A model generated the notes under the pieces. That model saw only the letters and a list, made by a program, of their open reading frames with translations, was not told where the DNA came from and made no database searches. A DNA stretch of 64,000 nt from Apostichopus japonicus (lineage: Eukaryota; Echinodermata; Holothuroidea; Aspidochirotida; Stichopodidae). Location of the stretch: positions 18,406,611 through 18,470,610 of the forward strand of contig NC_092576.1 of NCBI RefSeq assembly GCF_037975245.1, written 5' to 3'. How positions within the stretch are numbered: position 1 is the first letter of the stretch; each line of letters begins with the position of its first letter. The position numbers and the translations under genes were made by a program. Positions 1 to 64,000 of the stretch are shown piece after piece.

Positions 1-452
1 GGATGGAGGTTGTCTTCAAAATTAGTAGACAGCATATTGTAACGTCACTTCCTTGTCGGGTGGGACAATCACCAAAGCTGGTGTTGGCGAAAGAGAGTCG
101 ACACAATAGATAGTCAAGTGCCAATGAAAATGAGGTACCGATTATTCAAACATCCTTATTTTGCAATGGTCTAACATATTTTGCTTACAATAAACGGCTC
201 TTATCCTTATCTTTGCATTAACCAGAACGTTAACTGTTAAAGCAATAACGCAATAACGCATTACCCCAAACGCGTCTTAACGCGGCGTCCAACGCAGAGT
301 ACAATGCTGCTTATAACGGAGTGACTGGACTATATAAAATAAAACTATTTTGTCCCAACGTGTGTCTACAGTTACGCTATGAAACTGATTCATATTTTGT
401 GCACTCGAAGATAATATGCCTACCACTGCCATGTTTCTCATTATATACGTAG
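1..452. other. Intron sequence upstream of the first visible exon of gene 1
   Basis: No exon is recognised here. The stretch ends in a pyrimidine-rich tract and an AG at 451-452, which is the acceptor of the next exon. The remaining N-terminal exons of gene 1 (extracellular part, membrane segment, start of the kinase-like domain) are expected before the window starts, by comparison with gene 2. Confidence 0.5.
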
Positions 453-3400
453 ATGCTGCAAGGACAAACGATATTGTCATATTTCGTCAATTGGCGAAAC
501 AAAGACAGTCATTGGTTAGTCATCCAAATATTGTTGACCAAATTGCAGTTGAAGTTTCGGACTGTGAGTATGTATACCTTTCATTCTTCTAAGTACAAAT
601 CAGCCGTAAACAGTTTTGTTTACTTGATTCGGAGGCTAAGCAAACAGTATATCTACTTTTGTTGATATATTTAGTTTCATATTACAAAGCTTGAATATCC
701 TTACCACTGAAATAATATTTATTACTTTAGTTAATATCATCGGAGTTCTTTTCCGGTAATGGGTCTGTGGAAATGAATATCTATAATTTGTAATAACGTT
801 TCCTGTCATTTTTTTTTTAAACTAGTTCCTTACTACATTTATCAAGAGTATTTGGACGGAGGAAATTTAAGACATTTTATGTTGAGAAACTTTGAGCAAT
901 CCAATAAAGATCATATAGAGAACCAATCTACCTCAACTGCTACGATACCAACGGATGGCAAAAACTTACATTTGATACAGTTTGCTTTAGAAGTGGCGTG
1001 TGGAATGGCATATCTTGCTTACAATAATGTGAGTAAAAATAATACAAGACTCGCCCTCATAAATAAAGTCGTAAAGGGAGTTTGTTCTGCTCCCTGACTC
1101 AACTGGCGGACGCGTAATCACGGATCTTAAGAGCTTACGGGAAGTAGTCACCTGAGACTAGTAATTGAATATAACATCATTTGTTTAATGATATCTAAAC
1201 TGCGGTTTTCAGTTTTGACTGTCAACCGCACTTTTTCATACTCTTATTATTGGCTAGTGCGTGTTAAGCATCGAAACCTTTTTATTCAGATTGTTTTTAG
1301 ATCTATCGTTTTCGATAGCATTTACAGGAAATATATATTAAGGGAATTTCTCAATTGGTGTCGATTTATATACAACAATTGGCCTTTAATTTATGATTTC
1401 ATTGACCTAGATGTGGCTAGATGTTAAGCTTTTAGACGTCTTGTTGTTGTCATATTAAAATCATGAACATATAAACGTGCAGATCCGTCACGATTGCTGT
1501 TGACTCCATTTTTATTATTATAAACAATTGATACTATATCATTATTCTATTTCACCGAGTTTAATCTCCATTCAGTATCGTCACCCTGGTCTTTGTCTAA
1601 AGAAGGTTCTGTTAACAAACGTGATGACATGTAAGTTATATGACTTCTGGCCAGACGATTTATCCGGAGAAAGACTCCGGACAATCCTTGACAAGGTGAG
1701 ACAAACCATGAGAAATATGATATGTTAAAAAGTTCCTTCACGCTTAAACCATATGAAGCAAGTGCATTTCAGTAATGATCAATTGAATAAAAAAAAATGG
1801 AACACAGTGTTAAAAACAAATATGACAAAGTAGTATAATTTTCTTAAGAAGATTTGTAAAACGACATTAGCACTTGTTTTACTTGCAAATGTTGGGAACT
1901 CCTTTTTTTTACTGGGAAGTGCTGAATAATATGTAAAAAGCCTGTCTTTTGGTCATACGGCATAGAGATACTTCACGTTCGACAATATGTAGTTTAAATT
2001 GTATTCAAACTTGATCTGAATAATTAATCTTCGTCAGCTATATGTTCACACTGTGAGTTGCGCATGCTTTTCAAGTGAAACTTAATATGTGGTATTCTTC
2101 CAAAGGTTTCCTGAATTTAGAAAAATTGTAACAGTGTAGGTGGCCCTGTGTAGATTTCTTACCGATATCTTGATGAACAATTAATCTTTATTGTTTCAGC
2201 CGGATCCGCCTACTGCGTGGCTTCCAACTGAGACCATCTTTTTGCGGCAGTATTCTGGAGAATCTGATGTATGGTCTTATGCTGTCCTTCTTTGGGAATT
2301 ATTTTCTTTTGGTATGTCACATGTTTGTTATCCTACGAGTACATGTTTTATGATTCCTAGATAAGCTTGATTTCTTACAGTTCTTGTGAAACGAATGATG
2401 GATATTCTCAACAGATTAAAATCAGTATCAATAAATCAATCATATAGCAAAGACAATCAGTCATAAATCACAAGCATGCATATGTCTGCCAGGAATAAAG
2501 TCACATTTAAGCACGATTTAAGAGACAGTCAGAGGAACGTTTCAGTACGATAAATATCTAAACTGTTGATTGCAAACTTTTACTTTGAATTAGGTAGTAC
2601 TCCATACGCAGGTCTCAACGCAGACGAACTTGAACAAGAAATAAGGCATGGAAGAACACTACCACAACCAAATAATTGCCCAGGAGGAGTGTAAGTGAAA
2701 ATGTGTATTTAAAAGTTTCTTTTTAAGTATGATACATATGATGCTGTCTGCGAAAGATTAAGACATCCGGTGGAATGTATCGACTCATATAACATTGTCG
2801 GTAAACACTTGGATTATTACGTTGCTTTATAACAGTTCTATCTACTGTGTTTTTATGTTTGTAGTTATGGCATGATGCTATCTTCCTGGGATACTGTGGT
2901 TACAAACCGGCCGCCGTTTTCCCAATTACAGGAGAAAATTCAGACCATGCTAAATGCCTTGAGTCAGGTATTGCCATGTTTTATTTTTTTTTTTTAAATA
3001 AATGTTACGGTTCTAATTGTTTTGTTCTTATTATGAAGAGTACTGTTCTTTGGAAGAGTATGAAGAATATATAAATGAAACCAGTAACGATACCATATTG
3101 AGATTAAAGTTAATTAATAATATAACTATTCATCCTTGGTTATGATCTTGTTTTATATTAGTTGTTTCTAACCGAGCTAATAGTTCTAAATTCTGCTTTT
3201 ATAAAATTGTGTATACATCATAAGAAACATTAAGCTATTATGTCACTGATTTACCAGGAAGTCCAATAATGGTAACTCATAATCTCATTCCAACAAACGT
3301 TTCACTGCTACTGTTCACTCGATACTCATAGCTGGTACAGTTACTTCTGTTCATGTCCTGTAACACATGATACACGTGTTATGAACGCAAAGTAGTGTTT

Positions 3401-4441
3401 ATTATACAACACCTAATTATATTCCGGCCATTTGATAGTCAAACGCTCGTCGATTGCATGCAAAATCCGCTCTATTGCACTCTATGAAATAGAACCATGT
3501 GCTATACTTTTTTGATAGCACTTTTTCAATGGTAACAGAGCAGGGTTATCTGTCTGTTCAAAACAATCTGTTGCATGAGTGCGTTTTACATCCAATTATA
3601 TCCAAAATTTCGTCGAAAGATGTAATTTGTTCCATTCAACTCGGCTGCACCTCGTTGAATGGAACATTCCATCTTTCAACTCATGAAATATTTGCACTAT
3701 TGCACTCATAACCATTTATTATTTGTGTACTGACGCACGGATGTGGGACATGAACAGTAGTTGATATACTAACCATTTAGTTCGAGTTCATTAATACGCG
3801 ATTCTATACTCAAGTCGTATCTAGTCCTTCTATGCTATAAGTAGGCCTATGGATATACCCGGACATGGCCTTCCTTCGTTCTCGACATGCTGAATTGTCG
3901 TACTTAAAATACATGTGTGAACTGGAGTCAAGAGGTACCCTACCTACTTTACTTTATCTCGTAGGCATTCTCATCTTTAATGACTCCTCGTCTTGTCGTG
4001 CAGTGTTTTGTCTTACATGGGAACAAGCTACCAGCTTTGTAGTTGTTACAGTGCCACCTGTAGCACATGCTACCGGGTTACAAACACAAAGTAGAAATTA
4101 CTGTTAAACGGTTGTGGGACATGAACAGTGGTTGCTGTACCAGCTATGAGTATCGGCTGTATGGTCGTAATAGAAATATATAGAATATCCTTCTTAAACA
4201 CTGCTTAATTTCTTAAGGAAAAAATAGAAGGTCAAACCCTTCCAACTTTTGAAAACTCTTGGCAAATTGAATGTGCTATATATGTTAGGGCATACTATAA
4301 TTTAACCTTACTTTTTTATTATTTTTGTGTATGTTACGTCAGGTTATTTGTCCGTTAAAGGGAGAAGAAATGAGCAATGAACCAAAATACTTTCCCCTGG
4401 ACGGATGTGCCGAAGAAAATGACTACACGGAATCATGCTAG
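453..4441 (+). CDS. Receptor tyrosine-kinase-like pseudokinase, gene 1 (5' partial, seven exons)
   Basis: Seven exons join in frame: 453-563, 826-1028, 1576-1695, 2200-2311, 2594-2690, 2865-2967 and 4343-4441 (stop TAG). They encode about 280 residues from the alpha-C region to the C-terminus of a tyrosine-kinase-like domain. Landmarks are SHPNIV (alpha C to beta 4), YIYQEYLDGGNL (beta 5 and hinge), YRHPGLCLKKVLL at the catalytic loop, KLYDFW at the DFG position, SDVWSYAVLLWELFSFG (helix F) and NRPPFSQL (the RP.F block). The HRD aspartate is replaced (HPG), DFG reads DFW and APE reads PTE, so catalysis is unlikely. All introns are GT/AG. Exon phases match gene 2 exon for exon. The tail carries KYFPLDG and NDYTES. 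The open frame across seven exons argues against a dead pseudogene. The ligand and partners cannot be told from sequence. Confidence 0.82.
1576..1695 (+). CDS. Gene 1 exon with degenerate catalytic loop and DFG site
   Basis: This phase 0 to phase 0 exon of 40 codons is bounded by a TTCAG acceptor and a GTGAGA donor. It starts YRHPGLCLKKVLLT where active tyrosine kinases have HRDLAARN. The catalytic Asp is Gly and the catalytic-loop Asn is Lys. KLYDFW keeps the metal-binding Asp but has Trp for the DFG Gly. The same exon of gene 2 (26507-26626) has the same length and the same HPGL start. Confidence 0.85.
3320..4150. mobile_element. Non-autonomous element with inverted ends in the last intron of gene 1
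   Basis: Block 3320-3366 (contains GATACTCATAGCTGGTACAG) recurs inverted at 4104-4150 (CTGTACCAGCTATGAGTATC). A third partial copy lies at about 3738-3770 in the orientation of the right end (GTGGGACATGAACAGTAGTT). A 12-bp perfect inverted repeat, GTTCCATTCAAC with a 13-base loop, lies inside at 3629-3665. No transposase frame is present. The family is not recognised, and the outer borders and target duplication were not resolved. Confidence 0.5.
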
Positions 4442-4749
4442 AAAAGATGTGTTATACAGATGAAAATATGAACTAGTACTCAAAATAACTCAAAGCCATA
4501 CTAGTTTTCGGCAAAGTTATTGTGTGCAAAATATGGATCTGTATCTTAAGTTTATGATGCAAATATTAGTCTTAATGGTTCCTTCAAATTTCAGCCTTGA
4601 CGGAAATTACAAATATTTCGTCAATGTTGCGTTGAATTGTATGTTTTACACCTGATGATGTATCGCAACATTATCAATTGTTTAAAGAATTACTTACAAC
4701 TTAACATTTCAAACTCTAGTGACACTGTCATATAACGTTTGAAGAATGG

Positions 4750-4755
4750 AATAAA
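4750..4755 (+). terminator. Polyadenylation signal of gene 1
   Basis: AATAAA lies about 310 bases after the stop codon of gene 1 and is followed by AT-rich sequence. Its position fits a short 3' UTR. No transcript end can be seen directly. Confidence 0.5.
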
Positions 4756-6730
4756 AGACTCTAGACATTTGTCCCAGAGTCAAGTTTTTAAACACATTCT
4801 TAAAATGTTGTGTCAGTCAAGAAAGATATGGTTATCACATTTTTTGGCATAGATATATTTGAAATATATATATAAATGGCGTAACGTAAATAACCCTTAT
4901 GCTTAATTTTAATATTTTCCAAATTTTAAGAAAAAAAGGTATATATCATAATACACTGGGGTATCGAATAACACTATCTAAATGATATTGAGTTAATCAT
5001 AATACACTTTATTTTTGTTATTTATTTGGATGAAGACATTTGCTGATATCTACTTTCTTCGCTTTGAGGGGAGTTAGTAAACTTAAAAAAATGACAGCCG
5101 ACAAAGAGTGTCTTGTAACGGTATTTTTGCGGTTCTTACTTCAATAGTATCAAACCTGATTAATGTCGAGAAATGTTACATATGGTCATGCTTGTGCTTG
5201 CAACAAACATACTTGATAGAATATCTCAGTTTAAGTAGAGCTTATATGACTATGTATGGCCATAGGATAGAATCTTTATTAATTATTTTAATTATTATAA
5301 TTGCGAATTCTGACGAATCTGAAATGATGAATTAAAAGCCAATTTTTCCTGAATCTTCTCTTGACTGTCTCTAAATGTGATTTATGTTAATGGCGAGTAT
5401 TATCATGAATATGTATGCTAAACTGACGGATTCACAGTATCCATAACAGTACAGCGGTAATGCACAAGGAAGTACGTATTGATACATTGTAACCATTTTA
5501 CGCTCACGAATACTTTACTCCGAACACTTGTTGATTAGGCTTCACCGATTGTTCTAACAGAGGGTTTCTCTTTCATTTTCTATATATTAATATAGTTTTT
5601 ATCATGGATAGCCCCTATCTGTCAAACAAGGAAGTAGATGGTGAAATCGCAGTCAATGTATAGCTGAGTATATATGAGATAATGAGACCTTGTTACTGAA
5701 AAAAACAAATGAGAGTATCTCTTTATCATTACATATCAGTTCTATCTTGAAGGGCCCGAAATTGACAAACTCAGCTGAACAATATAAGTGACAACCTAGA
5801 TCATTCAATGAACATCGTCACCGTCTAGGTTTGTTAAGAAGGGACAGCTTCGCTATTGCTAATTACCTCATAATCAAATAATGACAAACAGAGTGGGGAT
5901 GTATTCAACAGAATACTTTCATGATACAAAAGACGGCACCTGTCTATAATGTGCATTAATGTGACTCATAAGACAATATATGACGTGTTCCATAAATAAA
6001 ACTGTCGTAGCAGCTTCAGTTAAATCCATGTTTCATCAATTAATAGTAAAACGTTGAATGATTAATTCCAATAAAGCGTTAAGAAACTCGAATATCTCTC
6101 CACATGAGCTACACAACGAAGTCTTTGTGAGTAAACTGCAGTTCTAGTTTCATCAGTAGGCCGACAGCTAGTTAGGCTCGCTAGACTCCTGTACTGTAGT
6201 GTGTAGTGTACCTAATACTTCATATAGCCTATCCATTAACTTGAAATATATAGGACGCGGGAGGAAACAAAGCCATAGGCTCTTGCATTTCTTAATGCAA
6301 TGAGAGTTTTAGCCACATTGTCAAATGTTTAATTTTTGGTAAGTGTTTTGATAGCGTTTGTATAGTATCGGGGATGGATTGGGAACTGTCAACTTTGTGA
6401 TATGAGTTGGGCGTTTACTTAGTTTGCACTTAAATTGAACCTCATTGTAAAAGTAAATGCATGTTACTTTCAGACAATGCTAGTCGTTTTCAACAAACCG
6501 TCGTCAAGGCAACACCGAATATCTGTATCTCAGTTTCCAGATATATCGTTGGCATGCAGCTTAATTCAGTAATGAAATAACCTCTTCATTATTAGAAATA
6601 TCATCATATTGCATAATATGATAACATAATAAGGTATAGGAGATAACACGTACAACTTGGATGGGTACTGAGAATACATTGATGCCATAATCAAACTTGT
6701 TGAAATTGAATGGACTTGTAAAATAGCAAT
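4756..6730. other. Intergenic, nothing recognised
   Basis: AT-rich sequence between gene 1 and gene 2. The open frames are short and show no familiar motif. Confidence 0.5.
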
Positions 6731-6731
6731 T

Positions 6732-6750
6732 CACACACACACACACACAC
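6732..6750. repeat. (CA)n microsatellite
   Basis: An uninterrupted run of CA dinucleotides. Confidence 0.9.
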
Positions 6751-6817
6751 CAAGGAGCATGATACATGGCTTTCAGTCAATTACAAACTTTGCTTCTTTT
6801 TTTAGTATCTTTCAAAC

Positions 6818-6945
6818 CTGCGTAAAAGTAAGTTGGCCTGACGTTTCGATCCTAGCAGGATTTTCTTCAAAGGCTAAAAGACAAGTAACAGTAGCAGAAG
6901 GGACAAAACACCCACAAAATACAGACAGGTTAATGAGCATCTTTC
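6818..6945 (-). repeat. Dispersed repeat, copy 1 (inverted), with hairpin motif
   Basis: The reverse complement matches about 125 bases of 22150-22275, including the core GGATCGAAACGTCAGGCC and the preceding hairpin GATCC-loop-GGATC (one stem pair is broken here). Another copy of the family lies at 7770-7965 in the + orientation. Confidence 0.7.
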
Positions 6946-7069
6946 AAACCTGATAACAAAAGGTTTAAAGTAATTGTTCCTCATTATTAACGTAGTTCTT
7001 TGTTCTTTATTTAGTCGTAACAAATACGACTCAGTTTAAACACATCTGATCTATTCACTATTTTTGTGT

Positions 7070-7395
7070 TTTACTTTCGATACATAGTTTTCAATTGTGG
7101 TGGATTTCAGATACAATATGCTGGTTTCAAGTGTGAAGCGTTTTCTTGAATTAAAACATCTCTCGTCCAGCAGCTGCTTTAACAAACAAAAAACTACTGT
7201 CAAGGGACATTTACAATAAGTTAATACATCTGTTGTACTATAATGTTGTACTTTCGGTACATAGATTTGAACTCTTGTGAATTTCAAATACAATACACTG
7301 GTTTCAAGTGTAAAACGTTTTCGTGAATTAAAACATCCTTTATGCTGCTTTGACAAACAAAAAACCACTCTCATGGGACATTTCCAAAACGTCAA
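7070..7395. repeat. Tandem duplication, unit about 175 bp, two copies
   Basis: The segment with CTGGTTTCAAGTGTGAAGCG, a TTAAAACATC block, an ACAAACAAAAAACTACT block and GGGACATTT is repeated with small differences about 175 bases later (CTGGTTTCAAGTGTAAAACG, ACAAACAAAAAACCACT, GGGACATTT). The apparent 114-residue reverse frame is a translation of this duplication. Confidence 0.75.
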
Positions 7396-7769
7396 TAATA
7401 TGTGAAACCATCTGCATCGGGTCGTTTAGTTGAAAGTTATAGATATAACAAAGACTGTGGTTTGATAAAGGGGAAACGAGATAAGTGTTACCATATCTTG
7501 ATAGCATGCCCATTGAGATCATCCCAAGATGGTAACATTCATTTTATCTTGTCGTGTACATTGCAGAGTAACTTGCTTTATCACACGCATTACCTAATTA
7601 CCATTAATGAAACAATGGATTCACATACTTCCTAAAATTTCACTAGAAGAAGCTTGAGTCCTCTTTCATGGAGCCTTTGAATAATTAGATACTTTTCTGT
7701 CTCTGTCTTTATCTAATTTACTCCCTACCTTCTTCCCTTAATCCTCTCTTTCTCCCTGCACAGTTTATC

Positions 7770-7965
7770 TCCTACTTCTCCTCTTGCCCTAGTTGGTTCT
7801 TTCTTTTCTCCACCCCATGCCTACTAATCCTCTTACATCTTGCTCTTGTGTGTTCACCCTGCTCTTTTACCTGTCTTTATTCTGGGCTTTTTTTTTTCCC
7901 CTGTGCTACTTGTCATTCGGCCTCAGAAAAAATGTCAGGCCCACTTACTTTAACACAATTAAAGA
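7770..7965 (+). repeat. Dispersed repeat, copy 2
   Basis: Matches 22045-22245 over the pyrimidine-rich part (CTCTTGCCCTAGTTGGTTTC-like start, CTACTAATCC, TGTGTTCACC) through CTACTTGTCATT and GTCAGGCC. The hairpin segment present in the other two copies is mostly lost here. The pyrimidine-rich strand and lack of coding sequence fit a short non-autonomous element. Confidence 0.65.
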
Positions 7966-8789
7966 TGAAAAGCAGAATTATTGATGTGAAACACTCCATT
8001 TTTCCTTTTCCCCGGAACTGTGGCAAATCAACATTAGCATTATTCCTATGTCGCTGTGTTAAGAGTTAAGAACAGAGATTTCTCATGTAATATAACATGA
8101 TCATTGTATTATCCTGACGCATTGTCTCCAATAGAGTATCAGGTGGATAGGTACAAGTGAGAGCAATGTGACTTGTATTATACAGAGTCGTCTGATATTA
8201 CCAAAACAAGGTAAATATTGTTGCCAAAATAGTGCACGGTGCTCTTGATACCGTTAGATGCTAGAACATTCACCTACGATGAAACTTCGTCTTAAATGGT
8301 ATACAATGAAATGCTGACCTTCTCTATTACCTGCAAAAGATTTGGGTAATTTGCTTAATTTGTTGGTAATGCCGGACTTTGCAACGCCACATTTCTAGTA
8401 ATACGAATCGTCATAATAACGCATTCTTGTTTAGAAAACGTGTATGTCTTAGATGATGTGGCTAGCTTATCCTAGTGGGAGCTGTCATATTTTTGCTTCG
8501 TTAAATTCAAGGTATTTAAAGCAAAGCAATATGTGTCGCACCCATGGAACAAGTAATGGTATAGATATAAAACCATAAATAAGGCTTTAACATATTCTTG
8601 AACATTTCTATCTTGTTCAATTTGCTACACCCGTTAAAGTAAAACGAGGGCGCTAAAGCTATTTGTTTTCCTTAAGTTGGAATAGGGTTACCCACTGTAA
8701 TTACCCACTGTAATTATTAACCGTAGGGTTCAATTCAATTGCGTCACAGTATGTTAATACAAGGATCTGAACAGACGGAGGTATAACAC
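7966..8789. other. Intergenic, nothing recognised
   Basis: AT-rich sequence upstream of gene 2 without recognisable coding or repeat structure, apart from a small local repeat (TTACCCACTGTAATTA) near 8690-8715. Confidence 0.45.
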
Positions 8790-8796
8790 TATAAAG
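8790..8796 (+). promoter_or_regulatory. Possible TATA box of gene 2
   Basis: TATAAAG lies 90 bases before the proposed ATG at 8886. The start has an A at position -3 (ACAACC before ATG), a good metazoan context. With initiation about 30 bases downstream the 5' UTR would be near 65 bases. TATA-like strings are common in AT-rich DNA, so this is weak. Confidence 0.25.
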
Positions 8797-8885
8797 CTGT
8801 TAGCGCATATTTTTACTCTTAATAGACGAATAGAATTTTTTTTAAAGTATTATACATAAATCATAGATAAATCAGAGCTACAACC

Positions 8886-9219
8886 ATGTATACATACGAG
8901 ATAGTTTTCGTCGTTGCCTGCACCATGCTTCTAACCGTTTTACCAACTATGGCGTATAGCAGTGGCTGTTCCAAGTATGTTAAACTTAACTATGCTATCC
9001 AAATAAACTGTGCAGGAGAAAGATCATCGCGTGATTATTGGAGGTTTAATGGTACAAATTTATTTGCCAATGGAAACCTACTCAGTGACGTTATCAGCAA
9101 TGTTTCTGTTAACGAGAATTATACTCTTCTCATCTCGAGTTTTTCTTTGGATCACATTGGTTGGTATGAGTGTATTCGAAATGGTACATCAAGGGAAAAC
9201 CAAAGCATCTGTATAACAG
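8886..9219 (+). CDS. Gene 2 exon 1: signal peptide and Ig domain
   Basis: Residues 1-111. Residues 6-23 form a hydrophobic signal peptide. The Ig fold is shown by Cys42 (INCAG), Trp52 (YWRFNG) and the DHIGWYEC block ending at Cys96, the canonical D-x-G-x-Y-x-C. Cys28 and Cys109 could make a second disulphide. There are five N-glycosylation sequons (N55, N72, N78, N99, N105), which fits an exposed extracellular domain. The exon ends in phase 1 at a GTTTGT donor and is followed by a 10-kb intron. Confidence 0.82.
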
Positions 9220-12200
9220 GTTTGTGCAACTTATCTGATATAGCACGTTCTCCTTAATAACCTAAACCTTACTGTTCAACAGAATAATGGCCTAAGCATG
9301 TTCCATGTTGTAAACGAAGTCCACCACCCCCCCCCCTCGCCCCCAAGAAAAATAACAAGAAGTAATGTGATAGAATATTAGCATCATAAGCTAGTATATT
9401 TAGGTTATAACGTTATTTGTTATTCTTATATGCAAAGTATAGGCCAGAGTTGCTGAGTATTGTAGGGATATATCATTATCATGCTGTCGCTTTATTATCT
9501 TTGGACTCGATGAAACCGGATAATAAAAGTACAAAATGTTTTTTTCCTGGTAAAATATCATTGGTGAAAAGCAGTAGTACTTGACTATGTGGTTGGCGTC
9601 ACGGTGTCGTGCTGGCAGGATATAACATGTTAATATAGTGACTATAGCGACATTGGTAACATGGACGTTATATGGTAAGAAGGTGGCCCATAAACAATGT
9701 GGCAACGTTGCATGGTGACATAGTGACATTGCATACATAATGATACGGTGACATATTGACATGACGTTGTGTTATGTTTTTGTAAATATTATTCCAAATA
9801 AATTGCGGATATGATGATTCATTTTGGCATACAATTTGTCACTTTAGCTCGAATTAGTTACACAGTGCCAACTAGCACAATCGCGAACTTAAATGATTCA
9901 CAAAATAATTCGATGTACAAATGTGACTTATTCCATTCGTATGTGATGAACCTTTTGGGTTCTTACTATAGAGGTATTCGTTCCACGTCTCTCTATGTGA
10001 TGAACATCTATGTTTTTTTATAGAGGTATCAGATCCACATCTCTCTATGTTATGAACTTCTAGGGTTCTTATTATAGAGGTATTCTTTACACGGCTCTCT
10101 ATGTGATGAACCTCTAGGTTTCTTTTTATAGAGGTATCCGTTCCTCGTCTCTCTGATTTCCAGGATTACGTTCTTTATATCTGGACTTTTTTTATCATTA
10201 TGTGCCACAATTGATTGTTGGGTATGTTGAATTAAACATATCGGGAATGACTTACATTGTTGAGCCATACAACTGTGGATATTCATTCACAATAATATTT
10301 CACCAGTAGGGTTTGATGAAACCCGCACGTATTGTCTAACCAACCTTTGGTTGATACCAACTCGGACATCTATTATTTACAATAAGATTGTGATTAATTC
10401 CGACATTCCCAACATTTCTTCACCTAGAAATCCTCGATATATAATGTTAGTGAAATATGAAATGCAAACTGGATATGTTTTGAAACATTCAACTTTAACT
10501 TCAACATATGACATGAAACTTCACTGGTCTAGTTAATAAAGTAAACTTTTGGGAGTTTAGCATTGAATTATATTAAGTATTGGATTACATTACGAAACTT
10601 TTAGCAAAATCACCTCCAATCTGATTTTAGTGCTTATTTAAGTATATACTACTAACCGAATCTTCCCAGGTATAGCAAAAATCAATGAGATCTGAACTGG
10701 TGCCCTATACCTAGGATGGTCGTTACCGTTGGTATAACGGTTTAAGCCAATGTAGGATTTCACGCTATATGAGGCTGTACAACCTTTAATTACCGCAAAC
10801 GCACAACGCTAGTGTTAACATGCTTTCGTTGCAATTGTTATGTAGATCTTAATTTTTTTTTTTTTTAAAGCATGTATTTGACTTTCAATCACGAATGCAC
10901 TGTACCACGATTTTATTGACATTGTTCAAGAAATATTGGAAACCCTTCAATCTATATCATTAAATAGTATATGATAATGTCAGTGTAGTCTCTCTTTCAC
11001 TTTCTACCTATTATTAAGTTGGTAATCATTAAAAACCTGTACCCTGGTGATGCGATGATTAACACTTGACCAATTACAAATAATGCGACAAGGGTTTAAC
11101 AAGAACTTAAAGAGGTGGTTTCGTCCTATCAAGTTAATGTTAATACCAGCTAGAGCAAATACACGTTTTGTAACACTAAAGGTATGTTATTATGGGTACC
11201 AAACTGACAATTTACGTGGTTGACATTCACAATCACGTGAAATTGTGAAAGATTGCATCCACGATTTCACGATTCTTTGAACTCCTTTGAAAACCAAAAA
11301 AAAGCACAACTTAGATTGTGAGACAAAGACTAAATATACCTGCCATGTTCTTCATCACATTAAAGTATAACAAAGTAGTTGTTGCTTCATCATGTAAGCA
11401 TGAACACGTGTCATATACTGCCTTGGCTAACAGCTGTCAAACTATTATATAACAGCACACTATTTTCCACTTTGAGACACTGAAGTTTTAACTGGACCAA
11501 CAAATCAATAACATTACTTTCCTCAATATTCCAATAGTTCCATGTTTTGTTTTTATATTGTTATCAGCTTTACTCTAGTAGGTAATGGTGGATATGTATT
11601 AAATATAATGATCAAATTATTTTTGAGTGTAGGAAATGAAACAATACTGATATTTCATTAATGTTTAATTGACTTGACTCTGTAGCATTACAGTATACGA
11701 TTCAAGATTATACTTACAGCAATAAAATTTATTTTACAAAACAGGAACAGCATGGTAATTTTCCTAAGAATGAGAAAAACATTAAACGGTAAGCTTCTTT
11801 TAATACACATTTGTGTATAGGGAGCAGTTAATGTATGATTGATCTTGCGTTTTCTTAGTTTTCATTTTATCTCAGCCATTGATCTAATTGATACTAGTAA
11901 ACTTTACACACATGGCCCTTAAGAAGTGAATATAGAAAACATAAATTAACAAACGAAAAAGTTCCCGATCGTTTTGCCGAACTGCAGTAACCATAGTCTC
12001 TATTTATATTTATCACGGCAAAATATTCCGGTAAACTGCTATATTATTGATGGATTTAGTACATTCGGCAAACCTCATTTAAGTACAAAGTAAAGAACAA
12101 ACTATAAGAAGGTTGATATATTGTAGACAATTGTAAACAATAATATATTTCCCTGTTGTAAGTTCCTATGATCCTTTGATTTCGTATTTGAATAACGGTG

Positions 12201-15200
12201 ATTTAAAACATCTGAGATTAATTTCTTCTTAAAAGAGGCAGGTGGACATAGTCCAGAGATCAGAACATATACCCGAATTTGAAAAGGATGGTACTCGTTC
12301 AGTTAACATATATCAAACCGATATTACGTCAAGATGACGTTTAATCATAGAGTAAAAAATATGTAAATTGTTTGTATGCTGCCATGTGTTGGTATAAATA
12401 AATCATAATATTTGAACAAATAAAGCTCAAACTTTATGGTCCAAAACGGTTTATTTTATACTATGAAGTTAATGAAATAAATATGTTAATAAGTGCTTTA
12501 TATAAGGTGAAATCGCCATGTTAATAAGTGTTTTATATCATGTGAAATCAATATGTTCATAAATGCTTGATACAATGTGTCGATAGATGTACTGTGCAAT
12601 TGAATTTCATTGCCGCCCTTTAATTTAAGAACTTTGAAACAAGGCTTTGTTGCAATGGCTTGCAAAGATGCAGCCGTTTGATTTGAAATGACAATGGTAC
12701 CTGACGACATATTTACTCCTTTGTTGTCAGTTTTCAAAGAATGAGAATCACAAAGTCTTTTGTGTTACTCTGAACTCGTTTTACTTTCGCTCATCAGCAG
12801 TGCAGTGAAATCTTTGTAAATGTCGTCGATTAGGCCTAAACTTCAAAAGTGATCGAACAATGTATTTACACATTTCTTGGATTTATCTTATGCATTCCCA
12901 CGCTTACACTGGTGACGATCCAAGTAGGAATGTCTATACTTGCAATAGCAGAGAAACAGATCAATGTCACCCAATACACATAGAGAACACAGTTACTACT
13001 GTAAATATGAAAGTTTGGACCACAGTAAAAACTGGATCGTGCTTTAAATCGGTAGCATGTGTTATTAGGATTCAGTTAGAACTGAGGATATGTGTAATTC
13101 CAACAAATCCAGTTGCTTAGGATTTGTTGAAATTAAAAATATCCTCAGTTCTTACTATAAACCTAAATAGCACATGCCACCAATTTATCAGATTTGTCAG
13201 CACATTCCAGTATTTACTGTGGTACAAAAGTTTACGATTTATAGTAGTAACTGTAACCTCTGTGTGAATCAGCTGTCAATATATGTAAAGTAACGGCTAG
13301 CATGTAATTGATGTGTCCTTTCTATTGGCCCTGTCATTACCTTTGAACTTTGGTCAGTTTATACAAATAAGTTCTTCCTTAGTTCCCCGTTTAATGGGGA
13401 TATATGTGGTTAATTTTGTCGCACATAAGCTTAACACACAACTACATACATTAATATTTAGGATTACGTATGTGGGATAATAGCAAAATAACAAAAATCT
13501 TGGTTTTCGTTGAGATCTTTTTTTTTTCGGAGTCTGCTCTAATCTTAGTCGTTTTTCTTACTATTCGCGTAATTATTCATCCATATGAAATGGAAGACAC
13601 TCAGACAATGTTAGTAACTATTCAAAGAGTGACTTCTGCGAAATGTACCTGTCACCATATCTTCGTACAATTGTTCATGAAAGTAAATAATGCAATCACA
13701 GGGTCAGCAGTTACTCACAAAGTAAATTGAGCTTGTTCGTTGCCCACCTCCTGGTAAATCGTTTAACCCACCCAGTAGATAAAAATTAGTTTGTGGAACA
13801 CCAAACACTCATACTATATTTTGACACAATGGACTGCTGGTGCTATCCATGGTATTAATGTAGATGTCAACTTATCATAATTTACCAGTGATAAGGTGAG
13901 TTGACTAGTTGTTGCTATCGTATAGCATTCTAGATTCAATAAAAAATAATTAGTTCGTATTACGCTCTGCATATATTAAACATGAGTTTGTTTGTTGGCT
14001 GATAATGCATTCACTATTATATAATTGTCCAGCCACTAAATACCCTGTAGGTAGGCAACAAAACGTATTAAACTAATATCAAAAGATACTGTACATATAC
14101 TATTAACGACAAGTGAAATCGACCTTTTTGTTTAAATAACTTTCACCTAGAGTACAAGTGTTCCTTTAAAGCCTTGGGTTAAAAATCAACAAAGGTTGAA
14201 GTTAACTTTCACTTTCTCTATCGCGGGATGATGAAAGTGTACCACAGGAGTACGTTGTGAACTTTAATGTGGAATACATATAGCAGTTGATAATCGGTAT
14301 ACCGCAATATTTAGAAATACGAAGATTTGATATGATGTTAGGTTTGCTATGGCAGTCTGTTATCGATATTATTACACTAACATATGGCCATATATGGGCA
14401 AATACAGGTGATTCTGCGGTACAGGATTGTAACTGTACCGCGTCATCTACTTAACGGTTGGAGCTATACTGTGGCTGGGATACATGTGCGGATATACAGC
14501 GGACGTTTGGGTACAATGTTGCTCTAACGCAGAATAATTCACATTGCGGATCCAGCAAAAAAACGAATACTCGTTTTGGGTATCAAAAATCCTACACCTT
14601 AACGTACTCATCGTTTAAACGTTTACAATAAACTATTAAATCATGGATAGGTCTTATGCACAGCAAACGCATTAAAACGGAAAGAGCGTTCATGTTTTCT
14701 TTCCTGTATACGTTTTCTGAGGTCATTTGGTATGTTGCTATTGTAGGATGTACACCAATACTCGCGGTATTACTCGAGGGTTCATCGTAAATGTTGACTT
14801 TTTTGCATTGATAGCCCTCTCCCCTCTCGTCAGGCTCTTGTGATTGCGTGCAGAGGGTTAATTCTTAATTCAACCCGACAAATTGAGAAAGGGCATGAAA
14901 CTTTATGAAGGGCCAGATGCGAATCAAGTCTTTTATATAGGACGTGAGTGAAATGTGGACCCAATGTAATCCCCTCCCCGTGAAAGATATCAGTGAGAAG
15001 TCAAACGGTGCATTTTTATGATTTTTTTTTTAATTAGATCTACACGGAAGGTTGTGCTAATAAATACTTTGTTGAATTTTGTGTAGGTTCAAAGCGAGGT
15101 AGTGATTTTGAATGGGAACCCAGGGGCACGGACAGTGATTTTGATTTTTTTTCCGGCTGCACCGTAACAAATCCCCGATTGACGGTGAAGGTCAAGCCAT

Positions 15201-18200
15201 ATAAATCTTCCCACAACCACCCCCCCCCCCTCCAACACTCTTGTGCATGCCACTGGTACGTGTACGATTGTTAGCGTACAAATGCCTACACTTTGCATAC
15301 ACACCTAGCTCTTCACCACTTCACGTGTATGGCTCTACATAACTTGGTACCAGGAAATCATCAAAGGGAGTGCATAGTTCCTTTTGCGTAGCATTTCGGT
15401 ATGCTCTGTATTCCTCTCGTGGTTAATGATAGGGGTATATACCGTTATGCATGTTTCATATAGGAGGGAGAGGAACCGATCCGTATTGACGGGAGGAGAT
15501 TGTCAATATGGAACGGAAATCCAGAACATATATTTAAGGCTATAGTTCTCTGAACAGTAAGTTACGTAAAGTCACGTCGCGCAATTGTCACGATGTGACA
15601 ATGATATATTGGAAATAAAGGCAGCGATTTTGCTCCATTCGTGGTTTGTTTTTTTTGTGTTTTTTTTCGCACTAATACAAAATATTCTTGAAAATATTCT
15701 AAGTAAAAATATACTTAATAATCTTAGGATTGGTTGCCTTCTTGGTGACGTCATAGGTTCTTTAAATCAGTCACTGACTCAGTCTACATGGTCTTTGTCA
15801 CGTTGCATTGCTGTTTATGCAAACATCGGTAAATCATTGACAGTCGCTTTGTGTTGTGGTCAGTGGCGTCACCAGACTTTTCAGTCTGGGGGGCACAGGG
15901 GGGCACCAGCATTTGATGGGGGCACTTAGGTGGATACGGATCGCCGTCCTAGGGGGGTCTAAGGGGAGGGGGTGACCCCCTCCCCTTTTGAAAATTTTCG
16001 CATACGGAGGATGGGCTAGATGCAAAATGGTGCCACATTTGATGCTAAATTCGATCTGAAGATATCTCCAGAAATTGCTATTTTTGAGGTAATGATCTTA
16101 ACAAAGAGAAGAATTTTGCAGAGGATATGAACCACATGCTGTCGATATTATGCCTAACCCTATCAATAGAACCTACATTTGTTGAATTAATGTGTGCATG
16201 ACCCCCGACTCCTTTCTTGTCCTTCTCGTTTTCGGCCATTATCTATTAAGATGTAACAGGTTCCAGCATCGTTATTGGCTCCTATCAGGGATCTCACCAT
16301 GCAATCCAAAGTTTGATCACACATCGAGTATGGCTCAGTACGCAGGTATGAACATTCGTCATATGTTCCTACAAGCATCTGACTTCAAATGACCTCTGCA
16401 CCCCCTACACAACAGGGTTAATATATGGGTGTAGGCGGTTTTACACTATCTAACGCAACGTAGTCGCAAAGAACCTGAAGTAAAGGGAGGGCCCGAGGAA
16501 TATGAACTTATAGCATGCTCCTCATGGTGAAACATAATTCACCTATTAGGTGAACTGAGTGTATTGTTAATAGTAGGAAAGACTAGCGTAGATTCTTATG
16601 ACCAACTAGACCGGTTTCTGCTCTCAAACTTTATAGGGGGAGCTTCATCAGTAGTAGCCTTTGAATATTTTATATTCGGCCTGGGCGTCTCGTTCTCAAA
16701 ATGCATTTATTTTCTGTGCACGAGTTTTTATGGACTCATAGTGCAACTATAAGAACATCTAAAAAAGCTTCGTGTAAACCTTGAGAGTTAGCTGATTCTT
16801 CGTTAGTAGGAAACCTTGAGTTAACAACAAGTAAATCTTTGAGATTTTGGGCCCTTTTGTAGGCTAGAATCGGTTCTTTTTGAAACAGTTTGGATAATTC
16901 CGCATGTTGCGAGATTAAGTGCCAATGTTTCAAAAGTGCTCTTTTTCAAATGCGTTTTGTAAACCTTTTTGCTTTTTTTGTTTTGTATGATGAAATGAAA
17001 TGGGGGTGTAGGGTTTTACACTATATAACGCAACGTGGTCGCCAAGAACCTGAAGTATTTTTAAAGGAGGGCCCGAGGAACATGAACTTATAGCATGCTC
17101 CTCATGGTGAAACATAATTGCACCTATTAGGTGAATTGAGTGTACTGTTAATAGTAGGAAAGACTAGCGTAGGTTCTTATGACCAACTAGTGTTGTGATG
17201 GCGCGGGTTACGACTTCGATACCCGACGGTCAAGGATAAACTTTTTCATTTTTTCGCAGCTCATTTGAAAAAATACGAATTACTGTGCTTCTCTGGCCCT
17301 ATGAAGAACCAACTCAGATGATGGGAGTTGAATATAACAAATTATATATATTTTTTTTACCAACACAAATCTCAGATGGGGGGTACTCGGGGGGCACTAG
17401 GTTTTCCAGGGGGGCACGTGCCCCCTGCCCCCCCCCCTTGGCGACGCCACTGGTTGTGGTAATTAATGTTAAGTATTACGATCTTTTTTCCATAGATTTC
17501 CGAAAAGAACTGACAACTTCTGCAATAACTGTGGTAAATACCGTAGGACGAACAGAGGGCGGCATTGAATCGGAACAAGAGATAGGCGCTACTGCCTTCT
17601 CCCGCAACGGTACGATGCATCATGAAATTCAGATTTGCTACTCAAATACGTTTACGCCTACTAATGTGTATATGTTTTTAAGGCATTCTACACTCTCTTA
17701 CTTTTACTCCATGACCTTTGTCAGTGTTTTCTTGTTTTGTCTGTACTTCATTACGGTCTTTACATGCATTACCTTAATCAGGTAAAGAAACAGCTTTCCA
17801 GTTAATGATATACATTAGTAACCACACTATTGGTTAATGTTGTAGGTTCAATTGTGATATGTGTGGAGTATATGTATGATTGAATGAAATGTGTCGAGAA
17901 ATGTGTATGATTGACTGATATGTGTAAAGAAATCTATATGATTGTGATTGTGTGGAGAAATGTGTATGATTGTGATATGTTTCGAAAAATGTGTATGGTT
18001 GTAATATGTGTGGAGAAATGTGTGTGATTGACTGATATGTGTGAAAACATGGGAATGATTGACTGATATGTGTAAAGAAATCTATATGATTGTAATTGTG
18101 TGGAGAAATGTGTATGATTGTGATATGTTTCGAAAAATGTGTAAGGTTGTAATATGTGTGGAAAAATTTGTTTGATTGACTGATATGTGTGGAGAAATGT

Positions 18201-21200
18201 GTATGTTTGACTGATATGTGTGAAGAAATGTGTATGATTGTAATATGTGTGGAGAAATGTGTGTGATTGACTGATATGTGTGGATAAATGTGTATGGTTG
18301 ACTGATATTTTTACAGAAATCAATATGATTGTGATTGTGTAGAGAAATGTGTATGATTGTGATATGTTACAAAAAATGTGTATGGTTGTAATATGTGTGG
18401 AAATTTTTTTTTTGATTGACTGATATGTGTGGAGAAATGTGTATGTTTGTGGCATGTGTGAATAAAGGTGTATGATTGACTGATATGTGTAGAGAAATGT
18501 GTATGATTGTAATATGTGTGGAGAAATGTGTATGATTGAATGAAATGTGAAGAGAAATGGTTACGATTGTAATATGTGTGGTGAATTGTGTATGTCTGAC
18601 TGATTGTTAGTTTGTTAACATTTAATTTTTGTCTTAGTGATGTAAAAATATAGTGATTAGAGTTAGTTTCTTATACTATGATGCGGCTTAATGACATTAG
18701 AAAAAAAACGATTTCATTGCATTAATGGGGAACCAGAAGAAAATAATGTTGGACCATTAAAGTCCATTTAGCTTATTCATACGATTTCATTGTTCAGAGT
18801 GAATCCCAAAATGTCATACTATCGATTATGACATATCAACTTGAAATACTGAAAGCACAATATTTCACGTTAGACTTTTTTTGGCGAAAAGGAATGCGTA
18901 TTAACAAATTTAATATAATGTTCTCATCACTTTCTCGTCAGTTAGACGTTCTTTTAGTTATAATTATGTGATTTTTTTGTAACAGTTTGACCTGTTGCCA
19001 TGAGAGCGCAGACTATGTCCTCGAGATTTTTTGTTATAATGAGGTGCATTTATACTTTAACAAGTGTTTCGTTAACGTCAACATAAATATAAGGATAGGT
19101 TCATGGTTGAGATGCATAAAAAAATGTTTCCGGTAAGTTGTTGTTGAATTTACACGCATATATTATCATTATGGTGAATTCGTAGACAGATCCGTAGAGA
19201 GTTTGTATATTTTCCTAAAAATCCATTTTGTATTTTTTTTTTCATTTGATTTACTTACAGACACAGAGACGGAATCAAGGGGCTTGTTTCTTGCTTCCAT
19301 CATTAGTGTAACCGCTGTGATTTTGGCAATACTGATCGTTGTATCAGGCTTTCTTTTCGCGAGGAAGCTATATAGTTCTGGTAAGCATCATTGCTAATAT
19401 ATACAACCCTGAATCCTCATTCTCAACCCTTCGAGTGGGTTAATGCTTAATGTTTAAGTCATTCAACAATATTTTGATGGTCACTTTAGATATTTGTATA
19501 AGAATTTATATGTAATAGGATATCAATTAAATCTACACTGACAAGGTCCTGAACATATTATTACTATTCGATTGCATATACGTCACAAAACTCTTGCTCT
19601 GTTATGAACTGATTAATATACAAAGTTATACCTACCCACTTTGAGCTGTATGATGCGTAAACAAGCTAAAACCTGTTGAATTTCATTTATGAGAGTTAGT
19701 CAGAGAGAGTGAGAGAAAGACAGCGCAAGAATGGAAGATGTTTTTGTAGGGAAGATGCGAAAGGGTAGAGCAGGCTCGCTAGAGTAGTATATGTTTATGT
19801 TTTGTTACCGGCTGGCCCATTACGTAAAGTTTATAAAGATGTTCATTATCTCCGTAAACATCCAACGTGATTTCTAAAATGTGTATTATCATCAGTTACA
19901 TAGGGATATATCAAGTCGATATTGCAACAAGAGTGTCACTTTCTCTTCAAGTAAACTTCGGCAAACTTTCCTTAAATCTATTTCCGAAACCTATTGTCAT
20001 TATCTTGGTTGTGATTAAGAGGGAAAAGATTTTCGTTTGTGTTAATATAATTTGAGGTATTGTTATCAGGAAATTGCGGTATGACCAAACATTGCGATGA
20101 GAATAATTCAAAGATTCGTTCTGGAATGAATAACAATACCGGCTATCACGAGGTTAGTTGATGTAGACCACTCCAAATGAATGTATGCTTGTTTGGTGAT
20201 AAATGTCGTCTGTCATTTACATATAGGGGCCGGATCAAGTCAACAGCAAACTATTGTGTAAGTACCTTTTTCCTTTGTATGTATTTGTAGGTATTTTATG
20301 GTATTTTATTTCATATAAATACCAATTAATATTAGATATGTCTAGCTGGTATCCCCAAGGCATCTCCCTAATATACACATTACAACATTCCAGTAGTCGA
20401 TATTGAGTGCTAAAGATAACAAATATTGGTTTTGAATCAATGTGCGTTTCATCTTAGTGATCATCTTTTCCATAGTTTCGAAGACGAAATATATATGGGT
20501 ACATTCGAAATGTAATGACTTCTCAATATTTTTTTTTTCGGTTTTTAGGCAACACATGTTTTACTCTGTTACTCTGTTGGCCCTTTGTAGAATGAAATAC
20601 CTCAGTCGTCCATTTCCTGAGAAGTGATTTGATAGACGTTTTGTTTTTTCTTGGAAAAGAAACGTACCCGAAGAATATTATAAACATGATATTTACTCAA
20701 TGACCCCCTGTACAGTTGCTGTATCTTCCTACCCCACCCCACCCCCCAACCCTCGCTAGATGTGACCCTACTGATAACATACAGCAGTTTGCTTGTGCAA
20801 TAACGGAAGGGCGTTACAGGCGAATCAAATCATCCGAAGTTTCTCAAACATCATTAAAAGATTGGTTTTGTTGGAAATATTTCAACTTGTAAACAAAACA
20901 ACATCTTACTACCATATTTGTAGTTACAATGAAGTAAATGACGCGGCAGTGGACCTCCTGGACCATCCTATATCGAGAAAACGAGAAGGTATCATATTCA
21001 GTTTGAAATTATTAAAACATATTACAACCTTATGTATATATAGAAAAAAATTGTAAATTGTCAAAGACCATTGACCATTATTAGATCATTGTAATCTGGA
21101 TGAGTTAAGAACAAGCGTAGTTTGAGATAAACTTGCTAAAACGTCTGCTTTTTAATGATAAAACAATCTTTTTTATATTTAATATTATGCAGCTTCGAAG

Positions 21201-24200
21201 GTGAAAAATGTGGAATCACCAAAGTAAGTAGTTGTACCTATCTCATTATCATTCATACGAGCTCGTGTGTGCTAAGAGATTGAAGTATTTGAGAGTTTAA
21301 TATTTCAATATTAGGTGGTAATATTAGTAATTTGACTAAAAGTAAGTCATTAATGATATATTTTACAATATTTAATCAGTAACATTTGTAAATGTATTAA
21401 ACTCAGCAAAATAATATACTTAAATCATGTTGAGAACGCATATCACCTGCAACTTTTTCATCTCAGTCAAAGGATCAAATTAATCGATAAGATAAGAATC
21501 ATTCGGATTTGCTACAATATATTGTTATCACAAAAGAATACCACTGTATTTATGTATGTTATACGCGTGCAACATTCATTTAGTAATTAAAACGTATATC
21601 AACGTTATGTGATATTGGGGGGAAAAGAACTTAAAAGATTCTTTAATCTGCAGAACAGAAACAAGGTTATAAAAACCTTTTTCTATGAGCGTCGATTTTT
21701 TCTTAATTGCTACCATAAACGCTTCTCTCTTTCAGCTTGAACGAAGCAACTTCTTTCACATACGAGGTTGCGCTACCAAGGAGCTCTTTCTTTTCAGACT
21801 GTGGCCCTGAGGAAAGTAAGATCTCGTTATGGGTTCATTTTCAGCGTTATACTTTACTGATGTAGTAAAGCATTGGTGAAAATTCGAATGAAAAATGAAG
21901 ATATATAAGGTTAAGCAACATATCTTGAAGGAGTTTTTCTATAAAATTGTTGATACTATCGTATCTTTCAAAGATGTACGAAATTATATCTAGTCTAAAT
22001 GAAGTCTACTGACGTTCGAAGAAAGAAACGAACAGGGGAATTTGGTTTCCCGTCCTCTTGCCCTGTTGGTTTCTTTCTTCTCTACATCCCTTGTCTACTA
22101 ATCCCCTTACATATATCTCTTTGTGTTCACCATGCTAATTAAACTGTCTGTATTCTGTGTGGTTTTGTCCCTTCTGTTACTGTTACTTGTCATTTAGTCT
22201 TTGAAGAAGATCCTGCTAGGATCGAAACGTCAGGCCAACCTACTTTTACACATTCTCCTACACAGGCTCTCTATTGGATAAGCAGTTTGCTAACAGTGTT
22301 ATTTTATTTTTATTATATGTAATACTAAAATAAACAGAATATAATGACTAAAGTCATATTTTTCAATGATAATGATGATGTGAAATAACCCTAACTACTA
22401 ATATAACACGAACACAGACTATTGGAAATAATGCAATGATATAATTCAGTTAAGTAGCCCTTATTATCATGTGGTTTCCGTATTAAGTTCTCAATTTTAA
22501 TTAAAAAATATTGGTATTTTATCAATTATGTTGCCGTTACACACAACACTTTTGCAAGCTGTGTCTGTTTAAGTCTTCTCTTCTTTACTTGTTTTTATCG
22601 CAGAACATTGTCTGGGACCACCAAAGTAAGTCGCAATCTGCTTTTATATAAATTATTGATACATTCATTTTAATTATTATTAAATAGATCGATTAATTTA
22701 TGTATAATTTCGTTTTGATCTGTTCTATCGTATTTTGTTAGGTTAGAGCTTCCCCAGCTTCCTTACGCCACCCATATGGTATGTGACAGTTTCGCGGCAA
22801 ACACAGAAGGCGGTAAGCTAATTGGAAATACAGAATAATGCCATTCATTGTTACCCTTAGGATTTATGTATTAATATCATTATTTAAAACACACCCACAA
22901 GCTTAACGGTCTGTATTGGTAATATAAAATAGGTAAGAATTGGGAGAGGAAGCACAGCATACTGCTTTCTGCAAAGTTGGTTTTTAATTTTTCCAATCTT
23001 TTGAAATTTGAGTTTGAGAAACACTTTGTAGATTTAGTGAATCTGACTATCTGACTATCCTTATTAGAACAAAAAGTGTTTAAAACCTGTTAGAGTAGTT
23101 ATGTAGTTCTGTCTGAAGAATTCAACATTATGGTATTATTTATCGTTGAAGGATGTAAAAGATGATCGTTAAAAGTTAAGATAACGTCTACAAAATTTCT
23201 TGGTGACATTTGTACAGGTAAACTATGAGATTTATTGTATAACTTTTATTTTTGCTTATCATTTTCTTACCCGTAAAGTATACTACTCGGATCTCAAGGA
23301 AACAAGCGGAGTTAGGCTGTTCAATTACAAGGAACTGTGTATTATAATGAGTTTGAAGGTTGGGAAAATTCATAACCGATGGATGGCGAGTATCACTGTA
23401 CCCAATGAACCAACCAAATGTGTATTTGTCTCTACAGTAACAGGTAAAGCAATAACCGATCTTCTGGGAGTTCTATTCAGATACTAAAATCAATACTATA
23501 TCAATCATCATTAATATCGAATGTAGTAAATTAGTGAGCATTGTGTTTATTTTGCTATTTCGATTATACCATACATATCAGTTTAAAGGAGAGATCAACA
23601 AGCTGAAACAAAAATTGTTACTTAAGTCCAACAAAACAAATGAAGACATAAGACAAAATGTTTGACCATGGAACAATAATACCATACATATCAGTTTAAA
23701 GCAGAGATCAGCATACTGCAACATAAATTGTTACTTTAGTCCAACAAAACAAACGAAGACATAAGATAAAAGGTTTGCACATGGAACAAAGCAAAGCATT
23801 AAAGTTATGCAACACAGATGTACTTATGTACTGCAGGGTTTAACGGTTAATAAGTTACTCATTGATCTCGTTAGCATAACAGTTTGATCAAGGTTTCCAC
23901 TTAATGATGTAATGTGTATGAATAAATCATAGATTGATCATTGTGGAGTAACGCTCAACCCAAAGCAAACACACCTTCACGATAGAAGGATCGACAAATC
24001 TCTCATAGTTGTGAATTACATATAAATCACTTGTATAAGAAACTATGCACCATGCAGTGAAGGTATTCTCGATTTCAATATGTCTTCCTCTCTCCACCTC
24101 TTTCTCCTTTTCTCTCTTTTTCTCTCCCTCTTTCTCAAACTAGATCAAATTCTGCGAACGAGGGAAATACAATGGGATGAATACGTGAAACGAGTTTTAG

Positions 24201-27200
24201 AGCTTCCAGAGATTGGAAGTATTGTAAACACTGAAGGAATCTGTATCGACGGAGGTAACGTACATTATCTTAAATATTGAAAAAAAAATGTGTCCCGTAA
24301 CATTCATTTTCGCCTTTACTATAGTCACAGAGTTTTCACACTCGCCATACTCGAAGACAATACTGCTGACGTCATCGTCACCCTCACGATCACCATGAAC
24401 ACCGCCACCATCAAACAACCGATCCCCATATCATCATCAAATTTATTATCACCAGCACTTTTACCATCATCATCATGGCAACAATAACAGTCGTGATAGT
24501 CACCATCACAACCATTTTTAACACGTTATCGTCGGCATCTACATGGAAATTGCCTAGGCCGTCACCATCACAAAGCATCGCATGGCATCACATTGCCGGT
24601 CACCATGACCACCATCGCCATACTCCAGGCCACCTACGCATTGCCATTGTTATAATAAGACATCACAATAAAAATTGCCATCACAATAAGAATTAACCTG
24701 TGCTTTTACATATTGCAGAACGTTCACCTCTATTACCGCACTTCATGAAACCAAATGACGGTCACCGGTCACCGTCATCACAACACCCTATCACTACATA
24801 TAACTATCACCGTCATCACAGCTCCCCATTACAACAGATGACAACCACCGTCCTCACAGCACTCCATCACAACAAAAGACAATCACCGGTTTCAGTCATC
24901 ATATGCGCTATATCAAATAAAACGATGGTCATCGGTTACTGTTAACACCAAAATTCAGGTTAATCTTCAATCTGCCACATCTTCATCAACGTCACTGTTA
25001 CCATTACCGTATAGTAAGGTTTAATTATCGTCAAATAAGAGAAAAGCTCTATATGCAACCATTTCTTCATCGGCCCTTAATTGTCTTATGAATATATCAC
25101 ACAATGCGATGCCATTCTGATTTTTTTTTTGTCAAATCGTAAAATATATTTTTAGCCATTGCTATAATTTACTGAATTTGAAGATTGAAAGACAGTTTTC
25201 TTGTCCTTCATATCTGTTCTGCATACTAGGTTATGCTAATTGAGAGACAAGTTTAGTTAACGTCTCTTCCATCGTAATAACTATAAAAATCACCATTACC
25301 ATCTCCTCTGCTGTCACAAATCTCTTCAATTGTGTGTTGAATACAACTCAATAGGTTTACTTTTTTGGCAGGCAACAAATACAAGTTTAAGTCACGTTCA
25401 TTTGTTACTAACTAACCAAAGACACTAACTAACTAAGACAAATATTATCTAGAAATTCAAAAATATTGTTAGGCTGGTTTAACAACTATTTACAACAAAA
25501 TCAACGACGGTATGAATGCTATGAAAATGTATGAGATACTTTTTATGAAAGTCATCCAAAATGGAAAGAAAAAGCAAAAACATGATCCATAGTGAACCTC
25601 AGCCCCTCTCAACATCAGCGCCTCTCAACCTCATTCCCTCTCAACCTTAGCCCTTTTCAACATCAGCCATTCTCAACATCAGCCACTATCAACCTCAACC
25701 ACTCTCAACCTCAGTCCCTCCCAACCTCAGCTCCTCTTAACCTCAGCCTCGCTAAACATCAGCGCCTACCAACTTGAGCCCCTCTCACACCTCATCCCTC
25801 TCAACCTCAGCCCCTGTCAACATCAGCCACTATTAACCTCAACCCCTTCTATCGAACATATTATAATCACGCTAATGACGAGAAGTGAAACATCTTCAAA
25901 AGGGAGTAAATAACGCATATGACCTTACTAGTATTAATGTCATCGGGTTAAGGTAAAAGTGAAAAGATACAACGATTGTTTGTATTGCACACGACATTCA
26001 TATTTAGCTTTAACATGTTGTAAGTATAATAACGTTTCAAGTTTACATCATCATGTCTCATTACGAACTCTGTCAATCATATCTGTCTTAAATAAACACA
26101 CCATTGTCCCTTTGTTTTTATCTTAACCAATCATCACAGCCAAACTTTACTTGATACAAGAGCATCTGACGTGTGTCACTTTCGAGAGTAATATTCGCTC
26201 CAATCAACAACAAGAAACTGGATCGGTCGGTCATGAATATTCATCAGCGGATGTCAAAAGATGGACAGTGGATATCTTAAAGGGATTGGAATTAATTCAC
26301 TCATATGGGGTAACTTACTAGTAATTTCAATTTTTATTTCAACATATGTTATCTATGCATTATAATATTATATGACTTCAATAAAAAATGTACTCTTTTA
26401 CCACATATTCATGTCAAGTTCTAAGTATACATTCTCTCAATTTTTCATTGTTTTCATTAAACCATTATACTCTAACCTCAGTAACTTTTAATATTATATT
26501 TCAAAGCTTCTTCATCCTGGATTGTCAAGCCGGAAGATTTTGTTCACCGATCAGAAGATCCCAAAGTTATATGACTTCTGTCTCGCTGAAGATGCATCCC
26601 ATAAAGTACTTCTCATGAAAGAGAAGGTAATACAGTTCATCATTGATTGAATAATTAATGAACCAATGCATAATTGGATGAATATTGCAACTAGTTATCT
26701 CCTAATTCTATTTTGTAACGAAGTAACATCATGAACATGTTGTACATATCTGGTACTTGATTCAAGATATGGATGTCTGCTTTACATATACAGTTTCCAC
26801 TTATTAGAATCACTATCGTGGTGTGCTTGACGAACTTTTATAATGACGTCACAAAAATGATTATGCAGACGTGTCACTTGAGGTTGCCACTGACCTATGA
26901 CGTTAAATACATAATGTTGAAACTGACGTCGATATTTATAACAGCCTCCCTTGTCGCATAATAAATGAAACCTTTAACTTGTGAGAGCGATCGTTACAAA
27001 GTGAAGTTTTCAATTTGTTTACAATTGTATATTAATATCCACGCGGAAGGGTACAAACATAAACATATGCATGTTCCATTCATCCAGATATCCGCTCGTG
27101 AATATGCATAACGAAATAAACCTGTTTGTGTATGATATATGCGAATTAAATACATTGAACCTAACAATGAATGCTAATTGTGATAACATGATGATCCTTT

Positions 27201-28857
27201 CTATACTAATATAGATGGTGTGTTCTCGCAACCAGTTAGCCCCTGAAGCGCTATCAAGGAATGAATATTCAACAGCGAGTGATGTCTGGTCAGTTGCTGT
27301 CATGATCTGGGAATTACTCACAGGTAACACTCTCTTATATCATTATTCTTCTTATTACTTTTTTTTGTCATCAAATTTATACCAGAAATTAAAATTGGTA
27401 CTGTATAAGGAAAACAAAGTCACAACTATATGTTTTTTATTTGTAAAAGGTTCTTTGCCGTTTCCATCTGATATCGGTGGTACTCTCAACAAATCTGAAC
27501 AGCGAAGAATTGATTGGCCTATCAAGCATAACGACATCAGGTAAGCATACCCATTAAAGTATTGTTACGTACGTTTGTTAGGACGTATAACGACATTAGG
27601 TAAGGACACACTTGTAACTATTGTACGCTTACACTGATTGCGTTGTGTGGCTTACTACGTATATAACTAAATGAGGTGAGGAAACACATGGTTGCACCTT
27701 ACATTTATTGTGTTTTGTGGTCTAGCAAGTATAACGGTAAGGAAACACATTACATTAGTTCACATTGCATATATTGTGTAGTGTGGTATACAAAGTATTA
27801 CGACATTAGGTAACAATACGCACAATTGTTGTACTTTCAATTTCTTGTTGTAATGAATTAACTATTAAGTATAATGGGCGTTGTGGTCAAGTGGTTAAGG
27901 CAGTGGACTTGTGGTCTAAGGAATGCAGGTTCGAGCCCTGGCCAGATCATTGCGCTGTGTCCTTGGGCAAGGCACTTTATCTCCATTGCCTCTAATCACC
28001 CAGGTGTATAAATGGGTACTTGTGAGGTGGCTTGTAAATATAGTTGCGTGCGCTTGTTTGTTTCTGTACCCTATGGGATGTCCCCCAGGTGACACGTGGC
28101 TGTCGTGCACTGTTGTGCCCCAGAAGAGATTGTTTGAATTGTGCACATTTTGGTGTGTAGGTGTGGCAAGTTACCAATGACTAGGGTTAATTGTAAAGCG
28201 CATAGAACTTGTGGATTATGCGCTATATGAATAACGGCGTAATAATATAATGATATAAGGAAAGGGTACACTATTGTTAATTATTTTCCATTATACACCC
28301 ATCGCACTGGCAACACCATAACGTCAGTCACTGATTCCATCTCATACTTTTTTAACAAGGAACGAAAGAGTTATGGATTGCTGGCAAGAAGAGTTTTCCC
28401 TGCGGCCGTCGATGAGACAGCTTCGGTTATCGTTTGAAGAGGTAAAAACCAATATTAGCCAACATTCCAATGTTTGTCATCAAACACAGAGCTCAGATAG
28501 TACGACGTTCTTATGTTTTGCTATATGGTTCCTTCTTTAGTTGATTTCGTATGGAAATTGAATCCAGTGATTTCTACATCTGATATTAGATTAACTTTTG
28601 ACACTAGAATAACCTTAATGGCCCTATACTGATAGCTTTAAACAAAATATGTTTTACAATATCTTAATAGTAGCATCTGCAAACGTTTGATTTAATATTT
28701 ATCTTATTTATCTCATTTTTTATTGCTAATTTTGCAGAATGTTAGTTCCACGAAAACGGGAAACAATTCTGGAGATCTGAATACATTTGATATGTATGTT
28801 CCGATGAAGGGAATTATCACCACTGATGACACTAATAAGAAGAGTAATAGTGTCTGA
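8886..28857 (+). CDS. Ig-domain receptor pseudokinase, gene 2 (complete, 17 exons)
   Basis: Proposed exons: 8886-9219, 19261-19380, 20070-20152, 20227-20255, 20924-20988, 21193-21223, 21736-21815, 22604-22625, 22742-22812, 23279-23443, 24144-24254, 26140-26309, 26507-26626, 27215-27323, 27450-27540, 28360-28441 and 28738-28857. They sum to 1803 nt and stay in frame, giving 600 residues. Order: signal peptide (about 1-24), one Ig domain (28-109), membrane helix (about 119-145), juxtamembrane region (146-285), kinase-like domain (about 290-560) and tail ending at 600. The beta 3 VAVK lysine position reads VFVS (Ser330), the catalytic loop is HPG (430-432) and DFG is DFC (450-452). LAPEAL, DVWS and the RPS block are kept. 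It is probably a plasma-membrane pseudokinase receptor. The least certain exon is 20227-20255, where phase forces a GTGTAA donor rather than the stronger GTAAGT two bases on. Confidence 0.8.
9220..9930. other. Start of gene 2 intron 1, low-complexity patches only
   Basis: Contains a C-rich run near 9330 and a loosely repeated TGACAT/GTGACATT patch near 9690-9770. No exon is recognised. Confidence 0.45.
9935..10165. repeat. Tandem repeat, unit about 57 bp, four copies
   Basis: The unit contains TCTCTATGTGATGAACCTCT, then GGGTTCTTATTATAGAGGTA and a CGTTCCACG block. It recurs four times with point changes. Confidence 0.8.
10166..12970. other. Gene 2 intron 1, nothing recognised
   Basis: AT-rich intron sequence. 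No open frame here has domain-like features. A short duplicated segment (GTGAAATC..ATGTTAATAAGTG) occurs near 12483-12555. Confidence 0.45.
12975..13262. repeat. Foldback (long inverted repeat) with small loop
   Basis: Arms of about 135 and 140 bases face each other across a loop near 13111-13119. For example GAACTGAGGATAT on the left pairs with ATATCCTCAGTTC on the right, GGATTTGTTG with CAACAAATCC, and the ACCACAGTAAAAACTGG and CCAGTATTTACTGTGGT blocks pair further out. The open frame at 12860-13120 lies across the left arm and is not a gene. This is likely a foldback MITE. Confidence 0.75.
13263..15850. other. Gene 2 intron 1, nothing recognised
   Basis: AT-rich intron with homopolymer runs. 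The small frames do not resemble known domains. Confidence 0.45.
16431..17190 (-). mobile_element. Nested insertion with 180-bp direct repeats and a Penelope-like fragment
   Basis: Direct repeats 16428-16609 and 17003-17190 are about 90 percent alike by eye; both contain GGCCCGAGGAA, TATAGCATGCTCCTCATGG and end GACCAACTAG. They flank about 390 unique bases holding a Penelope-type coding fragment on the minus strand. Copy B of the host element has about 185 unrelated bases at this site. Penelope-like elements are known for LTR-like direct repeats, so this may be a short internally deleted member. Confidence 0.55.
16736..16933 (-). pseudogene. Fragment of Penelope-like element reverse transcriptase, C-terminal side
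   Basis: The minus-strand frame reads KHWHLISQHAELSKLF, then ILAYKRAQNLKDLLVV. This resembles the conserved block (KHW..L, then P.lAyrR..NLrDlLV) that follows the reverse transcriptase domain of Penelope-like retroelements, ahead of the endonuclease. Neither the reverse transcriptase core nor the GIY-YIG endonuclease is present. The family assignment is from recognition only. Confidence 0.5.
17496..17609 (+). CDS. Candidate alternative stalk exon of gene 2
   Basis: A 114-base open stretch follows a strong acceptor (CTTTTTTCCATAG) and ends before a GT (AACG, then GTACGA). It would enter and leave in phase 1, like the junction between the Ig exon and the membrane exon, so it could be inserted without breaking the frame. 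It would add 38 residues rich in Thr, Ser and Glu (for example ELTTSAITVVNTVGRTEGG), plausible as an extracellular stalk. The donor is weak. It begins only 43 bases after the hAT element. Confidence 0.35.
17870..18605. repeat. Minisatellite, unit about 29 bp
   Basis: About 25 diverged units built on GTGTGGAGAAATGTGTATGA followed by TTGTAATAT or TTGACTGATAT. The two 3' halves of the unit alternate. The 173-residue reverse frame at 17934-18455 (TFLHTY/SQS repeats) is just its translation. Confidence 0.85.
18606..19260. other. Gene 2 intron 1, end
   Basis: AT-rich sequence ending in a long pyrimidine tract and TTACAG, the acceptor of the membrane exon. Confidence 0.5.
19261..19380 (+). CDS. Gene 2 exon 2: transmembrane segment
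   Basis: Residues 112-152. A short acidic stalk (DTETESRG) leads to about 26 hydrophobic residues (FLASIISVTAVILAILIVVS), followed by the positive stop-transfer ARK. The exon enters in phase 1, matching the end of the Ig exon, and leaves in phase 1 at GTAAGC. This gives a single-pass receptor with the Ig domain outside. Confidence 0.85.
20070..22812 (+). CDS. Gene 2 juxtamembrane micro-exon series
   Basis: Seven small exons of 83, 29 (or 31), 65, 31, 80, 22 and 71 bases encode residues 152-278 between the membrane and the kinase-like domain. Each has GT/AG borders and phases fit in series, except the uncertain 20227 exon. Tyrosines occur in TGYHE, FYNEV, FTYEVAL and LPYATHM. No fold is recognised and the region is probably disordered. 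Paired phases (for example 21193-21223 with 21736-21815) would allow exon skipping without a frame change. Confidence 0.6.
22035..22285 (+). repeat. Dispersed repeat, copy 3, with hairpin motif
   Basis: The most complete copy of the family also seen at 6818-6945 (inverted) and 7770-7965. It contains TTTGAAGAAGATCC, a 5-base loop, GGATCGAAACGTCAGG. The five-pair stem followed by GAAAC resembles a hammerhead ribozyme half-core but is imperfect. It lies in the intron between 21815 and 22604. Confidence 0.65.
23279..26309 (+). CDS. Gene 2 exons for the kinase-like N-lobe and hinge
   Basis: Exons 23279-23443, 24144-24254 and 26140-26309 (residues 279-427). The glycine loop is poor (LKVGKIHN has one glycine) and beta 3 reads KCVFVSTV, with Ser330 where the ATP-contacting lysine belongs. 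Exon 24144-24254 has the same length and phase as gene 1 exon 453-563. The hinge reads KLYLIQEHL, comparable to YYIYQEYL in gene 1. Residues just before the lobe read VYYSDL, a VxYxxL motif made at the junction 22812/23279. Confidence 0.8.
23567..23793. repeat. Tandem duplication, unit about 113 bp, two copies
   Basis: ACCATACATATCAGTTTAAA starts both copies, and TCCAACAAAACAAA followed by GAAGACATAAGA recurs in each. It lies in an intron of gene 2. Confidence 0.8.
24340..24960. repeat. CAT/CAC-rich low-complexity intron segment
   Basis: Loosely repeated ATCACCATCA-type triplets, with histidine, threonine and isoleucine-rich spurious frames in every phase. No exon is supported here. Confidence 0.6.
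25590..25850. repeat. Minisatellite, unit about 16-18 bp
   Basis: Repeats of CCTCTCAACCTCAGCC with variants (CTCTCAACATCAGCC). The frame at 25592-25777 is its translation. Confidence 0.8.
26507..28441 (+). CDS. Gene 2 exons for the kinase-like C-lobe
   Basis: Exons 26507-26626, 27215-27323, 27450-27540 and 28360-28441 (residues 428-561). The catalytic loop is LLHPGLSSRKILF instead of HRDLAARN and DFG is DFC. LAPEAL keeps the APE motif, DVWSVAVMIWELLTG is a normal helix F, and CWQEEFSLRPSM is the terminal tyrosine-kinase block. Structural residues are kept while catalytic ones are lost, as in a maintained pseudokinase. Confidence 0.82.
27518..27825 (+). repeat. Tandem copies of the exon 15 splice-donor segment
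   Basis: The real exon end (AAGCATAACGACATCAG, then GTAAGC at 27541) is followed by four diverged copies of the same exon-end plus donor: CGTATAACGACATTAG/GTAAGG (GT at 27600), GTATATAACTAAATGAG/GTGAGG (27676), CAAGTATAACG/GTAAGG (27737) and AAGTATTACGACATTAG/GTAACA (27810). Spacing is 59 to 76 bases. Reading past the true donor gives TAA at once, so the downstream donors would truncate the protein. Confidence 0.7.
27877..28255 (+). mobile_element. tRNA-derived SINE with conserved central domain
   Basis: The head has a box A-like GTGGTCAAGTGGTTAAGG and a box B-like GGTTCGAGCCC. The body contains GTGTCCTTGGGCAAGGCAC and TGTATAAATGGGTA, a core shared by several widespread metazoan (Deu/Meta-type) SINEs. 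The tail has AAGCGCATAGAACTTG and ATTATGCGCTATATGAAT. It lies in the last-but-two intron of gene 2, + strand. Confidence 0.75.
28738..28857 (+). CDS. Gene 2 last exon: tail with YVPM motif
   Basis: Residues 562-600 follow a TTTTGCAG acceptor and end with TGA at 28855-28857. The tail is polar and probably disordered. It holds DMYVPMKG (Tyr581), a Y-x-x-M motif of the kind bound by the SH2 domains of the PI3-kinase regulatory subunit. Gene 1 has KYFPLDG at the equivalent place. No other domain is seen. Confidence 0.8.
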   Translation, partial: NVSSTKTGNNSGDLNTFDMYVPMKGIITTDDTNKKSNSV

Positions 28858-29079
28858 TATATGGTTTGGAGGAATCGGATTGTCACAGAAAGAGAATAAC
28901 ATGTCAGACTTGTACATACCATTGTCTGAACATTATTATAACCAAACTGAATTACTAAACATGATCAAGCGGGAACTTGTGGGATAACTCCATTTCTGTG
29001 AATGTAACATTGAAATTGGAAGCATTTGCTGAGACAATGCGAATCAAGAAACCTGGTACAAAGGCTTTCGCAAAAATAC

Positions 29080-29085
29080 AATAAA
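29080..29085 (+). terminator. Polyadenylation signal of gene 2
   Basis: AATAAA about 225 bases after the stop codon. A second AATAAA occurs near 29169, followed by an AT microsatellite. Confidence 0.5.
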
Positions 29086-29089
29086 ACAA

Positions 29090-30240
29090 AGTAAAAGTAA
29101 AAGAAAGATTTAAAAGAACAAACAAATATCAGTATTATATTACGGTTATATGAACTATGGTTTATATAAGAATAAAGTATATATATATATATATAGTATT
29201 TCAAGGATATCGAAGCTGAAGTTCTTTTTACTGCCCATGGTATCAGTATACCGGTATACCGATATACTGGTATTCAGCTACATACGGGCTTGGGCTACTT
29301 TGGATATAATAATTATGTTATACGTCGTCTTTTCCCGTTAATTATGTTACTTTATTAGGATGGTGAGTTTTTCTTTTGGTGGGGGGGGGGGGGGGTTGTG
29401 GGCGGGATGGTTGAGTACTACTAGCTACTTTTTTTTTATAAATAGTACCACTATGAAAATTCTTTCATTAATCTGTTAATCCGTGAATGTGAATATGTTG
29501 GAGTATATTGTGCACCCAGACACATCACAACAAAGTGATTGAACTTAGCCAATGATTATTATTATCGTCACTGTAGGCCTTTTCTTCGGCTTGATTGGTA
29601 GGCCAATTTGCGAGAGGAGGAAATTCTATGTCTTGGATTGTGCAGCAAATGTAACTTCTTAGCTCGAGACGAAGAAAATATACATCCAACAAATCGCAAT
29701 ACTAGCTTTGGTCACAAATTATCAATCCACCTGTCGTATACACAAGCTCTTCTTGGAAGTTTATTCGATATACATTTAAACTGGTAAAACACATGAATGC
29801 ATAACAGAAATATGTATAGTCATTTTAACAAATCTGATACGACGGGAGTTTCTCTGTTTCTGTGCTTGTATATGTAACATACCAAGTTTAATTCATGCAG
29901 TGGTTCAATAAAAAAAATTGTAAATATGTATGTAATGATTAAATATGTAATGATATATATGTAATGATTAAATTTAAAACTAGATGCGGTTTGTATCACA
30001 TTAACATATTTTAATGGGATCAACACGCTCTTTTAGTCTTGTACATAAAATTGCATAATATAGCCCATTCAAGATTTTATGAAACGAAAAGAACATCAAC
30101 ATTGTGATTTCGAAGTTCTTATCACCATAATATAGTTCTCGTCAATGTCCTGTGCAACTAGGAGTTCAATTATAACGACCTACATTTATTACACTATTAA
30201 GTCATACTGCGTTAACGTTTTCATCATGCATTCCGTCATA
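29090..30240. other. Intergenic, nothing recognised
   Basis: AT-rich sequence with a short (TA)n near 29177-29195 and a G homopolymer near 29380-29395. The frames are short and featureless. Confidence 0.45.
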
Positions 30241-30564
30241 AGGTACATGTACACACGCGCAGACGCGCGCATACACGCCGTCATCGCAAAGTTGTTATCA
30301 TTTACAATCTAGATGAGGTGTACAACAACGAGGTGAACAACAATGTTTCATCAATAGTTTGTACAGGAATAAAATATCCAAGCGGTGCCCTGTTGTTAAG
30401 TGAAAGTGGTATTTTAAATCGGACACTTTTTTATGTGTTAAATAAACAAATTTTGTCTAGCATGCCGGCCTTAGAAGAAATTAATGAAATGGTCAATATT
30501 TTAGGGTATAAGCACCTAAACGCAACATGTTAACGGATGTTCACCTATAAAGAGGACGATTTCA

Positions 30565-30790
30565 ATGATGTGTGTGTCACTCGGTGGGAAGAGACGGCTT
30601 AATTCACGATTAAAGTTGTTTCATATGGCTATTAACAAATTAGTGATTCCTGATTTTGTTGAAATTACCAACTATCGCACCAGATCGTCAATTGCTAACG
30701 GTTTTAGTTACAAAGATGTTAGTGTTAATATTGATGCTTTTAAGTGGTGTTTTTTGGCCAAGAACAATTCCAGATTGGAATGCAGTATAA
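30565..30790 (+). pseudogene. C-terminal fragment of a non-LTR retrotransposon ORF2
   Basis: The frame reads RRLNSRLKLFHMAINKLV, then an RTRSS block, then DAFKWCFLAKNNSRLE. This has the layout of the end of many LINE reverse transcriptase proteins (RR..RL.lfyk..n.lv, RTR, then y..SFfprti..WN). No reverse transcriptase core precedes it in frame; the 71-residue frame at 30318-30533 just upstream is not recognised. It is likely a 5'-truncated, decayed copy. Confidence 0.45.
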
Positions 30791-30799
30791 TCTGAAGAC

Positions 30800-31550
30800 T
30801 GATCATCAGAGTGGAACCGAAGTGTTTTCTCTCTGTTAGGCTTGTGCCTTTTGCGTGCTGTGCCCTGTGCAGTGATAACCACTAGTTGGTGTTGAATAGT
30901 ACAATACAAGACAAGGCAGGGGCAATGGGAAGGGCATGAGCAGGGGAAGGGGAAGGGACAGGGCAGAGGCATGGGGGTCTGTTTATCTAATAACAAGTAA
31001 TATATGTTCGGAATTTTTCCCCTAGTAAATTCAATAGATGTGTATTCGGCTTTTAAATATATGTTTTCCGCTTGAGATTTTAACTGCCAGGTTAAACACA
31101 TATGTGCTTGAAAACTCACGAGAGGTCAGATCCCTCCCATACCCCTCCTTACATGCAAATTAGACAGGGACTCGCAAATGCCTTTACAGGGCATCGGGGG
31201 AATCCTTAACCCAAAATGGGAAGGTAACACTCTTTGTGGTGTAAGCGGGAAAACAATGTGTGTGTTCCAATTTGATAATTCAGAGCAGTTAAGGTGAATT
31301 ATACTTTGTATTGTTATAACTTTTCATGACACCATATAGGCTGAGTGGAGTCTTTGGGTCTTCCACATGACTAAATGAAATTTTAGACGTGGACGTGATG
31401 CATTGCAAGGTAATTTGAGATTATAAATAAAGTCACACTTAGATATAATAGCAAGCTGTGCTAATACCACCTTTTGAACCTTTTTGCGAGATTGAAAAAA
31501 AAAGTGGCTCCCAAAGTACAAAACCCAAATTATAGGGTTTTTTTTACTTA
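30800..31550. other. No gene; G-rich low-complexity patch
   Basis: 30900-30975 is a GGGCA/AGGGG-rich patch, possibly in the 3' UTR of the LINE-like fragment. The reverse frames across it (30688-31119) are low-complexity proline and cysteine runs. Confidence 0.4.
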
Positions 31551-31554
31551 ACAG

Positions 31555-32130
31555 TTATGTACACTTTATGTACAAGATAATGATTTTGTTAAATTGTGAG
31601 ATAATTTGAAAGTGACGTGAAAGCGAAATCAATAAAGACGATAAATGGTGATTTGCGATGTACTTCCTGCTTTCATTTTTCGTGTGTGTAATTATTTTTT
31701 TTTTTTTAGTACCTTTTTCTCTTTTCTTTTCAGTTCTGAATGCATCTCTTTGGTTAACATGATATGTCATGTTAATCATTGAAGACCAAGAGGAAACTAA
31801 ATACAAGAATATTTTTTTTCGGTAGTGGTATATACTGTACAAGTAAAATGTAAGTGTTGAAGCAGTACGAGGTAATAATACAGTGCTCATATTAACTTTG
31901 TCCTCCCTTTTGAGATATACGTTAATTTGGGGTTGTTCAATATTCAACTTTACACATATAAGTCGTCTAATCTGGAGTTTAAGGGGTTTTCCATTCTGAA
32001 ATACGTTAGTCAGTCGCAACGTGTATGTTCTTAAAACAAGAGGAAGACGTGCCCACAGTGACCGAAAATAGCGCACAGCAGTTATCACCCCCAACCATAT
32101 CATGTAAATCCCAACAGTTCTTTTTTCCAT
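31555..32130 (-). CDS. Unrecognised 191-residue open frame
   Basis: This is the longest uninterrupted frame outside repeats. It is rich in Lys, Ile, Leu, Ser and Tyr, with a lysine-rich stretch (EKKREKGTKKKK) and no clear signal peptide or known motif. The first 90 residues are less biased than the rest. AT-rich DNA can hold a frame this long by chance when the reverse strand has few TAA, TAG and TGA. No neighbouring exon or promoter was found. It is listed as hypothetical. Confidence 0.15.
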   Translation of the reverse strand: MEKRTVGIYMIWLGVITAVRYFRSLWARLPLVLRTYTLRLTNVFQNGKPLKLQIRRLICVKLNIEQPQINVYLKREDKVNMSTVLLPRTASTLTFYLYSIYHYRKKIFLYLVSSWSSMINMTYHVNQRDAFRTEKKREKGTKKKKIITHTKNESRKYIANHHLSSLLISLSRHFQIISQFNKIIILYIKCT

Positions 32131-32745
32131 TTGTATTTCATAAGAAAGGATTTTTTTTTAAATCAATGCTCATCCAAGAATCATTATTGTCTACAATTCC
32201 AAGTAATTCCACTAACCACAGCAAAACAGAACGCTTTTTATTTGCTGCATAAGTAGGTTCAGGAAAAGAATATGATCATGATTTCATCAAAGGTCGTACT
32301 TGATTTAGTCTCTCTTATTTCTGTTTTTGGTGTTTTAATATATGTTATAACGTATTAACGTAATACCTCTGTATGGATACATATTCCCAGTGACTGATCT
32401 TTAAAAGTGCCGAAGTGAAGTCAGAGAATTATTAAGTGCTGAATAAAAGAGGGAGTGTGAATCAGAGGATCAGTGAAAACATAGCCCGCATAGAGACAAA
32501 GAGAACAAAATTGCTGTTTTACAGACGGTGTATACTATAGTTCAGGTCTATAATTAATACTTAGTTAAAAATGAGGGTGTTTATACTGCCTTACTCTAGA
32601 AGTAGTTTTTCCCCGGATGAACTTAGAAAGAACCGACTGACAATAGGAGCTAGGTGACTACCTCCTACCCCGTTGTGTACGTTGCTGTCACTGATAAAAT
32701 AACACAACCCATATCATGTTTTGGCATTGCTCCTTTGTTTTAAGC

Positions 32746-33213
32746 TTGAGGGAGTGGTTTCAGAACTGGACCGATCGCGTAACGGGAGACTGTTCATGGT
32801 CGGTAGGACAGGGCTTCGTGTGATATGGGATAGACGCTCCAGTTTGTTCTGTTGCTGTGTTATACCTTATTATTTGTGTCTGTGCTATTTTGAAGAAAAC
32901 AAAACCTATTTGGAGAAATAGATGCGATATCCTTAATATGGGGAATTTTGCCAGTTGGCAGGCAGTCCTAGAGGCGGTGAAGTGTGACATTCGTCTCCGG
33001 GTTGAAGTCGATTGTTGCGGTTTATTTGGGTTGCCTCTTTTGAACGCTGGTGTGCTGGGGAGGGGTGTTTTGTTTCGCTGCGTGATGGTTGTCCCTTGTG
33101 ATTTGTTTTTTATGTTGATTGGGTCTACTCAAAACAATGCAAACGCATGCTATATCGACCATGAGCGGTCTCCCGTTACACGGTCGGTGAAATCCTGTAA
33201 CCATTCCCACAAA
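32746..33213. mobile_element. Element with 57-bp imperfect inverted ends
   Basis: Left block 32746-32802 (contains CGTAACGGGAGAC and TCATGGTCG) recurs inverted at 33157-33213 (CGACCATGA, GTCTCCCGTTACAC). About 350 bases lie between. No transposase was seen. It adjoins the minus-strand LINE fragment, and the order of insertion is not clear. Confidence 0.5.
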
Positions 33214-33243
33214 CGGAACACATGACACGCAACACCCTGCTCG

Positions 33244-33660
33244 GGTACTATTATGCGGTGCTATCTCACTAAACAGGCCCGGTGCCCATCGACGCAAGTG
33301 CGACCCTCCCCAAAGTCGTATAACTAATGGACAAGTCAACCATGGGTCTGTTACCGCTACAAACAATTGTTTAGGCAACAAAAAAGTCAATTTACTTTCC
33401 AGATATATGAACCCCAACCCTCCGTTCTCGAGATTTTGGTACACTACCGCCCTTTTGACAAACTCTGTACCACCCGACCAAATAAATGAGAACATCGTCC
33501 TCTCCAGTCGCACCAGAACGCCACCCGGAATTGGTTACACCGCACCTAGGTACCAAAAGTTGGGCGAAACAAAGCGATTTATTACAGTGACTTTTTTCCG
33601 ACAATCGAGAGCCAGCGGATGCCAAAGGTTCCAAGCCTGCACTGAAATACATCAGGGTTC
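33244..33660 (-). pseudogene. LINE ORF2 fragment (L1/Tx1-like), broken
   Basis: Minus-strand frames read IRWLSIVGKK, INRFVSPNFWYLGAV, then RLERTMFSFIWSGG, VKRAVVYQNLENGGLGF and LESKLTFL. This matches the region after the reverse transcriptase palm in L1/Tx1-type elements (SL.GK..vin....p..wYl, then le..ifrFlW, vkR..ly.....GGLgl). There is at least one frameshift at an A run and an in-frame stop, so it is inactive. More fragments may continue to about 34170. Confidence 0.6.
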
Positions 33661-34170
33661 TTGCTCAAGAAAATTGTAATTTATCGGGCGCATATACTGG
33701 ATATATCCTGGAGGCATCTTCCCCGTTAGGCCTCACCCACGTTTACACCTAACTACATGGGTGCATATGTCCTGTTTTATGTGGATCTGTAACTGTCGGT
33801 GCCCATTCAAAACCCCAGGGACCTGTGCGTAGGAGCACAATTTGGCAGCCTTGGCAGCCCAAAACCGACGTAAAACAGTGGCTACGAGTTCTTGCTGAAT
33901 CTCTAATCCTTTGTGGATGAGAATTACCCATGCGGATTGCTCAACCATCGACATTACTCAGCAACGTGACACACTTTTGCCGAGCCACGTCACTGGTAAA
34001 ACGTAGATCGTACGTATTACGACACTGGAGAGCTTACAAAGCATCAACCTCTCCAGGCACAACAACACCCTTACTCTTTGAGATACTAAACACTTGCACC
34101 GGTGGAACCGCATGTTCAACGGTGAAGGACAACTTAATTTAACAATTCTGGAATCACGGCGCGACGCCAT

Positions 34171-37100
34171 GATACCGCAAGGCGGCTAGGCCACGAACGA
34201 GCAACAATAATTACAAACTAACATCAGGCTGGTGAAAACTACAGACGATATATGTTGATTAAAAAATGACAACGCCTGTAACACGTACGCACTACCACAA
34301 GCAACCACACATGTCTGGCGGGAAGTAAAGTAACGGTGAAGTAATGATAATAGCACTAACGTACGCTGAAAAAGCTATAGTAAATGAAGAGCGAGACAGA
34401 AACACGTCCGCACTCTACGAAAGCCATTTACCACCTATTGTACCGTATTGTTTATCGGCATTAGTCGATGTACTTCCAGACTACATGTAGACCTAACCAT
34501 AGTCTGATTTGGTTGTTCATACCATTCATGGCATACAGTTGGTTTGGGGTAAGTATTATCTTGCAAAAATAGATCATCAATCGTTGCATTATTAACTGTA
34601 TTAGAACTAAATAAGCCCCGAGCTAGTCGAAGCAGATATTGATCTTACTTGACTTCATAAATTGTCATTTCTTTTTTTTATTTACACAATTGTTGAAATT
34701 AGAGGGAATATTTGGGTATCTTCAAATCGCATAACATGAGCACTAAAAGGACCACTAACACCGTAATCTAATTGTTTTCCCTTCATAATAGGCTAACTCG
34801 CGCTAGCGACCGTACACATGTGAACCCGTAATGACACTGTAGTCTAGTGTCGGCTACTTAGACAAGCCTTTTTAAGTCTGACTGACTCGTAACACTTGCG
34901 TTCATTAACTTGTTGAATAACCTCATTTTAAAAGTTGACAGCACAGTCTCGAAGACAACTGTGACTAAGCTCATTCATTTTTTTTTATTTCACTCTTCTT
35001 ATTGGGTGGTATTTGAACAAAACAAGTCTGCAGTACTAAAAGTTGTTGATGGTTTGAAGTATTTGTGTTCATTAAAAGAACAATCATGCACTCGATTGAT
35101 CCACTTTTTTCCTGAGATACGATATTTTTGTGTAAAATAACAAGTATGATTACAATATAAGTTTCCTTGGAAAAACGTGGTCATATACTAACAGCTCTAT
35201 ACGATATATGATAGAATCATTTTGTTTTTCTCCTTAAGAACCGTCTAAAATAAAATTAAATGCGTTTTTTTTTTCTATCGACGGAGCAGAAACATAGCGT
35301 TTATCACAACAACTTGTATCAAATAAAATCAATATGCCTTCTACTAGATAATGATTTAATTCTGAGGTATCGTCTTTAATGCCGGTTTAATCAGTATTTA
35401 TTGATACTTTTATGCACATATGCAGGGTGTTAGTTTGAAATAGTACTGACTGAACGAGGAACTGACTTCAGATGATCATAATCCGTTTCCCATTGTTTAG
35501 TTCTTTATTTCAAGCATAGCTTTATACATGTGAAGTTCATATAAATAAATAAAATCAATGCTGAGACTGTGTTCACAAGACCTACATACATGATGATGAC
35601 ACTCTCTTCAGCTTGCTTTGCGTTTTCACTAAAACGTTTATCTCAAATAGTACACATATGTCAGTTATTTACTTGTATTCGCAGTACACATTTGCTAGCC
35701 CTTAATGTCAGTAGCTAGCGTAGTTCATGTATACGTTATGTCGCCAACTATATGTAGTCTCTGAGAGAATAGTCAGAAAGTCACATTCATATCGCTTTAC
35801 CTAAAGCCATCTACAACAATAAATATGTCCTGTACACTTGAAACCAAATTGATTGTCCACGCTTTACACAAAAGAAACGATGTAACAATTAAAACCAGGA
35901 TATGATCCTCTTTTCTCAATATTAAAACTTACACTTTTGATTTAGAATAAGAAAGTATATTGGTTATTGTGTTCATCTTATTCTACCTTTCTGAATTTTA
36001 TAGGGCGATAGCGAATACACAGTATATATTCACTTTCGCTCACTGTTAAATATTCTCAAAGGAATTTCATTTTTAAATAACCTCTTGATTTATTTTTCTT
36101 TAACATATGGTCATTTAACACAAAACACTGCAATTAAAGCTGACAATGCAATAGCAGATTGCCATTATAGCCAGGCTTTCTGTTTTGCATTGATACATTA
36201 GTATCTTGCCTTTCGCTAAACGTTTATCTAACTCGAGGCTCACCTTCTATTGTAACGCTAATATACAGTCCCAAAAGTTGGGGGCGCCAACATATTCACT
36301 GCTGAGGACTGCTGGTGGAAACAAATGCAGCTTGTATGATTGTGTGTTAGTAACGACGAACCTTGAATATCACTATACATGCAAAGAATAAACACATAGT
36401 TAAACGAGTGAAGAACGAGCGCTGCGTAGATTGTGTAATCTATTACTGCAATCAGCCACGGTATAGACAAAACATCGGGTTGAAGCCCTCAATAATAGAT
36501 AGAAAAAAACACGTATACTTAAACGAAAATGGTTACAAACGAGGTGTCAATACTGAAGTAGATTTTTACAACTATACAAACTAAAGTGTATCAAAGACGA
36601 ATACAAAACAAACAAAGACGACCACAATGGTCGGAGACAGGGCTACCACCGAACAAACGATTAAGCGACTAAACGGGAGCGAAGACTGACTCATAAGTTT
36701 CGAGGTCTGACTCAGCTAATCTGGTGAACATACGTCACTTGATCAGTAGTCTTCAGATATAGAGGGCGACGTATATAATGACCAACGGCAGCACAATATC
36801 TGCACTTATATAGTAATTTGTAGAATCCGTTATGGCATAGTGCACTGTTCATGTACAATGTTAGAGTGCACTGTGAAAGTAGAAAGTTCACTAAGGGATT
36901 CACAAAAGAGAAACAATGAACATAAAGAATGTATTTACCACAAGAAAACAAAGAATTTTATTACATATATAGTTAATATATAATTCAATATCATATTTAC
37001 AATAGTTTTTAGCCATGACTATTATTTTACCTAAAGTTATTTAATTTTAAAATACTGTCCAAATCCTATAATAAAATCCTAACAACCTGGGTGTAACAAA

Positions 37101-37450
37101 ACAAAAGTAAATATGCAGTGTTTCGTGAACATAATGGATGAATTGGAGGATAAAAAAGCAAGAAATGAAGATGTGTGATAAGAGCTTTACAGGGGTATAG
37201 AATGAGCTAGTGAAACGTAAGTAAGTACATGAGGTTATTTATCTCGGACGATTATCTTAAAGAGTTGCAGTGGTTCTAAAAAGAAAGCGAAAAACCGGAA
37301 GAAAACAAACGATAGAATGATATAATTTCAAAAGTTAAACTTAACCAAAGATACAATGCTAGCATTACTGTTAACTTAATGTTGTTATTTCGGTTAACTA
37401 ACTTTAAGAGGCACTGCATAAACAAACTCGAAAACTCCTTACTTTCTGGA
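34171..37450. other. Intergenic, nothing recognised
   Basis: AT-rich sequence with short unconvincing frames on both strands. No repeats or RNA genes stood out. Confidence 0.45.
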
Positions 37451-38796
37451 CAAATTACTCATGAATTTTCCTGCGCCATTGGCGCTCAGGTCACAAAAAA
37501 ACACAGCCAAATAAACTGTAGCCTGCAATTGGCAGCCGGTCTAACCACCTCCGTCTAGTCAGATCCGGTGCCTTGGCCTGGTCATTCTTACCCTGTGACT
37601 TGCACTGTTAAGAGCAATTTGACATCGCAGGTTTTTTGTACGTGACTGTGGTACTCGCTCAGCTCACATTGAAGCCCTTTTTCTCCCGATTTTATGAGTG
37701 CGCTCCTTTTTAGTCCCTTTGAGACTACACTTTCCACCCTGTACGTCGGGAAGGGTTTTTCCTTCCTCTCGTGCTTCGACGAGTTCCCTCGTTAGTCTTG
37801 TGTGGGAGTTCGTCGGTTCTGCCTCAGGTGCCAGTTGTGCTTTTGTTGCCCACATCCCCCCACCCCTGCTCAGGGATTGGTGAACCTTTCGAGACCCATT
37901 GGGCCTCCCTTGCTAAGCGGAACATTAGCGGTTCCGTTCCGGCTATTCTTGGGCCTCGGGTTGGGCTTGTTTCTCCTCTACGCTTCCTTCTCGGACCCTT
38001 CGGTCCATGGTTGTTGCTCCGTTTTACGTGCTGTATGTAGCACTGTAGTACTGTGTTCAGGAGCTGGGGCTTAGGGTCATGCGAGCGCGCTATCGAGCGC
38101 TCTAGAGCTCTGCCCAAGATGGGCTGATCACTTAATCCTTCTTTGCTACGGAAGATTTGGGGATCATTGGGTATCCCCTCAGTTTTGTTTCGAAGCATGT
38201 TTATTTGAATGGAATCGATTTTTTCTCAATTTGCCTTCAAGCCTGCTTCTGTTCTACCCACACGCAAAGTTTTGAAGGGCCATGCCCCTGTTCGTTGGAC
38301 CACTGAATCCTTCTTTCCAACGGTTTTGGGGTTGGTGACTTTAACGTTGGCCCCGTCTCTTCCTCATCCGGACCCGAGTACCGGTTTGGTTCAGAAGTTA
38401 GCCTAGGGTGAACCTCTAGACCAAGACCTCCACTGGAGTCTCTTGGCCTCTCCCCTCAGTCTGAAAGTAGGAGGGGGGCTCGAATATAGTCCTCCGGGAG
38501 TTTTCACGGTTGTTTTGGGCCCATAAATCCTGAAAGAAAGCTCCCATTTGTGTGGTTGTTGAATTGTTCTACTTTTTTCACTGTGCTGCTAAATCCACTG
38601 AGGTACCATAAGAGTTCTTACAAGGCACGACCTGGAGGTCTGGTCCCGCTGCTACTCCGCCTCAGTGGAGAGAATTTGTTTTTCGGAAATTTTTACTTCC
38701 GTTATTAAAGTACGTCACTACCGTTTTCTAATAACGTTTATATTGTTGTTCTTTCAAGATCGAAGTTCGTGGTGTCCATACGCAAGGTAAACTTAT

Positions 38797-40480
38797 TTGA
38801 CGGCTGGAATATCTGGATCGATCGTTCTTCACCTCCTCCTTTCCTCTGCGCCTCTATCGGTTGCAGGCTTGCTAATGCTAGCGACAGGAGCGTCTAGTAG
38901 AGAGACTCCGACGACGTCGGCCACGCTGGCCGACACGTCTCGGAGTTCCCACCGTGTCGATGGAAGCTCAGGCGGGCTTTATTTCATGAGGCTCCTTGTG
39001 TCGGACCAGACAGGTCTTTCTTCACAAGGGGTTCGGGACCCCAACTTAACCGGACCGTCTTCTGAGGAAGCCAGTGGAACTACCATCAACCGTCTACCTA
39101 ACGTTACCGAGGCCTTCATTGTTCGACGACCGTTAGAGCGGCCATTCGCTCGTTACCAGAATCCGGGATCCTTCCCAGAACCTTGTCGAAACTAGGGGCC
39201 CGTTCCCAGCTACAATACAGAGACAAACCAAATAACGGAGGCTCGCGTCCTCCTCTTCTGAGTCCTTGTCTAGCAAACGAGAGACGGAAACGCTCCTCCC
39301 GTCACCACTTTTCGGTACGAACGAAGGGTCCGTCGTTGGTTTATCTCCACACGGCCTTAAAGGAGTCGGTCGATTTTCTTCGCCAGGGCTCTAAGGGGGA
39401 CTCTGCTCGTTTGCAATAACTTGTGACTTGACAGCCGCCATAAGGGACTTGCTACAGCTTCAACTGCTGCTTCTCCTATCCGTAAACTGGAAATTTTTCA
39501 TCCCAAGGACTCGTTTCGGACAAGAGTAGCGTATGCTCTTACGGAAATAACGACGCTCCTCTCAGACATCTCCCGGAGTCCAGTAAGAAGTTTTTTAGTC
39601 CTTTGGACGACGACTTCCTTACCTCTACTGGCGCGCATATCGAGCCTTCTGGGGAAGTCCTCTCGGAGGAGGAGGGCTACGAAAATTTGGTCTGTTAGCT
39701 ACATGTAACTTCTGGGGTAGCTCACTTCCCGTCGTAGCTAAGCCCGCTAGGTGCTACTGGCTCAGAATTCAGGCTCCGGGGGACGAGGCACGACCTCAGC
39801 CTCCCCTTTTCTACACGTAGACGGAGAGTCTTGGGATCGGTTGACCCGCTTGGCGGAACAAACTTGCTCAGTGTATCTGCGTGACCTCTGCAATCTGGTA
39901 CGATTGAAAAGAACAATACGACACCCTTATTCGGTGCCCCAGTGGGCTTCAAAACGCCTGATCCTTCGGGACAAGCTTGCATTTCTAATACGGGGTAGGG
40001 CGCTGCTCCGGCTTGTCGTTTATTGCCGCATTTGCTAAATGGTCAGAGGAGGACCTCAGAAGCTTCGCTTGTGCGGCCCTGTTTGGCCTTAAGATTTCGA
40101 CACTTCAACTCTTTATCTCGGTGTTGCTCTTGCAAGCCCCTACATCCCGATATCCCTCTATGATGCAACTGATGCATGGAACACTGGCCCTCCTTGCGCA
40201 CCGTTCGAGTGATCAGTTTTCTCCTGTGGCGCTCCGAACAGCTGCTCTACTACAACGGAACGTCTTTTCTTTGTTGTGATTGTCGAATATCGCCTGCGGC
40301 GCTCTTATGGGTGCCCATCTTTCCGGATCAGACCTCCTCGGAGGCTCATTACAGTCGGTTGTTAAGCAGGACGTAGTGAGAGCACGGAACCTATGCCCAC
40401 GACCAAAGAACGCACCACAGAGTTGGTTTCAGCCTGGTAAGCGCTATGCCAAAAAAATCGTCTTCTTCTTCTTCTTCTTC
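38797..40480 (+). pseudogene. DIRS-type gag-like region, broken
   Basis: Fragments in several frames: a Ser/Thr-rich stretch (38797-39195), then a leucine and alanine-rich helical part at 39751-40279 (for example SEEDLRSFACAALFGLK and a long L/A-rich run), then a basic Lys/Phe/Ser-rich end near 40440-40490. This is the usual make-up of DIRS gag, but sequence identity is weak and the frame is interrupted many times. Confidence 0.45.
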
Positions 40481-40599
40481 TAGTACAGACGGAGACCGGG
40501 GAGGGATCATCTCTTTCGCAAATGACTAAACGCAGGGTGGGAAGAACCCGAGCGTTTGCCGACCTTCACATAACTCAGAAGAACCCAATTCTCAATATA

Positions 40600-41104
40600 T
40601 GGCCGCGTAACCACTTCATCCGCCCATTGCGGTTCAGTGCAGGTTCTGTGGGCCTGCTCATTTGGACTTCGGGACGCATATCTTCATGTCCCGGTCTTCG
40701 TGGATCACAACCCATCCTTGAATTTCCGTTACAACAGGGCTTCTTACCGAATCATGGAACTTCAATTCGGCCTGTTCATGGCTCCCCGAGCCACCATCAG
40801 ATTTTTTCGCGCAGTAGCAGCTTTCTTGTGGTTACTGGGAGTAGAGATTTTGGTGTATTTAGACGATTGGTTGATTGTGACGGAGTAACCAGAAGACCTT
40901 CTTTCCGACACCCAGAAAGCCGTGAATGTGACTTCAATATTAAGGTGGTTGATCAAACAAAGCGAAGTCCTCTTTGGTCCCGTCACAGCGACAGTGACAT
41001 ACCTGGGTGCGGACATAGACTACTGCCGTGGTTGGTTCTTTCCGACCCACGTTATGGTGCATGCAGTGCGGAAAGATCGGTCCATCCTACGCCGCCTACG
41101 CTGA
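40600..41104 (+). pseudogene. DIRS-type reverse transcriptase, broken
   Basis: One frame carries FGLRDAYLHVPV, FRYNRASYRIMELQFGLFMAP, GVEILVYLDDWLI (the catalytic YLDD box in the form typical of DIRS elements), an in-frame TAA at about 40886, then EVLFGPVTATVTYLGADID and FFPTH. These are palm and thumb motifs in the right order. The fingers part is largely missing or out of frame. Confidence 0.8.
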
Positions 41105-41219
41105 TTACCTGCCCGCGGGTGACAGGTTTTGTTAGTATAACTGACGAGCTTGGTGGAGCTAGTAACTCTTTGCCGGTTCTAACTTCTTGCCTGTTTTACG
41201 CCCGTCGTCACGAGCTCTG

Positions 41220-41960
41220 ACGGTCCTAGTACGTCCCGCTCCACACTTGTAACATATCTTTCAACGGTGGTGCGACAAACCAACCTGTACAAAGGCGTAA
41301 CGTTTCCAACCTACTCACCCTCCTTAACGCTCATGACGGACGAGGGCCTCTTAGGGTTTGGAATACATGTACAAGACGTGTCACTGGCCAATGTGTGGCA
41401 AGAGGAGTGAATAGGGACCCACATTGACGCCTTGGAGCTGCTAGAGGTGTTCCGCGCTTTGAAGTTCCTGGAGCACAGGATTTCCGATGCGAAAACACCT
41501 TGTCTTTATCTTACATCCGTCTCACTCTGGAGAGTGACATGGGACCTCATCGAAGAGTGCAGGATCCATCAGGTCTCGCTGAGGGCAATCCACTCTCCAA
41601 ATCGATCGCAGACGCACTGTTACGACTCTCGAAGGTGCCAACAGAGTTATCCCTCGACACGCGGGTCGTCTCCGCATTCTTCTAGGCTTTCGGCGTCCCC
41701 GAGATAGAAATATTCGTGTCTGCTCTCAATTGCAGGTTGGCTCGCTTTGTAGCTTATGTCCGGAGCACCGGGGAGTGAGTCGAGGACGCACTGGCCATCA
41801 ACTGGACCAATCTTTACGGGTACAATTTTTCCCTGTTTGTTATGGTGGGTAAAGCGTTGGAAAAGGCTTGGGTTCTTGCTGCCTGGTGATTCTGATCGCG
41901 CCCTTCTGGTCCTCACAACTATTGTTCCGCCCGCTGTTGAACCTTCTGGTGGAGTTCCCT
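41220..41960 (+). pseudogene. DIRS-type RNase H domain and following block, broken
   Basis: LELLEVFRALKFLEHRI matches the RNase H helix (LELlAv..Alk). After a frameshift near 41600 come LSLDTRVVSAFF, a stop, then GVPEIEIFVSALNCRL and EDALAINWTNLYGYNF. These match the conserved block between RNase H and recombinase in DIRS/Ngaro elements (PeiDlFas..N.rl, vDAla.dW...yaf). Confidence 0.7.
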
Positions 41961-42007
41961 AGAATCTGTCTCCCCTCACGTTCCTTCTGATCCTCACCAA
42001 CGGAAGC

Positions 42008-42415
42008 ATGTTCCATGATATTACAGTGTATCTTTACCTGGTTACGTGTAAATTGTCAGGCATGTTGGAGGAGGCTGCCTCGTTGGCGACCCATGACAGG
42101 CAACATTCCACTTTTCGCCTGTACGATTTCAGATTTCGAGTGTACCAAAAAAGGTGTGCCGATCGCCATTTTTCTCCGACTACGGCGGATGTCGGGTATG
42201 TGGCAATTTTTAACGGCATTGATTTAGGCGAGGCAGCAGGTCAATACCGTCAGGCGTTTTCGGACCGGTCTCATCCGTTACAACCCTGGATCTCCCGGTC
42301 TGTGCCATGGCCACGGCTTACGTTCCTGGTCCATTCATGGTATACGACCTTCATCCTCACTTATGAACTCTTGAAAAAGCCATCGTCAATAAAGGACACT
42401 CAAAAATCTACATGA
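42008..42415 (+). pseudogene. Tyrosine recombinase, N-terminal part only
   Basis: A frame of 135 codons reads MLEEAASLATHDRQHSTFRL, FRVYQKRC and PTTADVGYVAIF. This matches the core-binding domain of DIRS recombinases (a..s...sT...Y...w..f..wc, then .....vadFL). The catalytic part with the R-H-x-x-R and Tyr residues is absent, so the element is 3'-truncated or its end was replaced by the repeat array that follows. Confidence 0.6.
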
Positions 42416-42480
42416 CTTATGAAATAATACTTTTGCACAGCATCCAAGTGGTTCCATATAGGATATCTTGACTTTTATAC

Positions 42481-42705
42481 CCAGCAAGCCAAGTGCTGTT
42501 CTAGTAAATGACTGTTACACCCAGCAAGCCGGTGCTGTTCTAAGATATGACTGTCACACCCAGCAAGCCATATGCTGTGCTAAGACATGGCTGTAACATC
42601 CAGCAAGTCAATTTCTGTTCTAGTAAATGACTGCTACTCCCATCAAGCCAGGTGATGTTTTATTAAATAACTGTTACATCCAGCAAGACACTATGCTGGA
42701 TCCAA
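42481..42705. repeat. Tandem repeat, unit about 40 bp, six copies
   Basis: Units start CCCAGCAAGCCA and continue GTGCTGTTCTAGTAAATGAC, ending TGTTACA, with point variation. The array starts about 60 bases after the last DIRS coding sequence. Confidence 0.85.
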
Positions 42706-43095
42706 AAAAACACGATCGACTCTACTAGATCTATTTTGCATGATCAATATACAGGAACGCTATGCTGGATTCACAACGCAAAATCCAGTATACATGATCG
42801 CTTATAAATGATCTTCTTTGCAGGATCAATATATACGATTCAATATGATAGATCCACGTTACATGATCCACTATGATAGATCCAATTTTCATGATCAACT
42901 ATGCTGGATCTAATTAACACGATCCACTTTACTGTATCCACTATACAACCTATATAATGAACCATTATACACAATCCACTATACAGGATTCAATATGTAC
43001 GATCCACTATACGTAATCCAGTATGATTTACTATACAGGATTGACTAAACACTACCCACTATACGTGACCCACTATACACGATCCAATCTACAAC
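42706..43095. repeat. Degenerate 14-bp tandem repeat rich in GATC
   Basis: Loose repetition of CACTATACACGATC / CTATGCTGGATC through about 390 bases. It follows directly from the 40-bp array, whose last unit ends in GCTGGATCC, so the short repeat may have grown from that unit. Confidence 0.7.
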
Positions 43096-46000
43096 TAGGG
43101 CAAGGTGTTGAGGTTTAACCTAGTAATGTATATTGGTCATATTTAAGTCTTCATCTGAGACATCATCTGCCATCAGATAATTTATTCCAATGAAAATAGT
43201 TTCAAACACGTAGAATTGAATACATTCAAAATTTTATCTTTCCGATGCAAATTTTATTCCACATCAACCAATATGGTGACAGTTTCAAGTTTAAAAATCT
43301 AAAAACCATGTTTAAGCTTCAAACAATTGTTGTGCTTAAACGAAATCAACGGGGACGTTTGGATTGACAATGTCGTTACTTCCACAGCTCAAGAAAAATC
43401 AGCGAAATCACTGATGGAGGTTTACTTATTGGGGAATGTTATTTTTAACTACACTAAACCTTCCCAACACCAACACCTTATTTACTAAGTTCGTAAATAG
43501 CGACTCAAAGCCAATCGCAATCTCACTTTCATTTTGTGCAAATACCTGATTTTAAACTTGAATGATAATGTTCATGATGTATCCATTAGTATTAAAGGAA
43601 CTTCTCTTTAGTTTCGGAGTACAATGTTTAGAGAGAGCTCAATAATAAATTGATATTAGTCCTCCCTAGTTGACAATTTTTTGGGAACATTTTTCATCGT
43701 TCGTTTTCCTCATTTTAAGTTATGTGAAGACTTTTATGATCATCTTGATATGCACAGAACTGGCCTAGATATTCAGATTACCGAAGAAAAGAAACTTACC
43801 TTCACTAATGCAAGCTTCCTGTATATCCTTTGATGAGAGTTATTAAACACTGTGTAATGTAATTTTCTCTTCAATCTCGTTGATCCACGATCATGAGAAG
43901 ATCCCGGTATTGTAAGATATAACGAGTTAGTGTTTGTAAAATATCGGATTTTATAAGTATCCAACTGACGATGACGAATTCAAACGGAATATAAAAGTCA
44001 TATAATCGTTTTCCAATAATGTCTTTAATATTGGGTATGCACTACCACAATATCTCAACTACTCGTATCGGCTCATGAAGACATTCTGCTGAATATCCGT
44101 GGTCATTTTACTAAGTTACATCTAAGAGTGTCTCAATTAATGTTATACTTACATATCCCAAAGCAAATAAAATCGTTTGTCAACCTGTACAAATTTATAT
44201 GTTTAGGCAAAGGAAGGCGAAAACGAACAGAATTATTGTTAACAAGTAGGCTCACCGAGTTTCCAAAAAAGTTCCAAACATATAGAAACTAATGAAGTTT
44301 TTTGAGGTATATAAATATCTTGAGAATAGCAAATTTGACCGAATGAAGTTACGAGACAGATCCAGGTAGTGACTTGAGTCTCACCCTTACTGCCTTTCTG
44401 TTAAATAAGTTTCCTTCTATTCTAAATTCTGAGCACTACGAAAAGTACTATGGTTGTGTACGGTATATGATTTGCTACTAAAAAGATGCCAAGTATTGTT
44501 GTTATGCAATGGCGTGTGAACATTTTTATCATAAAAGGTGACCTTTTGTATTGCTCAGTGTAATGACACATATGGAATCTACCATTTGTTGCTTAGGGCA
44601 CGTTAATATTCTCGTCGAATACTCCTAAGATTTACGATCACGAAATTGTTTGATATGACTACATCTAAATATCATTAACTGCCTCACGTGCGACCTCCAA
44701 CAGTGATGCAGTAATTTTGTTGACAGTACAATAAAAACAGTTGAATACTTAAATTACCAATACACCTTTACTCGATCATTTGCTAATGGTGAGAACTGAT
44801 TGAAACTATGCAAGAACTAGTCAATCGTAACGTTGATCTTTGTTAGGACTCGCAAACCTTAGTAGGACAGCTAAACCAAAGGCAGTTGTTGGTTCACCAG
44901 TGACCGCGATCTTTTTCACATACTCCATTTGCTTCTCTCTTACAAGTAGTGAAATAATTAAATCATATGAACTTCACAGCTGGATTTCAATAACACACAA
45001 CCATAAGTTATTGAATTTTTATGTGGTCAAGTGCCTTACGTATCACATAACATACTGTGCGATGTGTTTGTTGCATACGGAGGGTTTTGTTACTTTTTTT
45101 AGAGGTGTTTGATCCAAGGTATCCCTGCCATATATCCCAGGTATTTACCAATACATACATAGATTAAGTTATAGTACACTGGTGCGAGACGTAGACTTTT
45201 AGATATAGCGCACATACAACAAACTATGAAACTGCGCTACCACCCTGCCTCCTCCCACACCTACAAGTGTCACTTTCAATTATATACCAGAAAGTTGGAA
45301 TCGATTTGAAGTAACAACCTTACCCAAATTTTTTCTGTCTATTCTGAGTAGAGCGCTAAAGTGGAAGAGAACAGTTTCTAGGGGTTTAACACATACATCT
45401 AGTCAAACCAGGGCAGTATCTGGATACAAATGAAATCGGTCCTTGCAAGCACGACATTTTGATGCTGAACATCATGTAAACAAACTTCACGTGTGCAAAC
45501 TTAATTGTTTTACCTACGAACACCTAGATAATCATTGTTCTTGCAATTGCACGATCCGAGAAAATATGACTATATCGGAGAGGGAACAATATATACAAAT
45601 AGATACTAAAAATCTTTCAATTTATGTTATTCATTAAACATGTACAAATAAAATACCAAATGTTTTCAACTGAAAGAAGAGTTACGATATTCTATTTATT
45701 TAAATGATACATAATTTCTAATTACTGCCAGGTAATTGCTGACATCACTCATATCGAAAAACGTATGAGGGTGCCAATACTAGCAGAATGTTGGAAAGTT
45801 GCAACGAAGCAAAACTTAGCAAAACGAACTACTTTTTGTAGCTTCAATTGTAAGTACGATGGTTGTAGTGTTTAGCGAAGACAACATCAACGTATAATGG
45901 CAGTTATAAGTCATCATAGTTTTAGTTTAACCAACATTAACACAACACGTATATCTCCATTTTAATCTTACCATTTTCATTCATTTTAATTGGTAGATCG

Positions 46001-46170
46001 ATGATAAGAGTAAATTCACGACTAACACGAATCACATATTACGTCCATAGACCAATAAAGAACGGTAAAAGTGCTCTATTCAAAACTTCCACCAGTTAAA
46101 TAGGGTTCCTAGAGTGAGCGGAATCCTAATTGTACAGTAATATTTGTCCCACAGTTAAGCAGTAATGTGT
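43096..46170. other. Intergenic, nothing recognised
   Basis: AT-rich sequence. Frames such as 44840-45112 (90 codons) have no recognisable domain or splice context. Confidence 0.4.
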
Positions 46171-46174
46171 ACAG

Positions 46175-46230
46175 CAGGGACGTAGCCAGAAATTGGAAAT
46201 ATGAGGGAGTGGGGGCAGAATTTTAAAAGG
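46175..46230. mobile_element. Solo hAT-like end
   Basis: CAGGGACGTAGCCAGAAATT followed by a G-rich stretch (GGGAGTGGGGGCAG) resembles the CAGTGGCGTAGCCAGA ends of the hAT-type elements in this window. No opposite end was found. Confidence 0.3.
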
Positions 46231-46626
46231 GGAACTTCTCAAAAAAGGAACATTATTAACTTCTAAGCGCTATGAGGTACAAAGAAAATAGTTGCCCAAA
46301 ATGCTTCCCATGTTGCAGGAACTGAACAATGATGAGAGTATTGTATTACGTATATACGCTGACTTAGCAGGAACCAAGGTGAGAAAAAAGGTGTCACAAA
46401 ATCTCACAATTTTGAATTGCTATCGAATTGGTCGTGGTTAGCTGGGTTGTATGCATTTTTCGGTTTTCGCCGGGAGCGATCGCTGGGTAGGTCCATGTTA
46501 AACACTAAAGTATAGGAATATGTTAGGGTGGCATGTCTTACTATAGCTTGATGAATATTAATGGAAGCGATGATATAACCTATTGACAACGTCTTAACTA
46601 ATGTACATCTGCTTTAACAATTCAGT

Positions 46627-47198
46627 GCATAGTTCTGTAATATTTTTAAATAGATTGAATAACAGCCAACGGGGAAAATATTGGTTTCAGAAATGTAACA
46701 GTAAATTTGTCCTTTAAAACTAATATTGCTTAAATCCAACCTCCACCTCTACCCGTCATAGTCATTTGAACTTCCTCTTTTAGTTCATACTATTAGTTTT
46801 ACTTTGGAGAACCGCAACAATTCATACAACTTTGCTAACCACAATCAATTCCTTCATAGCAAGTACAGTTTGTCTAAGTCAATGATGTATGACGGCAGCA
46901 AGCAACAATGGTATTGAGGTGTTATTTATAAATCGGTTAGTTAAATAAAGCAGCACTGGCATTCATCGCCCAGGGTAACGGAGACAATCACATATAAATT
47001 ATGTTATAATTATTCATTCGGTTGTGACGGTTTGGTAGATGTTACTTTGGCTGATATGGTTCCAAACTTGAACGTTATAAACAGCAATCCAGTACACGTA
47101 TATATTGTTCATCGATAGTTAACATATAGTACACACATCACACACTGTGTGCTTCATTACACTGAACACCGATACGATTACATCAAGAAAACGATATA
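46627..47198 (+). repeat. Dispersed duplication, copy 1 (about 575 bp)
   Basis: Aligns collinearly with 49497-50075 at high similarity by eye. Shared blocks include CTCTACCCGTCATAGTCATT, CATCGCCCAGGGTAACGGAG and TTCCAAACTTGAACGTTATA. No coding potential was seen. It may be a fragment of an unidentified mobile element, since both copies begin at the same ATAGTTCTGT. Confidence 0.85.
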
Positions 47199-49070
47199 TG
47201 CCAAGTCAGATTAATATAGTCATGAATCATAGAAAAAATTGGTTGTACTATGCTCTAGTAATTATGTGGTATTAAATAATCGTATCCATCAGTGATATTT
47301 ACGTGATATAAGAACCATGATGCCCCTATGTTCGTAATAACTGTTTAACTTAATTCAATAGTTGTTTTGCATTATTTGATACTACCACCATGTTTGTTGC
47401 TAATTCATGCAAAGTGCCTGACAAGCCATATGCCCTCTGATGCTATATCGGTCATTTACCCACATAGGTACCAGAACTGTGAAAAGAATTTTGAGCACAT
47501 TGTTAAAGCAATTGGTGATGAAATCGTGTACAGAATACTGTAAATATATGGGTAGCACTTAGAAAGTAGTAATTATCTGTAGAAAATTGGTAGAAAGCAG
47601 GAAAAAACATTTTTTACTGACTGTTATTGTTGACTGGCATGATGATTGGTTAGTTTCATTTGTTCTGCATTTTAAATTGCGTCGCCGTCTGACCTGAAAT
47701 GCCATTGTAGGAATGTAGAGATTACTATACCACTGAAGAGTGCTTATTCAACTAGCCCATCAGTAATACATTATCCACAAGTCTATTATCATGCCTGTGG
47801 TTTCTCCATGTAAAAATACATGATTTGAGGTTAGGGGGGGGGGGTCATTAAGAAAGGTGAAGGTACCATATGTTGATAATATGAATATATATATATTATA
47901 TTATATATATTATATATGTGATATATAAGATAATATATGCTTCACAACATACATTGGTGGCAAACTAATTGTGTGTTTGTCGTTTCCAAAACTGTGTTAT
48001 CATCTAAAGGTTCAAACAATCCTAACAATATGTTTATACTTGAGCTTGCAGCAACGATTCAGTGTAATAAAACAAGACGCATATAAGTGTAAACACACTC
48101 TTTTTAGCAAAACGATTTCGAGCGGATCCGTCTCCTTTGTCTTGGTTTATTTCATTACCTCAGTGCTACGTGTGTCTTTGAATTTCAGTTGTTGTTTAGG
48201 CATGATGCGGTTCAGTAGCCAATCATAGTAACACATTGACGGTTATGACTACGGATTTCTTTTTACTGATTACACATATGTACAGTCTGCTGTTTTCAAA
48301 CGTTCAACGGATAGTGTTACACCTCACCGTTGTCCCAAGTATTTTGTTTGCTATCACTCTTCTGAAGATCAAACCAGTTTATTTTGAAAACTAAATCACA
48401 TCAAAAATCAAAGTTTAGAGTTCAAGTTCATACACTGAATACGTTCAAAACAGTTACAAATACCTTTTATTTACCAAAGATCAATTGAAGATGAAAGATT
48501 TACGAGACATTCTGATCTCTTTTTTTTTTAATTCACGAAACGAGTGGTCTGTGACTGGAATGTAGTCAAAATGGCCACACGAATAGTAGCATTGTATCCT
48601 AGTCACTAGATAATGAAATACATTGTAACATGACATTGTAACATGATATTTGACAACAATAGAGGGCTTCTAACAGTCTGATATTCTTGTTGTACAGTAG
48701 ATTTAACAAACATAATCCGCTCTATAATCTGCAAACCAATTACAACCTCGTCTTAGGAGCCGAGAGGGGCACTACGATGTATGATAAATGTTGTCTAACT
48801 TACGTACCCTCAAGTTAAATGTATCACTGATTGATTATATTGATAATAATTGGTCTACTTGTACACTATGTGAAAAGAATGTTACCATATACCATTAAAA
48901 CAAAACAAAACGTTTACTCCAAATTCAGCATGTTGTAGTGTTTTGTAGGTTAACGTTTAAAATACATAGTTCTACGTTCATTGAAATAGTGAGATGTACA
49001 TCTTTTTTAGCAATAATTAGTTGTGTAGCCTTAGGTGAATATAAAACAACAGTATTGTGATGCTCTACAA
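47199..49070. other. Intergenic with AT microsatellite
   Basis: A G run near 47826 and an AT repeat near 47881-47935 were seen. No gene is recognised. Confidence 0.45.
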
Positions 49071-49147
49071 AGTCATATATATATATATATATATATAAAT
49101 GAAAATCGTAATGAGTTGGAAAATCAAGAACAGTGAAAAAACTTTCA

Positions 49148-49219
49148 GCCTCCACCGGGATTCGAACCACGGGCCTCCCGCTCTGTACGCGGACACCCTA
49201 ACCACTAGGCTATGGACGC
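49148..49219 (-). ncRNA. tRNA-like sequence (SINE head or tRNA pseudogene)
   Basis: The minus strand gives a 72-base tRNA-like unit: 5' GCGTCCA pairs with TGGAGGC except for one mismatch, box A is TAGCCTAGTGG, box B is the consensus GGTTCGAATCC, and the anticodon stem CCGC/GCGG encloses a 7-base loop GTACAGA. The T stem is poor (two mismatches), so a working tRNA is unlikely. It sits between two AT microsatellites. Confidence 0.55.
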
Positions 49220-49343
49220 TGATTGTGTGTCCAGAGGTTCGAAACCGGTAAGGAAGATCGTAATTCCACTGTAGGCGTTTGTCACCTATATCGAACAATA
49301 CTAGTTCTGTTTTTGGTGACATATTTTGCCCTACTCTAGAGAT

Positions 49344-49346
<3 letters not shown>

Positions 49347-49436
<90 letters not shown>

Positions 49437-49456
49437 GTATATATGTATATACATAT

Positions 49457-49496
<40 letters not shown>
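49347..49496. repeat. Long (AT)n microsatellite
   Basis: About 150 bases of nearly pure AT, with occasional GTATAT interruptions, ending directly at copy 2 of the dispersed duplication. A smaller (AT)n lies at 49075-49096. The 129-residue YIYIYI frame is its translation. Confidence 0.95.
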
Positions 49497-49501
<5 letters not shown>

Positions 49502-50075
49502 GTTCTGTTATATTTTTAAATAGCTTGAATTGTAGCCGACAGGGTAGATATTGGTTTTCAGAAATTTCACATTAAATTTGTCCTTAAAGTCTAATACTGA
49601 TGGAATCCAACCTTCACCTCTACCCGTCATAGTCATTTGAACTTCCTCTTTTAGTCCACACTATTAATTCATTTTTGAGAACCGCAATAATGAATACAAC
49701 CCTGCTAACCGAGACTGATTCCTTCATAGTACGTGCAGGCTTTCTTAGTCAATGATGTGTGACGATAGCGACCAACAATATGTTGTATGTGTTATTTCTA
49801 AATCAGTTAGTTAAACAAAGCAGCAGTGGTATTCATCGCCCAGGGTAACGGAGACAATCGCATATTAATTATGTTATACTTATTCATTCAGTTGTGGCGA
49901 CTTGGTAGATTGTAGGCTACTTTAGCTGAAATGGTTCCAAACTTGAACGTTATAAACAGCTATCCAGTACACGTATCTATTGTACATCGAAAGTAAACAT
50001 ATAGTACACACATCACACGCTGTGTGCTTCATTGCACTGAACACCGATACGATTACATCAAAGAAAACGATATTC
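49497..50075 (+). repeat. Dispersed duplication, copy 2
   Basis: Partner of 46627-47198 in the same orientation, 2.9 kb away. It differs by scattered substitutions and small indels, including one affecting the TGGTATTGAGG segment. Confidence 0.85.
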
Positions 50076-51320
50076 ACTATTACGGGTAGTGACATATCAC
50101 ATAATAAGTTAGTGTAATGCAGTATGAAGTTATATCCCCATTGGATCACTTTAAGCATGAATATTACTTTGTCTTAAGAGTGACTAGTACTTACCGTTCT
50201 CAAGTTTATTCACCCCTCGCCCACTTCATAGTCATACAAGATCCCGCTGTATTAATTCTCTGACATCCTCATGCTTGACTACAGATGACAACTTGTTGCA
50301 TCTCATGTGTATTCAAATGTGGTTTGTAATATCTTTCTATTAAGTGGTTAGTAAATTATAAAAAAATATTTCAGACAAAGAGTCTATGTCTCAAAGAGGT
50401 TTTTGCCCCATCTCAGGAAACTAAATGACTTAAACACTGCATTATTTTTTAGAATGAGAGAAAGGCTAACATTCCAGACTTCAGAAAGTGCACTTCAGAC
50501 ACTATTCTGGATCTGCACTCCACCAACAAATCTCAGAATAAAAAAAAAGTTTATTTTCTACAATTATATCTGTGTCTGGAGATTCTCTTTATCTGCTGTC
50601 AATTCTACTTATGTAATAATTCAGCTCTGAACTTATTGAGCCGGGCACCCAACTTAACACTATAGGGAACTTATTGAAGGCAAAGTTTCAAAGTTTATTA
50701 TATGTAACTGTTATACTATTTTTATCTAATCTTCAATAAAGGTACATTTTGATGTTTGGGGATATACGCTCTTAGGAAACACCAAACAGCCTTACTTATC
50801 GTGGTAATTGATTATTCCTAATATGAATTATTAATTTAATATACGGTAGCTATCATTTCTTTGCATTTAATGAGGACTGAAATCCCCACACTCTCCCCGA
50901 ATTGCAGAGTGAAGCCCATACATTTCCCTTTTTGTAAGATACAATCGTCGAAATTGTAATATAATCATGCTTTTCGTGATTTATTCAAGGCAAAAGTTGA
51001 CAGCATTAACAACCTGACCTTTAATCTTTAACTTCAGGTAGAATATCTGTCCTACAGATACAATGGAAATTTGATCGAATAATAGGTCGGCGGTTTTCAA
51101 ATTTTTGTTATGAAGTTTACAGACATGAGGTGGATGGTAACGTCACAGACAGACACTGCCTACGTGCTGTTTGCTCAAATCGCAGGGATAACATGAATGG
51201 CATCTATCATCGATGAGACGTGTGTGTGTAAGGTATATATATAAATTCACTACAAGTAATCAATGATAAAGACAAAGCGTGTGTATTTTGCAATTGTATA
51301 GTGCAAATGTTTACATAGTC
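50076..51320. other. Intergenic, nothing recognised
   Basis: AT-rich sequence without recognisable genes. Confidence 0.45.
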
Positions 51321-51325
51321 GTTAG

Positions 51326-51359
51326 CAGTGGCGTAGCCAGACTTTTCCATCTGGGGGGG
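51326..51359 (+). mobile_element. Solo hAT-like end
   Basis: CAGTGGCGTAGCCAGACTTT, then TCCATCTGGGGGGG, matches the left end of hAT copy A (CAGTGGCGTCACCAGACTTT). It lies about 300 bases before copy B. Its own right end was not found. Confidence 0.5.
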
Positions 51360-51652
51360 TGGGGAAAGGGGGAAGGGTCTGATTGGTGGGGCAGACTAAG
51401 CTAGTACAAAAAGACATACCAAACAGTTTGCATGACAAACTGTGACAAATCGGGTATTGTGTCAGCAATGTAGGGTACAGATGGTCACTCTAGTTAGCTG
51501 ACGTTTTATGTTATTTCCACATAGGTATTATTAACGATAAAATAGATCACTGAAAAAAAGTCATCGATAATTCTTTTTAAAAATCTGAATAGACTATGCT
51601 CTTTCTGTCAGTATTCAAAGATGATCAGCATGATATCTGACTTGCCTGGGAG

Positions 51653-53206
51653 CAGTGGCGTCGCCAGGGGGGGGGGGGGGCACGGGGGCACGTGCCCCCT
51701 GGAAAACCCAGTGCTCCCGAGTGCCCCCCGAGTGCCCCCCGAGTGCCCCCCGAGTGCCCCCCCCCCGAGTGCCCCCCCGAGTGCCCCCCCCCCGAGTGCC
51801 CCCCCCCCCGAGTGCCCCCCATCTGAGATTTGGGTTGGTAAAAAAATATATATATTTTGTTATATTCAGCTCCCATCATCTGAGTTGGTTTTTCATAAGG
51901 TCAAAGAAGCACAGTAATTCGTATTTTCTTCAAATGAGCTGCGAAAAAAATGAAAAAGTTTATCCTTGAACGTCGGGTATCGAAGTCGTGAACTGCGCCA
52001 TCACAACAGGTGTCGATATTTACATTGAATGTACCAGTGCTCACGCCATACCAGCGGATATACACGTCCGCTTCGCGAGCTACATGACTGTGAGAAGGGA
52101 GGGTACTGCAATATGTTGCCTTGGTCTGAGGTTGACAGGTTAGGAGCTGACGAAATGTGAGAATGTGAGAGTCCGCAGACACCGTATTTGCCTATATTTG
52201 TGGACCCATATATTAACCCTGTTGTGTAGGGGGTGCAGAGGTCATTTGAGGTTAGATGCTTGTAGGAACAAATGGCGAATGTTCACACCTGCATACTGAG
52301 CCATACTCGATGTGTGATCAAACTTTGGATTGCATGGTGAGATCCCTGATAGGAGCCAATAACGATGCTGGAACCTGTTACATCATAACAGATAATGGGC
52401 GAAAACGAGAAAGACAAGAAAGGAGTCGGGGGTCATGCACACATTAATTAAACAAATGTAGGTTCTATCGATATAGAGTTAGGCATAATATCGACAGCAT
52501 GTGGTTCATATCCTCTGCAAAATTCTGCCCCTTGTTAAAATCATTACCTCAAAAATAGCAATTTCTGGAGATATCTTCAGATCGAATTTAGCATCAAATG
52601 TGGCAGCATTTTGCATCTAGCCCATCCTCCGTATGCGAAAATTTTCCAAAGGGGAGGGGGCAGTGGCGGCGGAAAAGTGGAAGCAGTGAGTGTGAGTACC
52701 GGTAAGCGCAACACAACTTCCTTTGTCTTAGGACATTGACTTCCTTCATTTCAGCCAGTTCTCCAACATCCACTTACTACACTCAAAAACGTCTTTGCGA
52801 GTACACTACGAGTAATAGCTACTCTCCTAAAACACCATTGAATATACAAATTACAATGTTTTTACAGACTTTTACGTGCAATCTGAGAAATTGCAGGCTT
52901 GAGACCCATATTTTAGGGCTAGGTATTCGCAGCATAAAGCACTCGGGAAGTGCCGTTTCCGGCCATCTGGGGGTTTGAAAAACCCAAAAATTTCTTGTAC
53001 GCTCCGCGCCAACCGATGGTGGCGCTCCGCTTAGATAGTCCCTACACATTACCCCCCCCCCAATAATTTTCCCGTTCTGCCGCGCCTAGGAACCCCCTCC
53101 CCTTAGACCCCTCCCCAGGGCGGCGATTCGTATCCACCCAAGTGCCCCCCATCAAATGCTGGTGCCCCCCTGTGCCCCCAGACTGAAAAGTCTGGTGACG
53201 CCACTG
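51653..53206 (-). mobile_element. hAT-type non-autonomous transposon, copy B (1554 bp), inverted relative to copy A
   Basis: The ends are CAGTGGCGTCGCCAGG and GTCTGGTGACGCCACTG. A perfect 8-bp target duplication, CCTGGGAG, occupies 51645-51652 and 53207-53214. The reverse complement matches copy A, including the segment with GTTCACACCTGCATACTGAG and the segment ending AGTTTATCCTTGA. A C-rich expansion of CCCCCGAGTG units lies at 51715-51820. The element lacks the nested insertion of copy A and carries its own insertion at about 52661-53080. No transposase is encoded. Confidence 0.88.
52661..53080. mobile_element. Insertion of about 410 bp private to hAT copy B
   Basis: Copy A runs directly from its G-rich left segment into GAAAATTTTCGC. 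Copy B has about 410 extra bases at the matching point. The insert starts CAGTGGCGGCGGAAAAG and ends TTCTGCCGCGCCTAGG, loosely inverted to each other, so it may be another small transposon. No coding sequence is recognised. Confidence 0.5.
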
Positions 53207-53214
53207 CCTGGGAG

Positions 53215-54690
53215 TGTAACCACCCCCCCGGTCAACAAAAGATGTTACACCCCCCCCCCCCTTTGGGGCCCTTCTTTGCACTTTCTAGGGCTCACTCAAA
53301 CAGTCTAGCGAAGGTTAATTCGCCTATTCTGATGACTGTCTGCGAACTTATCGACCAATTTCGCGCCCTATTACAGACCTATGAGCACACTACGGAAACA
53401 CAAACGTATATAGACTACTAGGCTGTTCTGTGTTCAATGTACCTAACCCACGAAACACATCTAGGTTGGTCGCGTAGGCGTAGCAAAACATGCTGTAAGT
53501 TTCAGTCAAAATGCAAATTGTTTCTAAATACTGTGATATTCATTCTGCCGTACACGTCACTCACGTGTGAATCTTTTCGGAACACAATCCAGGGATCAGG
53601 GATAACCATGTGAATATAAACTGAACGTAGCCTCCGCTTGTGAGTGCCACGGAGACCATTTAATTAAATTGCCAACCCGTTTCCACATTTGACAATACAG
53701 AGACAGTGGCGTTTTTGCGCTGCTGCTTGGGTCAAATTCTTTTTCAAGGGAATGTTCCCATGGAAGTGATTTTTATTTTGGCCACCCAATTTCGCAGATA
53801 GAGAATTAGGTAAAAGGTAAAGAATAAAAATTGCATAAAAACCATGGTAATATGCACATCGACCCAGCAACATATTTAGTGTGCATTCAATTTTTTTTTT
53901 CTCAGTCAATAATTCCAGGGGAAGTGGGGGCGAGCATTTCAATCGCGTGCCGGCTATCACCTTCTACAGGAACGGCGGAGAAGGGGGAGCTGAGGTGTGG
54001 ATTTATCCGTCACTTTTAGTTTTCGAGAAAAGTTGATAGTTTGAGATTAAAATAGTCTGTTAAACTTTTGAAACATTGCAATTTCAAGGAATAAATCGAA
54101 ATATTTGGGAGATATCAGGATTAAAATTTGTGTCATGAGTGTGTCATTTTGTTAGGTCATGATGACAAAGTGTTGCCAGGAGGTGAAGAAATGGCTCTTC
54201 TCTTAGCTATTCTTCTTTCTTTCTCTTTTTATTTTTCCTTTTTTTTCAATTTTCAAGCTGATTTTACACAATTGACACTGGAAACATTGAAAGCAAAAGT
54301 CATCAAGTACATGCTCAAAATGTTCGATCCACCGATATTTTGGGAAGCCCAACTTTAAAACGGGAAGGGAAAAAGGTAATGCAATAAATAGTAAGTCTAT
54401 AAAAATCAATGCAAATGAGAATCGGTCTGTAATATTTGGATTTGTTCAAGCTATCACCTTTGTCTGTCAAAGAACTTTTAAGTTGATATTTTCCTGCAGG
54501 GTGGAATAAACATGTTGTTACCTAGACGTTGGGGGAATGTCGTTCATCTCTATCTCATAGACACCTGGTGATGGTTGGGTGTGCTTCTGCTACCTTAGCT
54601 AATACTTTTCTAAGAAGGGTATGTAAAGATATTATTAAAAAATTATTAAAAAATATATTAAAAAATTCCCGCCCTCCCTCTTTGAGCACG
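53215..54690. other. Intergenic, nothing recognised
   Basis: Frames at 53664-53960 (minus) and 54128-54358 (plus) show no domain. Short C-rich tracts occur near 53240-53260. Confidence 0.4.
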
Positions 54691-54694
54691 GTTG

Positions 54695-54990
54695 CCAGGC
54701 AACTACCCCCCGGACAAGTACCCCCGGACATATACACCCGGACTCGTACCCCCGGGACAAGTACCCCCTGACAACCGCCCCCCCCCACCCGGACAAAAAA
54801 AAAAGCCGAGGACGAAAACCTCCGAGGACAAATACCACCGGGACAACTATCCCCGGACATACACTCCCAAGGACAAATACCCCCGAGGATAAGTACCACC
54901 CAGACAATTACCCCCCGGAAAAGTACCCCCGAGGACAATTACTCCCCACCCCCGGCAATTACCTCCTGGAAAACTCCACCCGCCAAATAC
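54695..54990. repeat. C-rich minisatellite, unit about 14-15 bp
   Basis: Repeated CCCCCGGACAAGTA with variants (CCCGAGGACAAATA, CCGGGACAACTA). The long frames on both strands (54555-54938 minus, 54692-54892 plus) are its translations. Confidence 0.85.
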
Positions 54991-57520
54991 ACCGGCACAG
55001 ATACTTACCCAGGTTACTACCCGAACTTAACCAGAATACGCCTGATCAGTCCCCCCCCCCCCGAGCCCGTGAACCAAACGGACCATTAGCTGGTGAACAA
55101 CGTAATACCAATGTGGCATGACCACGGCTTCATTAATATTCATATGGGCCGGGCTTGAACTCTATTTTAATAAAAAATGTTAATGAGGCAAACTCAGAAT
55201 TGGTAAGTGGGATCATTCTCAGACTTAGTAGGTAGATTCCACCTAGTGAATTGATGAACCCCATTTCTTTTGTTGAATCTCATTCATATTAATAAGTAGG
55301 CGGGGCTTAGAGTGAATTCCTTCAAATATAAATATCTGTGTTACCAGTCATATTGGTTGAGACCTGGTTAGACACCCTTATCAAAAGTTGATTATTTTGC
55401 TGTAATGTCTTGGCAAAGAACCTTAGATGTTGTCATTTCTTTTTGTATGTAAGTTGACAAGTAAAATTTTGCCGCTTTCGATAATTTCGAGCTCATAATT
55501 CTGGCTGATTATTTTTACATTCAAATTTCAGTTTCAAAATCAACAAATCGTTAGAATAGGCTATTATACAGTAATCCAAAACGTTTCCACGTGAGCCACA
55601 ACTGAAAAAGGCCGCGGCCGGCGCAACTTAAACCAATACGCTGGGGGGGGGGGATGGTCGAATGGTTCGGACGACCATCATTTCCTAATTGCCACCATCA
55701 AATATTGAAAATTAAGGGGGCCATCCCTCCACTAAGACTCCTCCCATGCACAGGATACAGATCAGTATCGTGATTTCGGTCCCTATGGCGAAATCATGCA
55801 TGCGGGTCTTATTTACAAAGCAGAGTGGACATTGAAAAATGATGACGGTCGTGGGGAGGGGTATAAGAGAAAAGCGCATTTTAGTGTTATACAAAAATAT
55901 AACTGGATCCATCCACTAACAAGTAACAAATTGTCAACAAATTTTATTTTTAGTATTCTATTTTTTCCCTTTTGGAACCCATGAAAGGGTTTTTTTCTAT
56001 ATAATCGTCCCTGGTCCTACCGAGTGGATACCATTACACGGTGCTTTTTACAGGGACGTTTGGTTTTCTCGAAGAGATCGAGTTTAATTTCCCAGATTGC
56101 GAATGAAAAATGCTAGCAAAGTTTATTTCACAGCAAAATGATAATAATGGATGCAAATGAGCCTCACATATTAATGTATATATAATGTCCATGTGCTTAA
56201 TGTCTTTTCGTCGTTATATAGTCATCAATTGAACGCTTGATACGTGCTACCGGAAGCCGATTAAAACGCTAAACTTTCACTTTGAATTCTGCACTGCTCA
56301 CATAGTGTAAACATCTTGTCGTACAGGTTTCATGCAGTAATATGAAAGCAAACTGCACACTTGAATGGCATTAATCTCTCTCTATTGTTATAAACTTGTT
56401 GCAAATAAGGAATGTGCTTCGTCAATGAGTATCGATAGAGTCCATTAACGTGTGCTACGTTTTGAGCATAACGGGGACTACTTGGTATTCCAGTAATGGC
56501 AGTTTTCTTCATCTGTACATTGTTCATCAGAATGTATTCCATTGACTTGTAAAACAAATTGAAAAAAGAACAAAGAATCGGGTAACATTCTTCCGAGATC
56601 AAACTACTTTTATCCTGAGACGTGTACAACGCACAGATAAACCTAAGAGTTGAAGACATCACAGAAGATCATGTGTATATATCTTCCCTTTTAAGGGGAA
56701 TGGTGATACACACCTGACGATGATCACACAGTCACAGTCCCGATGCAAAGGGACTGGTGTTGAGAGCGGATCAGACGTTCGGTAGTTTGGTTTTCGTGCC
56801 CATGTTCTTTCCTGGGTGACTTTTCATAAAAAGTATACCCGGTATTCAATCATGGGAGAATGATCGACAGATATATTTTTCTACAACTTGATAACTAACT
56901 TAAATAATTAAACAATAAATAATGTAGAATTTTAGTATTGATAGTCTATGTTATAATACAAAGAAAACAGACAACTTTGAGTCAAATAATGTTTCTGTAG
57001 CTATTCCAGTAGTTTTCAAGAAATGTATCTTTAAATATACTTAATTTCTGGAATATTCGTTTAGGCTAACTTGATGGTGACGTCGGCTCCTCATTGCAGT
57101 TCTTATAGTTAATGTTAATCCTTTGTTTTTGAGGTCAACCAGAATACGTTCGTTAAAATCATATAACCAACAGAGCACCCTTCGCATGACATTCAACATT
57201 ATTTGTCATTAACAATTTGTAATAAGTTATTAACATGTCATTTAAACCATATAATCTTAATTTTTTTTCATTGAGCTTTGTAGTGCAACCGAGGAACTAC
57301 TCTGATGGGTTGTGTACTAAACTAAATGGTCCAGTCACTTAAACTAGTGAACCTGAATTGTTTAAAGGGTCATTCCAAAAACCAAAACCAAAATATGTAA
57401 ATGTGCTAAAGGAATACAACCCTAGCTAGACTGAAAGCAGATGTTTTTAAACGGTCCACGGCATATCAAAGTTAATTTTGTTCCTGAAGTTTTCAAAACA
57501 CAATACGGGGTATTTTTTTG
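54991..57520. other. Intergenic, no supported gene
   Basis: Contains C and G homopolymer runs (near 55050 and 55643). A 110-codon minus frame at 56330-56662 has no recognisable domain, no signal peptide and no splice context, so it is not called. Confidence 0.4.
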
Positions 57521-57531
57521 GTGAATCTTAA

Positions 57532-58118
57532 AGCAGCAATTTGCGTCCTTTTCTATGATTTTTCTCAACCTCACTCACTTCACTATGCCATAACGACATA
57601 CATAACTACCTTATCTATATAAATCTTATATCAAATAGTGGCGTAAAAATCGAAAAATTTGCAACTCTCAACTTTGTTTTTCTCCAAGTTATTTTCCGTT
57701 GGGATCCCAATAAACCTCGCCCATAATATGAATATTTAAACACTACGAATATCATTGACCAATGCGTACAGTCTATATGGCAGTTGTACCAGGGAGTTCC
57801 ATAACAACTCCCTGGTTGTGCCAACGCAGAGTCTAATATATTTTTAGCAACGGCTCATAACTAAACCTGCATCTATGATTGGTTAAATTCAAACTAGCGG
57901 GTTTGGGGGAACTGTTTGCGATCGATTTTAAATGTGGAATTTGTCGTGGACACATTTCTCATTATCTGCAAATATCCTTAATTACTCGCCAATTAACTTT
58001 GTTGGCAGGGAAAAACTTGGCTAATATCTTAGTTTGCTGTTTTGTGATCGATATATGTAAAAAATCGATGGACATGTAAACAAAAGTAGAAAACGGCGAC
58101 CAACCGCAAAATGCTGCT
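57532..58118. mobile_element. TTAA-flanked MITE-like element (587 bp)
   Basis: Left end AGCAGCAATTTGCGTCC and right end AACCGCAAAATGCTGCT are inverted repeats. TTAA stands on both sides (57528-57531 and 58119-58122). TTAA target duplications are characteristic of piggyBac-type elements. No transposase frame is present. The 69-codon and 66-codon frames inside are not considered genes. Confidence 0.6.
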
Positions 58119-58590
58119 TTAAACAAAGTTCATAAGAATCACTCAGACTCCAAAAATACCTATACTATCCGCTATGAGAATTCGCTACAACAGTATGGCT
58201 AAGAATGGGACCATGTTGCCACTGGTATATATATACTTTGATTTTCTTGCAAAAGTGATATAGATTGAATTCTATGTATATTACAATTTTATCGCATGGG
58301 CTTGTTGGCTTTTATGTCTCTGGTATTGCAACGAATATAATGCTTGTTTTGGTGTAGGTTGTGTTAGTCTTTGCTAACATATTTATGTCAAACAGTGAGT
58401 TTAATTAAGTTCATGTAAACTTTTGTGAACCGCATGACTGTTTGAATGTTTGCTTGGCTTACCACAAATAACCCATAACAATAAAATGCATTCCACCTTC
58501 AAAGTGAAAAGAAAAAAACGGCTTTTAAGGAACTCGATGGCGCTCGTTTGAAACAGGGTGTTTTTTTTCAATATAAAATAATTATATGGC
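58119..58590. other. Intergenic, nothing recognised
   Basis: AT-rich spacer. Confidence 0.4.
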
Positions 58591-58594
58591 TCTT

Positions 58595-58946
58595 AAAGGC
58601 ATCCGTAGACTCACTTTTAGGTGAATAGAGCCTCATCAGGCCACGTATTCAGTGGACGGTGGCTGCAAGCATGCCGGTCGCAGAGATGTCACCACCTCTG
58701 GCCAAAGGCAAGGATTCACGCACGCCACCTAGTACGCTTCAGGTCGATTTGACCGACCCTCTGCGCATCCCCCCGGGTTCTTTTGCGACAACAAGGGAGA
58801 CATGGCACGGGATCCTAGGCCACAAAAAGCACCATACCTACAGCCAATGGTATTATCGCCAGAGGCCTGTCTTGAACCCTAGCCACGATTTACACGACCG
58901 ACGAGGAATGAGTCTTTCGTCACCCTCTTAACCATATCGGCCATCA
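58595..58946 (-). mobile_element. Probable tRNA-derived SINE
   Basis: A GC-richer island of 350 bases. On the minus strand it begins with a tRNA-like head (GATGGCCGATATGGTTAAGA as box A region, TAGGGTTCAAGACAGG as box B region) followed by about 270 bases of unrelated body. The 90-codon plus-strand frame at 58659-58931 lies in the body and is probably not a gene. The SINE family is not recognised. Confidence 0.4.
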
Positions 58947-59030
58947 CGTCGGCTAGTAATTTAAGTGGTTGAATTAATATATCAAGACTTCAGCGTCGAC
59001 TACTGAAATAGAAAAAGAATTTTAAACGTG

Positions 59031-59101
59031 ACCACTGATGGAGTCGAACTCAGTTCATTAGGGTTACCAGTCCACTTCTCTACCAACTGAGCCATTAGAC
59101 G
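59031..59101 (-). ncRNA. tRNA-like sequence, degenerate
   Basis: The minus strand has TGGCTCAGTTGG (box A match) and GAGTTCGACTCC (box B match) spaced as in a tRNA. The acceptor and anticodon stems do not pair well, so it is a tRNA relic or a SINE promoter, not a working tRNA. Confidence 0.45.
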
Positions 59102-59109
59102 AGTTAACT

Positions 59110-62100
59110 TTCAACGAACTTAAATTTGTGTTATCGGTTGGCTACAATGTATTAGTAACTGTGAATGACACTGCCTTCAACGAAATCTCTATTCATCCTC
59201 TTTCACTCTCATTAGAACAACGGATCTGAAAATCTTTATTAACAAGAAGCTCGCGCTCCAATGTCTTTGTTTACATTGCAGCAAGCAGTAAAAATGCCGT
59301 TTCCTTTCATAACGTAAATGTACAATAGGCTTATGCCTCGATACTATCGAAGACTTCGAAGCAAGCAGTAAAAGAAAAACGGATTCCGTGAAATCTTCTT
59401 ATTCACAAAAGGTTGCTTAAGATTAAGCTCGCAATATTCTATGCAGACGATCATGAACTGGGAATTAGCCTGAATTCTCAACAAACAATACTTATTCACA
59501 TATCAGTACCATTTTGAATGAGGAAGTGACAATGCTTATCAATTCAAATACGTTAACTAATCTTATTTAAGGATCTGAATGGCTGGAAATAGCACGGTAA
59601 CTAGAAACCCGAAACAGCATTCATAGGGTTTTCAGTTTATGCAAGTAGATTTGGGGAAACACAGGGATCTGGGTTTCGTCAACTACATGACTTTGTTTAG
59701 TCCGCAGTGACTTGATGTGTTTATTGATCCTCTGAAACTTCGGCATTTGCGTGTATAAGTCCACCCCCCCCCCCCCCCACAAATGACCGTGTTCCATAAA
59801 TACAGAAGTATGTATTGAGCTTAATACAAAATATGAGAATCATCTTTATAAATATCAAATGTTGATCTATAATCAGCCAACGTTGTTTACAATTGTTGCA
59901 TTTTGAAAGACTGAATTGTGTTGAGGAAGGGACGTTGACGGGGAAGGGGTTTGGATGTTTTTATAGCTTACATATGTGCAATACATTTTGTCAACACTCT
60001 CACATAGTCGACTCTATCAGCAGCTAAAATCTCTATAAAGCATTTATTATAGGAGGCAATAGCATCCCTTCCAAGGTCGTAGCTACTCTCCCCTCACCGC
60101 CGCCCCTCCAGTTTCATTTCATTTGCTGGTACGTTAGTGACTCCATGAAAATCGTATCTTACTATCTCTACGACAAAGAAATAAACGAACGGAATAAAAA
60201 AAAATAAGTTTCCTCCTCTTATTGATTGGCGATGCGCGCCTGGCACTGTTTCATGTCGTGGTCGAGATTTCTTAATTATTGGCTGTGTATAGAGGAGGTG
60301 ATAGCTTTACTGAGACATAGTTGGGTTGGTGGTTGATCGATGTGTAAATCATTCTCAACAAGGTAACACATGCAAGCTATTGATCACTGTGTTGTAATTT
60401 CATCTGTGTGTGCTCTCCATCGATATATGAAGCAAAATGTTCAACTCTGATACAAATGAACACAGTGACCTACAATGCATGGAAGCACACAGCATGCTCT
60501 CCCCACTGGTGGTGGCGGTGGTGTGTTTGTTTTCTCTCTGACCGAGGACTTGAACAAAAGAATTCCAGGTCCTCGGTTGTAATTTCTAAAGAATCACGTC
60601 CTCGGAAGAATTCTATTGTATGGGGTATTGTTAGGGTACGTGGATTTGAACAATGGAAAATACAATGGGGTCCTCGTTTGGAATGTAATACAAACATGTG
60701 TGTGTGTGTGTGTGTTTGGGGGGGGGGGATTTCTCTGCTCTGCTGCCTGAATGGTGTTGTAGGACGAAGGTTTGGTAGAGGCTTGAGGTGTGGGTAGATG
60801 AGGAGGGGGGCGGGGTGAGAAAGAGGGAATGGCAAATCCCTCTTGAGTTTATAAAATGCAGTGCGGCGTACTGTAAAGACGAAGAGGACTTTGGAATGTC
60901 CTATGTTGAATACTGCTGCCGGACTATGGGGATAAATAAATACAGGCCATGAGGCAGTTATTTTTTGACGTTAAGCGACCATGAAGGTGGGAGAAGCCCA
61001 CAAGAGTTTATGGATTACAACTTTAACATTTTAACTCAATTTTGGAATCTAAAACTGAAACTTGGGTAACATGTGTTACAACGGTGCCATCGTCGCTACA
61101 CTCACATATAGGCGTTGTCTAGCTCTTATAATGAGAGCCGTTTCTTTCAAAATTTACTGTTTTAAGCCGTTTCCGTTAGTTTTAACAACTAAACTTAACA
61201 ACTGTCATTTCAGTATCAAGTGACATATCTCATCCATGAACAACACCGGTGGTACATTGAAAAAGTAATATATCAAACATTATCTTATATATTTCCTCTT
61301 TTTTTTCGAAACGCATGTAATCACTTTACTATTGTCCAATGTTGGTGGAGTAAAATGACAAATGTGACATAAGTTGTGAAATGTGTGATTTAGCCTTAGG
61401 ACACAGGATTTTGCGTGAAAAGTCAAATGAAGTGTAATTATACGGGATTTGACTCCCTATGGCTTCGTGTAGAGGGTACGTTTAGTGGATTTTACCGGGG
61501 TGAAAGGGGGGGGGGGCGCGGGAGAACTCCAGTTAATTCGTCGGTGATGCTTTTTATTTCCTTCTGTCAACTTAATAATGAAACACGATGTAAGATCAAA
61601 GATCAGACAATTGAAATATACAGCCGGCCCTTCAATTAAATCATTGTTAGACCCTTCTCATTCAATCCAGATCGGCCAAGCGTGCGTTATGACGAAATCG
61701 CTTTAGAATGACCAAAGATAAAGTACCACACATCTCAACAACAAAAAAACATTTCTTTTTGTTAACACATTGCTTCAAAGAGCCAATTCAAAGGTGTGAC
61801 CGATATTTATTTTATTTTATTTCTAGGATTAAATATCGGCCACTATAAAACGATTGCTTAAATATATCTGATTATAATCTTCGGTATAAATAGACGAGTA
61901 AACGTCCTCCAGTGATGCCTTAACAATCTTGGGACTATCTATATATTAAGGGACTTAAAGGAGGTCTCACCAAATAACTTAAACATATTCCAATATGAGT
62001 TGACAATAAACTAGTAAACTGGAAGAGACGGAGTACCATCTTCTATCTCATGGGACGCCAATGACATCATTGGACGATGGGTTACGTTATACGGTGATGT

Positions 62101-62380
62101 TTTAATACATGTACATACTAACCAAAGAAGTGACAGGAGTATACATATGAGGAAAATAACATTTTTTTTTTATTATTTCAAATTCAAGTACATAAGATCA
62201 AAGCAGTAAACAGGTTAACCAAAAAGCCAAGAGGCTTAGTGATCCCCCCTTTTTTTGTATGAGAACATTTACTGTAAAATGTGCACGAACAGTTCTGATA
62301 CTAAACAAGCTGGATCCACACAGTAAGTGTGAAGTTTATCTAACATTTACCTTTTGAATTATATTACTAACAAAGTTTTC
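59110..62380. other. Intergenic with small simple repeats
   Basis: A C run at about 59764-59779, (TG)n at about 60696-60715 followed by a G run, and another G run near 61507-61516. The 129-codon and 121-codon frames near 60408-60835 overlap each other on opposite strands and run through the TG/G tracts, so neither is accepted. Confidence 0.4.
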
Positions 62381-62384
62381 AAAC

Positions 62385-62615
62385 TTTGACCTCTGTTGAT
62401 ATCTAATGACAGTTGACCTCTACACAAACCATAGACTTCTTCTCAATAAGGTGACTCCACATACCACGAATGAAGTAAAGTCAAGCTGAGTTCTTGAGGT
62501 GAGAGGTTTTCACCTTTTGACCTTTGTTGACCTCAAACGACCTTTGACCTCTGCAGAAAACAATTAGTTTTTTTGTACTCAATAGGTGGATCAACATACC
62601 AAGTATCAATACACC
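62385..62615. repeat. Two-unit repeat with TGACCT half-sites
   Basis: A unit of about 135 bases (TTTGACCTCTGTTGA..., TCAATAAGGTG, ACATACCACGAATG) is repeated with changes (TTTGACCTTTGTTGA..., TCAATAGGTGG, ACATACCAAGTAT). TGACCT occurs at 62387, 62414, 62518, 62528 and 62545, and CGACCT at 62538. It is likely part of a dispersed repeat family. Confidence 0.6.
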
Positions 62616-62619
62616 TAAC

Positions 62620-64000
62620 ATCAGACTACTAATTAGGAGGATATGTCAGCATAATGAAGCCAATACTTCTTGTTTTGCGAAACACGTCACAAGACTTCTA
62701 CAGATCCCATACAAATATCAGCTGTATCTATTTCGATTTAAATCAGAATTTTAGTATTGTTTTGTGTAACAAAAGTTATCAATGAATGCGTCACACATAT
62801 ATATTTTCAGCAATGGTAACTTTCACCAAAGATTATTCAATTCTCATTACAAGACTTTTTGCTGGCAGTGTAGGTAAGAACAATTTATGCAAACATTTAT
62901 TGACAACACTTCTCTGTGGTGTTCGTATGAGAGGCCTATCTCCTGTTGTTGAGCCCTTACCCCCTAGCGCTCAACTTTGTAATTATGTGGAAAGGATGAC
63001 CCTTCATGAAAACACATTTCACTTCCTTCACAATAATTGTATTTAAATTTCCATTCTCGAATAATTAATGTAATTTAAGGTATGCAATGGTACTGTTACA
63101 TCATTAATTCAACTGATACGCTATTTTGCCAAGGATATCATCATCCAACTAAAACGCAACAAATGAGCGCATAATTTTCTTTTTTTATTGTCATTTATTT
63201 CAGTGTTTTCATAGCTGTATATTGAGTTGGGTTATGATGACTAAATATCAATCTGACATTATCTACATTTAATAATTCATACATCACTGTTAACTCCTCA
63301 GCAACTCCTCTGGAACCTGTCACATTTCTCCTTAATTCTATCATTGCTGGTGGCCTGCTAAAATTACAGATTGTGTTTCCATCTGAACGACATTAATTTT
63401 CCTTGAATGATTGCGCGAAGTGTCAGCAAGTTTATACAAATGCAATACAAAATAAAACAACTTTAAATTTCAACTTAAAATTGGAAAGAAAAAAATAATT
63501 CTAGAATGTCCTCCTCAGAAAAGGTGACTAGGCTTGTTAGTCTTTGTCTCATTATAATTTTTATTCCATTGTCTATCAAATGTTTCCATTGTTTATTGTT
63601 GTTTATTTTCAATTGTTTATTTAATTCCATTTTTATCAAATTTTTACATCTAACCGAAGGAGGCTTCTTAAACTTCATGTTAATTCCAGATGACCAAAGG
63701 CTCAAATGATATGCAAGATTTGTTATAAAATGTAAAATGTTGAGTTATTTGCGTGATGCACTAGACCAACTGTGTCTTAACCTACGTTTTAAGCAAAACC
63801 TGTGGTTGAGAGCTGGGATTCCATATGTAGGCTATTATTGATAAAAAATACTTTTAAAAAAATGAAAAAAAGTCAGATTATCGACAGCTGGTACGAAGCA
63901 TTTCTTAGTTGCTAAAGCGTTTGGAAGTAGTGGAAAAGGATAAAAAAGCAAACTGGTAAAGACAAGCTAGCCACTTGGATTTATGATATCGTTTACTTTG
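62620..64000. other. Intergenic, nothing recognised
   Basis: AT-rich sequence. Frames at 62786-63046 and 63506-63709 lack any domain or splice support. Confidence 0.4.

Follow-up and report, generated by a model that had tools for sequence, protein, structure and literature searches.

Receptors of the FGFR/KIT/PDGFR class carry three or five Ig domains. Other receptors combine a receptor architecture with a defective kinase. ErbB3 has a weakly active or dead kinase and tail tyrosines that serve as docking sites, including YxxM motifs; it lacks an Ig ectodomain, reads HRN rather than HPG, and retains an intact DFG motif. PTK7 is a single gene; it has seven Ig domains, and its motif changes are different ones. 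To our knowledge, a genome normally has one receptor pseudokinase gene or a few. A further group of described systems comprises the vertebrate paired immune receptors of the KIR, PIR, SIRP and Siglec types.

Expansions of receptor kinase genes have been described for Apostichopus japonicus. In the available part of its text, the first genome paper lists five expanded families, one of which is the tyrosine-protein kinase receptor (PMC5638244). The available part of the second reports 38 Fgfr genes, mostly in a clade of their own; these were for the most part repressed during aestivation and activated during regeneration (PMC6018497). Both expansions are restated in the available text of a 2026 preprint on another sea cucumber (PMC13228809). 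Pseudokinases are not mentioned in the available parts of these three sources. The two A. japonicus sets resemble the genes analyzed here in being expanded receptor kinase genes of this species, and they may overlap with them, but the same partial texts present them as receptors for FGF signalling or signal recognition and are silent on catalytic loss. No such receptor pseudokinase family is described in the available text of PMC8662651 and PMC13428168, and no title or opening of an abstract among those listed pointed to a pseudokinase or tandem receptor kinase family in sea cucumbers or invertebrates. A literature search on paired receptors together with gene conversion returned nothing.

The window, i.e., the whole analyzed stretch of 64,000 nt (G000:C16:18406611-18470610), lies in the A. 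japonicus genome (671.58 Mb, 35 contigs). It contains two neighboring genes, the exons of which are listed in Table 1. The model of gene 1 was built from the window and the 10 kb upstream of it (L009); the gene starts 3.2 kb upstream of the window, and its Ig exon lies at C16:18403365-18403701. Its ten exons join to a single frame of 524 residues with a terminal stop as the sole stop codon, and every intron has GT-AG borders. The frame encodes, in this order, a signal peptide, one Ig-like domain, a Ser/Thr-rich stalk, a membrane span, a kinase fold and a tail. In gene 2, exons one to four keep the frame (8886 to about 20152). Of the splice choices tried for 20924 to 28857, one alone gave an open chain. 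The juxtamembrane junction near 20227-20257 is off by one base, and therefore gene 2 is presented as two in-frame parts that are not joined end to end. Its intron of 8 kb (9219 to 17496) may hold more Ig exons. Inspection by eye also revealed repetitive elements in the introns of gene 2, namely an inverted repeat that may be a small transposon (12930-13270, first intron), a minisatellite of roughly 24 bp (TGTGGAGAAATGTGTATGATTG-like, 17830-18600) and a SINE-like element of tRNA origin that has letters resembling A and B boxes (27877-28240).

Table 1. Exons of gene 1 and gene 2. Positions are those of the window, except for the L009 positions upstream of it.
Feature	Position	Strand	Remark
Gene 1, upstream exons	L009:6755-7091 (Ig), L009:8629-8850, L009:9795-9965		
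Gene 1, exon of kinase part (alpha-C region), 111 nt	453..563	+	alpha-C Glu absent from the expected place (alignment by eye)
Gene 1, kinase exon, hinge to alpha-E	826..1028	+	
Gene 1, catalytic-loop exon, 120 nt	1576..1695	+	HPGLCLKKVLL...KLYDFWP
Gene 1, exon	2200..2311	+	WLPTETIF...SDVWSYAVLLWELFSFG
Gene 1, C-lobe exon of kinase part	2594..2690	+	
Gene 1, RP-block exon of kinase part	2865..2967	+	NRPPFSQL
Gene 1, tail exon, stop	4343..4441	+	EPKYFPLD...ENDY
Gene 2, signal peptide and Ig exon	8886..9219	+	8941-9225 has 91.6% identity to the gene 1 Ig exon
Gene 2, stalk exon	17496..17609	+	
Gene 2, transmembrane exon	19261..19380	+	
Gene 2, juxtamembrane exon	20070..20152	+	next junction one base out
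Gene 2, juxtamembrane exon	20924..20988	+	YNEVND
Gene 2, juxtamembrane exon	21193..21223	+	
Gene 2, juxtamembrane exon	21736..21815	+	FTYEVALP
Gene 2, short exon	22604..22625	+	
Gene 2, juxtamembrane exon	22742..22812	+	LPYATHMV
Gene 2, N-lobe exon	23279..23443	+	no glycine loop; Ser replaces beta-3 Lys (VFVS)
Gene 2, kinase exon, 111 nt	24144..24254	+	counterpart of 453-563
Gene 2, kinase exon, hinge to alpha-E	26140..26309	+	
Gene 2, catalytic-loop exon, 120 nt	26507..26626	+	HPGLSSRKILF...KLYDFCL
Gene 2, exon	27215..27323	+	LAPEALSRNEYSTASDVWSVAVMIWELLT
Gene 2, C-lobe exon of kinase part	27450..27540	+	
Gene 2, RP-block exon of kinase part	28360..28441	+	LRPSMRQL
Gene 2, tail exon, stop	28738..28857	+	FDMYVPMK

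The Pfam domain PK_Tyr_Ser-Thr (PF07714, cut-off 23.1) was detected in gene 1 with 153 bits (E 1.2e-44, window exons only) and in gene 2 with 98.5 bits (E 5.1e-28). Ig_3 scored 22.1 and 18.6 bits (E 2.2e-4 and 0.0028), which is under the curated cut-off of 30, and ten other frames of the window gave nothing above cut-off. Both genes likely encode Ig-type receptors, as judged from these profiles. Their catalytic-loop exons read YRHPGLCLKKVLL...KLYDFWP in gene 1 and LLHPGLSSRKILF...KLYDFCL in gene 2, so that HRDLAARN is replaced by HPGLCLKK and HPGLSSRK, and DFG by DFW and DFC, respectively. Gene 1 has VAK at beta-3, whereas gene 2 has VFVS and lacks GxGxxG. SDVWS and the RP block are present in both genes, and no tyrosine was seen in the activation segments of the translated exons. 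The exchange of HRDL for HPGL, the retention of DVWS and the RP block, and the loss of the beta-3 lysine and the glycine loop from gene 2 had already been noted in the initial annotation, and all were recovered. The same is true for the matching exons, which have AG/GT borders throughout, with a start in phase 1 for the 111-nt pair and phase 0 to 0 for the 120-nt pair. The classification as Ig-type receptor pseudokinases with maintained frames fits the sequences of both genes.

A search of solved structures returned a tandem EGFR construct as the first match for both genes, followed by FGFR1 for gene 1 and FGFR3/FGFR1 for gene 2; KIT or PDGFR were also listed. The pair thus shares with the FGFR/KIT/PDGFR class the kinase part that is closest among solved structures, Ig outside and one membrane span, but it has lost HRD, Asn and the DFG Gly, and its activation segment is devoid of Tyr. 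Membership in the FGFR family was rejected: the intact HRD, the DFG and the tyrosine pair of the activation loop are absent from both genes, and the frame of gene 1 contains one Ig exon in place of three Ig domains with an acid box. PTK7/CCK4 and other Ig-bearing receptor pseudokinases are similar in being Ig-bearing dead receptor kinases. However, the single Ig exon in the gene 1 frame does not agree with the seven Ig domains of PTK7, and matches to the present family were found at 180 places. With ErbB3 the pair would share a dead receptor kinase with tyrosine docking in the tail. The vertebrate paired immune receptors are alike in that the two genes are adjacent, with a near-identical Ig ectodomain and different cytoplasmic halves; this likeness rests on sequence, and the pair has a dead kinase instead of an ITIM tail or a charged membrane span. 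ITAM, ITIM or a charged span were also considered as the signalling device and discarded, as inspection by eye showed no charged residue in the membrane spans and no fit of the tail motifs to a full ITAM.

Comparison of the two genes did not yield uniform results for the outer and the inner halves. The kinase halves are identical at 69 of 297 aligned residues (23%), and the tails are different. At the DNA level, L009 and window 1-450 (gene 1 up to the kinase exons) were compared with window 4501-29500 (gene 2), and a single similarity of 285 bp with 91.6% identity was found at E 1e-5. In ungapped 50-bp steps, identity was 74-78% in the first hundred bases of the Ig exon and 90-98% in the remainder, dropped to 24% immediately past its donor site, and was 16-48% outside the exon, where the flanks could not be aligned. 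The high identity of the Ig exons between unalignable flanks points to gene conversion or exon transfer, and the simplest reading of the sequences would be a recent conversion or transfer of the Ig exon between two old neighbors. The next best match to this exon in the genome has merely 43% identity. For the mature Ig parts, a dS of 0.089 (4.5 synonymous changes) and 12.5 non-synonymous changes were calculated; the resulting dN/dS of 0.72 is based on about 17 changes and is not different from 1.

The initial annotation had proposed that the catalytic residue was lost before a tandem duplication. The loss is common to many other loci and is thus probably older than the pair, in line with the first part of the proposal. 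The simple, recent tandem duplication had to be abandoned: the kinase halves are too different, gene 2 joins a subfamily of its own, and the likeness at the DNA level in the stretches compared is confined to the Ig exon. A local array, for which more copies just upstream would have spoken, was not found either, as 50 kb upstream and 10 kb downstream contained no third copy at the thresholds used.

Across the genome, matches to the catalytic-loop exon were found at 180 separate places, 87 on C12, 51 on C16 and the remainder on 13 other contigs. The queries were the kinase part of gene 1, a relative on C16, the catalytic-loop exon of gene 1 alone (E up to 1) and gene 2 (E up to 0.01), and 150 matches of the gene 1 exon were merged with 69 catalytic-exon matches picked from the gene 2 search. 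The 180 places are the best-scoring candidates, and members may be missing; 115 are known by match only, many of these are weak, and some may not belong to the family. The letters were read at 66 distinct loci, 65 of them among the 180 places. They derive from 78 family stretches, in which a gene is sometimes represented by two pieces; the catalytic exon was present in 67 and readable from its first residue in 66. Similarity to gene 1, the C16 relative or gene 2 was the basis for choosing these stretches, which therefore lean towards the motif.

At the position of the HRD Asp, the 66 loci have Gly (34), Ala (23), Val (5), Glu (2), Thr (1) or Leu (1), and Asp in no case. Close orthologues with an intact HRD/K pair had been named in the initial annotation as grounds for refutation; an intact HRD was absent from all 66 family loci read, and the idea that the catalytic loss is confined to the pair was discarded. 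The Mg-binding Asn is replaced by Lys in 65 loci and by Arg in one. None of the 66 has the DFG Gly; 65 retain the DFG Asp. By sequence, the loci read are therefore pseudokinases that have lost the HRD Asp and, with the DFG Asp retained, about half of the Mg site. Four loci do not start with HP (L089, L102, L104 and L133). Among the matches listed, 17 HxD exons carry the Asp, and none of them lies within the 180 places. No stop codon occurs inside the matched stretch in 146 of the 150 catalytic-exon matches, which were chosen by similarity. Some copies seem decayed, with a stop in L027 and broken frames in L095 and L133.

Gene 2 and all eight relatives picked from its own search read YDFCL, and over 24 residues the mean identity of gene 2 was 72% to these eight versus 50% to 57 others. 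Gene 1 reads DFWP, as do 25 of the 57 members that are not of the gene 2 kind (gene 1 included); its averages over the same short stretch differ little, with 60% to its own kind and 57% to the gene 2 kind. In a tree, 49 HP-type rows formed one group against five HxD-type kinases with a support of 99/99, calculated from 70 columns only. Of the 16 loci of the comparison set, five passed the filter; two of these resemble Ser/Thr kinases, and one (L005) has no DFG. Gene 2 has a very long branch. The tree is weak evidence that the HP-type members share one origin, and the common motif loss may aid the grouping.

The kinase halves of genes 1 and 2 are too diverged for an estimate of selection, and therefore dN/dS was determined for kinase exons of other paralogue pairs. 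Each gene was used once, and 21 pairs were selected for the lowest dN, a choice that pulls the ratio down; the pairs may overlap in the tree. For the 15 close pairs with a dS under 1, the pooled dN/dS was 0.36 (crude binomial p 1.8e-12). The values varied from 0.01 to 1.45 where dS was finite. The strongest pair, L024/L029, differs by 13 synonymous changes and one non-synonymous change, and three of the 21 pairs had values of 0.88 or more, i.e., L099/L101 (four changes), L088/L091 and L095/L097 (L095 being broken). Purifying selection on the kinase exons is thus indicated between close paralogues by these substitution counts.

The Ig exon was also compared with the genome-wide distribution of the family. 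Of 73 Ig matches, 12, including the two of the pair itself, are followed within 20 kb on the same strand by a family catalytic exon. With flipped strands the number was 1, and in 200 local shifts the mean was 1.65 and the maximum 5. Hence, the combination of Ig and dead kinase is not peculiar to the pair. For the other 61 matches, the lists compiled contain no family kinase exon in the 20 kb that follow. On C16, many weak single-Ig exon matches were observed at about 4.5-6.7, 31-33 and 36-41 Mb, most of them with no family kinase exon nearby in these lists; they perhaps represent further Ig receptors with other tails.

Tails were sought in genes 1 and 2 and in 11 further loci, four of these with added stretches. 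A tyrosine motif was recognized in 7 of the 13 genes and none in the other 6; the tail exons were picked by eye for their tyrosines, and this choice inflates the pattern. The motifs are EPKYFPLD in gene 1, FDMYVPMK in gene 2, STDYFSIS in L024 and L029, DTSYIVLE in L033, STSYFVLE in L134 and EPNYFSLD in L137. With the exception of gene 2, the recognized tails have a second tyrosine near the C-terminus (6 of 7). The L134 tail belongs to the gene with the stop in its catalytic exon (L027). The best support for the pattern is the resemblance of the gene 1 tail EPKYFPLDGCAEENDY to the L137 tail EPNYFSLDKDSSDDDY. YVPM of gene 2 presumably fits the p85/PI3K class, and YFPL of gene 1 would fit another SH2-docking class. 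YxxL/I/M motifs double as endocytic AP-2 signals.

A second group of receptor kinases was observed in the genome. These read HGDLAARN, have Asp, Asn and DFG, and are found on C13, C17, C18, C19, C21 and C22 (L105-L108, L122-L124), with dense matches on C17, C18, C19 and C21. This set amounts to a second large expansion, of receptor kinases that may be active.

We hypothesize, with a probability of about one half, that the family is a lineage-specific expansion of non-catalytic Ig receptors that act as docking platforms, and that genes 1 and 2 are paired receptors. The Ig domain would bind a ligand, upon which a catalytically competent partner kinase would phosphorylate the tail tyrosines (YxxL/I/M), and these would then dock SH2 proteins, with the kinase fold serving as an allosteric or scaffold domain. 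Candidates for the partner are the HGDLAARN receptor kinases, which sit on other chromosomes. Nucleotide binding by the fold is possible, as gene 1 has the beta-3 Lys (VAK) and both genes have the DFG Asp. The Ig exon is nearly identical in the two neighbors and the inner halves are old and different, and thus genes 1 and 2 probably respond to the same ligand with two outputs, as in paired receptors. In a more specific and rather doubtful version, well over a hundred dead-kinase Ig receptors would form an innate recognition repertoire, with their kinase domains locked by a conserved Lys-Asp pair that replaces Mg. Gene conversion between neighbors would swap only the sensing exon, so that one ligand would be read out by different docking tails.

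It is unlikely, yet worth considering, that the receptors are decoys or dominant-negative forms, which sequester ligand or silence intact kinases by pairing, with the dead kinase and the tail as mere remnants. The loss of the catalytic Asp from every locus read and the presence of HGDLAARN receptor kinases with Asp, Asn and DFG in the same genome would be in agreement with such a role, but purifying selection on the kinase exons and the recurring tail tyrosines suggest that the inner half matters. An altered but active kinase, in which the new Lys and the retained DFG Asp (65 of 66 loci each) form another phosphotransfer or nucleotide-handling site, is much less probable. The beta-3 Lys of gene 1 would suit this explanation, whereas no catalytic base is found at the HRD place in the 66 copies (two have Glu there), and gene 2 lacks both the beta-3 Lys and the glycine loop. 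Hardly any weight is given to the view that the copies are functionless, decaying gene fragments. The stop or broken frames in L027, L095 and L133 and the three pairs with high dN/dS are what decay would produce, but gene 1 is open across ten exons, nearly all of the similarity-selected catalytic-exon matches are free of stops, and the pooled dN/dS as well as the L024/L029 pair speak for constraint.

With 180 places and no catalytic Asp in the 66 loci read, the family would rank among the largest receptor pseudokinase families in animals, and its members are natural replicates for asking what role a dead kinase fold has. If the Fgfr expansion that has been tied to gut regeneration includes the present genes, its effect cannot depend on catalysis of the FGF type. 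Genes 1 and 2, with their similarity over the length of one exon, are a clean example of the sharing of an ectodomain between unlike signalling halves outside vertebrates.

Two minor observations concern mobile elements. The region 37700-42420 of the window is richer in GC (about 0.45) and has a reverse-transcriptase-like YLDDW near 40855; it resembles a decayed retroelement by eye, and the frames tried in it gave no Pfam match. On C4, C9, C14, C19 and C20, dispersed kinase-like exons (e.g., L109) with equal or near-equal scores were observed, several of them with one TAA, which look as if they had been copied by a mobile element.
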